In this document: piece by piece, positions 1 to 64,000 of the stretch
Position numbering within the stretch: position 1 is the first letter of the stretch
How the letters are laid out: each line of letters opens with the position of its first letter
Source: Terriglobus sp. TAA 43
Lineage (GTDB): Bacteria > Acidobacteriota > Terriglobia > Terriglobales > Acidobacteriaceae
Length of the DNA: 64,000 nucleotides
Reading direction: 5' to 3'
Assembly: GCF_000800015.1 (NCBI RefSeq)
Contig: NZ_JUGR01000001.1
Location: 930,001 to 994,000, forward strand
Translations under genes and position numbers: made by a program
The notes under the pieces: generated by a model
The model's database searches: none
Seen by the model: only the letters and a program-made list of their open reading frames with translations
What the model was told of the DNA's origin: nothing

Positions 1-1
1 C

Positions 2-793
2 ACGGCGAATAAGCTGCGCATCAAACGTCTTTTCTTCGATGCGCTTCGCTGCATGGTAGACGGCATCCTCGCGGTGGGACAGCGAAACGCAGTCTACTGG
101 AAATACTATTTTGGTGACGAATTTCCGGTGTTTCTGATGCCCTACGCTGTCGACAACGCCTATTTTGCGCGGAAGACAGTTCAGGCCACTCCGCTTCGTG
201 GAGAACTGCAGAAGGAACTGGGTCTCGATCCTGAGAGACCGGTGATTCTTTACGCGTCGAAACTCATTCGCCGCAAGAACGCAGACCAGCTGCTGGAAGC
301 CTTCCTGCAGCTCAGAGACAGTACCACTCCACGACCGTACCTGCTCATTGTTGGCGATGGTGAGCTGCGCGAGATGCTGGAGCAACGAGCAGTCGCGGCG
401 TGTGCAACCGAGGATGTTCGCTTCACAGGCTTCCGCAACCAGAGTGAGCTACCCCGTTTTTTTGATCTCAGTACTGTGTTTGTCCTTCCTGCCCGCCATG
501 AGGCCTATGGTTTGATCGTGAACGAAGCCATGGCCGCAGGGCTGGCAGTGGTGGTCAGCGACGATGTCGGCTGCGCAGACGATCTGGTCGCGCATGGCGA
601 AAATGGCTACGTGTATCCCGTTGGAAACGTCGACGCACTTCGCAATGCGCTTGAAAAGGTTTTGTCTTCTGGTGAAGCACAGCGCATGGGACAGCGAAGC
701 CGCGAGATCATTTCGGGCTGGAGTTACGCCGAAGATCTCACCGCACTGAAGGGCGCATTGCGCCACATAACCGGTAGACAGGCAGGAGCCTGA
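2..793 (+). CDS. glycosyltransferase family 4, 5' end outside window
   Basis: The reading frame is open from the window edge, so the start lies upstream; the internal ATG at 53 is not the true start. The visible 263 residues are the C-terminal (nucleotide-sugar binding) half of a GT-B glycosyltransferase. They contain ILYASKLIRRKN (start of the Glycos_transf_1 domain), a GDGELRE turn, and the EX7E-type motif EAYGLIVNEAMAAG near the donor site. It probably transfers a sugar to a lipid-linked intermediate on the cytoplasmic face. The next glycosyltransferase starts four bases after its stop, so the two are co-transcribed. Substrate cannot be read from the sequence. Confidence 0.9.
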   Translation, partial: TANKLRIKRLFFDALRCMVDGILAVGQRNAVYWKYYFGDEFPVFLMPYAVDNAYFARKTVQATPLRGELQKELGLDPERPVILYASKLIRRKNADQLLEAFLQLRDSTTPRPYLLIVGDGELREMLEQRAVAACATEDVRFTGFRNQSELPRFFDLSTVFVLPARHEAYGLIVNEAMAAGLAVVVSDDVGCADDLVAHGENGYVYPVGNVDALRNALEKVLSSGEAQRMGQRSREIISGWSYAEDLTALKGALRHITGRQAGA

Positions 794-797
794 AGCC

Positions 798-1958
798 ATG
801 CGCATCCTTCATGTCATCGCCACACTGGACCCCGCTGCAGGCGGCCCGATCGAAGGCGTGCGGACACTCTTCGGATATAAGAACGAAGGTTACGAGGGCG
901 AAGCCGTGACCTTCGACGCGCCCGACGCGCCTTATCTGAAGGGACTTCCCTTTCCCGTTTATCCACTCGGCCCACGCACCTCCACCTATGGCTACACGGC
1001 AAAGCTATTGCCTTGGCTGCGCGAAAACCGCGATCGGTATGACGGCGTGATCGTCAATGGCTTGTGGCAATACACGGGTCTTGCCACGATGCTAGCCATG
1101 CGCGGTCACACGCCGTATATGGTGTTCTCGCATGGCATGTTGGACCCGTACTTTAAACGTCGCTTTCCGCTGAAACATCTGAAGAAAGCCATTTACTGGT
1201 ATCCCGCGGAATATTGGGTTCTGAGAAACGCCTATCGTGTGCTGTTCACCACCACCAGCGAAGAAAAGCTGGCGGAAGAAAGCTTTGCTTTCTGGAAATG
1301 GAAATCGCAGGTAGTCCCGTACGGCATTCGTGCGCCCCAGAGCGATCCCGCTGAGGACATCGCTGCATTCCTTCGTGTGGTTCCTGCCGTAGAAGGCAAG
1401 CGTTTCCTCATCTATCTGAGCCGTATCCATCCCAAGAAGGGGTGCGACCAGTTACTACAGGCGTTTGCCTCCGTTGCCGCCAGCGACCCCGGCCTGCATC
1501 TCGTCATGGCCGGCCCGGACGAGACCGGCTGGATACCGGAGCTACAAAAGATCGTAGATAACGCAGGTTTGAGTGACCGCGTTCACTGGCCGGGGATTTT
1601 GCGCGGTTCAGAAAAGTGGGGCGCGTTCCGTGCCGCGGAAGCATTCATCCTTCCTTCTCACCAGGAAAACTTCGGCATTGCTGTTGCGGAGGCACTGGGA
1701 GCGGGCAAGCCTGTTTTGTTGAGCGATAAGGTCAACATCGGAGACATGATCCGCGACGAAGGCTGTACTCTCATTGAGCCAGACACCCTTGAAGGGACAC
1801 GCCTGCTACTGGAGCGCTGGATTGGATTATCAGCGGAAGAAAAGCGGCGCATGAGCGCAGCTGCGAAAGAATGTTTTCGAACACGCTTCAACATGGTGGA
1901 GACCGCACAAACCATCATGACTCTCTTCCAGCAGGCGAAGAACGAAGGAGCAAGCTGA
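798..1958 (+). CDS. glycosyltransferase family 4
   Basis: A 386-residue GT-B glycosyltransferase. The N-terminus (ILHVIATLDPAAGGPIEG) is typical of GT4 enzymes of surface polysaccharide clusters, and the C-terminal half carries YLSRIHPKKG and the donor-site motif HQENFGIAVAEALGAGKP. The start ATG follows the upstream stop by four bases, and the stop directly abuts the next ATG, which indicates one operon from the window edge to 3379. Likely adds a sugar during EPS or O-antigen repeat-unit assembly; acceptor and donor are unknown. Confidence 0.9.
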   Translation: MRILHVIATLDPAAGGPIEGVRTLFGYKNEGYEGEAVTFDAPDAPYLKGLPFPVYPLGPRTSTYGYTAKLLPWLRENRDRYDGVIVNGLWQYTGLATMLAMRGHTPYMVFSHGMLDPYFKRRFPLKHLKKAIYWYPAEYWVLRNAYRVLFTTTSEEKLAEESFAFWKWKSQVVPYGIRAPQSDPAEDIAAFLRVVPAVEGKRFLIYLSRIHPKKGCDQLLQAFASVAASDPGLHLVMAGPDETGWIPELQKIVDNAGLSDRVHWPGILRGSEKWGAFRAAEAFILPSHQENFGIAVAEALGAGKPVLLSDKVNIGDMIRDEGCTLIEPDTLEGTRLLLERWIGLSAEEKRRMSAAAKECFRTRFNMVETAQTIMTLFQQAKNEGAS

Positions 1959-2564
1959 ATGCCGCGCGAAGCCGCCTACGTGGCCACGGACCATATCGAC
2001 GAAAGCGAACACGCTGACCCGTATCTGCGTCCGGCGTTCACGCTGCACAATCGTGTGATGCGTGTGCTTTGGGGCGTCGTATGGCTGCTGCTTTATCGCC
2101 CGTCGCCACGGCCCATGCATGGCTGGCGCTCCTTTTTGTTGCGTCTTTTCGGAGCCACGATGGGTTCGAATTGCCACTTCTATCCAAAGTCAAAAATCTG
2201 GGCTCCGTGGAATCTGTTTTGTGCGGATCAGGTCACAGCTGCAGATGGCGTCGAGATTTACAACGCCGCGCCCATGCACTTTGGTTCTCACGCCATCGTG
2301 TCGCAGGACGCCTATCTTTGTGGCGCGACGCACGACTACAACTCCGCTGCCTTTCCATTGCTGGCCTACGAGATGCATTTCGGAGCCTACTCGTGGGTGT
2401 GTGCGCGGGCGATCGTAGGACCTGGCGCCAACATGGGCGAAGGTGCCGTGCTCGGACTGGGGTCCGTCGCCACACGCAGCCTTGATCCATGGACGGTCCA
2501 CGCTGGTTCTCCGGCGCGGATGGTCAAAGAACGTAAACGCACACATGGAGTCACACCCGCATGA
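1959..2564 (+). CDS. WcaF-like acetyltransferase (left-handed beta-helix)
   Basis: A 201-residue protein resembling the colanic acid acetyltransferase WcaF group. A hydrophobic N-terminal segment (WGVVWLLLYRPSPRP) is followed by an LbetaH hexapeptide-repeat region from about residue 65 (GSNCHFYP, ADGVEIYN, GSHAIVSQDAYLCGATHDY, GPGANMGEGAVLGLGSVATR). The THDY histidine sits where the catalytic His of this family lies. It would O-acetylate a sugar of the polysaccharide using acetyl-CoA. ATG is directly adjacent to the previous stop and the gene overlaps the next one by ATGA, so it belongs to the same operon. Confidence 0.85.
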   Translation: MPREAAYVATDHIDESEHADPYLRPAFTLHNRVMRVLWGVVWLLLYRPSPRPMHGWRSFLLRLFGATMGSNCHFYPKSKIWAPWNLFCADQVTAADGVEIYNAAPMHFGSHAIVSQDAYLCGATHDYNSAAFPLLAYEMHFGAYSWVCARAIVGPGANMGEGAVLGLGSVATRSLDPWTVHAGSPARMVKERKRTHGVTPA

Positions 2565-3379
2565 TCTCCGTCATGGTTCTCACTCTGAATGAAGAGCACG
2601 ACCTGCCTGGATGCCTTGAATCCGTGGCATGGTCCGACGATGTCTGGGTGTTTGACTCTTTGTCCACCGACCGTACCACTGCGATTGCAGAGGTGTCCGG
2701 TGCCCGCGTGATCCAGCGCAAGTTTGATAACTGGGCCGCTCATCAGAACTGGGCCATGGAAAACATTCCGTTCAAACATCCGTGGGTGTTTTATATCGAC
2801 GCGGATGAACGCATGACAGAGGGGCTTCGCGAGGCTATCCATCAGGCTGTGTCAGCAGCGGGAGGACATGTCGCATTTGAAGTGGAACGTCGCGATTTCC
2901 TGAACGGAACATGGCTGAAACACGTTCAGCTTTCCGCCTGGTACACGCGCCTCTTTCAGCCTTCCAAAATGCATTACGAACGCCTGGTCAATCCTGTCTC
3001 TGTGGTGGACGGAACGACCGGGCGCATCGCTGGCTATCTGGATCACTTCCCGTTCAGCAAGGGTGTCACCTATTGGATACAGCGGCACAATGACTACAGC
3101 ACGAAAGAAGCGCAGCAACTGATGCTGAATCAGGCCGATGCTCCCGCGTTTCGGCTGCGTGATGCATTCTTCGCCTCAGATTTTCAGACGCGTCGGAAAC
3201 AACAGAAGCAGTTGTTCTATCGCTTGCCTGGTCGCCCAATTCTGAAGTTCATATTGATTTACTTCGCAAAGCGAGGCTTTTTGGATGGCAGCGCAGGACT
3301 GACCTACGCTTTACTTCAATCGATTTACGAATATTTCATTGTGTTGAAGACACGCGAACTTAGGCAACATCCGCAGTAA
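2561..3379 (+). CDS. glycosyltransferase family 2
   Basis: A 272-residue GT-A enzyme. It opens with the nucleotide-binding strand MISVMVLTLNEEHDLPGC, has the DSLSTDRT segment and the metal-binding YIDADE motif (about residue 77), and resembles the WaaE/KdtX-like LPS core glycosyltransferases in length and in the NGTWLKHV region. Starts inside the stop of the acetyltransferase gene (ATGA), so translation is probably coupled. Last gene of the first polysaccharide operon; followed by a strong hairpin terminator at 3394-3422. Confidence 0.88.
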   Translation: MISVMVLTLNEEHDLPGCLESVAWSDDVWVFDSLSTDRTTAIAEVSGARVIQRKFDNWAAHQNWAMENIPFKHPWVFYIDADERMTEGLREAIHQAVSAAGGHVAFEVERRDFLNGTWLKHVQLSAWYTRLFQPSKMHYERLVNPVSVVDGTTGRIAGYLDHFPFSKGVTYWIQRHNDYSTKEAQQLMLNQADAPAFRLRDAFFASDFQTRRKQQKQLFYRLPGRPILKFILIYFAKRGFLDGSAGLTYALLQSIYEYFIVLKTRELRQHPQ

Positions 3380-3393
3380 ATACCGACCAAAAG

Positions 3394-3422
3394 ATCAGGG
3401 TCTCCTTTGAGGAGACCCTGAT
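3394..3422. terminator. bidirectional rho-independent terminator
   Basis: A perfect 12-bp stem (ATCAGGGTCTCC at 3394-3405 with its complement at 3411-3422) encloses a five-base loop. It lies between the convergent stops of the GT2 gene (3379, +) and the receiver gene (3453, -). A short T-rich stretch follows on the plus side and CTTTTGG on the minus side, so it can serve both genes. Confidence 0.85.
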
Positions 3423-3452
3423 ACTTATTTGTCGTAAAACATCGCCAATCGA

Positions 3453-3830
3453 TTAACTGCGCAGCTTCGCCAACAGGTCGGTCGGATGGACGGGCTTCGC
3501 CAGAATTTCAAACTCATGTCCCTGCGCACGTGCCTTCTCCAGCAGATCAGCCGTAGCAGCCTGTCCGCTAAACAGAAGAATCTTGCAGGTGGGTAGTTTT
3601 TCCCGGATTTTGATGGCAGCTTCAATGCCCGTCATGCCGGTCATGATCACGTCTGAAATCAACATGTTGGGTTGAAATTCATCAACGGTCTCTACGGCAG
3701 ACTCGCCGGAGTACACGGCCTTGGCTTCAAAGCCTGCCTGATTAAGGATGATTGCCAGCGTGTTTGCAATCACCTGTTCGTCGTCGGCAACCAGTACCTT
3801 CGGTTTGCTGGGGGTTGTCATATCAATCAC
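3453..3830 (-). CDS. single-domain response regulator (CheY-like receiver)
   Basis: A 125-residue stand-alone receiver domain. The acidic pair D16-D17, the phospho-acceptor D60 (LISDVIM), S88 and the invariant K112 (ILAKPVHP) are all present, so it should be phosphorylatable. There is no output domain and no histidine kinase next to it; the partner is unknown. The frame opens with GTG at 3830; an ATG three codons in (3821) is an equally possible start, as neither has a clear Shine-Dalgarno sequence. Divergent from the ABC transporter operon. Confidence 0.9.
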   Translation of the reverse strand: MIDMTTPSKPKVLVADDEQVIANTLAIILNQAGFEAKAVYSGESAVETVDEFQPNMLISDVIMTGMTGIEAAIKIREKLPTCKILLFSGQAATADLLEKARAQGHEFEILAKPVHPTDLLAKLRS

Positions 3831-3996
3831 AGTTCTACTTTACCCGCTACGATATAGCAAGTTTCTGGAAGTTGTTGTTTCACGGGAGGATGATACCCTC
3901 AGAGGACGCCCTGCGGTCATCTTCGGCCGGCCGCGCAGCCACAAAACTTTCAGGGTCCGGTCACTGATCCGGCTCCACCACCAATGGAGACGCCCA

Positions 3997-5331
3997 ATGC
4001 AACAGGCCATCATTCGCGCCGAACGCGTTGAAAAATATTATGCTCAGCCGAGCGAGAACCGAATTCAGGTCATCTCGCCGACAGACCTGTCCATTGTGCC
4101 GGGTGAAATTGTCGCACTGCTAGGGCCCTCAGGCTCTGGCAAGTCGACGTTGCTGCGCATGCTTACGGGACTTTCTGTGCCTTCAGGCGGCCAGGTTTAC
4201 TGGCATGAAAAGCCCATTGGCCAAACAGAAATCAACGTCTCCATCGTCTTCCAGAGCTTTGCGCTATTCCCTTGGCTGACTGTATTGGAGAACGTGGAAG
4301 CACCGCTGCAGGCACGCGGTATGGAACCCGCGAAGCGTCGCAAGCGCGCCATGAAGATGCTGGATACAGTCGGTCTTGACGGCTTCCAGCACGCCTACCC
4401 GAAAGAACTCTCCGGCGGGATGCGTCAGCGCGTGGGCTTTGCTCGCGCGCTTGTTGTCGAGCCAGAAGTGCTCTTTATGGATGAGCCATTCTCTGCCCTT
4501 GACGTGCTCACCGCAGAGAATTTGCGTTCGGAACTGCTGGAACTCTGGCAGAAAAAGACGATGCCAACGCAGGCCATCTTCATCGTGACGCACAACATTG
4601 AAGAGGCCGTGCTGCTTGCAGATCGCATCATCGTTCTGGGCCGCAATCCAGGCCACGTGCGCACCGATTTCCGCGTCGCACTGCAGCATCCGCGCGACCG
4701 CAAGGCCGCAGCGTTTACACAACTGGTGGACTACATCTACAAGGTGCTCACGCAGCCCGAAGCGCAGCCGCCAGAGCTGCCACGTACCGCAGGCGGCAAG
4801 CGCGTCCGCGATCAGCGCCTGATGAGCTACCAGATGTTGCCACATGCGCGTCCCGGCGGCATCGCCGGCCTGTTGGAATTGATGGTGGATCACGCAGGTA
4901 AAGCAGACATCTATCGTCTGGCAGATGATCTCGCTTTCGAAGTCGACGACTTGCTGCCGATCGTTGACGCAGCCTCATTGTTAGGTTTCCTAACTGTTAC
5001 GGAAGGCGACGCCACACTCACTGCGAACGGCACGGAATACGCCAATGCCGAAATCCTTCGGCAGAAAGAAATCTTCCGCGAGGCCGCGCTCGAACACGTG
5101 CTGTTGCTGCGCCAGATCATGCGTGCACTGGAAGCCAAGAGCGACGGTTCCGTACCGGAAGAATTCTTCCACGACATGCTGGACGAACAATTCAGCGAAG
5201 AAGAAACGTTGCGTCAGCTTGAGACGGCTATTAACTGGGGCCGCTATGCGGAACTGTTCGACTTTGACGCGCAGCGCCACCGCTTCATCCTGGCGCACGT
5301 CGCTGAACCTGCCGTGGAGACGCACGAATGA
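3997..5331 (+). CDS. ABC transporter ATPase, NitT/TauT type, with extra C-terminal domain
   Basis: A 444-residue ATPase with Walker A GPSGSGKST, a Q-loop (VFQSFALFPW), signature LSGGMRQR and Walker B VLFMDEP, followed by an H-loop (VTHNIEEA). After the ABC domain (about residues 1-260) comes an extra region of about 180 residues resembling the AAA-associated C-terminal domain of nitrate/sulfonate-type ATPases. The frame is open upstream to 3748, but the protein homology begins at ATG 3997, preceded by GGAG at 3986-3989. It overlaps the permease gene by ATGA. The substrate is unknown because no periplasmic binding protein is encoded nearby. Confidence 0.9.
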   Translation: MQQAIIRAERVEKYYAQPSENRIQVISPTDLSIVPGEIVALLGPSGSGKSTLLRMLTGLSVPSGGQVYWHEKPIGQTEINVSIVFQSFALFPWLTVLENVEAPLQARGMEPAKRRKRAMKMLDTVGLDGFQHAYPKELSGGMRQRVGFARALVVEPEVLFMDEPFSALDVLTAENLRSELLELWQKKTMPTQAIFIVTHNIEEAVLLADRIIVLGRNPGHVRTDFRVALQHPRDRKAAAFTQLVDYIYKVLTQPEAQPPELPRTAGGKRVRDQRLMSYQMLPHARPGGIAGLLELMVDHAGKADIYRLADDLAFEVDDLLPIVDAASLLGFLTVTEGDATLTANGTEYANAEILRQKEIFREAALEHVLLLRQIMRALEAKSDGSVPEEFFHDMLDEQFSEEETLRQLETAINWGRYAELFDFDAQRHRFILAHVAEPAVETHE

Positions 5332-7115
5332 AGATGCTGCCCGGCAGCTTCAGCAATTTGCGATCGCGGGGTGAAATGGTCATCCCGCGCACGCTTGCGC
5401 GTTCGCAAGCAGTACGCAGAAGCTGGCCCTTTCTTCTCGATCTGATCGTTGCCAGCATTGGCCTTGCTGCGTTTTACGGAGTGGTCCAGATTGCGCGCCT
5501 TTGGCTGGGTCATGCAGAGCCGCAGGTGACGTTGTCGTTATCTCCGCGAGCCTTGCCGCTCTATGCGCTCTATTCCGTCGTGCGTATGTTCCTCGCGTAC
5601 CTGTTGAGCCTGGTTTTCGCCATCGGCTATGGCTACGTTGCAGCGTACAGCCGCAGGATGGAAGCGTTGATGATTGCAGCGCTCGACATTCTGCAGTCCA
5701 TCCCGGTGTTGAGTTTTCTTCCGGGCGTGATGCTCGCGATGGTGGCGCTGTTCCCTTCTCGTCAGCTTGGTTTGGAGTTGGGCGCCATCGTACTTATCTT
5801 TACCGGCCAGGTGTGGAACATGGCGTTCTCGTTCTATTCGTCGCTGAAGAGCCTTCCCCGCGAATTGACTGAAGCCAGCGCTATCTATGGATATTCGCGG
5901 TGGCAGCGCCTCTTCCAGCTTGAACTGCCGTTCGCCGCCATCGGTCTTATCTGGAACAGCATGGTCTCCGTTGCAGGCGGATGGTTCTTCCTGATGGCTT
6001 GCGAGATGTTCGTATTGGGTTCGCGCGACTTCCGTCTTCCCGGTCTCGGCAGCTACCTGCAGACCGCCGCAAGTGAAGGCAACACGCCAGCCATTTTGTG
6101 GGGGCTGTTCACGATGATCCTCATCATCGTTGCAACAGATCAGTTACTGTGGCGCCCCGTCATCGCATGGAGCGATCGCTTCAAATTCGAGCAGGTGGAA
6201 AGCGCGCGTCACGTACGTTCACCACTCCTGGCCATCCTGCAGCAGTCGAGTTTTGTGAAGCGGATGCGGCACGTTACGCTTTCGCCCGTGCTGGAGAAGC
6301 TGTATCGACACGAAGCGAAACATCGTCCAACCCATGTCACGATGGATGGTGCAGATCAACGCTCTCCTTCCGCTCTTGCGCAAGTCGTTGTGGGACTCGT
6401 AATTTTCGCAGCAGTTGCCTATGCGGCAATACAGGCATTGCATCTTCTGCATTCCGTCGACCGTAAGGAATTTGGCCTGGTCCTTGGCGGAGCAGGTATG
6501 ACACTGCTGCGCGTGATCGCTTCCCTGTTTCTTGCAACGTTGTGGACAGTGCCCGTTGGCGTGGCGATTGGATCGCATCCGCGACTCGCCCGCATTGCAC
6601 AACCGTTGGCACAGATTGCGGCCAGCGTTCCTGCCACTGCATTGTTCCCAGTCATTCTGCTTCTTCTACTGCGTAGCGGTGGAGGCATGAACACAGCGGC
6701 CATTCTGCTGATGCTGCTTGGCACGCAGTGGTACGTACTGTTCAACGTGATCGCCGGTGCAATGGCGATCCCGACCGATCTCAAAGAGGTTTCGCGCCTC
6801 TTTCACTTCGGCACGGTGCAACGTTGGAAGACCATCATTCTGCCAGGTATCTTTCCTTACCTACTGACCGGCCTCATCACAGCCAGCGGCGGCGCATGGA
6901 ATGCAAGCATCATCGCAGAGTACTTCCGCCTGAAGGGTAAGACGATGACGGCCTTCGGCCTGGGCGAACAGATCAGCGCTGCGACGGACGCCGGCAACTT
7001 TGCAGTACTGTTGTTAGCTACGATCGTGATGGCACTGATGGTGGTAACGATCAACCGTCTGGTGTGGCGTCCGCTGTTCCGCATTGCCGAGTCGAAGTAT
7101 CGCCTCGGCGCTTAA
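5328..7115 (+). CDS. ABC transporter permease, fused double BPD domain
   Basis: A 595-residue inner-membrane protein made of two tandem binding-protein-dependent permease domains of the NitT/TauT type. The first half spans roughly residues 30-290, the second about 350-590. EAA-like loops are visible as LTEASAIYGYSRWQRLFQLELP and LKEVSRLFHFGTVQ, the cytoplasmic contact sites for the ATPase. The two halves are joined by a hydrophilic linker. Most family members encode one such domain, so a fused heterodimer is inferred. Translation is coupled to the ATPase gene by ATGA. The stop overlaps the convergent AI-2E-like gene by four bases. Confidence 0.9.
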   Translation: MKMLPGSFSNLRSRGEMVIPRTLARSQAVRRSWPFLLDLIVASIGLAAFYGVVQIARLWLGHAEPQVTLSLSPRALPLYALYSVVRMFLAYLLSLVFAIGYGYVAAYSRRMEALMIAALDILQSIPVLSFLPGVMLAMVALFPSRQLGLELGAIVLIFTGQVWNMAFSFYSSLKSLPRELTEASAIYGYSRWQRLFQLELPFAAIGLIWNSMVSVAGGWFFLMACEMFVLGSRDFRLPGLGSYLQTAASEGNTPAILWGLFTMILIIVATDQLLWRPVIAWSDRFKFEQVESARHVRSPLLAILQQSSFVKRMRHVTLSPVLEKLYRHEAKHRPTHVTMDGADQRSPSALAQVVVGLVIFAAVAYAAIQALHLLHSVDRKEFGLVLGGAGMTLLRVIASLFLATLWTVPVGVAIGSHPRLARIAQPLAQIAASVPATALFPVILLLLLRSGGGMNTAAILLMLLGTQWYVLFNVIAGAMAIPTDLKEVSRLFHFGTVQRWKTIILPGIFPYLLTGLITASGGAWNASIIAEYFRLKGKTMTAFGLGEQISAATDAGNFAVLLLATIVMALMVVTINRLVWRPLFRIAESKYRLGA

Positions 7116-7624
7116 CGGCTCTTGTTTGCGTTTCGAAACGCATAGATCACTGCAAGTATCGGCGGAGCCAGCAACGCACCCCACGGCGGCAGTAGGATGC
7201 CTCCAACAATCGGTCCCAACATCGCCGCCCACCACGGCACCAGCGTGCTGCGCTTCAGCAACAGCGGTTGAATCAGCGCTCCATCGACAATCGCGATGAA
7301 CGCATACAGCCCCAGCGTCCACCACAGCTTGTCCAGATCCGTGTCGACGGATGCGAAGAATGCAGCAATCGCAGGACCGCATACGGCAAGCGCCGTTCCG
7401 ATCCCCGGAACAAACTGACAGACAGCAGCCACCAGAGCCCACAGCGGCGCCCAGGGCACATGGATGAAGTAAAGGCCCACAAACCACATCAGGCCCACAC
7501 ACAGCGCGTCCAGTGTGGCGGCACGCCACCATCCCATCAGCGCGGTACCCGCCGTGCGCAGATGGTCTGACGGCTGAGGCTGGTAAGAGTTCGCCAGCCG
7601 GGAAGGATATTGCTCGTCCGCCAC
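7112..7624 (-). CDS. short AI-2E family transporter-like membrane protein
   Basis: A protein of about 170 residues with four or five hydrophobic segments matching only the C-terminal half of AI-2E/UPF0118 transporters, which usually have about 350 residues (compare the QFVPGIGTALAVCGPAIAAF and GALIQPLLLKR regions). GTG at 7624 is preferred because AGGAG lies about six bases upstream; a GTG at 7651 would add nine residues but lacks such a site. Tail-to-tail overlap with the permease gene. It may be a truncated or minimal family member; function unknown. Confidence 0.75.
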   Translation of the reverse strand: MADEQYPSRLANSYQPQPSDHLRTAGTALMGWWRAATLDALCVGLMWFVGLYFIHVPWAPLWALVAAVCQFVPGIGTALAVCGPAIAAFFASVDTDLDKLWWTLGLYAFIAIVDGALIQPLLLKRSTLVPWWAAMLGPIVGGILLPPWGALLAPPILAVIYAFRNANKSR

Positions 7625-7750
7625 GTTACGCTCCTCATGCGACAAACGCACACACCATAGGATGCATCACAGCAAGTCGAACGACAGGTGAATCCGCAAA
7701 GCGAATCGCAAGAGATCGCGACGCTTCGGGAACCGTCCGCGAGGAAACGA

Positions 7751-9091
7751 ATGGCTGTCATGATGCAGGGCTTTTACTGGGATTGTGCCAAGGAAGAAAA
7801 CCGGCTGGGCGAGTGGTGGAATTACGTCGCTGAAAAGATCCCGTCGCTTGGCAAACAAGGCATTGGTTTTGACGCCATCTGGCTGCCACCAATCAGCAAA
7901 GGAGCAAGCCCGGGAACCATGGGCTATGACCCCTATGACTATTTCGACCTTGGAGACTTTGACCAGAAGGACTCGGTAAAGACCAGCTTCGGCAATCGCG
8001 CGGAGTTGGAAAGCCTGATCAAGACCATCCATGACAACGGCATGGGCGCAATCGCGGACATGGTGATCAATCACAACAGCGGCGCGGACGAGGAAGAAGA
8101 AAATCCCCTGGATGGCCAGAAGCGCTGGACGAAATTCAATCCAAAGAGTGGGAAATTTCCGCGTAACTGGGACTGTTTCCACCCCTCGCGCTATGAAAAG
8201 GTCATGCTGGAAGGCGAGAACTTCGCAGGCTTTCCACACCTGTGCCATCGCAATCCGAAGGTCTATGCGGCGATGTATGAATACGCTCGCTTGATCATCG
8301 AAGACCTTGATTTCGACGGTTTCCGCTTCGACTTTGTCAAAGGCTTCGGTGCGTGGATGATCGGCCTGCTGGCGAAGTATCAGTATCAGAAGAAGGACAA
8401 CCCCAACTTCTCGCCCTTTGTCGTAGGCGAATACTGGAGTGGCCCGGATGACATTCACGACTGGCTGGACGCGGTAAGCACGTTAACGGATTCGCAGATC
8501 GCCGCGTTCGACTTCCCTCTTCGTTACAAGCTCAAAGATGTTTGCGACACGCTCAATTACGATCTACGCAACCTGACCGATGGCACGTCTGTCTCGGCAG
8601 CGCGGCCATTCAACGCCGTAACGTTCGTGGACAACCACGACATGAACGACAACTTTGTCACGAACGACAAGATGCTCGGCTATTCGTTCATCCTCACCCA
8701 GGACGGCTATCCCTGCGTCTTCTGGAGGGACTACTACAACTACGAACTGGCACGGCCCGACACACCTAATGGCATCGACGCGTTGGTACAGGCACACCAT
8801 AAACATGCCGGTGGCGAGAGCTGCATCCTGCACGCTGACCCTGATTTGTATATCTCGCAACGTGGCGGCACGGAAGACCAATCCGGCCTGATTTACGTAT
8901 TGAACAACCTCGGCAACCAGTGGAGCGGTACCACCGTGAAAACCAAGTGGCCCAACACGCGGTTTATCCCCGTGGCGTGGGACGGTCACGATCAGGCACA
9001 TCCTGACGAACGCAGCACCGACGAGGAAGGCAACGGCGAATTCCCTGCTCCGCCCCGCGGCTATTGCGTCTATGCACCGATTTTTGAGTAG
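7751..9091 (+). CDS. alpha-amylase (GH13), cytoplasmic
   Basis: A 446-residue GH13 glycoside hydrolase. The catalytic triad is visible: nucleophile D194 in FRFDFVKG, acid/base E227 in VVGEYW and D297 in FVDNHD; the conserved IADMVINHN region I is also present. No signal peptide, so it should act on intracellular glycogen or maltodextrins. ATG 7751 is chosen because GAGGAA lies just upstream and the fold begins there (VMMQGFYWD); a GTG at 7688 would add 21 residues without a good ribosome site. A closing C-terminal beta domain (GLIYVLNN) is present. Confidence 0.93.
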   Translation: MAVMMQGFYWDCAKEENRLGEWWNYVAEKIPSLGKQGIGFDAIWLPPISKGASPGTMGYDPYDYFDLGDFDQKDSVKTSFGNRAELESLIKTIHDNGMGAIADMVINHNSGADEEEENPLDGQKRWTKFNPKSGKFPRNWDCFHPSRYEKVMLEGENFAGFPHLCHRNPKVYAAMYEYARLIIEDLDFDGFRFDFVKGFGAWMIGLLAKYQYQKKDNPNFSPFVVGEYWSGPDDIHDWLDAVSTLTDSQIAAFDFPLRYKLKDVCDTLNYDLRNLTDGTSVSAARPFNAVTFVDNHDMNDNFVTNDKMLGYSFILTQDGYPCVFWRDYYNYELARPDTPNGIDALVQAHHKHAGGESCILHADPDLYISQRGGTEDQSGLIYVLNNLGNQWSGTTVKTKWPNTRFIPVAWDGHDQAHPDERSTDEEGNGEFPAPPRGYCVYAPIFE

Positions 9092-9110
9092 CCTTTGTTA
9101 CCCTAGAGTC

Positions 9111-9806
9111 ATGAAGATTGGTGTGCTTGTCTTCCCCGGTTCTAACTGTGACCACGACACCTACAACGTGATCGATGCCGTCGCGCAACAGCCTGTGACC
9201 TTTCTCTGGCATGCCAGCGAGGATCTGCAGGGATGCGACGCCATCCTGGTCCCCGGTGGCTTCGCGTATGGCGATTATCTGCGCACCGGCGCGCTCGCGC
9301 GTTTTGCCCCCATTATGGGGTCGGTGAAGAAGTTTGCTGCGCAGGGCGGCCCAGTTATGGGCATCTGCAACGGCTTCCAGATTCTCTGCGAGAGCGGCCT
9401 GCTGCCCGGCGCGCTGATGCGCAATGCGGGCCTGCGTTACATCTGCAAGCAGGTCAATCTCCGCACCGAAACGAACGACTCGCCCTTCACACACCTGCTG
9501 CAACGCGGCGAAGTTCTCCAGATGCCCATCGGCCACATGGAAGGCAATTACTTCTGCGATGCGGATACGCTGGCCACGCTGAAGAAGCAGGATCGCATCG
9601 CCTTCCGTTACAGCACGCCCACCGGCGATATCACAGCCGATGCCAACCCGAACGGTTCGCTGGAAAACATCGCCGGCGTACTGAGCGAGGGCCGCAACGT
9701 GCTGGGCATGATGCCGCATCCTGACCGCTCCAGTGAGTCCATCCTCGGAACCGCAGATGGACTTAAGCTTTTCCAGGGACTTATCGCGAGCCTGCAGACC
9801 GCCTAA
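9111..9806 (+). CDS. purQ: phosphoribosylformylglycinamidine synthase, glutaminase subunit
   Basis: A 231-residue class I glutamine amidotransferase of purine biosynthesis. It supplies ammonia to the PurL subunit to make FGAM from FGAR. Signatures are VLVFPGSNCDHDTYNV at the N-terminus, GGFAYGDYLRTGALA, the nucleophile C86 in MGICNGFQIL, and H203 in MMPHPDRSSE. The residue two after that His is Asp where many PurQ proteins have Glu. The start is ATG 9111; an upstream in-frame ATG at 9072 lies inside the amylase gene. No purL or purS is next to it. Confidence 0.96.
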   Translation: MKIGVLVFPGSNCDHDTYNVIDAVAQQPVTFLWHASEDLQGCDAILVPGGFAYGDYLRTGALARFAPIMGSVKKFAAQGGPVMGICNGFQILCESGLLPGALMRNAGLRYICKQVNLRTETNDSPFTHLLQRGEVLQMPIGHMEGNYFCDADTLATLKKQDRIAFRYSTPTGDITADANPNGSLENIAGVLSEGRNVLGMMPHPDRSSESILGTADGLKLFQGLIASLQTA

Positions 9807-9811
9807 TTTGC

Positions 9812-10630
9812 ATGATTGATATTCACCACCATCTGCTACCCGGTATCGACGACGGCTCCAAGAGCCTCGAACAATCCATTGCCATGGTCACCATGGCGGT
9901 GGAAGATGGCATCACGCATATCGTCGCCACACCGCACGCCGACGATACGTGGAAGTACAACCGTGAACGCAACGCAGAACTGCTTCAGCAATTACGTGAA
10001 GCGTTACCAGCAGAAGTCGCCGCAAAGATCACATTAGGCCTTGGTTGCGACTTCCATATGAACTGGGAGAACACGGAAGACGCGCACGTTCACAAGCGCC
10101 GTTACACCATCAACGAAACGGAATATCTTCTTGTCGAACTACCCGATGTCGGCATTCCGAACCGCATGGACGAGTTGCTATACCAACTCCGCGTGGATGG
10201 TCTAACCCCGATCCTGACGCATCCGGAGCGCAACACCACACTGCAACGTTCGCGTGATCGTCTACGCGAATGGATGCAAAGCGGCCTGCTTCTGCAGATA
10301 ACGGCGGGATCCGTCACTGGCCACTTCGGGAGCACTGCGGAAACCTTCGCATGGGAGTTGCTGGAGAAGCGCTGGGTTCACTTCCTGGCCACCGACGCCC
10401 ACAACCTGGACCGCCGGCCACCGCACATGAGTTCCGCGTATCGACTTGTGTCCGAACGGCTTGGCACGGAAACCGCAGAGCGTCTTTGCGTCACCAATCC
10501 CCTTACTGTCTTTGAAGGGAGACCTTGGCCGTCGCAACCCGCGCCAATTGGTCTCTTTGAGCAGCAGTTCGGCGACGATGATGACGACGATGACAAGCCC
10601 TCCTTCTGGCGCCGCATCTTCGGTCGTTAA
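9812..10630 (+). CDS. CpsB/Wzb-type tyrosine-protein phosphatase (PHP fold)
   Basis: A 272-residue PHP-domain protein of the CpsB/YwqE family, metal-dependent phosphatases that act on BY-kinases of polysaccharide assembly. Metal ligands include IDIHHHLLPGIDDG at the N-terminus, VATPHAD, LTHPERN and ATDAHN. The C-terminus ends in an unusual run of aspartates followed by KPSFWRRIFGR, an acidic/basic tail not needed for the fold. It lies five bases after purQ. Its probable target is the BY-kinase encoded at 36398. Confidence 0.88.
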   Translation: MIDIHHHLLPGIDDGSKSLEQSIAMVTMAVEDGITHIVATPHADDTWKYNRERNAELLQQLREALPAEVAAKITLGLGCDFHMNWENTEDAHVHKRRYTINETEYLLVELPDVGIPNRMDELLYQLRVDGLTPILTHPERNTTLQRSRDRLREWMQSGLLLQITAGSVTGHFGSTAETFAWELLEKRWVHFLATDAHNLDRRPPHMSSAYRLVSERLGTETAERLCVTNPLTVFEGRPWPSQPAPIGLFEQQFGDDDDDDDKPSFWRRIFGR

Positions 10631-10701
10631 AAGAACCAGAGTCCTTTCCGGGAACAAGCTCATCACAATCAAGGACTAATTCTGTCGTAGATTGCGTTAC
10701 G

Positions 10702-10986
10702 ATGGTAGAAGCGTGCATTACGCCCGCTGAAGTTTCTGGAAGAAGGGCCCGCGCAGTGCACCTGGCAGAGTTGAAGCATGGAGAGAAGGCCACGGTGCTG
10801 GGTGTGGCACAGGGCGAAGCCTATTGCCACCTGTGCGCCCTGGGGCTGAACACCGGAGCAGAAGTTGAAGTAGTACGGACCCTCTCGCGACGCACTGTTC
10901 TCATCGTTCGGGTGGATGGCTTTGATATTGCCCTGCGCGGCGAAACCGCATCGACAGTAAAGATTCGTATGGAGAGTGCCTTGTGA
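10702..10986 (+). CDS. feoA: ferrous iron transport protein A
   Basis: A 94-residue FeoA/SH3-like domain protein. The core runs from LAELKHGEKATVLGV through LCALGLNTGAEVEVV to VRVDGFDIALRG, the usual FeoA layout, after an N-terminal extension of about 20 residues. It is thought to assist the FeoB G-protein transporter. Its stop overlaps the GTG start of feoB (GTGA), indicating coupled translation. Confidence 0.92.
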   Translation: MVEACITPAEVSGRRARAVHLAELKHGEKATVLGVAQGEAYCHLCALGLNTGAEVEVVRTLSRRTVLIVRVDGFDIALRGETASTVKIRMESAL

Positions 10987-12848
10987 GCACCGCAACGGTC
11001 ATCGCCGTGGAGAAGTCCACATCGGCCCGACCTGCGGGGGCGTTTCAGACCATCGGTCTCATCGGTCCACCTAACGTTGGTAAGACCACGCTCTTCAATC
11101 GCCTGACAGGACTGCGTCAGAAGGTCAGCAACTACAGCGGCGTCACCGTAGAGCATCGCTCCGGCAAATTGAAATCAGGTCAGACCGTCATTGACCTTCC
11201 GGGCGTGTGGTCACTCACACCCGAGAGCGAAGACCAGAAGATCGCCGTCAACGTTCTGCACGGCACGCAGCTTGGTGTGCCGAAGCTTGACGCTGTTTTG
11301 CTCGTCGTCGACGGCACAGCGCTGCATCGCTACATGGGCCTTATCCATGAAGTGTTGGCATGTGGCCTTCCCACCATGGTGCTCATCAACATGGCGGACG
11401 AACTGGTGGCTCGCAATGGTTACATTGATCCGCTTGCCGTAGCACGTGAACTGGGTTCGCCCACGGCGCTGATCAGCGCATCACGCGGCACCGGCATGGA
11501 CGCCATCTCGCACTTCCTGAATGCGCAGCACGCCGCAGCGCAGATTCTGCCCGTGCTGCAGGCGGGTGGCAACGCTGCTCCCGGATGCGCCACGGACTGC
11601 AACACACTCACTCGCTCCGGCGCTTATCGTCGTCCGCATCACTCCAAGTTCACACGTGCTTTTGATCGCTGGGCGCTCCATCCGGTCGTTGGGCCGTTGA
11701 TGTGTATTCTCTTCATCGCCGCGGCATTTCAGATCATGTTCCGCCTCGCCTATCCCGCAGGCCAGTGGCTCAGCACATGGCTTGGCAATATCGGCATCGC
11801 GGCTGGTGCACACATTCCTGACGCGATCCTGCGCGCGATCATCGTCGACGGCATCTGGAACGGTATTGCTTCCATCCTTGGCTTCCTACCCACCATCCTC
11901 TGCATGTTCCTCGTGATCACACTGCTTGAGGATTCCGGTTACATGGCGCGTGCAGCCGTCATTGCAGACCGCACCATGGGCCACGTAGGCCTGAATGGAC
12001 GCTCGTTCCTGCCTCTACTCAGCGCCTATGCCTGCGCCGTTCCCGCCATCATGGCCACACGGGCTATCCCATCCAAGCGCGACCGCCTGGCAACGATCCT
12101 GATTGCTCCGTTCATGACATGCAGCGCTCGCCTGCCTGTGTATGCGCTGCTCATTGCGGCGTTCATTCCGCAGCGCAAGGTTCTTGGAAATCTTCTCGGG
12201 CTGCAAGCTGTCACTCTGATGCTGCTCTATGCCGTTGGTCTTCTCGCGGCGCTGTTCACTGCGAAGCTACTGCATTCCAGCGCGCTTAAAGGCAGCGCGT
12301 CCATGTTCGCGATTGAACTGCCGAACTACCGCATGCCGCGCCTGCACACAGTGGCGCTGGCCATCTATGACCGCAGCATCGTCTTCCTGAAGCAGGTGGG
12401 AACGGTCATTCTGGTGCTGAACCTGGCCATCTGGTTCCTGTCGCACATGCCATTCCACAATGGTCTGCCCAGCGACGTGGGTGCAAGCTATCTCGCGCGG
12501 CTCGGCGATGTGATTCAGCCGCTGCTGCATCCCCTTGGTCTGAATCGCAACGTAGGCATTTCGCTCCTGGGTGCATTCGTAGCGCGCGAGAGTGTCGTCA
12601 GCACCCTTGCCACACTCTACGGTCAGGTCAACGTGGGCGAGGCTCTGCGCTCGGAGATCGGCCTCGCAGGCGCGATCGCGCTGCTCGTCTTCTTCGCGCT
12701 CGCCATGCAGTGCACGGCAACGCTCGCCGTCGTACGCCGCGAGACGAATAGCTGGAAGTGGCCTCTGTTGCAATTTGCGTACATGACGGTGCTGGCTTAT
12801 GGCGCGTCATTCGCCACATATCGCATCGCACTCGCCATGCACCTGTAG
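10983..12848 (+). CDS. feoB: ferrous iron transporter B
   Basis: A 621-residue Fe(II) transporter with an N-terminal G domain and a C-terminal membrane domain. G1 is GPPNVGKTTLFN (residues 29-40), G2 is in SGVTVEH, G3 is DLPG (71-74) and the NxxD G4 motif is INMADE. The membrane part begins near residue 225 and contains the Gate motif region FLPTILCMF and LEDSGYMARAA. It is shorter than the 773-residue E. coli protein but within the family range. Starts with GTG inside the feoA stop. Confidence 0.96.
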   Translation: MSTATVIAVEKSTSARPAGAFQTIGLIGPPNVGKTTLFNRLTGLRQKVSNYSGVTVEHRSGKLKSGQTVIDLPGVWSLTPESEDQKIAVNVLHGTQLGVPKLDAVLLVVDGTALHRYMGLIHEVLACGLPTMVLINMADELVARNGYIDPLAVARELGSPTALISASRGTGMDAISHFLNAQHAAAQILPVLQAGGNAAPGCATDCNTLTRSGAYRRPHHSKFTRAFDRWALHPVVGPLMCILFIAAAFQIMFRLAYPAGQWLSTWLGNIGIAAGAHIPDAILRAIIVDGIWNGIASILGFLPTILCMFLVITLLEDSGYMARAAVIADRTMGHVGLNGRSFLPLLSAYACAVPAIMATRAIPSKRDRLATILIAPFMTCSARLPVYALLIAAFIPQRKVLGNLLGLQAVTLMLLYAVGLLAALFTAKLLHSSALKGSASMFAIELPNYRMPRLHTVALAIYDRSIVFLKQVGTVILVLNLAIWFLSHMPFHNGLPSDVGASYLARLGDVIQPLLHPLGLNRNVGISLLGAFVARESVVSTLATLYGQVNVGEALRSEIGLAGAIALLVFFALAMQCTATLAVVRRETNSWKWPLLQFAYMTVLAYGASFATYRIALAMHL

Positions 12849-12882
12849 ATTTCCGCTGTAACGAAGCAGTAAGCTGCAGGGC

Positions 12883-14265
12883 ATGACGCCGCTTCCCCGC
12901 CGCACATTTCTCAAGACCACCGCAGCCGCCGTGGCCACACTTCCGTGGATCGCGAACGAGGCGCAACATGCAAAGACTCCGACAACTCCTAAGACATCGG
13001 GAGTCACGATCCATGTGCGAGAGATGGGTGCCACCGGCGACGGCAAAACCAAAGACACACTCGCACTCCAGCAATCGCTCGATCGTTGTTCTCTGCTTGG
13101 CGGTGGTGAAGTCATTCTCTCCGCAGGTGAGTATCTAAGCGGCGCGCTGCAGCTACATTCCAACACCACACTGCGTATCGAAGAAGGCGCAACACTCACC
13201 GGCTCACCCGACATGCTGGACTATCCGCTGGCGCAGGTGCGATGGGAGGGTAAGTTCATCAAAGGCTACTCGGCCTTTATCAACGCAGTGGATGCATCCA
13301 ACATTCGCATCACTGGGCCGGGCCGCATCGTCGGCAGTTCCGCTATTGTTGGACGCCTTGAAAAAGGCACGCGCATGCGCCTGCCTGCGTTGATTGAGTT
13401 CACAAACTGTCGCAACGTTACCGTGGACAACATCTTCACGAAACAGTTCGGCATGTGGTCGATCCATCCGCTACTCAGTGACAACGTGACTTTTCGCAAC
13501 GTCACGATTGAAAGCGGCGCGGACGGCATTGATCCTGACTCGTGCCGCAACATGATCATCGACAACTGCACCTTCCGCACCGTGGATGACTGTATTGCTA
13601 TCAAGAGCGGACGAGGCTCTGAAGCCTATCGCGTGGCGCGTCCATCCGAGAACATTCACATCTCCAACTGCACCTTCACCGACGCGCGCTGGGCCTGTGT
13701 CTCTATTGGCTCAGAAGCGTCCGGCGGCGTGCGCAACGTGGTGGTGGAGCACTGCAAGATCCTCTCCGCATACACGCACGGCGTCTACATCAAGACACGC
13801 AGCGGACGCGGAGCATTCATTGAAGACGTCATCTTCCGCGACATGGATGTCGCCGGCTGTCGAGAAGGCTTCCTTCGACTCAACAGCCTCGGCAGCGGCT
13901 TGCAGGACCAGGACCCCGTTCCCGGCGATGAAGGACTGCCGCAACTACGCAATCTACGCTTCACAGACATCCGCGTGCAGGATGTGCCACAGCTTGTCGT
14001 TGCAACCGAGATTCACCCGAAGAAGCCGCTCGACGGTCTCGTTCTCGCAAATATTTCTGGCACCTGCCGTAAGGGCATGGAGATAGCCAATGCAACTCAC
14101 GTCGACATTCGCAATGTAACGGTCACCGGCTTCAACGGCCCACTATTGGCGACGAAAAACGTTACCGGCAAAGGCCTTGCAGGAGCAGTAGAACTGCCCG
14201 CATCTGTCCTTCCGAAGATCCCTGATGAGATTCTTCCACCGGCAACACCATACATTCTCAAGTAA
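12883..14265 (+). CDS. glycoside hydrolase family 28 (polygalacturonase-like), Tat-exported
   Basis: A 460-residue protein with a twin-arginine signal (RRTFLKTTAAAVA, residues 6-18) and a right-handed beta-helix. The mature part begins with the typical VREMGATGDGKTKDTLALQQ. GH28 active-site features are visible: ADGIDPDSC (about 208-216), DDCIAIKSG, and GSEASGGVRNV followed by a KTRSGRG region. It would hydrolyse pectic or related galacturonan-like polymers outside the cytoplasm. Monocistronic: 34 bases after feoB and followed by tRNA-Val. Confidence 0.93.
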   Translation: MTPLPRRTFLKTTAAAVATLPWIANEAQHAKTPTTPKTSGVTIHVREMGATGDGKTKDTLALQQSLDRCSLLGGGEVILSAGEYLSGALQLHSNTTLRIEEGATLTGSPDMLDYPLAQVRWEGKFIKGYSAFINAVDASNIRITGPGRIVGSSAIVGRLEKGTRMRLPALIEFTNCRNVTVDNIFTKQFGMWSIHPLLSDNVTFRNVTIESGADGIDPDSCRNMIIDNCTFRTVDDCIAIKSGRGSEAYRVARPSENIHISNCTFTDARWACVSIGSEASGGVRNVVVEHCKILSAYTHGVYIKTRSGRGAFIEDVIFRDMDVAGCREGFLRLNSLGSGLQDQDPVPGDEGLPQLRNLRFTDIRVQDVPQLVVATEIHPKKPLDGLVLANISGTCRKGMEIANATHVDIRNVTVTGFNGPLLATKNVTGKGLAGAVELPASVLPKIPDEILPPATPYILK

Positions 14266-14288
14266 GTTTGTTATTCTGTATCAGGAAC

Positions 14289-14365
<77 letters not shown>

Positions 14366-14396
14366 TCATCACCGTTCTCGCTGCAAACAACCAAGA

Positions 14397-14451
14397 GGCG
14401 ATGGGGTTCGCCTTGATGCCCAGCCCACAGGCTGGAGCTGATGACTCCTAC
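14397..14451 (+). promoter_or_regulatory. fluoride riboswitch (crcB motif) aptamer
   Basis: The sequence matches the crcB/fluoride aptamer layout. A 5' stem-loop GGCGATGGGGTTCGCC (14397-14412) is followed by a second hairpin CAGCC-CACA-GGCTG (14421-14434) and the signature GCTGATGACTCCTAC. The loop GGGGTT can form the pseudoknot with GACTCC. It precedes a CLC-F-like gene, the classical context. The ATG at 14441 lies inside the conserved aptamer core and is not the gene start. Confidence 0.92.
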
Positions 14452-14463
14452 GACTGTAGGAGG
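14445..14463 (+). promoter_or_regulatory. anti-Shine-Dalgarno hairpin of the fluoride riboswitch
   Basis: CTCCTAC (14445-14451), the 3' strand of the aptamer, is perfectly complementary to GTAGGAG (14456-14462), which contains the ribosome binding site AGGAGG (14458-14463). Without fluoride this hairpin would hide the site. With fluoride, CTCC is held in the aptamer pseudoknot and the site is free. This predicts translational ON control. Confidence 0.8.
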
Positions 14464-14467
14464 CCCA

Positions 14468-15787
14468 TTGCTCAAAATCGATTTCCGATACATTTTTAAT
14501 GAACCCTTCGGCATGGTGCGTCACCTGCTGCGTTGGATTCCCCTTGCCTGTGCCGTCGGTATCGCTGGGGGAACAGCGTCCGCCATTCTGCTGGCGTCGC
14601 TGACGTACGCAACGAATCTGCGCGAGAGCCACATCTGGGTCATCTTTCTGCTTGCCCCCGTTGGATGGCTGATGGGCCTGATGTATCGCCACTTCGGCAA
14701 AAAGGTCGAAGGCGGCAACAACCTCATCCTCGAACAGATTCACGATCCCAAAGACGTCATCCCCTTCCGCATGACGCCGTTGATCCTCATCGGCACCTTC
14801 CTCACACACGTCTTTGGTGGCTCTGCAGGCCGCGAAGGAACGGCCGTACAGACCGGCGCCTCCCTCGCCGACCAACTCACGCGCCCGCTGCGCCTATCGC
14901 CCCAGGATCGCCGCATCCTCTTGATGACCGGAGTCAGCGCAGGTTTCGGCTCGGTCTTCGGGACCCCCCTGGCTGGCGGCGTCTTCGGTATGGAAGTGCT
15001 TGCCATCGGAGCCATCGGTTACGACGCTATTGCCCCCTGCTTCCTCGCCGCCTTCGTGGGTGATCTGGTAACGCGCGCATGGGAACCCATCCTGCCCGGC
15101 ATTCATCACACGGTGTACTCCGTTTCTGAAGTACCAGCATTCAACGTGCGCACCATCCTCTATGCGTCGATCGCAGGCGTGCTCTTTGGATTGGTCGCGA
15201 TGCTCTTCGCGCGCATCACTCACACCATCGCCAGCACCATGCGCCGCCTGATCCACCGCTCCGAACTCCGCCCGGTCGTTGGAGGACTTCTGGTCACGGC
15301 TGCAGTGTTCGGTATCGGCTACGCGCACACTGGAAAATATCTGGGACTCGGCATTCCCACAATCGTCGCGGCATTCCACACGCATCTGCCGTTTTACGAT
15401 TTCGCCGCCAAGCTCGTCTTCACCGCTGTCACGTTGGGCACCGGCTTCAAAGGTGGCGAAGTCACTCCCCTGTTCTTCATCGGCGCCACAATGGGCAATG
15501 CCCTCTCCTCGGTGATTCCCCTGCCGTCTTCGCTCCTCGCTGGCATGGGCTTCGTGGCGGTCTTCGCTGGAGCTGCCAACACACCCCTGGCGTCCACACT
15601 GATGGCCATGGAGCTCTTCGGGGCCGAAGCGGGTGCCTACGCCGCCATCGCCTGCATCCTGAGCTATCTCTTCTCTGGACACGACGGCATTTATCACGCA
15701 CAGCGCATCCGCAGCAGCAAATACGCAGAACAGCTTCCCCTTACCCTGGAGGCCAAACTGCAATCCGAAGAAAGCGCTGATAGATAA
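14468..15787 (+). CDS. CLC-type antiporter, probably fluoride/proton (CLC-F)
   Basis: A 439-residue multi-pass CLC protein. The start is taken as TTG 14468, five bases after AGGAGG; an in-frame ATG at 14441 lies in the riboswitch. The canonical GSGIP filter is absent: the corresponding region reads EGGNNLI (about residues 81-87). The gating-glutamate motif is GREGT (121-125) instead of GREGP. Both are described for the fluoride-selective CLC-F branch rather than chloride CLCs. Together with the riboswitch this supports export of toxic fluoride. Ion specificity is inferred. Confidence 0.9.
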   Translation: MLKIDFRYIFNEPFGMVRHLLRWIPLACAVGIAGGTASAILLASLTYATNLRESHIWVIFLLAPVGWLMGLMYRHFGKKVEGGNNLILEQIHDPKDVIPFRMTPLILIGTFLTHVFGGSAGREGTAVQTGASLADQLTRPLRLSPQDRRILLMTGVSAGFGSVFGTPLAGGVFGMEVLAIGAIGYDAIAPCFLAAFVGDLVTRAWEPILPGIHHTVYSVSEVPAFNVRTILYASIAGVLFGLVAMLFARITHTIASTMRRLIHRSELRPVVGGLLVTAAVFGIGYAHTGKYLGLGIPTIVAAFHTHLPFYDFAAKLVFTAVTLGTGFKGGEVTPLFFIGATMGNALSSVIPLPSSLLAGMGFVAVFAGAANTPLASTLMAMELFGAEAGAYAAIACILSYLFSGHDGIYHAQRIRSSKYAEQLPLTLEAKLQSEESADR

Positions 15788-15952
15788 CGTCTGTCCCAGG
15801 AGCGGGAAAGAAATGCACAGGGAAAGGTTCAGACAAGGCGTGTAAACGCAGAGCAAACCTGATACACTCAATCTTGTTGTTGGGCAGTTCGGTCTGGACC
15901 TGAAAAGGGACAATCCTCGAGCACCCAGAAACAACAAAGTGTGAACGCACTT

Positions 15953-16026
<74 letters not shown>

Positions 16027-16030
<4 letters not shown>

Positions 16031-16058
16031 CTCAAAACAAAGCACGTGCTTGAGTGGC
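16027..16058 (+). repeat. inverted repeat overlapping the tRNA-Asp 3' end
   Basis: GCCACTCAA (16027-16035), which begins at the tRNA discriminator base and includes its CCA, is complementary to TTGAGTGGC (16050-16058). The loop contains the palindrome GCACGTGC. No T tract follows, so it is not a standard terminator; it may act in 3' processing of the precursor. Confidence 0.6.
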
Positions 16059-16393
16059 AACCTACAGTGACAATCCATGACAAGAGATAGTTGAGATAGA
16101 GCTTGCTGCTCCTCGGGTACCACTCAGTTAGCGTCGGTGCACTTCTTTTCTACACTGACGTCCCTGGAATCGCCTTCATGTCCCCAGTTGTTTACCAGAA
16201 TACAAATACCAACCTCTCGGTATTACGTATCTCGTAACAACGTTGCGCATGACTCATAATTTAAGCCGAGTGCTGAATCATATGATTTAGCACTCGGCTC
16301 GACAGCATGAAGGAATTCGCTAATACAGGCTTGAACGATCGGTAACAGAAGTGCTCTAGGTCAGAAAACTCTGTTTGATATACGACACAAAGG
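16059..16393. other. intergenic stretch without a gene
   Basis: About 335 bases between the tRNA-Asp trailer and the stop of the winged-helix regulator gene. No convincing coding frame or RNA gene is seen. Its one clear structure is the 36-base palindrome at 16264-16299. Confidence 0.6.
16264..16299. repeat. 36-base near-perfect palindrome
   Basis: AGCCGAGTGCTGAATCAT (16264-16281) is followed without spacer by ATGATTTAGCACTCGGCT (16282-16299). The halves are complementary except for one position, which is a G-T wobble on the plus strand. It lies 95 bases beyond the stop of the minus-strand regulator gene. No T tract follows on either side. It could be a hairpin protecting an mRNA end or a dimeric protein site. 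Confidence 0.75.
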
Positions 16394-18508
16394 TCAAGAA
16401 AGATCGACCGATATGTCATATACCTCATTTTCACCCACTGAATAGCCGAACAGAAGCTCTCCGGAAGGCGTTACTTCGAGCACGCTTGAGGAATAGTCTT
16501 CGTCGTAGCGTTCGGGCATCTTCTGTATCTCCATGGTTTTCCCACCATCAACGAGATACTTCATAAGTACGTAGCTCCCGTCATGGGCCTCGACAAAATA
16601 GAGAATGTTCTTCTTCCGATCCCACGCTTGCGCGCCGATCACGGTGGACGAAGAAACATCGTGCCAGGTCCGGGAAGTTACATCAAATAACTTCAGTTTC
16701 GATTGGTCGTTTGTTACTGCCGATAAGTAATGTCCATCAGACGACCATTTTGGTGATGAGAGCCCCGATCCGCCAGGAAGTGGTTCTACTTTCTGATCCC
16801 CTAGTGTCAAAAGGAAGATTGCATTCTCCAAGCGATTGCCACCTGACTGAGACTCAAATGCGACTGTTTCGCCCACTGGTGCGTAGGCTATCTTTCGCAC
16901 ATCGTGTATTGCCGCAACGGTGGTCCGCGTTCCTCCACCAGCTGCATTCACGCGGCCAATCGTGTTCTCGCCATTTCGCTCTCTGATGTAGATCAGAGTA
17001 CGATCGTCCGCGGACCATTGGGGAAATTTGACGAATTCCCCTGGGGCAGAAAGTTGTACACGTTGGCTACCATCAAGCCGACTCTTCCAGAGACTGCCTT
17101 CAGGATGCAGCGTGTAGGCAATCCACTCACCGTCATGCGACACACTCAACGACGAAACCGAGAGATCCCGGAGTAGCGGCTCGCAGTTACGACTCAACAT
17201 CGTGAAATAGAGCCGGCTCTGTACGCCCATTGCATAGAGATGGCGGAGATCCGGACTGAGCATGGGTGATCGCCAGAAATCAACCGGCCCTGCGGCGATT
17301 TCCCAAGGATCGCCCTTGCTTTTCCAACGTAGGAACTTTTCCCGTCTAGCCCAAATCGACGAGGAACTCTCACCATCCACGACATATACAAAATACTTTC
17401 CGTCGGTACTCCACGAACCACAGCAGGCATGATGCTCGTGAGGGTCTCCTTTTAGGACCGGGGTAACACTACGATCTGCAAGGCTGACCTCATACAAGCT
17501 CTTTTGGTCATTCGCCTCGTGAACTGAGAAGCGGATTGATTTGCCATTTGGAGACCAGGTTGGCCAAAAGGGCGTGCCTGAGGGAGTCGCAAGCACCGAC
17601 GCGTTCTGACCATCACTATTTGCCAACATGATTTGCTGTTGAGAAACGTAGACGATCTGTGTGCCGTCCGGGGACCAGGAGGCCGATCGGCCGAATATTT
17701 CGGCCATCGGTCGCGAGGGTCGTCCCTGGAGCGTTACCGCGGTGATGGGACCATCCTGATCGCCGCCGGAAATTAGCGCTTCGCCCCGCTCCGAACGAAC
17801 CCCCGAGATGTATTCATTTGGAGCATTCAACGGAGCTGCAGCGATAGTGCCCCCGTCAACGGAGACCGAAGCCAGATAGGGCTTCTTTCCGCGGAGTTCA
17901 GTAAAGACGAGCATCCCTTTATTGAGAATCAAAGGGGCTCTATTGACTTTGCCAAATCCATCCCGAGTGAGTTTCGTCACTGCGCGAAGGTCTTCCTTCG
18001 GGTTGTAAACATTTCCAAGAATCGGAACCACGGCAAAAACAAACAATGCAATCAATCCGATCAACAAGGAAGACTTTACAGTCACAACCTGGTGCGAACT
18101 TTGACTGAACCTGTTAGTGGCGAAATCCACTCGCAACTTATCAAGAACATCAGAGTCTGAGTTTGTCCAAGATGGTGATGATGACGAGTTACCCTGGTTT
18201 AGGGCCCCTAGGGATATACGGTACCCCTTCTTGGGTACTGTTTCTATGTACTCCCGGCCGTTCGGTAGCTTACCCAGGGCCTTTCTCAACATGAATATTG
18301 TTTGTGTAAGGTTGTGCTCTTCGACGACCACGCCCTTCCAGACAGTATCGAGAAATTCGTCCCGGCTTACTGTCTTTCCTTCGGCTTTTAAGAGCAGTGA
18401 CAACGCCTCTCTTTGGCGTTGCGGCATATCAATTATCTCAATCCCACGCATGACAACCATTTGGTTGGCCTCAAACGTGTATTCACCAAAATGCAGTATC
18501 TGCTTCAT
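16394..18508 (-). CDS. CadC-like winged-helix regulator with PD40 beta-propeller
   Basis: A 704-residue one-component membrane regulator. Residues about 1-105 are an OmpR/PhoB-type winged helix (FGEYTFEANQM, SRDEFLDTVWKGVVVEEHNL, IETVPKKGYRI). One transmembrane helix follows (SSLLIGLIALFVFAVVPIL, about 145-165). The remaining 500 residues are TolB/WD40-like PD40 repeats (SWSPDGTQIVYVS, TWSPNGKSIRFSV, KWSSDGHYLSAV), a likely periplasmic sensor. ATG 18508 is favoured; the frame also opens at a TTG (18583), adding 25 residues, without a ribosome site. Such fusions are common in Acidobacteriota. Target genes unknown. Confidence 0.85.
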   Translation of the reverse strand: MKQILHFGEYTFEANQMVVMRGIEIIDMPQRQREALSLLLKAEGKTVSRDEFLDTVWKGVVVEEHNLTQTIFMLRKALGKLPNGREYIETVPKKGYRISLGALNQGNSSSSPSWTNSDSDVLDKLRVDFATNRFSQSSHQVVTVKSSLLIGLIALFVFAVVPILGNVYNPKEDLRAVTKLTRDGFGKVNRAPLILNKGMLVFTELRGKKPYLASVSVDGGTIAAAPLNAPNEYISGVRSERGEALISGGDQDGPITAVTLQGRPSRPMAEIFGRSASWSPDGTQIVYVSQQQIMLANSDGQNASVLATPSGTPFWPTWSPNGKSIRFSVHEANDQKSLYEVSLADRSVTPVLKGDPHEHHACCGSWSTDGKYFVYVVDGESSSSIWARREKFLRWKSKGDPWEIAAGPVDFWRSPMLSPDLRHLYAMGVQSRLYFTMLSRNCEPLLRDLSVSSLSVSHDGEWIAYTLHPEGSLWKSRLDGSQRVQLSAPGEFVKFPQWSADDRTLIYIRERNGENTIGRVNAAGGGTRTTVAAIHDVRKIAYAPVGETVAFESQSGGNRLENAIFLLTLGDQKVEPLPGGSGLSSPKWSSDGHYLSAVTNDQSKLKLFDVTSRTWHDVSSSTVIGAQAWDRKKNILYFVEAHDGSYVLMKYLVDGGKTMEIQKMPERYDEDYSSSVLEVTPSGELLFGYSVGENEVYDISVDLS

Positions 18509-18693
18509 ATCAGGGACCTTGGAGAAAATCCGTTGATTTTTGATCCACCTCAATCGTTCATTTGAGGACTTCCGTCGCGCCAAACATTAGCGTGAAGAAG
18601 TTCCCAGAATTACGAAGCCGTAGGTCAGTCTCAACGGTGAGAATTCTGTTCTTTGAGGGTTTTTACCCTTTTTAACTCTTAGGAGTGTTACCA

Positions 18694-19008
18694 ATGTCTG
18701 CCAGTAAAGTGTTCCATCTGCTTTTCGCGAGCAATTTCTGCGTCGATCCCCGACTCTTCGGTCGGGCTCTGGTTTTCTTTCTTTACATTCCGTTCTTTGC
18801 AACCTTGATAGGTGTCACAACACCGTCCATATTCAAGGCGGCATTTATACGTGCGACGCCCGGAACTCTGTCAGCGGTTGTATCAGTACTCATGCAACTT
18901 GTCTGCCTCATATTGCCCAATGAATGGCTGTGCAATTCAAGTTCCGCTTCTCGCAGGAACTTTGTCGCCATAAATAATCTTGAGCTGCGAAGTCAGGTTT
19001 ACGCATAG
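18694..19008 (+). CDS. possible small membrane protein, unknown
   Basis: A 104-codon frame with two hydrophobic stretches (ALVFFLYIPFFATLIGV and VVSVLMQLVCLIL). The main support is AGGAG at 18681-18685, eight bases before ATG. I recognise no family, and the region between the two regulator genes has AT-richer, non-gene-like composition. The rest of the 18509-19133 interval shows only a weak five-base-pair hairpin followed by T residues at 18656-18674 and a CGTTATAACG palindrome at 19053-19062 upstream of the next gene. Confidence 0.25.
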   Translation: MSASKVFHLLFASNFCVDPRLFGRALVFFLYIPFFATLIGVTTPSIFKAAFIRATPGTLSAVVSVLMQLVCLILPNEWLCNSSSASRRNFVAINNLELRSQVYA

Positions 19009-19133
19009 GAAGCTTTCGCTTTCTGCGACCAAGATTAGGGGGAATATCGAAACGTTATAACGATACTCCCAAAAATTGATTTCCGATAGCTATTTCACTT
19101 CTCCCCGATATATAGGTCTCAAGGATCTCGACT

Positions 19134-20600
19134 ATGCTCCGTACTCGAACGGTCGCTCTTATCAGCCCCTCTACTCCCTTCCTGCAAGCCGCAGTAACTG
19201 CCTTGACCTTTGAAGGTCATGACGTTGTCGCTTTTGAGGCGCTCACAGAAGCGCTCGGCGCAATGCAAAATAGATCATTCGATGCAGTTGTCATCGATGT
19301 ATCTGCGCGGCCACCACGTGATCAACGCTCTTTAGCCAATATCGTCAGACTTGCGGGGAAGGATAGGATCTGGATCGCTCTACCACTAGGCGTAAGCCCC
19401 TGGGCATCAGATGCGGAACAACTCGGCATTCGACATACACTTGGCGTTCCCCTTCGTTCGGCTGAACTTGAAGAGGTATTGACTTATCTTCAGGAGCTTC
19501 CATCTTCCCCAGCTTCTTACGAAGCTGAACCCGCACAGTCGCGTCCTGTGCACATCGAGGATCTTCCCAATAACCGCTATTTTCTGGCGGCCAGCCCTTC
19601 GATGATGCGGATTTACGAAAACATTCGTTTACTCGCGCAAGTAGATGCGCCAGTACTCATTCTGGGTGAAAGCGGCGTGGGTAAGGATGTTATCGCTAAC
19701 CTTCTTCACAAGCATTCCCGCCGTGCTGCGCACCCATTCTGCTCCGTAAATTGTGCAGCTCTTCCTCCCGACCTACTTGAGAGCGAACTCTTCGGCTATG
19801 AAGCGGGAGCCTTTACTGGAGCCGTCAAGGCAAAGCCTGGCCGGTTCGAACAGGCGGACAAAGGAACACTGCTACTGGACGAGATCGGCGAAATGAGCGC
19901 CCCGATGCAGGCGAAACTCTTGCATGTATTGCAAGATGGTCGCTATTCCCGCCTGGGCGCACGCACTGTATCAACCGCTGATGTCCGTGTAATCGCGGCC
20001 ACCAATGTAAATATTGATAGTGCAATTGCAGACAAGTTATTCCGCGAAGATCTTTATTACCGCATCAGCACATTCACAATTCAAGTGCCGCCGCTCCGCG
20101 AGCGCCGCGAAGAAATACCATATTTAATTGAGGAAATGGTGAAACGGCAGGCAATGGCGTTCCATCAGGACCCGGTTTATATTTCTCCCCGCATGATGTC
20201 GATATTGCAGGAATATGAATGGCCTGGTAACTTGCGCGAACTTGGCAATGCCGTTATTCGTATGCAAGTACTTAAAGGACAGGAGTCCTCAATCTCCGAC
20301 ATCGAGACCAAGGTCCTGGGTAAGGTTGCAAAGGTCCAGTCTTGCAGCAAGGATGCGCCCGAGCCGGAAGTAAGTGTGAACGAAATGCGGTCGATCGTCA
20401 GAAATTTCAAAGATCAAACGGAAAGCCGCCTGATTCAGCAGGCGCTGGAAGAGGCTCGATGGAATCGCAGACAGGCGGCCCTGGCTCTACGGATCAGCTA
20501 TCGCACTTTGTTATATAAGATTGAGCATTACCGGTTGAAAGAAACCCGCGTACCAATGCATTTCGATGTGCAGAACAGCGGTACTTCTCTTCCCGCCTAA
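19134..20600 (+). CDS. sigma-54 enhancer-binding protein (NtrC family), degenerate receiver
   Basis: A 488-residue activator in three parts. The N-terminal domain (1-115) has a receiver-like fold with a central D55 (VVIDVS), but the acidic pair is replaced by ISPS, so phosphorylation is doubtful. The AAA+ domain (about 145-385) has Walker A GESGVGKD, the sigma-54 contact loop GAFTGA, Walker B LLLDEIGEM and the arginine-finger region. A Fis-type helix-turn-helix closes it (RRQAALALRISYRTLLYKI). It sits at the border of the EPS locus, whose transcription units carry -24/-12 promoters, so it is the likely activator. Followed by tandem terminators. Confidence 0.95.
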   Translation: MLRTRTVALISPSTPFLQAAVTALTFEGHDVVAFEALTEALGAMQNRSFDAVVIDVSARPPRDQRSLANIVRLAGKDRIWIALPLGVSPWASDAEQLGIRHTLGVPLRSAELEEVLTYLQELPSSPASYEAEPAQSRPVHIEDLPNNRYFLAASPSMMRIYENIRLLAQVDAPVLILGESGVGKDVIANLLHKHSRRAAHPFCSVNCAALPPDLLESELFGYEAGAFTGAVKAKPGRFEQADKGTLLLDEIGEMSAPMQAKLLHVLQDGRYSRLGARTVSTADVRVIAATNVNIDSAIADKLFREDLYYRISTFTIQVPPLRERREEIPYLIEEMVKRQAMAFHQDPVYISPRMMSILQEYEWPGNLRELGNAVIRMQVLKGQESSISDIETKVLGKVAKVQSCSKDAPEPEVSVNEMRSIVRNFKDQTESRLIQQALEEARWNRRQAALALRISYRTLLYKIEHYRLKETRVPMHFDVQNSGTSLPA

Positions 20601-20663
20601 GGTAACGCCACAAAATTACTCTAAAGTAACTGCATTGGTGTTCCAGATAGATACAGAACTGAG

Positions 20664-20687
20664 AAAAGGGAGGTCACCCTCCCTTTT
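20664..20687. terminator. rho-independent terminator, copy 1 of a tandem pair
   Basis: AAAAGGGAGG (20664-20673) pairs with CCTCCCTTTT (20678-20687) around a TCAC loop, followed by more T residues. It is flanked by A and T runs on both sides, so it can work in both directions between the convergent genes ending at 20600 and 20735. Confidence 0.85.
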
Positions 20688-20708
20688 TCTTATGCATTTA
20701 GCGCTAAG

Positions 20709-20732
20709 AAAGGGGAGGATACCCTCCCCTTT
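20709..20732. terminator. rho-independent terminator, copy 2 of a tandem pair
   Basis: AAAGGGGAGG (20709-20718) pairs with CCTCCCCTTT (20723-20732) around an ATAC loop. Its sequence and its flank (TATGCATT after the stem) closely resemble copy 1, suggesting a local duplication. It ends two bases before the stop codon of the minus-strand epimerase gene. Confidence 0.85.
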
Positions 20733-20734
20733 TC

Positions 20735-21739
20735 CTATGCATTGACCAATGCTTTTTCTCGTTCCTTCTTTATTTGTTCCTTTTGCCATTCGATCGTACG
20801 GATGAGCCCCTCTTCCAACTGCACAGAAGCGCGGAATCCTAAGAGCCGTTCTGCTTTCCGAATATCTGGAACGCGCCGCAAGACATCCTCATACTTACGT
20901 CCAGCAATAGCGTCGTACGGAATCATGTCGATCTTGGGCTCGCCTGGCTTGCCGCACAACCGGTGGATTTCACGGGCCAAATCAAGGATCGTTATCTCTC
21001 GGTTATTACCAATGTTAACAATCTCCAGATTTGCAGTGGTCGCTTCAGCCGCCGCAACGATGCCACGTGACGTGTCTTCCACGAATGTGAAGGAACGCGT
21101 CTGCTGGCCGTCACCATGAATCGGGATAACTTCATCATTCAGAATTGCATTGATGAATACCGACTGCGGGCCGCCCCACCATGTCAGATTTTGACGTGGG
21201 CCATACGAACCAAAGATACGAAGAACTGTGGCATAAATGCCAGCCTCTTCCGCCATCGCAAGAACCAGGTGCTCATCGAACATCTTCGACGCTGCATATG
21301 CCCAGCGAGCTACCGTGGCTGGTCCCAGAACGCAGACTCCATCCTCCGCGAATGGCACATCCGGGCTCTTACCGTAGACGTCAGAAGTGGAGGTAATAGT
21401 GAAGCGCGCCCCACTCTCGATTGCTACCTGCAACGCGTTCTGCGTGCCAATCGAGTTGACGAGTAGCGTCTTCTTTGGGTTTTCATATCGCGGAATCTTA
21501 TAGGCCGCCAGATGAATAACACTGTCGACCTTGCCGGCTGCGTCTCGCAGAGCTGCGAGATCACATACGTCAACTGCGCGAAACTCAAAAGACGGATGCG
21601 ACGAGGCAGCTTCGAGATTGCGCATATGACCGTGTGACAGATCATCTACCGCAATTACTTCGTAGCCCTTTGCGAGCATCCGATCCGTCACATGAGATCC
21701 CAGAAATCCTGCGGCTCCCGTAATAAGTACTCTCTTCAT
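20735..21739 (-). CDS. NAD-dependent nucleotide-sugar epimerase/dehydratase (SDR)
   Basis: A 334-residue extended SDR protein. The Rossmann motif GAAGFLGS is at residues 8-15, the catalytic Ser/Thr lies in ITSTSDVYG (116-123) and the YxxxK pair is Y148/K152 (YAASK). Closest to UDP-glucose/UDP-GlcNAc 4-epimerases and related dehydratases; the exact reaction cannot be told. Last gene of a minus-strand operon (25909 to 20735) that makes nucleotide sugars for the EPS. It overlaps the 2-epimerase gene by ATGA. Confidence 0.88.
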   Translation of the reverse strand: MKRVLITGAAGFLGSHVTDRMLAKGYEVIAVDDLSHGHMRNLEAASSHPSFEFRAVDVCDLAALRDAAGKVDSVIHLAAYKIPRYENPKKTLLVNSIGTQNALQVAIESGARFTITSTSDVYGKSPDVPFAEDGVCVLGPATVARWAYAASKMFDEHLVLAMAEEAGIYATVLRIFGSYGPRQNLTWWGGPQSVFINAILNDEVIPIHGDGQQTRSFTFVEDTSRGIVAAAEATTANLEIVNIGNNREITILDLAREIHRLCGKPGEPKIDMIPYDAIAGRKYEDVLRRVPDIRKAERLLGFRASVQLEEGLIRTIEWQKEQIKKEREKALVNA

Positions 21740-22842
21740 GCTGCCCTCACCATTTCTACGATTTGATCGACACTACGTTTGCGGGCTAGTCCTCCCCCGA
21801 ATAGATCGAGGTTGCGCGGCTCGGCCGATGGACCGCCATGCACTAATGCATTTGCTGCCTGAATAATTGGTTCGCTGGCACTGCCCACGAGCATGTTCCA
21901 TCCACCATGCAAGGTTTCGCGCCACTCCGTCTCTTCACGAAGCGTAAGACACGGAACTCCAGTGAAATATGCTTCTTTCTGAAGGCCCCCCGAGTCGGTC
22001 ATGACAAAGCGGGCATTCCGTTGTAGCGCAAGCATCTCGAGATACCCCACAGGTTCCACAACATGAACATGGCTTCCCAGGAAGACGGCGTTCTCGGTCT
22101 GCGACAGTCGGTTCCGCAAACGTGGATGCATCGGAAAAACAATCGGAATATCGATCTGACGAAGCGCGTTCAGAATCGAAGACAGTTTCGCGGCATCATC
22201 GGTCATTTCTGCTCGGTGCAGTGTGACCAGCGCATACCCGCCAGCTTTTACCGGAAGATCGCGTAACGTTGCGGCTTCACGGTGCTGGCTGCCAAATTGT
22301 TCAACAGCATCCAGCATGATGTCGCCCACAAACACGGCACGATCACCAAGCCCCTCCTGTCGAAGCTGTTCCACCGCGGCATGCGTGGGACAAAGGAGAA
22401 GATCTGATACCTGATCCGTGACGATGCGATTGATCTCTTCTTGCATGACGCGATTAAAGCTGCGCAAACCAGCCTCGAGATGGATGAGCGGAATATGCAA
22501 CTTCGCTGCTGCCAGGGCCGAGGCAATGGTTGAGTTCGTATCTCCATACGCGATCACAGCGTCCGGCTTCCAGCTGATCATCTCCGCTTCGATACCAGCG
22601 AGCATGATTGCGGTCTGTAGTCCGGGTGTATGTGCCGGAGTACTCCTCAGCACCTGCGGTTTTGGCATACCAAGTTCGCTGAAGAAAATATCAGACATAC
22701 CGGGATCACGGTGTTGTCCAGTGTGAAGCAGGCGATGCTGGATCGGAGTGGACGCAAATTGATTGAACTCCTCAATCGCCTTCGACATGATCGCCATCTT
22801 GACGAATTGGGGTCTCGTTCCACCAACAGAAAGCAGCTTCAT
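21736..22842 (-). CDS. UDP-N-acetylglucosamine 2-epimerase family (WecB/WbpI-like)
   Basis: A 368-residue non-hydrolysing 2-epimerase. Typical segments are SVGGTRPQFVKMA at the N-terminus, LHTGQHRDPGMSD, YGDTNSTIASALAA, HLEAGLRSFNR, and TDSGGLQKEAYF plus LREETEWRE at the UDP site. WecB makes UDP-ManNAc; the WbpI relatives act on the diacetamido uronic acid. The adjacent acetyltransferase and 6-dehydrogenase favour the WbpI role, but this is inferred. Its start shares one base with the acetyltransferase stop (TAATG). Confidence 0.93.
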   Translation of the reverse strand: MKLLSVGGTRPQFVKMAIMSKAIEEFNQFASTPIQHRLLHTGQHRDPGMSDIFFSELGMPKPQVLRSTPAHTPGLQTAIMLAGIEAEMISWKPDAVIAYGDTNSTIASALAAAKLHIPLIHLEAGLRSFNRVMQEEINRIVTDQVSDLLLCPTHAAVEQLRQEGLGDRAVFVGDIMLDAVEQFGSQHREAATLRDLPVKAGGYALVTLHRAEMTDDAAKLSSILNALRQIDIPIVFPMHPRLRNRLSQTENAVFLGSHVHVVEPVGYLEMLALQRNARFVMTDSGGLQKEAYFTGVPCLTLREETEWRETLHGGWNMLVGSASEPIIQAANALVHGGPSAEPRNLDLFGGGLARKRSVDQIVEMVRAA

Positions 22843-23639
22843 TAGTTGGCTCCTGTCTTCTTATCGGCAGGTGGCTGAAGCTTCTGCTCATCGGGTACTG
22901 GCCGAATGGCACGTGCAGGAGATCCCATCACCACCACGCCTGAAGGAACATCGCGCGTCACAACAGAGCCAGCCGCAACAAGCGCATCTTCACCGATGGT
23001 GATGCCTGGCAATATTGTGGAATTCGCCGCGACGCGAGCACCGCGATGCATCGTTACTCCACCGAAGTGTTTGAAACGCTCCTGGGTTCGTCCAACGAAA
23101 TTGTCATTTGTGAACGTGACCTCCGGCGCAACGAAGCACAAATCACCGATTGTCGATTTCGCGGTGATATACGCTCCGGTTTCGATCTTGCAGCACCGGC
23201 CAATCGTTACTTCATTCTCCACCGCCACGCCGCGACCAATGATCGTGAGCTCACCGATAGTGGTGTCTTCCCGAACACTTGCGAAATCTGCGATCAACAC
23301 GCCGTCATGAACGATGGATCCGGTATAGATAACAGCGTTACTTCCAACCAAGCATCCGTTTCCGATGAAGGTGGGCATCAGTTCGCGAATATTCGTCGTC
23401 GCGCTCGCCTTCGATTTCATCGGCTTCTTTCCGATCACGACACCGTCATCGATGCGGACATCTCTTCCGATGCTGATGTGGCTATGTAGGACAACATGAT
23501 TTCCAATGACAGTCCCCTCACCAATACTGACGTTTTGACCGACAACAACGTGCTTGCCAAAGCTGACGTCGGGATATTGGCGATTTCTGTCTTGTTCTTC
23601 CAGAAGAGTGTTTTCAGAAACAACAAACTCTGCTTTCAT
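22842..23639 (-). CDS. N-acetyltransferase, left-handed beta-helix (WbpD/WlbB-like)
   Basis: A 265-residue hexapeptide-repeat acetyltransferase. Repeats run from about residue 28 to 235 (GQNVSIGEGTVIGNHVV, GDLCFVAPEVTFTND, GGVTMHRGARVAANSTI, GEDALVAAGSVVTRDV) and close with MGSPARAI. The FTNDNF segment is characteristic of WbpD/WlbB-type enzymes that acetylate the 3-amino group of UDP-GlcNAc3NA. It probably acts after the aminotransferase encoded at 60053. It would work as a trimer. Lies between the 2-epimerase and a GT2. Confidence 0.88.
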   Translation of the reverse strand: MKAEFVVSENTLLEEQDRNRQYPDVSFGKHVVVGQNVSIGEGTVIGNHVVLHSHISIGRDVRIDDGVVIGKKPMKSKASATTNIRELMPTFIGNGCLVGSNAVIYTGSIVHDGVLIADFASVREDTTIGELTIIGRGVAVENEVTIGRCCKIETGAYITAKSTIGDLCFVAPEVTFTNDNFVGRTQERFKHFGGVTMHRGARVAANSTILPGITIGEDALVAAGSVVTRDVPSGVVVMGSPARAIRPVPDEQKLQPPADKKTGAN

Positions 23640-23669
23640 AGTTCTTTATCACCCCGGGACTGCCGCCAG

Positions 23670-24506
23670 TTAGCGGCTATTTCCTGCGACTTTCATAAAA
23701 TGTCTTGTCTCGCTGTCCGCTGAGACTTCCGCGTCGTGGCTTTCCGAACAAAAAAAGGGGTAGCCACGATCCCTCGAAAAGATGCAACCGGCCGCAAGAC
23801 GAAGGTGTTGACCAACGGTGCGGAGAATACGCATCTTGCTTGTGCCAGCTACACGGCGATGCAGTACGACTGGAAACTCTTCAATGTGATAGCCCATGTA
23901 AGACGCGCTCATGAGAATCTCCACCGTCGAGACAAATCCTGTGCTTTGGAATTGAGCCTCTCGTACAAACGAACCGCGATATGCACGGAACATGCTGGTG
24001 TAGGTGTAGAGCTTGACTGGCGAGACCACGCGATAAAGCTGCGAGCACCAGCGGCTCAGACCAAGCCGCCACGCCGGTACTCCGTCCACTCCACCTTGCG
24101 GGTGGTAGGGAGAAGCCACAACGACATCAGCCTTGCCTTCGATAATCCACTGAATCATGGGAATGAGATTGTCTGCACGATAGCTGCAGTCTGCATCGAT
24201 GGTGCAAACAATCTCTGCGGTTCCCACGGTTTGAAATGCAGTACGAAACGCTTCCCCCAGGCCGCGATTCGTTCCATGCGACACGATCTGAAAAGACGCG
24301 CCGTCAGGGACCGCCCGTGGAATAAGCTCCACGGTGCGGTCAGTACTGCCATCGTCCACAAAAAGGTAGAAGACGATAAAGCGATCCTGGAGACCGCGCT
24401 GCAGTTCCGCCAAACGAATCCTTAGAACCTGCAGACTCTCCTGTTCGTTACAGACAGGGACGACTATCGCAACCCTTGGAAGGGATTGTGTGTGCGCGCG
24501 GGCCAT
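23670..24506 (-). CDS. GT2 glycosyltransferase, polyprenyl-phosphate sugar synthase-like
   Basis: A 278-residue GT-A enzyme resembling dolichol-phosphate mannose synthase. It opens with VAIVVPVCNEQESL, has VDDGSTDRT, the metal-binding DAD in CTIDADCSYR, and the HRRVAGTSKM loop typical of DPM1-like proteins. It lacks C-terminal membrane helices. Such enzymes load a sugar on undecaprenyl phosphate. A paired SMR-type flippase lies across the divergent promoter at 27309-28045, which would suit that product. Spaced 30-35 bases from both neighbours in the operon. Confidence 0.85.
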   Translation of the reverse strand: MARAHTQSLPRVAIVVPVCNEQESLQVLRIRLAELQRGLQDRFIVFYLFVDDGSTDRTVELIPRAVPDGASFQIVSHGTNRGLGEAFRTAFQTVGTAEIVCTIDADCSYRADNLIPMIQWIIEGKADVVVASPYHPQGGVDGVPAWRLGLSRWCSQLYRVVSPVKLYTYTSMFRAYRGSFVREAQFQSTGFVSTVEILMSASYMGYHIEEFPVVLHRRVAGTSKMRILRTVGQHLRLAAGCIFSRDRGYPFFCSESHDAEVSADSETRHFMKVAGNSR

Positions 24507-24541
24507 GATTTATATCTCTCTTTCTCGCTTATCGGCGCCGA

Positions 24542-25909
24542 CTAGCAGTGCACAATCTTCGTGGACTCAATTCCGCGGGTTGCATTGCGGCTGTCCACTA
24601 CAAGCTGTGCGTTCTTGACGATCGAGGCGTAATCGTAATCCGAGTGATCCGTGGCGATGACGACACAGTCGAACTCTGCGATACGATCCAACGGCGTGCA
24701 GGTCATGCCCAGGTCGTAGTGACGACCGCGGCCGACTGTCGCGAAGTAAGGATCGTTGTATTCCACGAGTGCCTTCTCGTCCTGCAGCATCTCGATGATC
24801 TCGAGTGAAGGAGATTCGCGAAGATCGTCAATGTCCTTCTTGTATGCCATACCGAGCACCAGGATGCGGGAGCCATTGATCGACTTGCGATGCGAGTTGA
24901 GAGCATTGGCCACAGCCTGTACCACGTAGCGCGGCATGCCTTCGTTGATCTCACCTGCGAGCTCGATGAAGCGGGTGTGGAAATTCCACTCGCGCGCCTT
25001 CCAGCTCAGATAGAACGGATCGATCGGAATGCAGTGACCGCCGAGGCCGGGGCCCGGGTAGAAGGCCTGGAAGCCGAACGGCTTGGTCTTCGCGGCATCA
25101 ATGACTTCCCAGATATCGATTCCCATCTTCTGCGAAAGAATCTTGAGTTCGTTCACAAGCGCGATGTTCACGCAGCGATAGATGTTCTCAAGAAGCTTCG
25201 TCATTTCGGCGGCCTGTGTGGAGGAAACCGACACAGTCTTGGCGAAGATGTTGTTGTAGAGTGCGGATGCCAGGCGTCCAGAATGTGCGCCATGCCCACC
25301 GATGACCTTGGGAATATCTCGACGTGCGACCGTGTTGTTACCTGGGTCCTCACGCTCCGGCGAGAAGGCTACGAAGAAAACATCGCCATCCGGATCCATT
25401 CCCTCTTCATACGCGCACAGTCCTTCGGGGCTGCCGGCATTCAGAATCGGGATGAGCACTTCTTCCGTCGTTCCGGGATAGGTTGTGCTCTCAAGCACAA
25501 CGAGCTGTCCACGGCGCAGCCAGGGAGCAATGGACTCCGCGGTGCGTTCGATGAAGGAGAGATCGGGATCGCGATGCTCTGTGAGTGGAGTCGGTACGCA
25601 AACAATGATTGCGTCCTGATCGGAGATCTTCGAGAAGTCGGTCGTCGCACGGAATCCCTGCGAACGAGCCATCTCGATTTCAGTCGGAGGAATACGGAAG
25701 ATGTAGCTCTTCCCTTCCTCAAGTTGGCTGACTTTAGCCGTATCGATGTCAAATCCCTGGATAGCGACACCCGCTTCCGAGAACAAGAGTGAGAGAGGCA
25801 GACCGACATATCCAAGGCCGATGACGCCAACCTTTGCAGTCTTCGCTTGGAGCTTATCGAGTTGACGCTCCACTTGATGGGCACGTGATGCGAGAGTTGC
25901 GCTGTTCAT
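24542..25909 (-). CDS. UDP-N-acetylglucosamine/mannosamine 6-dehydrogenase (WbpA/WecC family)
   Basis: A 455-residue nucleotide-sugar dehydrogenase that oxidises C6 to a carboxylate in two NAD-dependent steps. The Rossmann motif is VIGLGYVGLPL (29-39), and the catalytic C293 is in GGHCIPIDPFYLSWKA, the form found in the WbpA/WecC group. First gene of the minus-strand nucleotide-sugar operon. No Shine-Dalgarno sequence precedes ATG 25909. The candidate sigma-54 promoter at 25922-25938 would place transcription start about two bases upstream, suggesting a near-leaderless mRNA. Confidence 0.94.
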   Translation of the reverse strand: MNSATLASRAHQVERQLDKLQAKTAKVGVIGLGYVGLPLSLLFSEAGVAIQGFDIDTAKVSQLEEGKSYIFRIPPTEIEMARSQGFRATTDFSKISDQDAIIVCVPTPLTEHRDPDLSFIERTAESIAPWLRRGQLVVLESTTYPGTTEEVLIPILNAGSPEGLCAYEEGMDPDGDVFFVAFSPEREDPGNNTVARRDIPKVIGGHGAHSGRLASALYNNIFAKTVSVSSTQAAEMTKLLENIYRCVNIALVNELKILSQKMGIDIWEVIDAAKTKPFGFQAFYPGPGLGGHCIPIDPFYLSWKAREWNFHTRFIELAGEINEGMPRYVVQAVANALNSHRKSINGSRILVLGMAYKKDIDDLRESPSLEIIEMLQDEKALVEYNDPYFATVGRGRHYDLGMTCTPLDRIAEFDCVVIATDHSDYDYASIVKNAQLVVDSRNATRGIESTKIVHC

Positions 25910-25921
25910 GCCGGGACATGT

Positions 25922-25938
25922 TGCACGGGTCGGGCCAA
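25922..25938 (-). promoter_or_regulatory. candidate sigma-54 promoter for the nucleotide-sugar operon
   Basis: On the minus strand the sequence is TTGGCCCGACCCGTGCA: GG and GC are 12 bases apart, and 15 of 17 positions fit the YTGGCACGNNNNTTGCW consensus. Predicted start of transcription is near 25911, two bases before the ATG. It faces the promoter at 26119 divergently. Confidence 0.6.
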
Positions 25939-26118
25939 ACCCAAATCCATCGCAAGAGCTTAGTAATTACCGCGCAATATCCATACTTTCGTAACTTCCA
26001 TCGACTAACTAAACCGGAAAGTAACGTGACGGTGTGCAAAGAGTATGCAGAAGTTTGCGTCTCTCTTTTGCTTTCGGCCACGAAGCCTCAAAACCAGCCC
26101 CGTAAACCGGCATTTGCA

Positions 26119-26135
26119 TTGGCACAACAATTGCA
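26119..26135 (+). promoter_or_regulatory. sigma-54 promoter, strong match
   Basis: TTGGCACAACAATTGCA fits the -24/-12 consensus at all positions but one, with correct spacing. Predicted start is near 26146, giving a leader of about 34 bases before ATG 26180. This also shows that the longer open frame from 26045 is not the real start. Confidence 0.85.
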
Positions 26136-26179
26136 CAGACATAAGCAAACGATTCCTAGATTGGGGAGACGGAACGGAC

Positions 26180-27295
26180 ATGGATACACGCTTGAAGTTG
26201 GGTGTGGTGGGTCTTGGAGCCTGGGGTTGCAACGTCGCACGTTGCCTATATGAGTTGCCTGATTGCGATCTGGTGGTTTGCAGCGACCTGAGCGAGAACC
26301 GCCGCACGATGGCGGAGCGCAACTGGGGTGTGCAAACAGTTGCATCTCTTGACGAAATGATCGCGCAATTCCCGGAAATTACAGCAGTTGCCATCGCGGC
26401 GCCGGCAGTCTTGCATTATCCGTTGGCGAAGAAGGCTCTGCTCGCAGATAAGGATGTTTTCGTCGAAAAGCCATTCACGCTGAACGTCGCTGACGCGGAA
26501 GAGTTGATGGCACTGGCGGAAGAGCGCGGCAAGGTGCTGATGGTGGGTCACCTTCTCGAATATCACCCTGCCGTGAATAAGATTCGCGACATTGTGCAGG
26601 CAGGCGAGCTCGGGGATGTCTATTACATCTACACGCAGCGCGTAAACCTTGGCCGCATCCGTGGAGATGAGAACGCGATGTGGAGCTTTGCTCCGCATGA
26701 CATCTCCCAGATCCTTTACATCCTGGGCGAAGAGCCGGTGGACGTCAGCGCCCGCGGTCAGTCCTACATCCAGGACGGAATTGAAGACGTGGTGTTCCTG
26801 AGCCTCTTCTTCAAGAATCGCCGGATGGCACACATCCACATTTCCTGGCTCGACCCGCACAAGATGCGCAGCACCACCGTGGTCGGCAGCAAGAAGATGC
26901 TTGTGTTCGACGACGCCGCCACAACGGAAAAGCTGCGTATTTATGACAGCGGAGCCCAGCAGCAAGCAACCTCGTCCTACGGCGAAGCAATCCAGGTGCG
27001 ATTTGGAGATATCCAGATTCCGCATCTCGCGACCACTGAGCCGTTGAAGCTGGAATTCCAGCACTTCATTCAATGCGTGAACAAGCGTCTGACACCTCGC
27101 AGCGATGCGAAGGATGGTCTCCGCGTGGTGCGCATTCTGGAAGCAGCTCAGAAATCGCTGGAACTCGATGGACTGCCGATTTCGCTCAAGTCCGGCCTGG
27201 CACGTAAGCGCATGCCGAAACTCAATCCCATGGATCGCCAGTGGACGCCTCAGATGCCGGTTGCAGGGCGCGCTCCCGTGGTGGCAGTTTCCTAA
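26180..27295 (+). CDS. Gfo/Idh/MocA oxidoreductase (WbpB-like)
   Basis: A 371-residue NAD-dependent oxidoreductase. The Rossmann motif is VVGLGAWGCNVA near the N-terminus, the family motif EKPFTL (about 96-101) is clear, and HLLEYHPAV plus APHDISQ mark the substrate domain. In the WbpA-B-E-D-I pathway the family member WbpB oxidises C3 of UDP-GlcNAcA; the dehydrogenase, aminotransferase, acetyltransferase and epimerase of that route are all in this locus. The start is ATG 26180, downstream of the sigma-54 promoter. First gene of a long plus-strand EPS operon. Confidence 0.9.
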   Translation: MDTRLKLGVVGLGAWGCNVARCLYELPDCDLVVCSDLSENRRTMAERNWGVQTVASLDEMIAQFPEITAVAIAAPAVLHYPLAKKALLADKDVFVEKPFTLNVADAEELMALAEERGKVLMVGHLLEYHPAVNKIRDIVQAGELGDVYYIYTQRVNLGRIRGDENAMWSFAPHDISQILYILGEEPVDVSARGQSYIQDGIEDVVFLSLFFKNRRMAHIHISWLDPHKMRSTTVVGSKKMLVFDDAATTEKLRIYDSGAQQQATSSYGEAIQVRFGDIQIPHLATTEPLKLEFQHFIQCVNKRLTPRSDAKDGLRVVRILEAAQKSLELDGLPISLKSGLARKRMPKLNPMDRQWTPQMPVAGRAPVVAVS

Positions 27296-27308
27296 GGGCG
27301 AGAATCAC

Positions 27309-27689
27309 ATGAACGGATACAAGACAGAGTTGTTGGTGATCGGTTCTGTGCTGCTGGCCGCGGCTGGTCAAACACTGATCAAGCTGGGGCTCACGGGACA
27401 TGGGGCTTTCTCCAGGACGTTATTGGAGTGGCCCCTGGCTCTCACCGCCGGTGTTGTCATCGGCCTTTGCGTGTACGGATTGGGAACGGTGATGTGGTTC
27501 GCCGCTGTGGCACAGCGCAACATCAGTTACCTCTACCCGCTCGCGGGGATCAACTATGTGCTGATGGGTTTCATCGGGCACTTCCTGCTGCATGAGGGGA
27601 TGGGCCCGCTACGTTGGTGCGGAATTTTCGTCATGACCAGCGGCATCGTGCTGTTATCGAAAACCAACACAAAGGAAAGCGAATGCTGA
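27309..27689 (+). CDS. SMR/EamA-type membrane protein, flippase subunit 1
   Basis: A 126-residue protein with four transmembrane segments, similar in size and layout to ArnE/ArnF and other small multidrug-resistance-type proteins. A GQTLIKLGL segment in helix 1 and YPLAGINYVLMGFIGHFLL in helix 3 are typical. It begins at ATG 27309, 13 bases after the oxidoreductase stop; the frame is open further upstream only as a shadow. With the next gene it probably forms a heterodimer that flips an undecaprenyl-phosphate-linked sugar. Confidence 0.8.
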   Translation: MNGYKTELLVIGSVLLAAAGQTLIKLGLTGHGAFSRTLLEWPLALTAGVVIGLCVYGLGTVMWFAAVAQRNISYLYPLAGINYVLMGFIGHFLLHEGMGPLRWCGIFVMTSGIVLLSKTNTKESEC

Positions 27690-28045
27690 TCCAAACCTCT
27701 TCTCTTTCCTTTGCTTGGGGCTCTCTCGCAGTAAGTATCGCGATGGGGTCTTTCGCTCAGATCACGTTGAAGCACACGACAAATCTTCTCTCGGTCGTAA
27801 AACAGCGATATCGTGCAATCCCCTGGCTGCTTTTGTGGGGTCTGCTGTTCGCGGGCGCAATGGTCTTCTGGATTTTTGCGCTGCGTCGACTGGATATCTC
27901 CATCGCGTATCCGTTGATGAGTTTGGGCTATGTCGTCGTAACAGGGTTGGCAGCAATTCTTTTACGGGAACACGTTACAAAGTGGCGGTGGATTGCGGTG
28001 GGACTAATCACATGCGGGGCCGCCATGGTGGCAGGGAGCGTCTAG
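27683..28045 (+). CDS. SMR/EamA-type membrane protein, flippase subunit 2
   Basis: A 120-residue protein with four transmembrane helices, related to the preceding gene (compare GSFAQITLKHT with the GQTLIKLGL region, and AYPLMSLGYVVVTGLAAILL with its helix 3). Its ATG lies within the end of the upstream gene, a seven-base overlap, so the two are translated together. A paired arrangement like ArnE/ArnF supports a lipid-linked sugar flippase. Confidence 0.8.
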   Translation: MLIQTSSLSFAWGSLAVSIAMGSFAQITLKHTTNLLSVVKQRYRAIPWLLLWGLLFAGAMVFWIFALRRLDISIAYPLMSLGYVVVTGLAAILLREHVTKWRWIAVGLITCGAAMVAGSV

Positions 28046-28047
28046 AT

Positions 28048-29481
28048 ATGCAGAATGCTGAAGTCCGACAGTCACATATTGCTGTTATCGGCGGCGGGTT
28101 TACAGGCATGGTTTGCGCCTTCCGTCTGTTACGCGCCGGCTATCGCGTAACGATTCTGGAACGCGAAGTCGAACTCGGTGGATTGAGCGCAACGCAATCT
28201 TACGGCTCATTCAACTGGGATCGCTTCTACCACTGCATCCTTACATCCGACAAACCGCTCCTGGGCCTGATCAAGGATCTCGGTCTCGAAGACCAGCTTC
28301 GGTGGAATAAGACAGAAGTAGGTTTGTTTGCTCACGGTGAGCTCCATCGGATGACGGGGCCTACCGACCTGCTTCGCTATCGCCATCTTTCCCTGCTCTC
28401 GAAAGCTCGGTTGGCGATCATGACGTGGTACATCACCCGCCTCACGAATGGCCGCAAGCTGGAAGGCATCCCATTGTGCCAATGGACGCGGCGCCTCTTT
28501 GGAAAGAACGTCTATTCCCAGATCTGGGAACCGCTCCTACGCTGCAAGTTGGGCGAGATGCGCAAGTATGCTTCCGCTGCATTCCTCTGGGGGACCATCG
28601 TCAGGCTAGCGTCCACACGCGAAAAGGGTCCGGGAACGCAGGAATGCCTGGGCTACATGCATGGGGGATACGAGACACTTTTCAAGCGTCTGCAGCACAC
28701 TGTGAATTCCCTGCATGGTGAGACGAGCCTCGGCGTCGATATTCGCAGCATTGGCCCGGGCAACAGCGATGTCCCGGGAGAAAACGTACTCATCCGCGCG
28801 CGGCATAAGGATATCTATGTCGACGGCGTCGTACTTACGACTCCCAATCGTGTTGTCGCCAACATGCTTCAGGTGGAAGATCACCTATACAAAGAGCGCC
28901 TTGGACAGGTCACATACCTTGGCATTGTTTGCACAGTGCTGGTCCTCAAGCGGAAGCTTTCGCCTTACTACGTGACCAATGTCGCGGAGAAGATCGGATT
29001 TACAGGAGTCATTGAAATGACCAACCTGATTGATCCGCAACAGGAAACCAATGGACGCCACCTGGTCTATCTTCCGCGATACACATCACCCACGGATCCA
29101 CTCTTTGCAGCAACTGACGACGCTATCTGGGAATTTATTCAGCCGGACCTGAAGCGGATCTTCCCCGACCTGCAGGAAGAAGACATTGAAAGCCGTTTCG
29201 TCTTCCGCCACAAAGACGTTCAGCCTGTACCCACCATCGACTACTCGACAATTGCGCCACCGGCCCGCACACCTGTTGCCGGAGTCTATTTGGCGAACAC
29301 CGCACAGATCATCAACAACACACTCAACAACAACGCAATGACTTCCATTGCCGAAACGACATGCGACGCCCTCATGCAGGACATCCCGGCGGTACGACAC
29401 GTGGAAAGCGCTGCGAAAGTTGCAGAGAAATCTCCGCTGTTCACGGAGACGCAGGAGGTACGTGCCGCATGTACAGCATGA
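28048..29481 (+). CDS. FAD-dependent amine oxidoreductase (PPOX/desaturase-like)
   Basis: A 477-residue flavoprotein. The dinucleotide motif IAVIGGGFTGMVCA (about 11-24) is followed by EREVELGGLSAT, and the C-terminal FAD motif region is GVYLANTAQIIN. It resembles protoporphyrinogen oxidase/phytoene desaturase-fold proteins that are found in polysaccharide clusters with no assigned reaction. ATG 28048 is chosen; the longer frame from 27715 runs over the SMR gene. It could oxidise a sugar or lipid carrier, but nothing in the sequence decides this. Confidence 0.85.
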   Translation: MQNAEVRQSHIAVIGGGFTGMVCAFRLLRAGYRVTILEREVELGGLSATQSYGSFNWDRFYHCILTSDKPLLGLIKDLGLEDQLRWNKTEVGLFAHGELHRMTGPTDLLRYRHLSLLSKARLAIMTWYITRLTNGRKLEGIPLCQWTRRLFGKNVYSQIWEPLLRCKLGEMRKYASAAFLWGTIVRLASTREKGPGTQECLGYMHGGYETLFKRLQHTVNSLHGETSLGVDIRSIGPGNSDVPGENVLIRARHKDIYVDGVVLTTPNRVVANMLQVEDHLYKERLGQVTYLGIVCTVLVLKRKLSPYYVTNVAEKIGFTGVIEMTNLIDPQQETNGRHLVYLPRYTSPTDPLFAATDDAIWEFIQPDLKRIFPDLQEEDIESRFVFRHKDVQPVPTIDYSTIAPPARTPVAGVYLANTAQIINNTLNNNAMTSIAETTCDALMQDIPAVRHVESAAKVAEKSPLFTETQEVRAACTA

Positions 29482-29669
29482 CGTTGCTCTTTGAAAGCTC
29501 ATTTCGTGTGCTGGACGACTTATTGAGCCGCAGCCCAGCCCTTTGCCTTTTCCTTCTCTCTGGCGGACTGATTTTAGGCTCCATGATTCTCGATCGCAGA
29601 AATCGTGTGGCCGTTGCTGCTCCAAAAGCGCCCATCTCGAACCATAGCGTGGAAGATGGCAGAGCATGA
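29469..29669 (+). CDS. small single-pass membrane protein, unknown
   Basis: A 66-residue protein with one predicted transmembrane segment (ALCLFLLSGGLILGSMIL). GGAGG at 29454-29458 favours ATG 29469 over ATG 29478. It overlaps the flavoprotein gene by 13 bases and the deacetylase gene by ATGA, so it is embedded in the operon and probably real. No family is recognised; it may anchor or partner the cytosolic deacetylase that follows. Confidence 0.6.
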   Translation: MYSMTLLFESSFRVLDDLLSRSPALCLFLLSGGLILGSMILDRRNRVAVAAPKAPISNHSVEDGRA

Positions 29670-30439
29670 ATACGCCGATCGATACGGAAGACTCCCAGAT
29701 GCGCGTGGTTGCCTATCACGAGATTCACGATGTAACCGTGAACGACGTGTACTGCATTACTCCTGAGCTTTTCCTGCAACATCTGTGGACCATGCGTGAT
29801 GCTGCCCGCGATACGCTCGAGTCCCTGGTGATCACATTCGACGATGGACACTATTCCAATTTCCAATTCGCAGCGCCGATTTTGGAATCCACCGCGCTTC
29901 GTGGCCTTTTCTTCCTACCAAGTACATGGATCGGCAATCGTCGCGAATTCATGAGCTGGGATGATGTTCGAAACCTGGCATCCAGAGGGCACAGGATTGG
30001 ATCGCACAGCGCTACGCACGCCTTTCTTCCGTCCTGCAGCGCAGCCGCGATGTACGAAGAGTTAGCGGGGTCGCGCCACACACTCGAAGATCGATTGGGC
30101 GCACCCGTTACATCGATTTCCATGCCAGGTGGCAGGTGGAATGAAATGGTGCTGAGAGCGTGCGCTTTAGCCGGCTACGAAACGGTGTATACGTCGGAGC
30201 CTGGGTTCTATCGGCCTGCAATGGACACCGAGCAGTTCCGGACGCCTGCCGTCATCGGGCGGTTTGCCGTACAGCGCCGAACCAGCTTACGAGCTATTAG
30301 CGGCTATGCGGGTGGTGACTGGAGGACCGTGCGAAGGATCCACTCCATGTATCAGGCACGCAACGGCGTGAAGCGTCTGCTTGGCGATGACGCTTACCAG
30401 AAGCTTTGGTCACACTTGTTCCGAGCTACACCAAATTAG
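29666..30439 (+). CDS. polysaccharide deacetylase (NodB domain), cytosolic
   Basis: A 257-residue NodB-fold protein. Motif 1 TFDDG gives D59/D60, and motif 2 HSATH gives metal ligands H114 and H118. A later MPGGRWNE segment fits motif 3. No signal peptide or membrane anchor is visible, unlike many exported deacetylases, so it probably removes acetyl groups from a lipid-linked or nucleotide-linked intermediate inside the cell. ATGA coupling with the small membrane protein gene upstream. Confidence 0.88.
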   Translation: MNTPIDTEDSQMRVVAYHEIHDVTVNDVYCITPELFLQHLWTMRDAARDTLESLVITFDDGHYSNFQFAAPILESTALRGLFFLPSTWIGNRREFMSWDDVRNLASRGHRIGSHSATHAFLPSCSAAAMYEELAGSRHTLEDRLGAPVTSISMPGGRWNEMVLRACALAGYETVYTSEPGFYRPAMDTEQFRTPAVIGRFAVQRRTSLRAISGYAGGDWRTVRRIHSMYQARNGVKRLLGDDAYQKLWSHLFRATPN

Positions 30440-30447
30440 GGGGCAGT

Positions 30448-31587
30448 ATGCGCGTACTACAGCTTGTCTCCAGTTCGGGATTCTACGGCGCGGAGCGAAT
30501 GATCAACCTCTTGACCAGCTCGCTGAATCAAGCGGGAGAACAGGTCTATCTCGGCTTGTTCAATGCAGACTCGGCATCGTGTGCGCAGGTCGTTCGCGAA
30601 GCTGACCAGAAGGAAATACCGGTCTGGGGACTGCGTTGCCGCGGACGCTGGGACTGGCGCGCGGTTCATGACCTGGCCAACTTTCTGAAGATCAACCAGA
30701 TTGACGTCCTGCATACACACGGCTACAAGGCCAATATCTATGGTTTCCTCGCTGCGAGACTCGCGGGATGCAAGATTGTTGCCACGTGTCACAACTGGAC
30801 GAAACGTACTTCCGCACTTCAAAAATATGCGGCACTGGATCAGCTTTTTTTGCGATGGTTCGACACTGTTATCGCAGTCTCGCAGGGCATCGTAACTGAG
30901 CTTCGTCATAACAAGGTGCGGCGTATTCGCATGATTGCCAACGGCATCGATGTAGCGAAGTACCAGGCCTCAGGTAATCATTCCGGACACAATCAGCCTC
31001 TTGTCATCGGTTGCCTTTCGCGTCTTTCCAAGGAAAAAGGCGTGGATGTCTTGCTCTGGGCATTACCGAGGATCCTGGACCAATATCCGAGCCTGCATTG
31101 CTTTGTCGCAGGTGAAGGGCCGGAGCGAGCCCATTTAGAAGCCTTGGCCGTTAAGTTAGGCGTTGCCAACTCGTTTCACATGCCAGGCTTTTGCGATGAC
31201 ACGGCAGACTTCTTAAAGCTATGCACCGTCGCGGTCCAGCCATCGCGCATGGAGGCCATGCCTTTGGCCATTCTGGAGGCAATGGCTGCGGGCAAGGCGA
31301 TCGTCGCTTCCGCAGTTGGTGAGATCCCTCGCCTGCTCGAAGACGGACATGCGGGACTGCTTGTGCCACCAGACAGTCCGGAGAAACTCGCAGATGCGGT
31401 CCTTACGCTGTTAAAGGACGAAGCTCTGCGGCAGAGCGTGGAGCGCAGAGCTGCACAAAAGGCCGCCGCGCAATTCGACGTCGCGACGATGACTGCGGAA
31501 TACCAGAAGGTCTACCGCACAGTGGCTTCCAGCCACCATCATCAACGAAACCTGGCACATGCCGACCGTATGGATATGAAGGCATGA
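30448..31587 (+). CDS. glycosyltransferase family 4
   Basis: A 379-residue GT-B enzyme. It begins MRVLQLVSSSGFYGAERM, has THGYKANIYGF in the acceptor domain, GCLSRLSKEKGVDVLLWA at the domain border, and MEAMPLAILEAMAAGKA at the donor site. GGGGGCAG just upstream of ATG 30448 is the ribosome site; an open frame from 30406 lies within the preceding gene. Overlaps the next glycosyltransferase by ATGA. Confidence 0.92.
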   Translation: MRVLQLVSSSGFYGAERMINLLTSSLNQAGEQVYLGLFNADSASCAQVVREADQKEIPVWGLRCRGRWDWRAVHDLANFLKINQIDVLHTHGYKANIYGFLAARLAGCKIVATCHNWTKRTSALQKYAALDQLFLRWFDTVIAVSQGIVTELRHNKVRRIRMIANGIDVAKYQASGNHSGHNQPLVIGCLSRLSKEKGVDVLLWALPRILDQYPSLHCFVAGEGPERAHLEALAVKLGVANSFHMPGFCDDTADFLKLCTVAVQPSRMEAMPLAILEAMAAGKAIVASAVGEIPRLLEDGHAGLLVPPDSPEKLADAVLTLLKDEALRQSVERRAAQKAAAQFDVATMTAEYQKVYRTVASSHHHQRNLAHADRMDMKA

Positions 31588-32864
31588 TTGCGCCTACCCT
31601 TATGTCATCACCATCCGGATCAAATGTTGCGGGAAATGATCGCGGATGGAACATTTGGCTCTCTGACGCATTCTGCTTTACCCCCTGGTACAGCGCAGCG
31701 CTCGTGAAAGCGCTCATGAATACCGGGGCATCCGTACGCTTTATCGCTACGGATGTCGCTGGCGAGCCAGCGTACTTTCGATCCCAGGGAATCGCCCCGA
31801 ATCCTGGCCCGTTTTCCTTTCCGTATGCGAGCAAGCTGCCTTCGCCAGCCAGAAAGGCGGCGCGGCTTTTCGCGGCGATGACGAACGCGGCAGCTCTGCG
31901 ACGGCAGTTAAAGGATGCCTCTGCAACACGTCCCGATGTGCTGCATCTCCAACAATTGCCTGCACTGAACCATGGAATCCATGATGACTTTCGCACTATC
32001 GCGTGCGCGCAGGGTCTCGGCATACCAGTCGTGCACACGGTGCACAATCTGCTGCCACACGACAGCGGAGACAAACTGCGAGCCACCTATCAACGACTCT
32101 ACTCAAGCGTGAATCGACTCATCTGCCACTCCCCCGATGTGGCAGAGCGATTAACAAAAGAATTCGGAGTCAACGCTCACAACATCTCCGTCATTCCGCA
32201 CGGCCCATTGTTTGAAGCTCCAGGCGAAACCTTGAATGATCGGCGTCGCGCGCGAACCAGCCTGAACATTGAACACGACCGTCCGGTAGTTCTCTGGCAA
32301 GGAGTGATGGCTCCGTACAAGGGACTGGATCTGCTGCTGCAGGCATGGGAACGATGCGTGTCGCTGTGGCCGAACACTGCGACCAAGCCATTGCTATTGA
32401 TTGCCGGGACGGGTCCAGCAACGGAAGCGACTCAGGTGAACGCAGCTGCGAAACAGCACCCCGACACCATTCGCAGCGAGATTCGTTACATCACAACCGC
32501 CGAGTTGCCGCTCTTTTTTCAGGCGTCAGATGCTCTCGTCTATCCCTATCGGGCGATCACGACAAGCGGTGCACTTCTTACCGGGTTGACCTACCGAAAA
32601 CCCATCATCGCATCCGATCTGCCGCCGTTCCGTCAATTCCTCCGGCATAAAGAAAACGCGCTTCTGGTTTCACCGGGCGACGTGGACTCCCTGACCGAAG
32701 CGCTCCAAACCCTTCTGTTGGGCCTGAATAGCGGTGGAGAAACCAACTCCTTATATCGAACATTGGCTGCTGGATCTGCACAAAATCAGGGGCTCTACAC
32801 AAGCTGGGACAGAATCGCAAAACAGACACTTTCCGTCTATCGGGAACTAGTGCCAAACCTATGA
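31584..32864 (+). CDS. glycosyltransferase family 4
   Basis: A 426-residue GT-B glycosyltransferase. The N-terminal domain shows LHLQQLPALN and VVHTVHNLLPH; the C-terminal domain shows LWQGVMAPYKGLDLLLQAWE, GTGPATEA and a donor-site region YPYRAITTSGALLTGLTYRKP, where the usual Glu-x7-Glu is altered. Last gene of the operon that began at 26180; a separate promoter follows at 32959. Confidence 0.88.
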   Translation: MIAPTLMSSPSGSNVAGNDRGWNIWLSDAFCFTPWYSAALVKALMNTGASVRFIATDVAGEPAYFRSQGIAPNPGPFSFPYASKLPSPARKAARLFAAMTNAAALRRQLKDASATRPDVLHLQQLPALNHGIHDDFRTIACAQGLGIPVVHTVHNLLPHDSGDKLRATYQRLYSSVNRLICHSPDVAERLTKEFGVNAHNISVIPHGPLFEAPGETLNDRRRARTSLNIEHDRPVVLWQGVMAPYKGLDLLLQAWERCVSLWPNTATKPLLLIAGTGPATEATQVNAAAKQHPDTIRSEIRYITTAELPLFFQASDALVYPYRAITTSGALLTGLTYRKPIIASDLPPFRQFLRHKENALLVSPGDVDSLTEALQTLLLGLNSGGETNSLYRTLAAGSAQNQGLYTSWDRIAKQTLSVYRELVPNL

Positions 32865-32873
32865 AAGGAAGTG

Positions 32874-32887
32874 TGCAGTCAGTTGCA
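32874..32887. promoter_or_regulatory. TGCA-N6-TGCA palindromic element, site 1
   Basis: TGCAGTCAGTTGCA lies within the larger inverted repeat GTGCA-N6-TGCAC (32873-32888). It is 87 bases upstream of the -24 box at 32961, a usual distance for an enhancer-binding protein site. Similar elements are at 53202 and 61352. Confidence 0.4.
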
Positions 32888-32958
32888 CATCTTTTTCTTG
32901 TTCATTCCCTACACACAGCAAGAAAGCCCTGAATTGGCCATATTCACGCTATCTGACT

Positions 32959-32975
32959 TTGGCTCTCCGGTTGCA
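32959..32975 (+). promoter_or_regulatory. candidate sigma-54 promoter of the export operon
   Basis: TTGGCTCTCCGGTTGCA has GG and GC 12 bases apart and a perfect TTGCA -12 element. Predicted start near 32986 leaves a 17-base leader with AAGGAAAGGG before ATG 33003. The longer frame starting at 32871 would run through this promoter, so ATG 33003 is preferred. Confidence 0.75.
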
Positions 32976-33002
32976 TCTCCCAGGGGTGGGAAGGAAAGGG
33001 CT

Positions 33003-33638
33003 ATGGATTCGATGCGGAAAACAATATGGAGCGCACTACGTATACCGCTGCTCCTGCTCTGCACAGTTTGCTGCAGCGGCCAGCAGGCCACGGCGAATGT
33101 GACGAAGTCGGCGGTGTCGACCTCAGGATTGCCGGACACTCGTTCTTCAGCAGCAACCACTGCATACACCATCGGCAGCGGTGATGTGTTGAACGTGCAG
33201 GTATGGAAAGAGAAGGAACTCAGCCAGGTCGTTGTCGTTCGTCCTGACGGCAAGATCTCCCTTCCCCTTTTGGGCGACCTTCAGGTCATCGGCAAAGAGC
33301 CATCGCAGGTTGAAGAGATGGTTCAGAGCCGTCTCCAGTCCATGGTGGTTGAACCGCGCGTGACGGTCACAGTTACTGAGATCCACAGCCGCATGGTCTA
33401 TATCACGGGCGAAATAGCTCGTCCCGGTGCATACCCACTCAATACGCCCATCACAGTGCTGCAGCTGATTGCACAGGCAGGCGGCCTTACAGAGTTTGCT
33501 TCGAAAAAGAAGATTCAGGTGATCCGCGCAAACAATAAGCGCGATCAACAACTCCTGAACTACAAAGCCATGACGCAATCCAAAGATGGCCGCAGCGACG
33601 TGATTTTGAATCCCGGTGACACAGTGGTGATCCCATGA
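33003..33638 (+). CDS. polysaccharide export protein (Wza family)
   Basis: A 211-residue exported protein. A signal peptide (residues about 5-30, LLLLCTVCCSGQ) precedes the poly-export domain YTIGSGDVLNVQVWKEKELS...VRPDGKISLPLLGD and an SLBB domain starting MVYITGEIARPGAYPL. It would form the outer-membrane/periplasmic channel for the polymer. It is shorter than E. coli Wza (379), lacking the second SLBB and C-terminal helix. No clean lipobox is seen around the Cys-Cys pair. First gene of the export/assembly operon. Confidence 0.92.
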   Translation: MDSMRKTIWSALRIPLLLLCTVCCSGQQATANVTKSAVSTSGLPDTRSSAATTAYTIGSGDVLNVQVWKEKELSQVVVVRPDGKISLPLLGDLQVIGKEPSQVEEMVQSRLQSMVVEPRVTVTVTEIHSRMVYITGEIARPGAYPLNTPITVLQLIAQAGGLTEFASKKKIQVIRANNKRDQQLLNYKAMTQSKDGRSDVILNPGDTVVIP

Positions 33639-34921
33639 TTACTTCCAGGCACATGCTCGTTGCGATGAGCGCTCTGCTCTGCACTCCCCTCTCGCTGTTG
33701 GGACAGAATACAAGTCAGTCTCCGGCGACAAGCGGCACGCAGGTGGAGTCGCAGGAACTGAAGCCATCCTGGATCAGCTCCAACGTCGCCATGGGTGAAC
33801 GTTCCGATCTGAATGTTGGCGTGGCCGGCAGCTATGGCTACGATACAGCCGTAAACAACATTCCCAATGTGTCGTCGCAATTCACCAGCCTTCAGGGAAC
33901 ACTCGGCATGGCTTCCAGAAGCCGCACGAGTTACTTTTCGTTGCGCCACGACGCCACGTTCCAGTTGTTTCCAGGCAGCGGTCTGGATATGCAGCAGTAT
34001 CAATGGACAACGCTGAATCTCACCCACTCGCCTTCGCGCAGAACCACGTGGGGAGTGAATGCTGCGAACGGTTACGGCGCAGACGCTGCACGCGCAAGCA
34101 GCTCTTTGAGCCTTGCTGCCGTAAACACGACAGCCATTGATAACAACAGCGTTCTTGCCGGCGTCATTTCCGGAAACACACTGCGCCAATATGTATCAGC
34201 AATTGTTGACCACCAGACGTCGGAGACTTCGGCTGTTTCTCTCGGTGCCAACTTAGGCTTTCAGAACTTCCTGGGTGCTGCTCCATCCACGCGCCAGTAT
34301 GACGTGACGGGTTCCGTTCGCAAGTATCTCAGCGAAGCCTTCCTGGTCGGTGTGCGCGCAGACGGCGTGCAGCAATACTACGGCAACGGAAGCTGCACAA
34401 CGTCAACGGTTCTGGGATTCGCTACGTTGCAATTGACGAACTCCGTCAAACTCGACGGTGGCGCGGGCCCTGCCTTTGGAGCCTCGCAATGCACCGGCAG
34501 CTATCAATACCAGGTGGTGCTATCGGCAGAGGGCTATCGTGGTCGTCGCGCTTACGTTGGAACCAGCCGTAAGCGTGGCAATGGAGACGTCGCGGGCTCC
34601 CTGTGGGAGACTTCTGGATTCGGTGGAATGCAGGTGGGCAATCCGCGGCAATTCACTGCTGCCTTAAATGGCGGATACACCAGTTATCACAGCGGAGTTG
34701 TAACGGCTCAGAACAACGATCTGAGTGGTTACTTCGTTTCCGTCGAACTTCATCGTCCCATTTCAAACAATGCGGAATGGACATTCACTGCACGTCACTT
34801 TGAGCGCTCAGCAGCAAGCACGGTTCCTGTAGGCGCGACTCCCGTAGCGGATCTTTCACGCACGGTCTTCTTCGTGGCCTTTAACTGGAACAAACAAAAT
34901 GGAGGACGCTATGGCCGATGA
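33635..34921 (+). CDS. outer-membrane beta-barrel protein of the EPS locus
   Basis: A 428-residue protein with a signal peptide (MLVAMSALLCTPLSLLGQ) and a long series of alternating hydrophobic/polar strands ending in aromatic residues (SYFSLRHDATFQLF, WTFTARHFERS, TVFFVAFNW), the pattern of an outer-membrane barrel. No sequence family is firmly recognised. Position between the Wza-like and Wzz-like genes, with ATGA coupling, suggests a secretin-like exit pore or anchor for the polymer. Confidence 0.75.
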   Translation: MITSRHMLVAMSALLCTPLSLLGQNTSQSPATSGTQVESQELKPSWISSNVAMGERSDLNVGVAGSYGYDTAVNNIPNVSSQFTSLQGTLGMASRSRTSYFSLRHDATFQLFPGSGLDMQQYQWTTLNLTHSPSRRTTWGVNAANGYGADAARASSSLSLAAVNTTAIDNNSVLAGVISGNTLRQYVSAIVDHQTSETSAVSLGANLGFQNFLGAAPSTRQYDVTGSVRKYLSEAFLVGVRADGVQQYYGNGSCTTSTVLGFATLQLTNSVKLDGGAGPAFGASQCTGSYQYQVVLSAEGYRGRRAYVGTSRKRGNGDVAGSLWETSGFGGMQVGNPRQFTAALNGGYTSYHSGVVTAQNNDLSGYFVSVELHRPISNNAEWTFTARHFERSAASTVPVGATPVADLSRTVFFVAFNWNKQNGGRYGR

Positions 34922-36398
34922 GCGCAAAGCATCACCACTCGCTGCGGTTTACACGCTACTGAGTGCAATTCGTTATCGCTATCGACTCATCATCTTCGTC
35001 GCCGTCGTCGTATTGGCGGCAGGAGTGACCTATGTGATGAGCATGCCCGATGTCTACCAGGCTTCCACACAGATTCTGGTGAACCCGCAGCGTGTTTCGG
35101 ATAAGTACGTGAACAGTATCGCGACCATGGATGCCAGTGAACGCCTGAATACTTTGAGCCAGCAGATTCTCAGTTCATCGCGTCTGGAAACCATCATGGA
35201 TGAACTTCACCTCTTCCCCAAACTAAGGGAGAAGGTGAGCCGCGACGAACTGATCGCGCGCATGCGGAAGAACATCGGCATTGAGCTGAAACACAACGCG
35301 GAAGGCCTGAGCGCATTCACACTCAGCTATACCGGTGAGTCCGCACAAGAAGTATCGACAGTTGCGAATCGTCTTGCTGCATCCTTCATATCGTGGAACC
35401 TCAAAGACCGCGAGCAGGAAGCAAAAGCTACGACAACATTTCTCGCCAATGAGTTATCGACAACGAAGTCTCAGTTAGATGACCTTGAGGAGCAGCTCCG
35501 TAGTTACAAGATGAAGCACCTCGGAGAGCTTCCTGATCAGCTTGATGCAAACATGCAGACGCTGTCCCGCCTCCAAGTGGAACTGCAAGCAAACACAGAA
35601 GCACAGAGCCGTCTCGATCACGAAGCGCTCCTCACTTCCTCGTTGCCAGACACAAGCCCCCAGCGCTCCTCCGCTCCGGTTACGTCGTCATCGATGCGTC
35701 AGAAGCTTACATCGGACAGATACGCAGCGCAGACGGACCTGGCTGAACTGCACAAGCACTACACGGATAGCTTCCCTGATGTAGGCCGCAAAGAAGCTGA
35801 GATTCGCGCTCTCGACGCGCAAATCGCTGCGTTGCCATCCGATCCCGCTCCATCGGCAACCGCAACCGCCGATTCAGCAACCAGTGCCAATCCTCGGTTA
35901 CAACTGATCCATCGCGACCGCAACCGGCTGCAGGACGAACAGCGCAAGATTCAGAGCTCCATCGGCCGCTATCAGTCCAGGATCGACTCTGCACCCGTGC
36001 ACGAACAAGAGATCTCGCAGCTCCTTCGCGACTACGGTACTGCGCGCGATCACTACCGGGCACTTCTGGAGAAAACCTACTCCGCACAAATGGCCGCGCA
36101 GCTCGAACAGGAACAGCAGAGTGGAAACTTCACCATGCTGGACCAGGCGCGTGTTCCCGACGCTCCAATCGGGCCGAAGCGTATTCCCTTGCTTCTAGGC
36201 GCCTTTTTCTTCGCGATCGCTGCGGGAATTGGAATAGCGCTCCTCGCTGAAACCCTCGATAACACTGTCAAGTCGGAAAACGAACTACGGGATTGTCTGC
36301 CTGAAATTCCTTTGCTGGGAACCACACCGGGAATGCAAACCGTTCCCACGATCCGCAGGAGCCTTCCACAAGCGCGCTTTCTGCTGGGAGGTCAATAA
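34911..36398 (+). CDS. Wzz/GNVR-type chain-length determinant
   Basis: A 495-residue inner-membrane polysaccharide co-polymerase. An N-terminal helix (LIIFVAVVVLAAGVTYVM) and a C-terminal helix (IPLLLGAFFFAIAAGIGIALL) flank a periplasmic part with long coiled coils (about 165-225 and 330-400). It controls chain length together with the kinase that follows. ATG 34911 is used because GGAGG lies six bases upstream; ATG 34899 would add four residues. It overlaps the barrel gene by 11 bases and shares one base with the kinase gene. Confidence 0.9.
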   Translation: MADERKASPLAAVYTLLSAIRYRYRLIIFVAVVVLAAGVTYVMSMPDVYQASTQILVNPQRVSDKYVNSIATMDASERLNTLSQQILSSSRLETIMDELHLFPKLREKVSRDELIARMRKNIGIELKHNAEGLSAFTLSYTGESAQEVSTVANRLAASFISWNLKDREQEAKATTTFLANELSTTKSQLDDLEEQLRSYKMKHLGELPDQLDANMQTLSRLQVELQANTEAQSRLDHEALLTSSLPDTSPQRSSAPVTSSSMRQKLTSDRYAAQTDLAELHKHYTDSFPDVGRKEAEIRALDAQIAALPSDPAPSATATADSATSANPRLQLIHRDRNRLQDEQRKIQSSIGRYQSRIDSAPVHEQEISQLLRDYGTARDHYRALLEKTYSAQMAAQLEQEQQSGNFTMLDQARVPDAPIGPKRIPLLLGAFFFAIAAGIGIALLAETLDNTVKSENELRDCLPEIPLLGTTPGMQTVPTIRRSLPQARFLLGGQ

Positions 36399-37198
36399 TG
36401 ATTTCGCTGTCCCTCAAGCATGAATCTGTGACGCACACACGTCGCGAATTGAAGTTAATCGACGAAGCCGAGATTGCTCAGCTATCGCAGGAGTATATCC
36501 ACGTCGATGATGAAGAATATCTGGATAGTATTCCCCTGTTGGAGGGCGACGGAGCCGACAGCACACAGCAGTATTCCGTATTTCACATCGATCCATACGG
36601 GACGGCCGCAGAGCAGTTTCGCTTGATGCAGCGCCGTCTAAGCAACCTGCGCCCTGCAGGCGGAAGCGTGTTACTTACCAGCCCGGGAATCGGCGACGGT
36701 AAGACCACGAATGCAAACAATCTTGCATGGGCCCTCGCGGAAGCGGGGCACAGCACGTTGTTATTGGAGCTCGATCTTCGCCGTCCTGCATTGCACCGTT
36801 ACCTTCCAGAGAATCCCCCGTACGATTTGAACGATGTTTTGCTGGGCGATGTCTCTGGGCATGCCGCTGTGCGCCGCTTGCATGAGCTTCCACTGTTCTA
36901 TCTGGGAGTCGATAAGCCTGCCGCACGTCCTATTCGTCTACTACGTTCCAAAAAGCTCACTGAACTGATTCGGTGGGCAAATCAGACTTTCTCCTGGGTA
37001 GTCATCGATGGTCCGCCGGTGGTTGGCGTATCAGACGTGGAAGAAATCCTACCCAAAGTAGATCTCGCGCTGATGGTTGTGCGCGAGCGCGGAACACCGC
37101 GTGCGATGTTGGAACGCGCGGCGGAACGAATGGGCGAACGCCTGAACTTTGTGATTTACAACGATGCACTGCTTTCAGATTCATACGGACAAAAGTAA
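36398..37198 (+). CDS. BY-kinase-like ATPase (CpsD/CapB type), separate from Wzz
   Basis: A 266-residue P-loop protein. Walker A is SPGIGDGKTT, Walker A' LLLELDLRRP and Walker B WVVIDGPP, the set used by bacterial tyrosine kinases. It has no membrane part, so it resembles the Gram-positive CapB split arrangement with the Wzz-like protein just upstream as activator. The usual C-terminal tyrosine cluster is missing: only IYNDALLSDSYGQK with two tyrosines is present. The PHP phosphatase at 9812 is the plausible opponent. Confidence 0.88.
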   Translation: MISLSLKHESVTHTRRELKLIDEAEIAQLSQEYIHVDDEEYLDSIPLLEGDGADSTQQYSVFHIDPYGTAAEQFRLMQRRLSNLRPAGGSVLLTSPGIGDGKTTNANNLAWALAEAGHSTLLLELDLRRPALHRYLPENPPYDLNDVLLGDVSGHAAVRRLHELPLFYLGVDKPAARPIRLLRSKKLTELIRWANQTFSWVVIDGPPVVGVSDVEEILPKVDLALMVVRERGTPRAMLERAAERMGERLNFVIYNDALLSDSYGQK

Positions 37199-37233
37199 CG
37201 CCTGAATTAATTATTTCTTGCAAGGAAACCTAT

Positions 37234-40200
37234 ATGAACCTTCACAGAAGTCTTCGTAATCTCTACTTAGTGCTTCTCAGCAGTCTTTTGCTGACGGGCA
37301 TCTTTCTTCTACCTCCGTCTGCATTGGCCCAAAGCCAGGATCTAACCGTTGTTGTTCTGGTGAATTCCTCGAACACAACCGGATACAACACCAACACCAC
37401 TACTCCCGGTACTTATCAGATGGGTCCGGAGAGATACCTCGTCCACCTTCAGGTGCCGTATAAGGTCGTTGACGTCAGCACGACGGCTGCAATCGACCTC
37501 TCGGCCTCGCAGCTCATCATCGCTGGTCACAACGGACTGAACCCCAGCGTTGCATGGCAGAACGCAATCGTTGCTGCTGTGGCAAACGGTACGGGCTTCA
37601 TGAACCTGGATAGCGACACCGGCATCGGCACCCAGACCCATATTCAGACCCTGTTTCACGCTACCGGTGCAACGCTGGGTCAAGCTCAGACCAGCATCAC
37701 CATTCCCGCGGCAGTGCAGGTGGGGGGAGCTCAGGCCCACTACATCGCTGCACTGCAACGGCATTGGCTGAATGATGATCCTGGCGACATCACCTACAAC
37801 TATCACGGCAACGGCGTGACCACGATCGCGTCCAACGCGACGCTCCTGACTGGTGCAACTGGAACCGTTGTTGCGGAACTCGGAACGGATCCGCTGATCC
37901 TCACATCGACTTACGGCCGCGGCAGAATCGTAGACTTTACGACCTACGACTACATGCATGCCGACCGTTTCGGATTTGTGCAGGGCATCGATGATTTGTT
38001 CTGGCGCAGCGTCGTTTGGGCGGCTCGTAAGCCCTTCGTGCTGCGTGGCTATCCTCGCATCGCTGCAATTCAGATGGATGACAACGAAGTTGGCGTCATG
38101 TCCCGCATTCCCGATATGTGGAACACGAGCCTGACAGGCACGGTCGCTTCGGATGGCACGGGCGGCCCATGGATGCCCCAGCTCAATCTGCAGGTTAGCT
38201 CCGTCGCAACTGGAGACACCGACCGTGCGCCGATGATCACCGCCATCAACGCAAACAACCTCCATGCATCGATCCACGGCTTGGATTATGGCTCCGGTGG
38301 CGACATGTACTGGAACCTGACCGTTCCAACCACAGACGCACAGTGGCAAGCAAACGTGGCATCTGCTCTCAGCTGGAAGGCTGGTTCGGGTGGAACAGAT
38401 ACCTTCCCGAAGCTGAGCCGCTCCATGGTTGCTCACTACTGGGATATCTCGGATAACACAGGCTATGAAATGTACAACAGCCTGAACATCCGTTACATCA
38501 CCTCTCCGCAAGCTGCAGGGACATATTACTTTGACTATCCGAAGACGGTAGCGGGACGAACCCCACTCGGACCATTCCGGATATATGAGCAACCTCCCGT
38601 ATATCCGGTCGATTACGACGAGACATTTCCTTTCTTCTACGCCGATGACGTCGTAGTTCACAGCGTTGCTGGAAAACCTGCACAGACCTTTTTCGGTTTT
38701 GCCACACAGGTTGGACAAATGGCAGGACGCTTCACGCGCCCAGACGCACTGTGGCCGAGCTCGACCAACGGTTATACCGTGGCTCAGAGCTTGAATCAAT
38801 GGGAGTACTACATGTGGCATTTCTGGTCGGGCATGGAGCCTGTTCAGATCTACACACATGACGGCAACAACCTTGATCAATCAACGGTCGCTGATCGTCA
38901 GAGCTTCATCTCGCAGCTCTCCACCTGGTTCAAGACCAACAAGGGCACCCACCAGTTCATGGACGGCATGGGTGACTACCTCCGTGCACGTAACCACTCC
39001 CTGCTGAAGAGCGGTACGGTTACACCTTCCACCGTCAGCCTGACCTTCACTGGAGCCGCTACGGATGCAGACGGAAACCTCATCGCCACGAAGAGCTACA
39101 TCTTCTACGGCGACGATGAAGGAACGCTGCTTTCCGTTCCCGGATTCAGCAATGGCGGCACGTATACCTTCACCAATCAGGCACCGCCGACGATGCAGGT
39201 ATCGCCGGAATCGCTGAGCTTCTCGACAAGCGTCGGAACCTCTCCTGCTTCGAAGACGGTCACCGTAACAAACCTGGGTTCGGGAACCTACACCTGGACC
39301 GCAACCAGCAACGCATCGTGGCTCACCACCACACCGACCAGCGGCTCATCGGGCGCGACTGTAACGGTTAAGGTGAGCAGCAACAGCCTGGCAGCGGGCA
39401 CGTATACCGGCACCATCACCGTCAGCTCCACGACAGCCGCTTACAGCCCCTACACCGTAACCGTAACGCTGACGGTCATCCCGACCAACGCCTCGCTGGT
39501 AGGAAGCCCAGCTTCGCTCGCCTTCACGCAGCAGGTTGGTACTACAACCGCATCAGCAGCACAGACCGTCTCCATCACCAACCCAAGCACCACGAATGTG
39601 AATTGGACTGCCACCTCGAGCGCGTCATGGTTGACCGTGACACCTGCAAGCGGTGGTACGCCTGGAACGGTCAGCGCTTCCGTCAAGGCTGGTTCGCTCA
39701 CGGCGGGCAGCTACAGCGGCACGATCACCATCAAGTCGACGTCGCCAGCACTGACCCTCCTGATCCCGGTCACATTCACGGTCACGGCTGCTCCGGTCAC
39801 CATCTCCACCTCTAACCTGAACTCGTGGACGATCTCGCCCCTCGGCGGTCTCACCAACTGGTCCAGCACTGGTTCCGCTCTGAAATATAACGGAGCCGGC
39901 GTGGCGCCCATCTATGCGGGCAGCGCAGCCTGGACTGACTACGACCTGTCGGTCAACATGACGATGCCGGTCTCAAACTATCCTGGTGGTTTCCGCGCTC
40001 GCGTAAACCCAGTCGACGGATCGGGCTATGCACTCTGGTTCTATCCTTCCGACCACACAGTCAACCTGTACAAGGTAGTGAACTGGAACATCTCGAACGG
40101 CTACACGCTGATCGGCACCTACAACTCGTTGGTCTTCGATGCAAATGCACATACCTATCTACTCTCGATGAAGGGCAGCAACCTGACCGTATCGCGAGAT

Positions 40201-41439
40201 GGTGTGCAGCTGTTCACCGCAACCGACTCCACCTATACTTCCGGCCTCGTAGCACTGGATCCTTCCAACCAGGTTGTCTCTTACAACTCGGTGGTTGTCT
40301 CCAATGCAAGCAGCCTGGCAGCAACCCTGGCAGCATCGCCCACATCGTTGACCTTCAGCGCCGTACCGGGTGCAACCGCAACGGCACAGAGTGTCAACCT
40401 CACGTCCACGTCCAGCCTGTCATGGACCGCGTCAACCAACGCGGCATGGCTGACCGCGGCGCCGGTGTCCGGAACCGCTACACCGGCCACAGTTTCAGTC
40501 ACTGCCAGCGCTGCAACCCTGAGCGCGGGCACCTACACGGGAACCCTGACACTGACACCATCGAGTGGCAGCCCAGTACAAATTCCCGTAACGCTGACGG
40601 TCTCGGCTTCACCGAGCGCAGTCATCAATGCTGTCCCCTCTTCTCTCTATCTCTTTAGTCCCGTTGGATCGTCGCCCACTGCCGCAACTGTATCCGTTCA
40701 AAACTCGGGTACCGGAGCGCTGCCGTGGACTGCTACCAGCAATGTTTCCTGGCTCACGCCCTCACCCTCTTCTTCATCTGCTGCTGGAACGTTGACCCTG
40801 ACGCCATCCACAGCGGCTCTGGCAGTGGGAACGGTCATGGGCAACGTTACCCTGAGCTCAACGAATGCCACTACTCCTGTCACCGTTCCTGTGACACTCA
40901 ACATTGGCAATCTATTGTTCCAGGATCAGTTCGCTTCTGGTTCGTCGCAGTGGACAGCGTCGCCGCTCGGCATGGCTTCAAACTGGAGCGTGTCGAACGG
41001 AGCCTTCAACTACAACGGCAACGGCCACACGCAGCAATATGCGGGTAGCCAGACCTGGACGGATTACACAGTATCGGCAGACGTCAAACTCACCAATACC
41101 TCAAACTATCCGGGCGGTCTCCGCGGTCGTGTAAACCTCACGACTGGCGCATCCTACGCTGTTTGGCTCTATCCGGGTGACAACACGATCAAGCTCCTGC
41201 GCTCCACGGCATGGGCAATCGACTCCGACGGTCTGGCTCTTGTGGGACAATCCCCCACCATGTTGCTCGACACAAACAAGCACACCATTCGCCTGCAATT
41301 CGTTGGCAATCAGATCCGGGTGTACTACGACAACACTCTGATCATTTCGGCAACGGACGGCACCTTGACTTCGGGTGGTATCGCACTCGATGTCTCCTCG
41401 CAGCCCATCTCCTTCAGCAATGTAGTTGTTCAACAGTAA
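37234..41439 (+). CDS. large secreted BACON-domain protein, possible NodB-like deacetylase
   Basis: A 1401-residue exported protein. Signal peptide 1-32; residues about 33-650 form an unassigned N-terminal module. In it, QMDDNE (D282/D283), H344 and H348 in LHASIHG, and H401 in MVAHYWD resemble the metal-site layout of divergent polysaccharide deacetylases, preceded by a flavodoxin/GATase-like part; this is inference. Then come two BACON domains (about 655-830), a lectin-like beta-sandwich (855-1020), two more BACON-like domains (1030-1220) and a second copy of the sandwich (1225-1401). ATG 37234 follows AAGGAA. Placed between kinase and DUF2079 genes. Confidence 0.8.
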   Translation: MNLHRSLRNLYLVLLSSLLLTGIFLLPPSALAQSQDLTVVVLVNSSNTTGYNTNTTTPGTYQMGPERYLVHLQVPYKVVDVSTTAAIDLSASQLIIAGHNGLNPSVAWQNAIVAAVANGTGFMNLDSDTGIGTQTHIQTLFHATGATLGQAQTSITIPAAVQVGGAQAHYIAALQRHWLNDDPGDITYNYHGNGVTTIASNATLLTGATGTVVAELGTDPLILTSTYGRGRIVDFTTYDYMHADRFGFVQGIDDLFWRSVVWAARKPFVLRGYPRIAAIQMDDNEVGVMSRIPDMWNTSLTGTVASDGTGGPWMPQLNLQVSSVATGDTDRAPMITAINANNLHASIHGLDYGSGGDMYWNLTVPTTDAQWQANVASALSWKAGSGGTDTFPKLSRSMVAHYWDISDNTGYEMYNSLNIRYITSPQAAGTYYFDYPKTVAGRTPLGPFRIYEQPPVYPVDYDETFPFFYADDVVVHSVAGKPAQTFFGFATQVGQMAGRFTRPDALWPSSTNGYTVAQSLNQWEYYMWHFWSGMEPVQIYTHDGNNLDQSTVADRQSFISQLSTWFKTNKGTHQFMDGMGDYLRARNHSLLKSGTVTPSTVSLTFTGAATDADGNLIATKSYIFYGDDEGTLLSVPGFSNGGTYTFTNQAPPTMQVSPESLSFSTSVGTSPASKTVTVTNLGSGTYTWTATSNASWLTTTPTSGSSGATVTVKVSSNSLAAGTYTGTITVSSTTAAYSPYTVTVTLTVIPTNASLVGSPASLAFTQQVGTTTASAAQTVSITNPSTTNVNWTATSSASWLTVTPASGGTPGTVSASVKAGSLTAGSYSGTITIKSTSPALTLLIPVTFTVTAAPVTISTSNLNSWTISPLGGLTNWSSTGSALKYNGAGVAPIYAGSAAWTDYDLSVNMTMPVSNYPGGFRARVNPVDGSGYALWFYPSDHTVNLYKVVNWNISNGYTLIGTYNSLVFDANAHTYLLSMKGSNLTVSRDGVQLFTATDSTYTSGLVALDPSNQVVSYNSVVVSNASSLAATLAASPTSLTFSAVPGATATAQSVNLTSTSSLSWTASTNAAWLTAAPVSGTATPATVSVTASAATLSAGTYTGTLTLTPSSGSPVQIPVTLTVSASPSAVINAVPSSLYLFSPVGSSPTAATVSVQNSGTGALPWTATSNVSWLTPSPSSSSAAGTLTLTPSTAALAVGTVMGNVTLSSTNATTPVTVPVTLNIGNLLFQDQFASGSSQWTASPLGMASNWSVSNGAFNYNGNGHTQQYAGSQTWTDYTVSADVKLTNTSNYPGGLRGRVNLTTGASYAVWLYPGDNTIKLLRSTAWAIDSDGLALVGQSPTMLLDTNKHTIRLQFVGNQIRVYYDNTLIISATDGTLTSGGIALDVSSQPISFSNVVVQQ

Positions 41440-41453
41440 GGGTCCCTAGAACA

Positions 41454-43367
41454 ATGTCGACCTCGACTATCGCGACAGATTACATCCAAGCTGAAACGAA
41501 CCAGTTCCCGAAGCGACCGGCAATCACATTGCCGGTCGCCCTGGGCGCCGCTTCACTCAGCATCTGGATCTGGCTGGCTTTTCTTCGCCCCATGCACACC
41601 CTTGGTGCGTTGCTAACTGCAATCGTTTTCGCTGTGGCATTCACACTGCTCGCGTATAGTCCTTCTCTCTCCCTGGTCTTTCGTAAGACAACATCTCCAG
41701 CACTGCAGCGCGAACTCGCGCGCTGTGCAGCAGTCTTTGTTTTCCTTCTCTTCTTTGTTCCGGAATACGCAGCCAGAGTTCGCCCGCCCTTTGTGCGTTC
41801 GGCAATATTGCTCGCGATCTTTATCGGTCTGTGGGCCGCGCTCTTCCGCGACAGTCTTAAGGAAGCCGACTCGCAGGACGAGGAAACACCTCGCAACACA
41901 AGCTGGCCCATTCTTGAAGCAGCCGTGCTGCTGGCCGGTCTCACCTATTTCGCAGTCAAGAAGTACTTGGTGTTCGGATACGTTGGCCAGGACCTCGCTT
42001 ACTTCGGCCAGATCATGCACACCACACTGCACGGACACCTCTTCTGGGGCTCCCTGCTGCAGGACGTGCTCTATTCGCACCCTGTCACAACGGATTTCGC
42101 TGGGCATAACTCGCCCATCATGTTCCTGTTCCTACCGTTCTACGCAATCTTCCAGAGCCCGATCACTCTGTTGGTCCTTCGCAACATCACAATGGTCGCG
42201 TGTGCCTATCCCGTGTTCCGCATTGCGAAGTTGTCATCCACGGATCGGGCGGCCCGCATCTGGGCAGTGGCCTTCCTGCTCGTGCCGGTGATCTTTTATC
42301 AGTCCGTCTTTGACTTCTATCCCCTAAGCTTCGTCGCACTGCCCGTGCTGTTCACGATCCTTTACTACCTCGAAGGCAAGTTCCGTCCCTTCACGATTGC
42401 ATTCTTCTTCACCCTGGCGGTGCGAGAAGATCTGGCGCTCTTCGCCGTGTGCCTCGCCGTCGTTGCGCTGGTTCAGCGTAAGTCGATGCGCTGGATTGCA
42501 TTGCCGCTGATCGCAGGCCTCGTATGGGGTGTTCTCTCCTATAAGGTTGTGCTCCCACACGCATTGAACGGAGCATCATTCGTCACCGACGCATGCTTCA
42601 GCCACCTGGGCGCAACCCCCACAGAGATGCTCACCCACGTGTGCAGCAGCCCGCAGACGACCGTTCTGACACGCAATAACATCGTCTATCTCAAACAGCT
42701 TCTGACGCCCACCGGACTCCTTCTTCCGTTCGGCAGTTCGCTCGTCATCGCATCATTCCCCTTCCTGGCCATCAACCTTCTCGCTGGCGCAGGTAAGTGC
42801 ATCACGACTGTTATCTATGCTCAATACTCGGTAGTACCCGCTACGGTACTGTTCATCGCTGCGCTTCTCTTCTCCACCAACAGCAAGAGCAAGTTGGCAA
42901 GCCTCTCGCGGCTTCGCCTCAGCAGCTCGCGCGTAGCTCCGCTGATCACGCTAGCACTGACCGTCGCTACGCTCGCCTTTGCTACTGGAAAGGCACAGTT
43001 CGACGAAATCTCTAAACAGCCATGGGACGCAGAGGCACACAAGGTCGCAGCAATGATTCCTTCGGATGCATCGCTCGCCGCTCCGCGCTATATGCTTCCC
43101 GCAGTTGCTAATCGCGATTGCCTATATCAGACACATCGGCTGTATCAGTACCACCACCCGGTCTATGAGTACCTGGTACTCGATAAGGACTGGGCACATA
43201 TCAACGCAGCCGCTGAATACGAAACTGCCTATCGCCAACTGTTGGCAACGGCTCCGGTCGACCCGCGCTTCCAGGTGATCTATGAGTCGCCCAACTATCT
43301 GGTGTTGCGTGACCCGGCGATGCACGGTGTCGGTTGCTTCCCGAACGCCAACGGGGGACAGCAATGA
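41454..43367 (+). CDS. DUF2079-type polytopic membrane protein (GT-C-like)
   Basis: A 637-residue protein with a dozen or so hydrophobic segments, matching the DUF2079 layout (FGYVGQDLAYFGQIMHTTLHG, HPVTTDFAGHNSPIMFLFLPFYAIF, SVFDFYPLSFVALPVLF, FTLAVREDLALFAV). The family is usually counted with GT-C-fold glycosyltransferases that use polyprenyl-phosphate sugars on the outer side of the membrane; the acidic residues in GQDLAYF and REDLAL would fit. ATG 41454 follows the BACON gene by 14 bases, and it overlaps the flippase gene by ATGA. Confidence 0.82.
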   Translation: MSTSTIATDYIQAETNQFPKRPAITLPVALGAASLSIWIWLAFLRPMHTLGALLTAIVFAVAFTLLAYSPSLSLVFRKTTSPALQRELARCAAVFVFLLFFVPEYAARVRPPFVRSAILLAIFIGLWAALFRDSLKEADSQDEETPRNTSWPILEAAVLLAGLTYFAVKKYLVFGYVGQDLAYFGQIMHTTLHGHLFWGSLLQDVLYSHPVTTDFAGHNSPIMFLFLPFYAIFQSPITLLVLRNITMVACAYPVFRIAKLSSTDRAARIWAVAFLLVPVIFYQSVFDFYPLSFVALPVLFTILYYLEGKFRPFTIAFFFTLAVREDLALFAVCLAVVALVQRKSMRWIALPLIAGLVWGVLSYKVVLPHALNGASFVTDACFSHLGATPTEMLTHVCSSPQTTVLTRNNIVYLKQLLTPTGLLLPFGSSLVIASFPFLAINLLAGAGKCITTVIYAQYSVVPATVLFIAALLFSTNSKSKLASLSRLRLSSSRVAPLITLALTVATLAFATGKAQFDEISKQPWDAEAHKVAAMIPSDASLAAPRYMLPAVANRDCLYQTHRLYQYHHPVYEYLVLDKDWAHINAAAEYETAYRQLLATAPVDPRFQVIYESPNYLVLRDPAMHGVGCFPNANGGQQ

Positions 43368-44887
43368 GTCGTAAGCCAGACTTCATCCGAGACATCGGAA
43401 ATTATCTTGTGGGTCGAGGATCGTTAATCCTCCTTGGATTCGTTACGTTTCCATTGCTCACAAGAGTTCTTCCAGTCGAACAATACGGCATTCTGTCACT
43501 AACATTCCGACTGGTGCTGTTGCTTGTCGTCCTATCGAAGTGTGGCCTCCAGTATTCCGCAGCGCGTTTTTACGACGCATCAAAGTCGGACGTTGCAGGA
43601 CAGCGCAGATTCTACTCGACACTGCTCATTGGACCGACTATCACATCGCTGCTCTTCTCCGCGATTTACATGGCCGTACTCTTTAGCAGCTCGGAGCTGC
43701 GTAGAGACATCCAGCTCTTTCACTGCCTCCTGCTCGCTCCAGTCGCAGTCGTACTTCGCACGCTGCAGTCGATGCTTCTCAGCTTCCTGCGCAACGAAGG
43801 CAGAAGCCGTCTTCACACCATCGTTGAAGTTATGACAAAGGTCACAACGATGGTCGGCCTCATCGCGCTCGCTTTGGCAGGCCAACATCGCGCATTCCCT
43901 GTGGTACTCGCAACCATGACGGCTGAAGCCATCGTAGTTGCAGTTCAACTGGGCGACGTGCTCCGCCGGGGCCTGATTCACCCCACCGCCATCGATTGGG
44001 ATCTCATCCGTACCAGCCTGAAGTTCGGCATGCCTCTCATCGCATACGAACTCTCCAGCCTCGTTCTGGACTCAGCAGATCGCATCATCGTCCAGCGTTA
44101 TATGGGCGATCATTCGCTGGGCCTGTACTCCGCGGCTTATAGCATCTCGGGATATCTGCAGGATGTCGTCATGACTCCTCTGAACCTGGCGCTCTTCCCT
44201 ATCTATATGCGCCTCTGGAACGAAGAGGGTAAAGAAGCGACATCACGCTTCCTCTCCATGTCGCTCTCATGGTTCGTGGTGATCGCGCTCTTCATCACCG
44301 GGCTATCAACGCTCTGCGCAGGCGACGCCCTTGTCTTCCTCGCGTCCACTCGCTTCGCCGGTGCGGAAGGACTGCTCAAGGTACTCGTGCCTGCGCTGAT
44401 GGTCTATGCGCTGCACATCTTCTTCAACGTAGGTCTGGTGTTGCAGAAGCGCACCACCCTGCTTGCAATCATTGTCGTCGTCGCCGCCGCCGTAAACATC
44501 GCAGCCAACTTCGCCTGGATTCCTCGCTACGGATTGATGGGAGCGGCAGCCGCTACGTTCCTCAGCTACGCGGTCATGGTCGGAACACTGATCGTCGTGA
44601 ACCGAGACATTCTGCCTCTGCATGTGAATCCGGCACTTGCCATCAGTGGAGTCGTAGCACTTCTGTGCGCGTACCCACTGCCAACTTTCATCCATTCGCA
44701 GTTGCTCATCGCGCAGCTACTGGGCCGTGCGGCAGCGTATAGCGCAATCTTTGCCGGATGCTTTTTCATCATGTCTTCGGACTTCCGCAAGGCCGTTAAA
44801 AAGGTCATTGCAAAGCTGCCCATTGGCACAATCTCACCGTTGCGTGTTCCTTCGACCGCAGCGACAGGCGAAGGAGGTGCGGAATGA
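43364..44887 (+). CDS. Wzx-type polysaccharide flippase
   Basis: A 507-residue MOP-superfamily transporter with 12-14 transmembrane helices. The N-terminus (DIGNYLVGRGSLILLGFVTFPLLTRVL) and EQYGILSLTFR segment are typical of polysaccharide biosynthesis transporters. It would move undecaprenyl-diphosphate-linked repeat units across the inner membrane. ATG 43364 overlaps the previous stop (ATGA), and its stop overlaps the polymerase start. Confidence 0.92.
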   Translation: MSRKPDFIRDIGNYLVGRGSLILLGFVTFPLLTRVLPVEQYGILSLTFRLVLLLVVLSKCGLQYSAARFYDASKSDVAGQRRFYSTLLIGPTITSLLFSAIYMAVLFSSSELRRDIQLFHCLLLAPVAVVLRTLQSMLLSFLRNEGRSRLHTIVEVMTKVTTMVGLIALALAGQHRAFPVVLATMTAEAIVVAVQLGDVLRRGLIHPTAIDWDLIRTSLKFGMPLIAYELSSLVLDSADRIIVQRYMGDHSLGLYSAAYSISGYLQDVVMTPLNLALFPIYMRLWNEEGKEATSRFLSMSLSWFVVIALFITGLSTLCAGDALVFLASTRFAGAEGLLKVLVPALMVYALHIFFNVGLVLQKRTTLLAIIVVVAAAVNIAANFAWIPRYGLMGAAAATFLSYAVMVGTLIVVNRDILPLHVNPALAISGVVALLCAYPLPTFIHSQLLIAQLLGRAAAYSAIFAGCFFIMSSDFRKAVKKVIAKLPIGTISPLRVPSTAATGEGGAE

Positions 44888-46290
44888 TTTTGGAGTCGAC
44901 CTCGCCCGGCGCGCTCACAAGCATACGCGCAATCGCAATGTACTCCGCTGTTGTTGCGGGTGCACTCGCTACAATCCTGTGGAAGTCCGAGTTCGGGATT
45001 TATCTGCTTTCGGTGCTGCTGCCGTTGCAGACGACGCGTTATCACCTGCACGCGTTCCCTCTCGGATCGAACATCGTAGACATCTTAATCATCTGCACTT
45101 TGCTTGGCAGTGTCCTTCGTCCGCAAGCGCCCTTGATAAAACGAACTTCTGTTCTCGCCTTCCTTGGATTGATGTGCGGGTTCTACTATCTATCCTTATG
45201 GCGCGGCGCCTTCTATTTGGGCGGAGGATTCCCCATCTGGTTTAACGACGTGCGTCTTGTGGATTACAAGAACTTCATCGTAATGCCGATGCTCGTAGTC
45301 GCTGTCACCAGAACCATCCGCACACGCAAGCAAATCGCCATCATCATTGCACTCTGCTGCGTAACAGCACTCGCCGTAGATTTCAGTTATCTGAAGGGCG
45401 CAGCCGGACGTGACTTTTCGCACTACGCCGAAGAGACGCGCGATGCCGGTCCCCTAGGATATGCAGGTGAGAACGGACTAGCCTCATATCTCGTAGAGGC
45501 AACGGCGTTTCTGCTACCGCTGCTCGCGCTCAAAGGCAAGACACTGGTACGCGCTGGCATTATCCTCGTGGTCGCCGCAAATACTACCTGCATTCTGTTC
45601 TCTTACTCGCGCGAAGCCTACCTCGCTTTGGCGTTAGTCCTCTGTTTCCTGGCAGTCGTCAAGATTCGATGGCTTTTCATACCGATTCTTCTGCTCGTTG
45701 TCTCCTGGCAAGCCATCCTGCCGCTCGCAGTGCAGGAGCGCATTGCCATGACCTATACCAAGCCAGACGCGGGACAAGACGCAGCATTGGACGCATCCGC
45801 ACAGGAGCGCGTAATGCTCTGGACAGACGCGATCAATATGTTCAAGGCCAATCCAGTTGTAGGCACCGGGTTCCTGACCTACGCATTGATGGGCCGCGTC
45901 GGCTCTTATAAAGACACGCATAACTTCTATCTCAAAATGCTGGTAGAAACGGGACTGGCCGGGCTCCTGCTCTTCCTCGTGCAGCTGCTCCTGTTCGCTC
46001 GGACCGGGCTGCAACTATTCAGCCGCGCAAGAGATTCCTTTCTCTCGTTGGTGGGCCTAGGCTTTGCATGCCTGATATTGACGGCTGCCATCGTCAATTT
46101 CTTTGGCGACCGGTGGATGTTCATTCAGGTTGATTCCAACCTTTGGATCCTTCTCGGGTGCACACTGTGTGGCATTTCAATTGCTAGTGTGAAGGCGCCG
46201 GTAGTCACGGAACAAGTGAAGCAAAAGGCGAAGAAGCGCCATTCCTGGCATACGCCAAATCCGCCACTGGTCCATGGAGATGCAGTATGA
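44884..46290 (+). CDS. O-antigen polymerase/ligase family (Wzy/WaaL)
   Basis: A 468-residue polytopic membrane protein. The Wzy_C-type segment is visible in the second half: a periplasmic loop ending ERVMLWTDAINMFKANPVVGTGFLTY followed by DTHNFYLKMLVETGLAGLLLF, the classical H-containing motif of ligases/polymerases. With Wzx upstream it most likely polymerises the repeat unit. ATGA overlap at both ends. Confidence 0.92.
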   Translation: MILESTSPGALTSIRAIAMYSAVVAGALATILWKSEFGIYLLSVLLPLQTTRYHLHAFPLGSNIVDILIICTLLGSVLRPQAPLIKRTSVLAFLGLMCGFYYLSLWRGAFYLGGGFPIWFNDVRLVDYKNFIVMPMLVVAVTRTIRTRKQIAIIIALCCVTALAVDFSYLKGAAGRDFSHYAEETRDAGPLGYAGENGLASYLVEATAFLLPLLALKGKTLVRAGIILVVAANTTCILFSYSREAYLALALVLCFLAVVKIRWLFIPILLLVVSWQAILPLAVQERIAMTYTKPDAGQDAALDASAQERVMLWTDAINMFKANPVVGTGFLTYALMGRVGSYKDTHNFYLKMLVETGLAGLLLFLVQLLLFARTGLQLFSRARDSFLSLVGLGFACLILTAAIVNFFGDRWMFIQVDSNLWILLGCTLCGISIASVKAPVVTEQVKQKAKKRHSWHTPNPPLVHGDAV

Positions 46291-47429
46291 AACCCGTATC
46301 CACACAATCGCGATCGGTGATGTTCATCATTGATCAGCTCACGGAACTGGGCGGTGCCGAGCGCATGATGTTCGCTCTGGCACGCTCCCTTCCCGAGCGT
46401 GGATACAAGGTCACCGTGGTCACGCTGCGGGACAATCCCAGCCCCGAAGCTTACAAACTCTTCGACGAGATCGTGGTGCTGCCCACGCGCTCCTGCCTCT
46501 CATTACAGGGCCTGAAAACCCTCGGCAAGCTGCGCGATTTGCTCCGCGAGCGCAACGTATGCCTTGTACAGACGTACTTCGAGAGCGCCGATCTCTTTGG
46601 TGCCATCGCGAGTCGCCTCGCCGGCGTAACCACCATCTGTTCCAGCCGCCGAGATATGGGAATTCTGCGGACGGCAAAGCACAACCTGCTCTATCGGCTG
46701 CTGACCCCGCTCTACAGCCATGTTTTTGCAGTTTCAGAAAAAGTGGCACGCTGGCACCGTGAACAGGACGGCATTACCGCGAAGAAGGTGTCCATCGTGC
46801 ACAACGGTGTCGCACTCGAGCGCTACGAGCTGTCTGCACACACGTCAGAGTTGCGGATTGCCCACGCATTTCCGGAAGATGCACTTCTTGTCACAACTGT
46901 TGCAAACATTAATCCATGGAAGGGCGTCGACGTCTTCATCAAGGCGGCTGCAATTGTCCATCGCCAGAATCCCAAGGCCATGTTTGCCGTTGCGGGCGAC
47001 TGGACGGATCAGGAACATCTGCAGCAGTTGCGTGACATGGTCCGCGAATCAAACCTGGATGATTGCGTCCGCTTCCTAGGCCGCGTAGAAGACATCCCCG
47101 GCTTACTTCACGACTCCCACGTATTCGCGCTGCTTTCCCGTTCGGAAGGATTTCCAAACGTCGTGATTGAAGCGATGGCGGCCCGACTTCCAGTTGTGGC
47201 GACGGATGTGGGTGGAACCTCAGAGGCGGTTGTCGACGGAGTAACAGGTTACCTGGTTCCCAACGAAGACCACCAGGCCGCCGCAGACCACATCATCGCG
47301 CTACTGAATGACCGCACACACAGGGCATACATGGGAAACACCGCCCGCGAGCTTGTAGAGAAACGATTCTCGATTCAGGCAATGGTTTCGCAACATGTGG
47401 AGGTGTACGATGCCCTTCTCGCTACTTAG
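46287..47429 (+). CDS. glycosyltransferase family 4
   Basis: A 380-residue GT-B enzyme. It begins near VMFIIDQLTELGGAERMMFALA, has VHNGVALERYE at the hinge, NINPWKGVDVFIKAA, GRVEDIPGLLHDS and the donor-site SRSEGFPNVVIEAMAARLPVV. Coupled to the polymerase gene by ATGA and overlapping the following GT2 gene by 20 bases. Confidence 0.93.
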   Translation: MKPVSTQSRSVMFIIDQLTELGGAERMMFALARSLPERGYKVTVVTLRDNPSPEAYKLFDEIVVLPTRSCLSLQGLKTLGKLRDLLRERNVCLVQTYFESADLFGAIASRLAGVTTICSSRRDMGILRTAKHNLLYRLLTPLYSHVFAVSEKVARWHREQDGITAKKVSIVHNGVALERYELSAHTSELRIAHAFPEDALLVTTVANINPWKGVDVFIKAAAIVHRQNPKAMFAVAGDWTDQEHLQQLRDMVRESNLDDCVRFLGRVEDIPGLLHDSHVFALLSRSEGFPNVVIEAMAARLPVVATDVGGTSEAVVDGVTGYLVPNEDHQAAADHIIALLNDRTHRAYMGNTARELVEKRFSIQAMVSQHVEVYDALLAT

Positions 47430-48597
47430 TGTGTCGGAAATATCGCCTTGGTCCATTGCCTTCTGGATATGTGTAACTGCCATCGGTTACGCCTACATTG
47501 GTTATCCAACGCTGCTTTGGATCGTGACACGCTTCAAGAAACACCGCGCCGTACCTCCATCCACCGCACCCACATTGACGCTCCTTATCTGCGCGCATAA
47601 CGAGGCTGCCAATATTGGAAGAAAACTTCTCCAATGCCTCGAATTGAACTATCCGAAGGACAAGCTTCAGATCCTCGTCGCTTCTGACGGATCGACAGAT
47701 GAGACCGAAGACATCGTCCGCTTCTTCGCTCCGGAAGGCGTAGAGCTCATCGTCGTGCCACAACAAGCTGGTAAGACGAATGCGCAAAACGTGGCCGTGC
47801 GAAGTGCAAGAGGAGAAATTATCGTCTTCTCTGACGCCACGACCGAGTACCACCCAGACGCATTGCAATACATAGCGGGATCACTTGCCGATCCGAATGT
47901 TGGTGCCGTTTCAGGTAGATATACCTACTTTGACCTCAACAGCTCATCCGTGGGCGAAGGTTCGCGTGCTTACGCCGGATATGACAATCGCATCCGTGAA
48001 ATGCAGTCCGCCGCAGGAAGCCTTACCGGATGCTGCGGATGCATCTATGCAGTGCGCAGAAACCTGTATACGCCACTTGAGCCCGGCATCATCAGCGACC
48101 TCGTAGAACCAATGCATGTGTTGCTGCAGGGTGCCAAGGTGAAGTTTGAGCCACGGGCCCTGGCACGCGAAGATGTGGGACACAATGCGGGCAAAGAATT
48201 TTCCATGCGCGTCCGAGTCGTTGCGCGTGCTCTGACAGGCCTTTCAAGCGTGCGACAGTTGCTCGCTCCCTGGAAGCACCCGTGGATTGCGCTACAGCTT
48301 CTCTCTCACAAACTGCTGCGATACGCCGTTCCACTCTTCTTGGTAGGCATGCTCGCATCATCATGGATGCTGCGAGCATCCATGGCCTACGGCATTCTTC
48401 TCGCGCTCCAACTTGCGTTCTACGGCACGGCCGCCTTGGCAGCAGCCATCCCCGCATTGCAAAAGAAGAAGGCATTTTCATTGCCGATGTACTTCTGCGT
48501 GATGAATGCTGCAGCCCTCTGGGGAGCTGTAAAGTTCATGCGCGGACAACGCTACGCCGTGTGGAAGCCACAACGCGAAACATCGCACGCAGGTTGA
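47410..48597 (+). CDS. membrane-bound glycosyltransferase family 2
   Basis: A 395-residue processive-type GT2. An N-terminal helix (IAFWICVTAIGYAYIGYP) precedes the GT-A domain: LTLLICAHNEAANIG, ASDGSTDETED, FSDATTEY as the metal site, and a CCGCIYAVRR acceptor loop. Three or four C-terminal helices follow (YAVPLFLVGMLASSWML onward). ATG 47410 has GGAGG seven bases upstream; ATG 47395 would put that site inside the gene. May extend a glycan at the membrane. Confidence 0.9.
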   Translation: MPFSLLSVSEISPWSIAFWICVTAIGYAYIGYPTLLWIVTRFKKHRAVPPSTAPTLTLLICAHNEAANIGRKLLQCLELNYPKDKLQILVASDGSTDETEDIVRFFAPEGVELIVVPQQAGKTNAQNVAVRSARGEIIVFSDATTEYHPDALQYIAGSLADPNVGAVSGRYTYFDLNSSSVGEGSRAYAGYDNRIREMQSAAGSLTGCCGCIYAVRRNLYTPLEPGIISDLVEPMHVLLQGAKVKFEPRALAREDVGHNAGKEFSMRVRVVARALTGLSSVRQLLAPWKHPWIALQLLSHKLLRYAVPLFLVGMLASSWMLRASMAYGILLALQLAFYGTAALAAAIPALQKKKAFSLPMYFCVMNAAALWGAVKFMRGQRYAVWKPQRETSHAG

Positions 48598-48598
48598 T

Positions 48599-49666
48599 AT
48601 GGGAATGAGCTCACGTCAAACACTGCGGCACGCTTTTCTCAAATCGCTGAGCAAATCCGGCAGTTTGAAGTCTGCGCGTAAGAAGGTAGGCGCGTCAGGA
48701 GCCACGCTCGTATTGATGTTGCATCGTGTCATGCCGGACGATGCAATGGAATCCTGTCGCTCGCCCCGCGGCATGGTCATCCGCGAGAGTGCATTCCGCA
48801 GCCTGCTCACCTATCTCAGCGAACATGCAGTCTGCGTGAAGCCTGGCGACATCGATCGACCGGAAGCATCGGACACACGTCCGCGGGTAATGATCACCTT
48901 CGATGACGGATGGTTCGACAACCTCGCCATCGCCGCTCCTCTTCTGGCCCAGTTTGGAATGTCCGCCTGCTTTTTTGCTGTGACTAACTATGCTGGCCGC
49001 ACGCAGCCTTTCTGGCCCGAAAAAGCCTTGGGATTCATTCGTGCCCTCCATGATTCGAAGAACCAAATCTCATTGCAGGACCTGTTCTCACACCTTGTCG
49101 ATGCTGACGGCACTCCTTTACCCGCCGGTCCTGTTCGAGAAGAGGAACTCCTTACCTGGTTAAAGCAGTTTGAACCTGAGACGATTCGTGCAGCCATCGA
49201 TGATGCTGAAAGAAGTCTCGCCATGAACACTCGCCAACCAGACCCTCTGGAGCGGCTTATGACCTGGGACGAGATGCGTACCTTGACACGCGCGGGTCAT
49301 ACGATCGGATCGCACACTGCAACACATGCTTTACTCACGCAGTTGACGTCCGATGAAGTCGCTTCGGAACTTACCACTTCTTCCACCGCGCTTCAGCAGC
49401 ATATGATTCCGGAACACACTGAGCGGCACTGGATTGCGTATCCAAACGGCTTCACAGATAACCGTGTCCGAGAATTAACGGCCAAATGCGGATACCACTA
49501 CGGATTTACGACAGTGTCCGGACTATGGCGCAAGGAAAATGAGCCATTGGCAATTCCCCGGGTCAACGTGTGGGACGGATCTGTCTTGTCGCCAGAAGGA
49601 ACATTCGATGAAAGCTATCTGGAATACGCGCTATTTCTACGGCCACTATTGGCGGGTTCGTTGTAG
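48599..49666 (+). CDS. polysaccharide deacetylase (NodB domain), cytosolic
   Basis: A 355-residue NodB-fold protein. TFDDGW gives D102/D103 and HTIGSHTATH the metal-binding histidines; VLMLHRV near residue 40 is the usual entry strand. An insert of about 80 residues (KALGFIRALHD to EPETIRAAIDD) separates motifs 1 and 2. The basic N-terminus has no signal peptide. Second cytosolic deacetylase of the locus; it overlaps the beta-helix gene by 59 bases. Confidence 0.88.
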   Translation: MGMSSRQTLRHAFLKSLSKSGSLKSARKKVGASGATLVLMLHRVMPDDAMESCRSPRGMVIRESAFRSLLTYLSEHAVCVKPGDIDRPEASDTRPRVMITFDDGWFDNLAIAAPLLAQFGMSACFFAVTNYAGRTQPFWPEKALGFIRALHDSKNQISLQDLFSHLVDADGTPLPAGPVREEELLTWLKQFEPETIRAAIDDAERSLAMNTRQPDPLERLMTWDEMRTLTRAGHTIGSHTATHALLTQLTSDEVASELTTSSTALQQHMIPEHTERHWIAYPNGFTDNRVRELTAKCGYHYGFTTVSGLWRKENEPLAIPRVNVWDGSVLSPEGTFDESYLEYALFLRPLLAGSL

Positions 49667-51224
49667 AGCACTGGCTCTTTTATTGCCACTTCTCTGCTTC
49701 GCCACAACACGAGCAGGCGCAGAGCAGGTGCCGCCGCACATCTCCTATAGCGACCTGACCAGCGCGCCCGCCACAGGCGGCGAGTCAGATCAAGGCGCAT
49801 TCATCACGCTCTATGGAAGCGGCTTCGGCGACAAGCGCGGAGCAGGCTACATCACCATTGGTGGAGAGCGCGCATTCGCTTATCCCATCTGGTCTGAGCG
49901 CACGCTCACCTTCCAATTGTCGAGCCGCTCTCAGTCCGGCCCCGTCGTTGTTCACACAGACAGGGGCGCATCGAACGAACTTCACATTTCGGTCCGAGCA
50001 GGACACATCCATTTCTATCCAGAAAGAAAGGGTGAAACACTTCGGTCTGCAGTCGACAAGCTCCATGCGGGAGACATTCTTTATCTCCGCGATGGCGTCT
50101 CCGTAAATGCACTTGATCGTTACGAATCGTCATGGAACATCATGAGCAGTGGCCGCAAAGACAGCCCCATTGCGATCGTTGCTTACCCTGGTGCCAACGT
50201 AACAATCGGTTCAGTCGATGGCCCACACATCGCAGCCAGAACTCCGAATGTCGAGAGAACCTCTGATCACTGGGTAATCGCAGGTTTACATTTCGTTGGC
50301 AACCAAGAGGCGATGGACATTACCGACTCCAAGGACTGGCGGGTTGTGGGTAACGACTTCACCTGCCCGCGTGGATTCGGCCCAACAGGCTGCGTCGAAA
50401 TGTCGCAGGTCTCTGACGTTGCATTTCTAGGGAACAATGTCCATGACGTAGGCTTGCCAAGAACAACGAAGGTGTATCACGGCGTCTATTTCAGCACTGA
50501 CAGCAATCACATCGACGTCGGATGGAACACAATCGCAAACGTGCGCGGATGCCGCGGCCTGCAATTTCATTCCACACCGACCGATCCCGGCACCGGACTT
50601 AATCAGTACGACATACACATTCATGACAACGTGATTCACGACACCGCTTGCGACGGCATCAACCTCGCAACGATCAATCCCTCTGCCGGCCCCGTTGAGG
50701 TATTCAACAATCTTCTCTACAACACCGGCCAGGGTCCTGATCCTCAGGATGGCAGCGCAAACTACGCTTGCATTTATATACAAGGTGGCTCGAACGCCGG
50801 CCCCACAAGCAGTGGAGTTGTCGATGTCTACAACAACACCATGTTTCGTTGCGGAGGAAGACGCAACACAGATTCCGGCGCCATCGCTTTAGCCGGCGGA
50901 TCGACGAGACAGGCTATCAGGCTACGAAATAACATCATCGTTCTCGACGGCAGTGTCCCGCTTTTCTCTCCCAACAGCAGACCAGTGCCGTTTCAAGCAC
51001 AAGCAAATCTGGTCTGGTGGCTGCAGCCAGGAAAGGATGCACGATCGCATCTTCCGGAAGGTTTTCAGCTTGTGAATCCTATGCTGCGCAATCCCGCCAG
51101 CGGAGATTTTCGTCTCTCAGACGCTAGCCCGGCGCTGCATCGAGGCGTCCCCACTGCATTGAACTGGACATTGGATGGACGTGCGCGAACTTCCAAAATC
51201 CCCGATAGCATCGGAGCCTTTTAA
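49608..51224 (+). CDS. secreted IPT/TIG plus right-handed beta-helix protein
   Basis: A 538-residue exported protein. Signal peptide about 1-38 (ALALLLPLLCFATTRAGA); an IPT/TIG-like domain (HISYSDLTSAPATGG, ITLYGSGFGDKRG) to about 125; then a parallel beta-helix with repeated NN/GN turns (VVGNDFTCPRG, FLGNNVHDVG, DVGWNTIANVRG, DIHIHDNVIHDTACDGINLA). ATG 49608 is chosen because AGAAGGA precedes it. It is a shorter paralog of the C-terminal third of the protein at 53302. It may bind, cleave or epimerise the polymer; no catalytic residues can be named. Confidence 0.85.
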   Translation: MKAIWNTRYFYGHYWRVRCRALALLLPLLCFATTRAGAEQVPPHISYSDLTSAPATGGESDQGAFITLYGSGFGDKRGAGYITIGGERAFAYPIWSERTLTFQLSSRSQSGPVVVHTDRGASNELHISVRAGHIHFYPERKGETLRSAVDKLHAGDILYLRDGVSVNALDRYESSWNIMSSGRKDSPIAIVAYPGANVTIGSVDGPHIAARTPNVERTSDHWVIAGLHFVGNQEAMDITDSKDWRVVGNDFTCPRGFGPTGCVEMSQVSDVAFLGNNVHDVGLPRTTKVYHGVYFSTDSNHIDVGWNTIANVRGCRGLQFHSTPTDPGTGLNQYDIHIHDNVIHDTACDGINLATINPSAGPVEVFNNLLYNTGQGPDPQDGSANYACIYIQGGSNAGPTSSGVVDVYNNTMFRCGGRRNTDSGAIALAGGSTRQAIRLRNNIIVLDGSVPLFSPNSRPVPFQAQANLVWWLQPGKDARSHLPEGFQLVNPMLRNPASGDFRLSDASPALHRGVPTALNWTLDGRARTSKIPDSIGAF

Positions 51225-52480
51225 GAGGCTACCTGCGACCTATCGCTCTGCTGCAGGAGCTGCAGCAGTATCTTCTCGAAGCCGGCGCGTCCCTTTTCAA
51301 CATCGAAACGCGACGCCCATTCCAGTCCATGCACGTGGAATCGGTTTCGCAATTCGTCGTCAGACATTAGAAGCGCAATCGCGTCTGCAATTTGAGAGAC
51401 CGATTCACCATCGACAAGCAGTCCATTGCGACCATGATCGATCGCATCACCTGTGCCTCCAGCTACGCCACCAATAACAGGCAGGCCACAAGCCGCAGCT
51501 TCAAGAAAGACCACCCCAAAGCCTTCCGTATCTCCGTTCAGATTGCGATTGGGTTGCAGGAAAACGTCAGCGGCTTCATAGCATCCCGGCAGATCTTCGT
51601 CAGAGACGAAACCTAGAAACTCCACCACATCTTCAAGCTGCAGCTCGCTGATCAGACGTTGAAGTGCTCCCAACTCCGATCCCTTACCCGCAATCACATA
51701 GCGCCAATCACTTTGCAAATCGCCGCTCTGTTTTAACCGAGCAAGCGCTCGCAAGGCCTGATCAATTCCCTTTCTGGGTTCAAGCCTCGCTACCGTCAGC
51801 AACACCTTCTTGTCGTTCCATCCATAACGGCTGCGAATTTCTTCTCGCCGTCCGGATACATAGAAACGATCATGGTCGATAAAGTTCGGCAATACAGTCA
51901 CGCGATCGGAGATACGCGCAATCAGGTCTGCCGTGTAGCGACTCACAGCGATATTCATATCGGCATCGCGCAAACTACGCCTTTGATAGGCACGCATGAT
52001 CGGTTGCAGAAACGCAGGAGCCACCTGCATTGTGAGTTCTTCACCATGAACATAGTTCACCAGAAGTGAACGGGACGGATTTGCCGGCATCAGCCAACCG
52101 GCAGAGTAAGTACCTCCGCAGACGATGACGGACGGTGAGTACTTTCTGCAGAGCGCCTTCCACTGCCTTCTGCCTCGCACAAAAAACCGTGCCAGCGACG
52201 GTAGCAACAGACATGCCTTCGCAAGAGGCGAACGCGCGTTCTGCGGCAGATGAAACTCAAACGCATCCATCCGCTCCACCGAAAAGCCGAGGGTCTCCAC
52301 AGCCATGCCATCCCAGGCGTGTGCCGTCTCAGGATCCACCTTCCAGTTGTCTGCAACCACGACAATGCGGAAGCCCTTGAACTGTCGCAGCAACCCCAGG
52401 TAAATCTGAACCACGCCGCCGTGATACCCCGGAGCAAAGTATGGCGCGACAAAGAGCAGGAGCGGACGTTCGTCAGGCAT
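51221..52480 (-). CDS. glycosyltransferase family 4
   Basis: A 419-residue GT-B enzyme: LLLFVAPYFAPGYHGGVVQIY at the N-terminus, YVHGEELTMQV, VLPNFIDHDRF at the hinge, LTVARLEPRKGIDQALRAL and the donor motif EGFGVVFLEAAACGLPVIGG. Second gene of a short minus-strand operon, overlapping the acetyltransferase gene by eight bases and the beta-helix gene tail-to-tail by four. Confidence 0.93.
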   Translation of the reverse strand: MPDERPLLLFVAPYFAPGYHGGVVQIYLGLLRQFKGFRIVVVADNWKVDPETAHAWDGMAVETLGFSVERMDAFEFHLPQNARSPLAKACLLLPSLARFFVRGRRQWKALCRKYSPSVIVCGGTYSAGWLMPANPSRSLLVNYVHGEELTMQVAPAFLQPIMRAYQRRSLRDADMNIAVSRYTADLIARISDRVTVLPNFIDHDRFYVSGRREEIRSRYGWNDKKVLLTVARLEPRKGIDQALRALARLKQSGDLQSDWRYVIAGKGSELGALQRLISELQLEDVVEFLGFVSDEDLPGCYEAADVFLQPNRNLNGDTEGFGVVFLEAAACGLPVIGGVAGGTGDAIDHGRNGLLVDGESVSQIADAIALLMSDDELRNRFHVHGLEWASRFDVEKGRAGFEKILLQLLQQSDRSQVAS

Positions 52481-53042
52481 CGATCAGGCACTCTTCCTTA
52501 ATTTGTGCGTCGGATGGCGGACGTCGCTTCACGATCTCGGCGGGCACCCCCATGACCGTGGCTCCCGCGGGAACGTCACGGGTCACAAGCGAATTGGCAG
52601 CGATCCGTGCGCCGTCACCGATCACGATAGGACCGATGAGTACAGCGCCCGTTCCCACGTATACGTTATTTCCCAGCCGCGGCACCCCACGCGAGCCGAC
52701 GCCTCGGGTACCCAGGGTCACGTGGTGCGCCAGATCGCAGTTGCTACCAATCACGACATCCGGGTGGAGAGTAATACCTCCACAATGCGCTATCAGCAAC
52801 CCCGGCCCAATCTGTGCCTGTACATTCAGGCGCATCTGTAGGAACGCCTCAATGAAGCTTGAGCCGAGTACGTGAATCACCTTCAGTGGCAACCAAAGGA
52901 CCCGGGCCTTTCGAGGCGCATAAATCCATCTCCCTAGTCGATACCAGAGAAGGCACCATACCGCCGGATTGAGAGCCATTCGGCGTCCGGATTCGCCAGA
53001 AGCTTTATACCTGGCGCAATCTGTCTGAAAATCTGAGATCAA
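52473..53042 (-). CDS. serine acetyltransferase-like hexapeptide protein
   Basis: A 189-residue LbetaH acetyltransferase of the CysE-like group seen in EPS clusters: IGPGLLIAHCGGITLHPDVVIGSN (His in the active-site region), HHVTLGTRG, GTGAVLIGPIVIGDGARIAANSLVTRDVPAGATVMGVPA. The start is TTG 53042, preceded by GGGGGA at a good distance; no ATG is available near the homology start. Likely O-acetylates a polysaccharide sugar rather than serine. A candidate sigma-54 promoter lies 12 bases further upstream. Confidence 0.85.
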   Translation of the reverse strand: MISDFQTDCARYKASGESGRRMALNPAVWCLLWYRLGRWIYAPRKARVLWLPLKVIHVLGSSFIEAFLQMRLNVQAQIGPGLLIAHCGGITLHPDVVIGSNCDLAHHVTLGTRGVGSRGVPRLGNNVYVGTGAVLIGPIVIGDGARIAANSLVTRDVPAGATVMGVPAEIVKRRPPSDAQIKEECLIDA

Positions 53043-53064
53043 ATATGTCCCCCAACCAACTCAT

Positions 53065-53081
53065 TGCACGTAGGCCGCCAT
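53065..53081 (-). promoter_or_regulatory. candidate sigma-54 promoter, minus-strand operon
   Basis: Minus-strand sequence ATGGCGGCCTACGTGCA: TGGC and GTGCA with GG and GC 12 bases apart. Predicted start near 53054 gives a 12-base leader holding GGGGGA before the TTG start. The middle positions deviate from consensus. Confidence 0.5.
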
Positions 53082-53139
53082 CCTAAACAACCGCATCGCC
53101 AAGGAATTTTTTCCTCCCCGGATAGAAATAAATTCCTTA

Positions 53140-53162
53140 TTTCGCGTGAGTTGTACGCGAAA
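53140..53162. repeat. inverted repeat between divergent promoters
   Basis: TTTCGCGT (53140-53147) and ACGCGAAA (53155-53162) form a perfect eight-base inverted repeat with a seven-base spacer. A further TTTCGCGT half-site occurs at 53272-53279. It lies between two candidate sigma-54 promoters and may be a regulator site. Confidence 0.45.
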
Positions 53163-53188
53163 TCAACAACTTAGAGAGCCTGGAAGAA

Positions 53189-53205
53189 AAGGCTCCGAAA
53201 TTGCA
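53189..53205 (+). promoter_or_regulatory. candidate sigma-54 promoter of the giant lipoprotein gene
   Basis: AAGGCTCCGAAATTGCA has GG and GC 12 bases apart and a perfect TTGCA. Predicted start near 53216 leaves an 86-base leader before ATG 53302. Confidence 0.55.
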
Positions 53206-53215
53206 ATTTGTTGCA
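53202..53215. promoter_or_regulatory. TGCA-N6-TGCA palindromic element, site 2
   Basis: TGCAATTTGTTGCA overlaps the -12 element of the plus promoter and lies about 125 bases upstream of the minus-strand -24 box at 53079. Same layout as the elements at 32874 and 61352. Confidence 0.35.
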
Positions 53216-53301
53216 CACGATCATATCGATCCAAGATGTCCCGGTCTCGCTTTGCCGCGAGTCAAGAGTCATTTCGCGTTTGAAAAGACGGAGTCAGCAA
53301 T

Positions 53302-56300
53302 ATGCACGTTCGCAGTACCTCCAACCATTTTTTGCAGCTCGTTTTGGTTAGGCCAGTCGCAAAAGTAGCTCTTCTGGCCATGTTTTTTGCTTCATTTGGG
53401 TTGGTGAGTGGATGCGGATCAGGGTATGGCGTAGTCGCCACCGCTTCGAGCACCTCCGTCACAATGAACGCCGGCCAAACGGTTCAGATTCCGCAAGCCA
53501 CCACACATTCGTCCAAGTGGACGCTGAGCGGTATCGGGTGCAATGGGGCGAACTGCGGAACTATCGAGCCAAGCCTTAACTCCATCACCTATACCGCTCC
53601 CGCGACGGTTCAGTCGCAGATCCACGTGACAGCGGCGACGGATGACACTACAGGCAAGTTTGAGGCAACCGTCAACCCTGCGCTCAAAGTCAATGCATCG
53701 CTTAAGAATGCCACCGTCAACACTGCGTACACAGCAACCGTATCGACCAGCGGTGGATCGAGCCCAACACATATGGCGCTTTCATCGGGCGCCCTTCCCG
53801 CCGGTATGCAGTTCAATGCATCGAGCGGTCTGATCTCTGGAACACCAACCACTGCGGGCGACTATCCTGTGACCTTCCAGGCGACCGATGCCAGTGTCGC
53901 CGGCACAGCCACGACGGTCCAGACCACCGTTCGAGTACTCGCCAGTTCGCAAACTTCCTCTGTCAATATCACGACGTCGTCGCTCGATGTGGGCATCGTC
54001 AACCTCGCTTATAGCGCGGTATTGACTGCCAATGGTGGGACGACTCCATATACCTGGACCATCGCCTCCGGTTCTTTGCCTGCGGGGATCGCGCTTAGCG
54101 GCGACGGAGTGATAAGCGGAACGCCCACCGCCGCTGGCACCGCCAACTTTACGGCACAGATCACCGATAGCGCCGGCTCAAGCAGTTCCGTACCTCTAAC
54201 ACTTCTCATCCTCGATAGCGGTGCTCCTTCTACGCCACTGACAATCAGCGCACCTGGTGCGGGCACTGTGGGGACCGCTTACACCGGAACTATCGGCGTG
54301 TCAGGCGGTACAGCTCCGTATAACTGTTCCGTTGCTGGCGGACTCCTCCCGGACGGTCTTGTTCTGAATGGATGCGTCCTCACGGGTATGCCTACCACTG
54401 CAGGCAGCTATCCATTTGACGTCACCGCGACGGACGCTGCTTCTCCCTCGAATTCGTTTACCGCAACCATCGTTGTCAACATCGTCGATGCAGCCACAGA
54501 GCTTACGATCGGGCCTCCAGCATCCGCTACGGCCGGTGTCCCCTACAACTCCTCCATCTCAGTCAGCGGAGGCAAAGGTCCATATACCTGCTCGCTGATC
54601 AACGGGTCACTGCCGGCAGGCATCACTCAAAACAACTGCGCTCTGACAGGAACGCCTTCGGCACCGGGTACCTTCCCGATTCGAGTCAACGCTACTGACT
54701 CCAGCAATCCTGCGAACACCGCGACGGCAACGTTTTCCCTGGTCGTCGGCGGCACCGCGGGACCACTAACTCTCGCATCACCTCCGGCAGCAACCGTTGG
54801 TGCGACCTACAACGCAGCCATCGGCATTACCGGTGGAACCGCGCCTTATACCTGTTCAATCACCAGCGGAACATTGCCCAACGGACTAAGCCTAAACGGC
54901 TGCGCCCTCAGAGGCATCCCCACAACGGAGGGCAGCTATCCTCTTGGGGTCAAGGTATCGGACTCTTCCGGCACGACCACAACTGGAAGCATCGTGGTTA
55001 CAGTTGATTCCGCTGCAGCCTCGCTGGTGATCTCTTCCCCGGCCGCGGGAACGGTTGGAATGGCCTACAGTGGCACCATCGGTGTGAGCGGTGGCACTGC
55101 GCCTTACACATGCTCGCTCATTGGCGGAGCTCTGCCAGCGGGCATCGCGCAGAACAACTGTGCTCTGAGGGGAACCCCCACGACATCGGGCAACTTCTCC
55201 TTCGCAGTCAGAGCCACCGACTCCAGCAGTCCTGCAAATACCCGTACCGGGACGCTCTACATGGCGGTGAACGCCGCCCCGCAACTCAACATCTCATCAC
55301 CCGCGGCAGCAACTGTCGGAAAGGCTTATAGCGGCGCAATCGGTGTCACCGGCGGCACTGCACCCTATAGCTGCTCGATCGCCAGCGGTACACTTCCTGC
55401 CGGGCTCGCTCTAAATGGATGCACCCTGACCGGAACACCAACAAGAGCGGGAAGCTATTCGCTCGGAATCAGGGCTTCGGACTCTTCCTCGACGCCCATC
55501 TCCACAACAGGAAACGTCGTCGTTACAGTCAGCGCCGCCCCGGTCACATTGGTATTGACCTCTCCTGCACCAGGAACGGTTGGGGTGTCCTACAGCAGCA
55601 CCATCGGCGTAAGTGGTGGCACCGCGCCTTACACGTGCGCGCTCATTGGCGGAGCTCTTCCAGCAGGCATCACGCAGAATAACTGCTCTCTGACAGGAAC
55701 TCCCACGGCATCGGGTACCTTCTCGTTCGCAGTCAGGGCAACGGATTCCGCCAACCCCGCGAACACCAGGACAGGGACTCTGTCGTTCGTAGTGAACGCC
55801 GCAGCGGGTCAGCTCAACCTCACAGCACCAGCGGCCGCAACCGTTGGTACGTCGTACGGCGGAAGAATCGACGTCACCGGTGGTACGGCACCGTACAGAT
55901 GTTCACTCGTGAGCGGTACAGTTCCTGCAGGGCTCGCCCTCAATGGATGCTACCTCTCGGGTACACCCACAACGGCAGGAAGCTATTCGCTTGGGATCAA
56001 GGCAACAGACTCCTCCGCCACGCCCATTTCCACGACCAGCACCATCTTGGTCCAGGTTAATGCCGCACCCGTCACGTTGACTCTGACTGCTCCTGCCGCA
56101 GCAACACAGGGCACTACCTACAGCGGCATCATCGGCGTAAGCGGTGGCACTGCGCCTTACACGTGCACGATCACCGGCGGCAATCTGCCTGCAGGAATCA
56201 CACAGAACAACTGCGCTCTGACTGGAACTCCTTCGGCATCCGGCACCTTCTCAATCACAGTTAATGCGAAGGATTCCAGTGCCACTCCGAATAGCAGGAC

Positions 56301-58659
56301 ATCAACGCTTTCCTTCGTGGTAAATCCTGCGGCTGGTCAACTCACGCTTACATCACCTCCCACAGCCACCGTTGGCTCCACATACACCGGAACCATCGGC
56401 GTTAGCGGCGGCACTGCACCCTATACGTGCTCGCTGGCCAGCGGCACACTTCCTGCAGGCCTCACGATGAACGGCTGCGCCCTGGCAGGTACACCCACAA
56501 CATCAGGACGCTACTCACTGTCGATCAGGGCATCAGACTCCTCCGCAACGCCAATCTCGACAACAGGCAACATCGTGGTCCGAGTCAATGCAGCTGTCGC
56601 ACTGACCTTGACCTCTCCTGCGGCAGGAACGGTAGGCACCACGTACAGCGGCACAATCGGCGTACGTGGCGGCACCGCGCCTTACACCTGCTCGCTCACC
56701 AGCGGCACAGTTCCTGGCCTCACCCTGAGCGGATGCGCTCTCATGGGAACTCCGACAACAGCAGGAACCTACACACTGGGAATTGGTGTATCAGACTCTT
56801 CCTCAACTCCCGTCTCTACGTCTGGAAACATCACGGTAACCATCAACGCCGCGCCGACAGTTACGCTCACACTCTTTGCTCCCCCGGCGGCCACAGTTGG
56901 AACGGCCTACACCGGAACAATCAGCGTAAGCGGAGGCACCGCGCCGTACACCTGCTCGCTTGCCAGCGGCTCGGCTCCCGCTGGATTGACACTGAACAAT
57001 TGCACTCTCACTGGCACTCCGACAACTGCTGGATCGTTCACTCTTTCCATCAAAGCGTCCGATTCCAGTTCCCCAGCCAACACCACAACAGCGAATGTCA
57101 CTGCCGTTGTGAATTCAGCCCCCTCAAACACTCCCTCGGGAGCACCGCACATTAATTACACCGATCTCAACGTTGGCAGCGGTACAGGCGGCGACAACGG
57201 AAACGGCGTATACGTTCGAATCTTCGGCGCCAACTTCGGTTCCAGCCAGGGATCCAGCAACGTCACAATCGGCAACGGTTCTATCGTTACCAATTGCGCG
57301 CTGTGCTCGTGGAGTGACACGCAGATCATCGCTCAACTCGGTTCGTCCGCAACCACAGGACAAGTCGTCGCAACAGTCAACGGTCTGCAATCCAACGGAG
57401 TGCCCTTCACCGTTACGCCGACGACAATCCTCTTCGTCTCTCCAAATGGTTCTGACTCCAACAGCGGTTCGTTTACATCGCCGTTCAAGACCTGGCGTGC
57501 GGCGTTCAATTCCGCAACTTCGAACGATTCCAGGTCGCCATCGCAGAACACCGTGATCTACCTGGAACCCGGAACCGACGTCACCTTCGACGACGGCCGT
57601 GGATACAAGGCAGCAATCTCCACGGACAGAGGCGGTTCATCCGCTACCAGCCAGCTTTCCATCGTGGGTTATCCCGGCGGCACCGTGACCGTGGGTAGCT
57701 CTTCCATCACCAATGGCGTGCACGGATGGGCTAACTTCGTCACCATCGCAAACCTCAACATCGTCGGACAGGTTTCGGCAATCGATGCTGAGGCGGGCGA
57801 CGTCCGCATCATCAACAACAGCATCTCCTGCCCGGCTCCTCCGTCTGGCGTAGGTGGCACAGCCTGCGTCCTGGGTGAAACCACCGATCCCACCGAGACA
57901 TGGGTATTCCAGGGCAACAACGTGCACGACACGGGCGGTAACGTCGACAAGACCTACCACGCTGTCTACTTCTCCAGCAACGTGAACCACGCAGATGTGG
58001 GTTGGAACAATGTCGGTCAGAACTTCAAGGGTTACTGCCGCGGCATCATGTTCCACGCAACACTCGGCAACAACGAGTATGACCTTCACGTCCACGACAA
58101 CATCGTCACCAACTCTTACTGCGACGGCATTGCGTTGGCTTCGGTGAATCCTTCTCTGGGTACCGTCGAGGTCTACAACAACGTCGTATCGAATGCTGCG
58201 CTCGCATCGAACCCCTACGGTGTCGCGAATGAAGCAGGCATCGCTATCAATACGGATCCTGCCGGCGGCGGCAGCAGCGGCAACGTCGAGGTCTACAACA
58301 ACACCGTCGTGAACGCTGGCGCATATACCCTTGGCAACCAGAATGGCTGCTTCGGAGTTGTTCTGAGTGGTGCTGGTATGCACCTCACAAACAACATCTG
58401 CTCTCAGCCGTCATCCTCGCAGCCCTACATTGAGAAAGGATCGACCAACGTCAGTGGTAGCAACAACCTCTGGTATGGTGCCGGTGCCGCTCCCTCGTGG
58501 GACTCCGCTCCCATCACGTTGAATCCCTTGTTGTCGGCGATCTACTCCTTGCTGGGCTTGTCACCCGCAAGCGGCGCCGGAACAACGTCGATCATGTCAC
58601 CGTTCGACATCCTCGGAAATGCACGCGGCTCGCGGCCTTCCGTGGGTGCATATCAATAG
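53302..58659 (+). CDS. giant lipoprotein with 13 Ig-like (He_PIG) repeats, IPT/TIG and beta-helix
   Basis: A 1785-residue surface protein. The lipobox VSGC places the lipidated cysteine at C38. After a short domain come 13 Ig-like repeats of about 83 residues (128-1270; for example IGVSGGTAPYTCSL and LTGTPTTAGSYSL). An IPT/TIG domain (PHINYTDLNVGSGTGGD) follows, and residues about 1370-1785 form a right-handed beta-helix like that of the protein at 49608. Repeats 3-13 each have one conserved Cys pair. It is probably an adhesin or matrix protein holding or processing the EPS. Followed by a strong terminator. Confidence 0.9.
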   Translation: MHVRSTSNHFLQLVLVRPVAKVALLAMFFASFGLVSGCGSGYGVVATASSTSVTMNAGQTVQIPQATTHSSKWTLSGIGCNGANCGTIEPSLNSITYTAPATVQSQIHVTAATDDTTGKFEATVNPALKVNASLKNATVNTAYTATVSTSGGSSPTHMALSSGALPAGMQFNASSGLISGTPTTAGDYPVTFQATDASVAGTATTVQTTVRVLASSQTSSVNITTSSLDVGIVNLAYSAVLTANGGTTPYTWTIASGSLPAGIALSGDGVISGTPTAAGTANFTAQITDSAGSSSSVPLTLLILDSGAPSTPLTISAPGAGTVGTAYTGTIGVSGGTAPYNCSVAGGLLPDGLVLNGCVLTGMPTTAGSYPFDVTATDAASPSNSFTATIVVNIVDAATELTIGPPASATAGVPYNSSISVSGGKGPYTCSLINGSLPAGITQNNCALTGTPSAPGTFPIRVNATDSSNPANTATATFSLVVGGTAGPLTLASPPAATVGATYNAAIGITGGTAPYTCSITSGTLPNGLSLNGCALRGIPTTEGSYPLGVKVSDSSGTTTTGSIVVTVDSAAASLVISSPAAGTVGMAYSGTIGVSGGTAPYTCSLIGGALPAGIAQNNCALRGTPTTSGNFSFAVRATDSSSPANTRTGTLYMAVNAAPQLNISSPAAATVGKAYSGAIGVTGGTAPYSCSIASGTLPAGLALNGCTLTGTPTRAGSYSLGIRASDSSSTPISTTGNVVVTVSAAPVTLVLTSPAPGTVGVSYSSTIGVSGGTAPYTCALIGGALPAGITQNNCSLTGTPTASGTFSFAVRATDSANPANTRTGTLSFVVNAAAGQLNLTAPAAATVGTSYGGRIDVTGGTAPYRCSLVSGTVPAGLALNGCYLSGTPTTAGSYSLGIKATDSSATPISTTSTILVQVNAAPVTLTLTAPAAATQGTTYSGIIGVSGGTAPYTCTITGGNLPAGITQNNCALTGTPSASGTFSITVNAKDSSATPNSRTSTLSFVVNPAAGQLTLTSPPTATVGSTYTGTIGVSGGTAPYTCSLASGTLPAGLTMNGCALAGTPTTSGRYSLSIRASDSSATPISTTGNIVVRVNAAVALTLTSPAAGTVGTTYSGTIGVRGGTAPYTCSLTSGTVPGLTLSGCALMGTPTTAGTYTLGIGVSDSSSTPVSTSGNITVTINAAPTVTLTLFAPPAATVGTAYTGTISVSGGTAPYTCSLASGSAPAGLTLNNCTLTGTPTTAGSFTLSIKASDSSSPANTTTANVTAVVNSAPSNTPSGAPHINYTDLNVGSGTGGDNGNGVYVRIFGANFGSSQGSSNVTIGNGSIVTNCALCSWSDTQIIAQLGSSATTGQVVATVNGLQSNGVPFTVTPTTILFVSPNGSDSNSGSFTSPFKTWRAAFNSATSNDSRSPSQNTVIYLEPGTDVTFDDGRGYKAAISTDRGGSSATSQLSIVGYPGGTVTVGSSSITNGVHGWANFVTIANLNIVGQVSAIDAEAGDVRIINNSISCPAPPSGVGGTACVLGETTDPTETWVFQGNNVHDTGGNVDKTYHAVYFSSNVNHADVGWNNVGQNFKGYCRGIMFHATLGNNEYDLHVHDNIVTNSYCDGIALASVNPSLGTVEVYNNVVSNAALASNPYGVANEAGIAINTDPAGGGSSGNVEVYNNTVVNAGAYTLGNQNGCFGVVLSGAGMHLTNNICSQPSSSQPYIEKGSTNVSGSNNLWYGAGAAPSWDSAPITLNPLLSAIYSLLGLSPASGAGTTSIMSPFDILGNARGSRPSVGAYQ
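53683..57111 (+). repeat. thirteen tandem Ig-like repeats with alternating subtypes
   Basis: Period about 249 bases. Repeats 4, 6, 8 and 10 carry a QNNC turn and an ANT-type C-terminal strand. Repeats 3, 5, 7, 9 and 11 carry LNGC or MNGC and an ISTTGN-type strand. This points to duplication of two-repeat units. Repeats 1 and 2 lack the Cys pair. Confidence 0.85.
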
Positions 58660-58675
58660 CGATCTTGGAGTCGCT

Positions 58676-58704
58676 GGGGCGACGAAGTTTGTCGCCCCTT
58701 TTTT
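58676..58704 (+). terminator. rho-independent terminator
   Basis: GGGGCGAC (58676-58683) pairs with GTCGCCCC (58691-58698), followed by six T residues. It lies 16 bases after the giant lipoprotein stop; the T tract reaches into the stop codon of the convergent sugar-transferase gene. Confidence 0.9.
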
Positions 58705-60043
58705 AGATAGCCCCTCTTCCTACCAAAACTACCTTTACCGTCTCAAGCACGATGGCAAAGTCCAGCCAGATAGAAAGATGTTTTACATAGAAGAGGTCGT
58801 ACTCCACTTTGCGCCGCGACTCTTCAATGTTTGATCCGTAGTGATACCGAACCTGCGCCCATCCAGTCAGTCCCGGCAATACGGAATGACGATGCTGATA
58901 GAACGGGATATGGTCTTCCAGGATCGAGCACAGATGAGGCTGCTCAGGCCGAGGCCCAATCAGGCTCATCTCACCCTTCAGAACATTCAGTAGCTGCGGC
59001 AGTTCGTCGATACGATACTTCCGCAGATGACGTCCCAGCGTCGTGATGCGGTTTGTCTCTTCACCGGCCCAGCCAGTTTGCTCTCCCGTTTTCACAGGCG
59101 CCATGCTTCGGAACTTCAGAATGCTGAACGGACGGCCAAAGAGTCCGATCCTCTGCTGCCGGAAGAAAATGGGACCGTCGTTTCTCAAACGAATGAGAAG
59201 CGCCGTAACAAGCATCACAGGCGACGCCAGCAGCAGCAACGAACCGGCCAGCGCCACATCCAGGAACCGTTTCGTCAGTCGCTTGGTCGCACGATTTACA
59301 AAGTGTTCGCTGAAGATACAGTCCTGCGCACGCAGTTGATCCACACGCACACGCCCTGTCGCCCGCTCGAAGAACGTTTGCGCATCTTCAACGAAATGGC
59401 CCGCCATCTTCAGATCAAGAAGAAGCGACAAGTTGGCATCCGACTGCGCCTGCGCGTTTGCTACGATGACGCGATCGAAATGTTCCGTACCGTTCTTCGT
59501 AGTGTCCAACGCGGAACGCAGTTGCGACGGAAGCGTAATACGCGCCACTTCCATATTCCATTCGGGACTGGAAGCGATCACTCCTTGCAGTTCGCCCGCT
59601 TCATCACCTGCACCAACAATCAGAACCTGCTCGCGCTTTCGCGGAAGTGCCAGCCGCCTGGACACCAGTGTGACCGCAGCAACAATCCCCGCGAACATTA
59701 CCGTGCGCGAGAGCACGGGCCTGGCAACAGGAATGAGCAGCGAGACAACAGCAAGCAGCAGGAACAGAACGCCGAAAGCGCGCATCACCTGCACCAGTGT
59801 GTCGCGCCCCATGCGAACCACATTGAGGTTATAGAGCTCGTGGTAGTACAGAATCATCTGGCACAAAAGCCCGGCAGCCATCAGCCGCAATAGGCCAAGC
59901 ACAAGACTGCCAGGAGAGCGATTGGGCTCTACTGCCACCAAAGGCAAAACGAACAGCAGCGGTGCCACGATTACCAGCACCACAAAATCAAACGTGAGAA
60001 GAAGGGCGGCCCTCGGTGGGAGGGCCTTTCCGCTTATCTTCAT
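58703..60043 (-). CDS. initiating polyprenyl glycosylphosphotransferase (WcaJ/EpsB-like)
   Basis: A 446-residue enzyme that transfers a sugar-1-phosphate to undecaprenyl phosphate, the first step of repeat-unit assembly. Four or five N-terminal helices are followed by a CoA-binding-like domain (VLIVGAGDEAGEL) and the catalytic domain: KRFLDVALAGSLLLL, ILKFRSM, YRIDELPQLLNVLKGEMSLIGPRP, LPGLTGWAQV. AGGAG precedes ATG 60043, nine bases after the aminotransferase stop, so the two form an operon. Confidence 0.94.
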   Translation of the reverse strand: MKISGKALPPRAALLLTFDFVVLVIVAPLLFVLPLVAVEPNRSPGSLVLGLLRLMAAGLLCQMILYYHELYNLNVVRMGRDTLVQVMRAFGVLFLLLAVVSLLIPVARPVLSRTVMFAGIVAAVTLVSRRLALPRKREQVLIVGAGDEAGELQGVIASSPEWNMEVARITLPSQLRSALDTTKNGTEHFDRVIVANAQAQSDANLSLLLDLKMAGHFVEDAQTFFERATGRVRVDQLRAQDCIFSEHFVNRATKRLTKRFLDVALAGSLLLLASPVMLVTALLIRLRNDGPIFFRQQRIGLFGRPFSILKFRSMAPVKTGEQTGWAGEETNRITTLGRHLRKYRIDELPQLLNVLKGEMSLIGPRPEQPHLCSILEDHIPFYQHRHSVLPGLTGWAQVRYHYGSNIEESRRKVEYDLFYVKHLSIWLDFAIVLETVKVVLVGRGAI

Positions 60044-60052
60044 GGTCGTCTC

Positions 60053-61201
60053 CTAAACGAGTTCCGCAACCACCGGCGTAGCCTCTGGCTTCAGAGTGCT
60101 GACTGCCTGCTTGAGTGCGTTCACAACGCGATCAACCTCGTCGTCGCGCAGTTCCGGATAGATCGGCAGCGAAAGAACTTCGCGAGCGGCGCGTTCTGCC
60201 TCCGGCAACGATCCTTCTTCATAGCCAAGCTCCGCGTACATCGGCTGACGGTGCAGCGGAATCGGATAGTGAACAGCCGATTCAATGCCCTGCTCCTTCA
60301 GGAACTGCTGCACTGCATCACGCTGCTGGACGCGAATCGTGTACTGATGGAAAACATGGGTGCGGCCAGGAGCGGCCTGCGGCAGAACAATCTCTTCCAC
60401 ATCCACAAGACCTTCGCTGTAGCGTGCAGCACGGTCGGCACGCTTAGCGTTCCATGTATCCAGATGAGGCAGCTTCACGCGCAGCAGCGCGGCCTGCAGC
60501 TCATCCAGGCGGCTGTTCCATCCCAGAAATTCGCTGCGATACTTCTTGGCGCTGCCGTGTGCACGAGCCATGCGAAGGTACTGAGCCTTTTCCGCATCGC
60601 CCGTAACAATCATGCCACCATCGCCATACGCGCCAAGGTTCTTGCTCGGGAAGAACGAGATGCAGCCATAATCGCCGAACGAGCAGACCGGATCACCTTC
60701 ATAACGCGCGCCCAAAGCCTGAGCCGTGTCACCCAGAAGAGCCAGGCCGTGCTTCGTGGCAAATGCGCTGATTGCAGTGATGTCCGCTGCCTGACCATAC
60801 AGATGAACAGCGACCACCGCTTTGGTTGCCGGCGTCACCAGCGACTCCAGCTGCTCGGGGTTCATCGTGTAGGTGATCGGGTCAATGTCGGCAAACACCG
60901 GGGTAGCACCCAACAGGCCTACCGTGTCCGAAGTAGCAACGAAGGTAAACGCCGGAACAATGACCTCATCGCCAGGGCCAACGCCTGCAGCTTTGAGCGA
61001 AAGCAGAAGCGCATCGGTTCCCGACGCAACGCCCACTGCATAGCCCACATTGCAGTACTCGGCCATTTCCTTTTCCAGAGCAGCGACCTCCGGACCAAGA
61101 ATGAAGTGCTGATTCTGCAGCACACTCTCCATCGCCACTCCGATTTGATCGCGCAGTGAAGCGTACTGCCTCTGCAAATTCAGCATCCGTACCGGTTCCA
61201 T
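60053..61201 (-). CDS. DegT/DnrJ/EryC1 sugar aminotransferase (WbpE-like)
   Basis: A 382-residue PLP enzyme. The Schiff-base lysine is K187 in FFPSKNLGAYGDGG, and D158 in LGDTAQA contacts the cofactor ring. GTDALLLSLKA and PAFTFVATSD match the WbpE/WlbC subgroup, which aminates the 3-keto sugar made by WbpB. This fits the WbpB-, WbpD- and WbpI-like genes 35-40 kb away. ATG 61201 with GGGGGA upstream is chosen over the frame's GTG at 61252, which lacks homology. Confidence 0.93.
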   Translation of the reverse strand: MEPVRMLNLQRQYASLRDQIGVAMESVLQNQHFILGPEVAALEKEMAEYCNVGYAVGVASGTDALLLSLKAAGVGPGDEVIVPAFTFVATSDTVGLLGATPVFADIDPITYTMNPEQLESLVTPATKAVVAVHLYGQAADITAISAFATKHGLALLGDTAQALGARYEGDPVCSFGDYGCISFFPSKNLGAYGDGGMIVTGDAEKAQYLRMARAHGSAKKYRSEFLGWNSRLDELQAALLRVKLPHLDTWNAKRADRAARYSEGLVDVEEIVLPQAAPGRTHVFHQYTIRVQQRDAVQQFLKEQGIESAVHYPIPLHRQPMYAELGYEEGSLPEAERAAREVLSLPIYPELRDDEVDRVVNALKQAVSTLKPEATPVVAELV

Positions 61202-61247
61202 TCTTGTCCCCCATTTCGCAGGTGTAGACCACCTTGCCCCATGCTGT

Positions 61248-61264
61248 TGCACGTCGGCGGCCAG
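61248..61264 (-). promoter_or_regulatory. candidate sigma-54 promoter, aminotransferase operon
   Basis: Minus-strand sequence CTGGCCGCCGACGTGCA with GG and GC 12 bases apart. Predicted start near 61237 gives a leader of about 36 bases with GGGGGA before ATG 61201. Three consensus mismatches. Confidence 0.5.
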
Positions 61265-61350
61265 ATCAGGAATCGCGCGGATGGGCGGGTTTTCGGCGAA
61301 ATTCAGGCAGATATGGCCGTTGCACCGTCCTGCCGATGGGGATCACACAA

Positions 61351-61366
61351 TGCAAGGGTTTGCATA
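61351..61366. promoter_or_regulatory. TGCA-N6-TGCA palindromic element, site 3
   Basis: ATGCAAGGGTTTGCAT is a perfect six-base inverted repeat. It lies between two divergent candidate sigma-54 promoters, about 90 bases from the minus and 140 bases from the plus -24 box. The rest of the 61202-61558 interval holds only those promoters. Confidence 0.4.
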
Positions 61367-61493
61367 CTTTTCGCGCGCGTCGGCAGTCGACTTCAGCGGT
61401 TACGCAACCTCCCTGGGAGCCATAATCCGGCGCTTTCCTGCAATTCATTGGGACTTTACATGCAGATGCGCCGCGCCACCCCCTGTTTCTCCA

Positions 61494-61510
61494 ATGGCAT
61501 GGCAAATGCA
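61494..61510 (+). promoter_or_regulatory. candidate sigma-54 promoter, SDR-epimerase gene
   Basis: ATGGCATGGCAAATGCA has GG and GC 12 bases apart and TGGCA/TGCA cores. Predicted start near 61521 gives a leader of about 38 bases with AAGGAG at 61544-61549. Confidence 0.5.
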
Positions 61511-61558
61511 ATTGCGTAAGTGCGAACCAGTCAACACACGCTTAAGGAGTGCATGAGG

Positions 61559-62542
61559 ATGGCACGTTATCTAATTACGGGAGTCGCCGGATTTATCGGT
61601 TCCTCTCTAGCCCACCACGTGTTGCAGCAAGGCCATGAAGTAATTGGCATCGACAATCTAGTGGGCGGCGATGTCCATAATCTGGATGACATCATTCGAG
61701 ACATCGACTTCCGCGTGATCGACATCAACGAGACCCTTCGGCTACGCGAATGCTGCCGAGGCGTCGACTATGTTCTCCATCAGGCAGCGTTGGCTTCCGT
61801 GCCACGCTCCATCCGTGAGCCGCAGGTCACGCATGTTGCCAATGTAGACGGAACCCTGAGCGTTCTCATCGCCGCGCGCGATGCAGGCGTCAAGCGTGTC
61901 GTCTATGCTGCATCCTCTTCCGCGTATGGCGACAAGTCGTCGCATCCGAAGAACGAGGACATGATCCCGTCGCCTCTCTCGCCCTACGCGGCCCAGAAAC
62001 TGGCCGGCGAGTATTACGTGAAGAGCTTCTGGCACGTATATGGACTGGAAGGCGTCTGCCTGCGTTACTTCAATGTCTTCGGACCGCGGCAGGGTTCTGA
62101 CTCACCGTACTCTGGCGTCATTGCGAAGTTCGCTTCTGAAATTCTGAAGGGCAACACGCCGCTCATCTTCGGTGACGGACACCAGAGCCGCGACTTCACG
62201 TACATCGACAATGTCGTATCGGCCAACATGCTGGCATGCATGGCTCCGGCAACAGATGTAGCAGGACGCGTATTCAACGTCGGTACGGGCCAGAGCCATT
62301 CCCTGAACCAGACCTACGACCTCATGGCGCACTATCTCTCCTTCAAGAAGGCGCCTCTCTACACCGCGCCGCGTCTGGGCGATGTATTGCATTCGGAGGC
62401 GGATCTTACCCTGTCGCGCAAGACGCTCGGGTATGAACCGATTCACAGTTTCAAAGACGGCCTGGCAAAGACAGTGGGATGGTTCCTGGAGCAGGAAGCT
62501 TCAGCCATTACCAAGTCCGCCCAGTACCGTATGGTGGGCTAA
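61559..62542 (+). CDS. UDP-N-acetylhexosamine 4-epimerase-like SDR (WbpP/TviC group)
   Basis: A 327-residue extended SDR enzyme. GVAGFIGS (8-15) binds NAD, and the catalytic set is in ASSSAYGD (about 118-125) and Y143/K147 (YAAQK). AALASVPRSI is characteristic of WbpP/TviC-type UDP-GlcNAc or UDP-GlcNAcA 4-epimerases. ATG 61559 is used because AAGGAG lies nine bases upstream; ATG 61553 is only three bases from it. Followed by glmS after 37 bases. Confidence 0.92.
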   Translation: MARYLITGVAGFIGSSLAHHVLQQGHEVIGIDNLVGGDVHNLDDIIRDIDFRVIDINETLRLRECCRGVDYVLHQAALASVPRSIREPQVTHVANVDGTLSVLIAARDAGVKRVVYAASSSAYGDKSSHPKNEDMIPSPLSPYAAQKLAGEYYVKSFWHVYGLEGVCLRYFNVFGPRQGSDSPYSGVIAKFASEILKGNTPLIFGDGHQSRDFTYIDNVVSANMLACMAPATDVAGRVFNVGTGQSHSLNQTYDLMAHYLSFKKAPLYTAPRLGDVLHSEADLTLSRKTLGYEPIHSFKDGLAKTVGWFLEQEASAITKSAQYRMVG

Positions 62543-62579
62543 CTCCTCAGTGACTTCTTGAACGAAAGGCATCCCAGCT

Positions 62580-64000
62580 ATGTGCGGAATCGTGGGTTAC
62601 ATCGGCACCAAACCAGTAGTTCCAGTCATCCTGAATGGACTGAAGCGTCTGGAATATCGCGGTTACGACTCGGCTGGCATCGCGCTGGGTGGAGGGGAGA
62701 GTGGACTCTCCATCCGGCGCGCTTCGGGCAAGCTACGCAACCTTGAAGCTCTCTTGGCAGATGATCCTCTGCGTGGCGACTACGGCATCGGTCACACGCG
62801 CTGGGCAACGCACGGCAGGCCGTCGGAAACAAACGCCCACCCGCACCGTGACTGCACGGGCTCGTTGGTCGTGGTCCATAACGGGATCATCGAGAACTAT
62901 CGTGCGCTGAAAGAAGAATTATCCGCGCAGGGTCACGTCTTCCTTACGGAGACCGACACGGAGATCATCGCTCATCTCATCGAAGAGGAAAACACCAACG
63001 CGCGATGCAACGAGGATGTAGACATCCCGCTGGAAGAAGCGGTGCGTCGCGCCGTCCTCAAACTCACCGGTGCCTTCGCCATTGGCGTCATCTCGCATGA
63101 AGACCCAGGCAAACTGGTCGCCGCCAGAAGTGGACCGCCCGCCATCGTTGGCTTTGGCGACAACGAATACTTCCTCGCTTCTGACGTACCCGGCATCCTC
63201 CATTACACGCGCGAAATCGTCTTCCTTCAGGACGGAGATCTTGCCGTTCTAACGAAGTCCGGTGTCCGCTTCACGGACTTTGAAGGAAAGCCCATTGTCC
63301 GATCGCCGCAGCACATCACGTGGGATCCGGCACAGGCAGAGAAGAATGGCTACGCCCACTTCATGCTGAAAGAGATTTACGAGCAGCCGCGTGCCGTGCG
63401 CGACACGCTCGCAGGTCGACTCTGCAACGCATCGGGTGTCATTGAATTACCAGAGATCAACATAAGCCCCGAGACATTCCAATCGGCGCAGCGCATCCTC
63501 ATCGCATCCTGCGGTACAAGCTGGCATGCAGGTCTCGCTGCAAAATTCCTATTGGAACGTATGGCCCGCATCCCTGTGGAAGTGGATTACGCCAGCGAAT
63601 TTCGCTATCGCGATCCGCTCGTAAGCGGCAGTGACATCGGTCTGCTCATCAGTCAGTCCGGAGAAACTGCGGATACGCTGGCCGCACAGGCAGAGATGAT
63701 GTCAAAGGGCGCGCAGACCGTGGCCATCTGCAACGTGGTTGGCGCTGCTCTCACTCGCAAAGCCGTCGGCACCATCACCACCAATGCCGGACCGGAAATC
63801 GGTGTGGCCAGCACCAAGGCATTCACCGCACAACTCGCGGCACTGCTTGCATTCAGCCTGTACGCAGCGCAAAGCCGCGGCACCATGACCGCGGAAGAAA
63901 TCCAAACACTCTCGCACGATCTGCAGCAGCTGCCTGCACTCATGGAGAGCGCGCTGCGTTCCTGCCAACCCGTCTGCGAATCTCTTGCGGAGATCTTTGC
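62580..64000 (+). CDS. glmS: glutamine-fructose-6-phosphate aminotransferase, 3' end outside window
   Basis: The first 473 residues of GlmS, which makes glucosamine-6-phosphate, the precursor of UDP-GlcNAc. The N-terminal nucleophile is Cys2 (MCGIVGYIG), followed by the glutaminase motifs RLEYRGYDSAG, GHTRWATHG and VVVHNGIIENY. The SIS isomerase domain begins near ILIASCGTSWHAG, with SQSGETADTLAA and TNAGPEIGVASTKAFT. The frame has no stop before the window edge. Its place after the EPS locus suits the heavy UDP-GlcNAc demand of the amino-sugar pathway. Confidence 0.97.
   Translation, partial: MCGIVGYIGTKPVVPVILNGLKRLEYRGYDSAGIALGGGESGLSIRRASGKLRNLEALLADDPLRGDYGIGHTRWATHGRPSETNAHPHRDCTGSLVVVHNGIIENYRALKEELSAQGHVFLTETDTEIIAHLIEEENTNARCNEDVDIPLEEAVRRAVLKLTGAFAIGVISHEDPGKLVAARSGPPAIVGFGDNEYFLASDVPGILHYTREIVFLQDGDLAVLTKSGVRFTDFEGKPIVRSPQHITWDPAQAEKNGYAHFMLKEIYEQPRAVRDTLAGRLCNASGVIELPEINISPETFQSAQRILIASCGTSWHAGLAAKFLLERMARIPVEVDYASEFRYRDPLVSGSDIGLLISQSGETADTLAAQAEMMSKGAQTVAICNVVGAALTRKAVGTITTNAGPEIGVASTKAFTAQLAALLAFSLYAAQSRGTMTAEEIQTLSHDLQQLPALMESALRSCQPVCESLAEIF

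What the first reader, a model, noticed from the sequence alone, without database searches (positions are those of the whole stretch)
19134..61510. An EPS locus apparently wired as a sigma-54 regulon, with its activator at the border
Seven sites with exact -24/-12 geometry lie in front of EPS transcription units: 25922(-), 26119(+), 32959(+), 53065(-), 53189(+), 61248(-), 61494(+). Six form three divergent pairs. Predicted starts leave short leaders that in most cases contain the ribosome site of the gene start chosen independently. The window's only enhancer-binding protein (19134-20600, GAFTGA intact) sits next to them. Nucleotide-sugar, export, surface-protein and initiating-transferase genes would then switch on together. 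The single-gene matches vary in strength; the set is what is convincing.
Basis: partly seen in the sequence, partly recalled or inferred. Interest (0 to 1): 0.8.

Follow-up and report, generated by a model that had tools for sequence, protein, structure and literature searches.

The report
Sigma-54 switch for Terriglobus slime genes
A soil bacterium of the Terriglobus group appears to switch on its exopolysaccharide gene locus through an activator gene at the locus edge, which would bind a short repeated DNA palindrome and fire several sigma-54 promoters; the wiring is conserved in relatives but is a new example of a known kind of control.

Summary
The observation largely holds. A plain consensus scan gives no excess over shuffles (47 vs 41), but six of the seven sites (25922-, 26120+, 32960+, 53065-, 61248-, 61495+) keep TGG-N9-TGC at the aligned place in the 6 to 8 loci aligned, own included. 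The seventh, 53190+, is doubtful: it lacks the T of TGG and overlaps another element. New here: each of the four promoter regions holds one conserved palindrome, TGCA-N6-TGCA (G for the last A in region A), a candidate enhancer. The 6-bp spacer is singled out here and, independently, in 16 loci of other genera. The enhancer-plus-promoter composite matches 45 places in the 4.95-Mb genome, five in this locus; with one and the same ORF mask, 3 of 5 here and 0 of 40 elsewhere are wholly noncoding (5 of 5 vs 4 of 40 if gene starts are trimmed by 150 nt). rpoN is present. The activator gene lies at or in the locus in relatives; a 73%-identical paralogue is a caveat. Its receiver is degenerate here, canonical in distant orthologues. 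Best reading: a SypG-like sigma-54 polysaccharide regulon. No expression data were available.

The parts
19134..20600 (+). enhancer-binding protein (EBP1): receiver-like N-terminus without acidic pair, Thr/Ser or Lys; AAA+ with GAFTGA; Fis-type HTH
   Evidence: Pfam PF00158, AAA_lid, HTH_8, no PF00072; receiver-like beta/alpha order in the model; HTH core invariant in 24 of 24 aligned members
18694..19008 (+). small hydrophobic protein (104 aa) upstream of the EBP; possible partner (inference)
   Evidence: similar ORF in 7 of 7 Terriglobus loci, not seen in G158
25922..25937 (-). -24/-12 element A- (for 24542-25909 and following genes)
   Evidence: kept in 8 of 8 aligned loci, own included
26046..26059 (.). 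candidate enhancer A, TGCA-N6-TGCG, with an extra TGCA at 26035
   Evidence: TGCA-N6-TGC kept in 8 of 8 aligned loci, own included
26120..26135 (+). -24/-12 element A+ (for 26180-27295 and following genes)
   Evidence: perfect consensus; kept in 8 of 8, own included
32874..32887 (.). candidate enhancer B, TGCA-N6-TGCA
   Evidence: kept in 7 of 7 aligned loci, own included
32960..32975 (+). -24/-12 element B+ (for the wza-type gene with likely start 33003 and the downstream wzz, wzx, wzy, glycosyltransferase genes)
   Evidence: kept in 7 of 7, own included; 5 of 5 relatives
53065..53080 (-). -24/-12 element C- (for 52473-53042 and 51221-52480)
   Evidence: kept in 6 of 6 by alignment, own included; 2 of 5 in the automated test
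53190..53205 (+). doubtful -24/-12 element C+ (for the 1785-aa surface protein 53302-58659)
   Evidence: GG-N10-GC kept but no TGG, matrix score 9.6, overlaps enhancer C
53202..53215 (.). candidate enhancer C, TGCA-N6-TGCA
   Evidence: kept in 6 of 6 aligned loci, own included
61248..61263 (-). -24/-12 element D- (for aminotransferase 60053 and priming transferase 58703)
   Evidence: kept in 8 of 8, own included
61351..61364 (.). candidate enhancer D, TGCA-N6-TGCA
   Evidence: kept in 8 of 8 aligned loci, own included
61495..61510 (+). -24/-12 element D+ (for the epimerase with likely start 61559)
   Evidence: kept in 8 of 8, own included

Best explanation
The locus is a sigma-54 regulon. RpoN-RNA polymerase sits in closed complexes at six (perhaps seven) -24/-12 promoters that head the EPS transcription units. 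The EBP at 19134-20600 (or, in part, its 73% paralogue) binds a TGCA-N6-TGCA palindrome 60-130 bp upstream, one per promoter region and shared by the divergent pairs, and opens the complexes by ATP hydrolysis. Nucleotide-sugar enzymes, export and chain-length proteins, Wzx/Wzy and the priming transferase would then be made together. Shown: presence and conservation of promoters and palindromes, EBP synteny, rpoN. Inferred: that this EBP binds this palindrome, that it is the main activator, and that transcription follows. The input signal is unknown; the receiver domain is degenerate, so classical phosphorylation is unlikely in this genus.
For: rpoN present, one match. EBP with intact GAFTGA. 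EBP and EPS genes syntenic in five fully covered same-genus genomes, plus T. roseus and Granulicella-type loci as far as held. Sites kept in 5 of 5 relatives: 4 of 6 intergenic vs 1 of 32 called-coding, that one being B+ before its likely start; Fisher p 1e-3 as called, 4e-5 with B+ moved to noncoding. Palindrome spacer scan in noncoding DNA, N6 against the mean of the other 15 spacers: 3 vs 0.27 (own), 10 vs 1.7 (five relatives), 15 vs 2.0 in 16 loci of other genera chosen by EBP and not by motif. In those 16 loci 9 of 15 noncoding palindromes (8 of 14 if two overlapping ones are merged) have TGG-N9-TGC 30-160 bp away pointing outwards, against 11.4% of random noncoding positions. Composite pattern: 45 genome hits, 5 in this locus of 0.9% of the genome (binomial p 5e-5); wholly noncoding under one mask 3 of 5 here vs 0 of 40 elsewhere, or 4 of 5 vs 2 of 40, 5 of 5 vs 4 of 40 and 5 of 5 vs 9 of 40 when 5' ends of ORFs are trimmed by 90, 150 or 300 nt. 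HTH core (WNR..AA..L.ISY..LLYKI) invariant in 24 of 24 aligned members; 7 of the 8 other strong EBPs of the genome have other residues there and the eighth had none aligned.
Against: No binding, transcription-start or expression data. A plain consensus count is not enriched. A paralogous EBP with nearly the same HTH exists, so the activator could be either or both. C+ is not a good site. A- would leave a 2-nt leader. The promoter matrix was trained on these same sites, so its scores are not independent. Two of the five EPS composites (A+, B+) fall inside ORFs as called mechanically and count as noncoding only with the later starts, and a few composites elsewhere also become noncoding when starts are trimmed. 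Palindromes of this sequence also occur inside genes (26331, 33460, 53807). No exact palindrome lies in the region upstream of the EBP gene itself. Two of the five relatives (G095, G031) are close.
Confidence: 0.8

Rival explanations
1. Sigma-54 regulon, but the main activator is the paralogue at C2:371753-373186 or another EBP; the border EBP is a neighbour only.
For: The paralogue is 73-74% identical with a nearly identical HTH; the genome has ten strong EBPs.
Against: The EBP stays at the locus in Terriglobus and Granulicella-type loci. The same-genus genomes G128, G148 and G194 returned only one EBP at E <= 1e-100 and keep the sites. The paralogue has no palindrome in the 20-kb stretch scanned around it. 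Seven of the eight remaining EBPs differ in the HTH; the eighth had no residues aligned there.
Confidence: 0.13
2. The conserved palindromes are sites of an unrelated repressor or activator and the -24/-12 matches are chance; the promoters are sigma-70.
For: TGCA is a short palindrome; simple -24/-12 counts are not enriched.
Against: Six promoter matches kept in the aligned loci, while no site clearly inside coding DNA was kept in 5 of 5 relatives; composites concentrate in this locus; the palindrome recurs near EBP genes in other genera with -24/-12 sites at 30-160 bp.
Confidence: 0.05
3. The locus belongs to the PEP-CTERM/PrsK-PrsR sigma-54 system.
For: Export, chain-length and priming proteins hit XrtA-type families, below their cut-offs; Haft 2006 describes an activator motif plus -24/-12 motif and an EBP near EPS genes (PMC1569441, passages read).
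Against: The EBP scores 272 bits against a 502.6 cut-off for PrsR; no exosortase (PF09721) match in the genome; no PrsK over cut-off and none of the 39 kinase matches lies in the window.
Confidence: 0.02

Closest known systems
Vibrio fischeri syp locus with SypG (bEBP)
   Same: Polysaccharide locus of several operons activated by sigma-54 and an EBP encoded within the locus (PMC10162802, passages read: 18 genes, four operons, SypG).
   Different: SypG is activated by phosphorylation of a conserved Asp in its REC domain (same passages); here the receiver has lost most catalytic positions, regions A and D each hold a divergent promoter pair around one palindrome, and the lineage is Acidobacteriota.
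PEP-CTERM PrsK/PrsR system
   Same: Activator motif plus -24/-12 motif, EBP near EPS genes (PMC1569441, passages read).
   Different: There the targets are PEP-CTERM genes, mostly single-gene operons; here PrsR is below cut-off and no exosortase was found.
BerB/RpoN control of Bep polysaccharide in Burkholderia
   Same: EBP and RpoN control polysaccharide production (PMC5552954, passages read).
   Different: BerB binds c-di-GMP and acts through berA; the FleQ Arg-Asn positions (recalled as c-di-GMP contacts) are not kept in this EBP (alignment).
Sigma-54 as controller of the bacterial exterior (Francke 2011)
   Same: General association of sigma-54 with EPS and envelope genes (PMC3162934, passages incl. 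part of the abstract).
   Different: The terms Acidobacteria, Koribacter and Solibacter do not occur in its main text.

Membership tests
Sigma-54-dependent promoters | TGG-N9-TGC (-24/-12) kept at the same place in relatives | tested here: met
   six of seven sites (C- only 2 of 5 in the automated test)
Sigma-54-dependent promoters | transcription start about 12 bases downstream and rpoN dependence | not testable with these tools
   no RNA data
Sigma-54-dependent promoters | rpoN in the genome | tested here: met
   Sigma54_DBD, E 3.9e-59, one match
bEBP (NtrC-type activator) | AAA+ with GAFTGA plus Fis-type HTH | tested here: met
bEBP (NtrC-type activator) | canonical phospho-receiver (found in many but not all bEBPs; recalled) | tested here: not met
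   no PF00072 in the window EBP, found in 13 of 24 aligned members; acidic pair, Thr/Ser and Lys lost, Asp55 kept
SypG-type polysaccharide regulon | EBP gene with the polysaccharide locus and several sigma-54 operons | tested here: met
SypG-type polysaccharide regulon | EBP shown to bind and activate | not testable with these tools
   needs binding and deletion tests
PEP-CTERM/PrsR system | PrsR equivalog score and exosortase | tested here: not met
   272 of 502.6 bits; no exosortase match
FleQ/BerB c-di-GMP-responsive EBPs | c-di-GMP contact residues (recalled from FleQ) | tested here: inconclusive
   one Arg and the ExxxR kept, the Arg-Asn pair replaced in the alignment

The most novel reading that the evidence does not exclude
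In this genus the activator has been uncoupled from phosphorylation: the receiver decays across the family (canonical in distant orthologues, degenerate in Terriglobus) and the signal now comes through a membrane route, for example the conserved small hydrophobic protein encoded just upstream (18694-19008) or the divergent winged-helix/PD40 regulator (16394-18583), so that an EPS regulon shared across the family has had its input swapped while its enhancer code stayed fixed.
Probability: 0.25. Interest if true: 0.65.

Novelty: new member of a known kind. Interest (0 to 1): 0.48.

Why it matters
It gives a concrete, testable regulatory code (enhancer palindrome, promoter set, activator) for exopolysaccharide in soil Acidobacteriota, a trait proposed to help them survive in soil (start of abstract of PMC5259719 in the listing). 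The same palindrome is enriched around related EBP genes of other genera in the family, so it offers a way to predict such regulons there. It also shows a family of activators whose DNA-reading helix stayed constant while the receiver domain decayed.

Tried and rejected
Consensus counting over the window: no excess, so dropped as evidence. Site 53190+ considered and left as doubtful. The high-scoring site 46170+ inside 44884-46290 was set aside: it is not among the sites kept in three or more relatives. Paralogue neighbourhood (L072, 20 kb): no palindrome or promoter. PEP-CTERM membership rejected. Genome palindromes of the TGCARN4YTGCA form (54 places; the reversed-pattern control of 25 is not a fair one because its base make-up differs): eight loci of that list were looked at one by one, none with a promoter within 160 bp; the rest were judged through the composite searches alone. 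Composite searches allow 46-138 bases after the second TGC and need TGCA as first arm, so A- cannot match by design. ORF masks are mechanical (at least 100 aa). Of 67 EBP hits, 27 EBP1, 9 second-EBP and 8 other rows were aligned (duplicates and some near-identical or short rows left out), and 24 in A1; 2 of the 9 second-EBP rows (L188, L175) did not align over the HTH. L030 (T. albidus) and G148:C53 share contig length and were treated as one genome. The third composite search covered the own genome only. The Foldseek match of the model to NtrX and NtrC-type structures supports the architecture only.
Full report
What the window is. The window lies in a 4.95-Mb genome (C1:930001-994000) of the Terriglobus group: its EBP has 70% and 66% relatives in T. 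albidus and T. roseus, and the same-genus genome G148 holds the T. albidus contig (same length). From 19134 to 62542 it holds an EBP gene and an EPS locus: UDP-sugar dehydrogenase and 2-epimerase, a Gfo/Idh/MocA dehydrogenase, a DegT aminotransferase, hexapeptide proteins, Wza-type export, Wzz, Wzx, Wzy, several glycosyltransferases, a priming transferase and large Ig/cadherin-like surface proteins.

Observation. The seven sites exist. A consensus search alone is not enriched (47 vs 41.2 expected). Footprinting carries the case. Intergenic regions of orthologous loci were aligned and every quoted site was found back in its source: A- and A+ in 8 of 8 loci, B+ in 7 of 7, C- in 6 of 6, D- and D+ in 8 of 8, own included. 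The set is not fully independent, since G095 (95% identical EBP) and G031 (90%) are close; the more distant ones are G128, G148, G194, T. roseus (region A only) and the Granulicella-type loci (not region C). In the automated test 4 of 6 intergenic TGG-N9-TGC sites were kept in 5 of 5 relatives against 1 of 32 in called coding DNA, that one being B+ in front of its likely start; two coding sites were kept in 4 of 5 and one in 3 of 5. C- scored 2 of 5 there. Fisher tests: p 1e-3 as called, 4e-5 with B+ counted as noncoding. The seventh site, 53190+, lacks TGG in all six species aligned and overlaps a palindrome.

A second element. The alignments show one conserved palindrome per promoter region, TGCA-N6-TGCA: 32874, 53202 and 61351, and 26046 with TGCG as second arm. 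It lies 60 (A+), 72 (B+), 87 (D-), 108 (A-), 121 (C-) and 130 bp (D+) from the promoters. Scanning spacers 0 to 15 in noncoding DNA, N6 stands out: 3 against a mean of 0.27 in the own locus, 10 against 1.7 in five relatives, 15 against 2.0 in 16 loci of other genera that were picked by the EBP alone; in 139 kb of the same genome outside the locus N6 is 2, as are three other spacers. In those 16 loci 9 of 15 palindromes have an outward -24/-12 site at 30-160 bp against 11.4% of random noncoding positions; two of the nine are overlapping palindromes sharing one promoter (8 of 14 if merged, p 4e-5); six have none. Targets there include a 2713-aa surface-type protein and a second, short EBP.

Specificity in the genome. 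Three composite searches (palindrome arm pair, 46-138 bases, TGGY-N8-TGC) gave 14, 13 and 18 hits in this genome. Five are A+, B+, C-, D- and D+; five of 45 in 0.9% of the genome has a binomial p of 5e-5. All 45 were put under one ORF mask: wholly noncoding are 3 of 5 here (A+ and B+ lie in ORFs called too long) and 0 of 40 elsewhere; with 5' ends trimmed by 90, 150, 200 and 300 nt the figures are 4 vs 2, 5 vs 4, 5 vs 5 and 5 vs 9. So a handful of further targets cannot be excluded. In G128 and G148 similar composites stand elsewhere, one before a TonB-receptor gene.

The activator. rpoN is present; PF00158 hits ten strong and two weak places. The EBP sits at the border of the locus in Terriglobus and Granulicella-type loci; in G052 it lies between two parts of it. 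In the draw of 200 family genomes 106 have a match at E <= 1e-100, not all shown to be near EPS genes. Its HTH core is invariant in 24 of 24 aligned members, its ISY-LLYK stretch is shared by 7 of 9 short second EBPs (two did not align there) and by none of 7 other strong EBPs of this genome (the eighth had nothing aligned). Two same-genus genomes without a 1e-100 match (G166, G180) carry shorter matches with the same kind of HTH and a TGCA-N6-TGCA palindrome in the flank. A 73% paralogue shares the HTH and is the main caveat. The N-terminal 120 residues show the alternating beta/alpha order of a receiver in the model (mean pLDDT 84.6, pTM 0.54); Pfam's receiver model hits 13 of 24 members but not this one, and the acidic pair, Thr/Ser and Lys are gone while Asp55 stays (which positions matter is recalled). 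So the input is probably not classical phosphorylation.

How it works. The model is in Best explanation. With the predicted starts, five leaders are 12-38 nt with purine-rich ribosome sites and one (A-) is 2 nt. A possible use is joint expression of a split sugar pathway: the dehydrogenase, 3-dehydrogenase-like, aminotransferase, acetyltransferase-like and 2-epimerase genes sit behind A-, A+ and D-. The resemblance to the Wbp route to a diacetamido uronic acid is recalled and was not tested.

Known or new. Sigma-54/EBP control of polysaccharide is known: SypG in V. fischeri (PMC10162802, passages), PrsR (PMC1569441, passages), BerB (PMC5552954, passages), and the general association in Francke 2011 (PMC3162934, passages). 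A 2025 survey of sigma-54 regulons has no mention of Acidobacteria or Acidobacteriota in its main text (PMC12316311, find). Searches of the held papers for sigma-54, rpoN or EBP with EPS, polysaccharide or biofilm in Acidobacteria or Terriglobus listed no title or abstract start describing this regulon; I saw 2 of 2, 9 of 9, 12 of 68 and 12 of 16 papers, and the library lacks most subscription journals. The finding is a new member of a known kind.

Noticed in passing
window 18694-19008 (+): Small hydrophobic ORF (104 aa, two hydrophobic stretches) directly upstream of the EBP; a similar ORF in 7 of 7 Terriglobus loci but not seen in G158.
   Followed up: partly
window 16394-18583 (-): Winged-helix regulator with PD40 repeats, divergent from the EBP, present at the same place in the Terriglobus and Granulicella-type loci, not found in the MAG locus L033.
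   Followed up: partly
window 25909-25911 (-): The predicted sigma-54 start leaves a 2-nt leader before the conserved ATG of the sugar dehydrogenase: possibly a leaderless transcript.
   Followed up: no
G000:C2:371753-373186 (L008, L072): Paralogue of the EBP (73-74% identical, nearly the same HTH) in a stretch with a radical-SAM gene and a 1373-aa Ig-type protein, without palindrome in those 20 kb.
   Followed up: partly
L183 10441-10530, L184 1109-1195, L185 9336-9424: In G128 and G148 the same palindrome plus a -24/-12 site stands in other places; the L185 copy (= L139) is in front of a TonB-dependent receptor gene.
   Followed up: partly
L174, L176, L177, L181, L182, L187, L189 (and L175, L188) near EBP1: In other genera a second, short EBP (AAA+ and HTH only in the two scanned) sits near EBP1; in L175, L177, L182, L188 and L189 a TGCA-N6-TGCA palindrome lies at or just before its start, suggesting a two-step cascade.
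   Followed up: partly
G000:C1:837416-840905: A 979-aa open frame matching both ends of the PrsK kinase model (below cut-off) next to an EBP, in a genome without an exosortase match.
   Followed up: no
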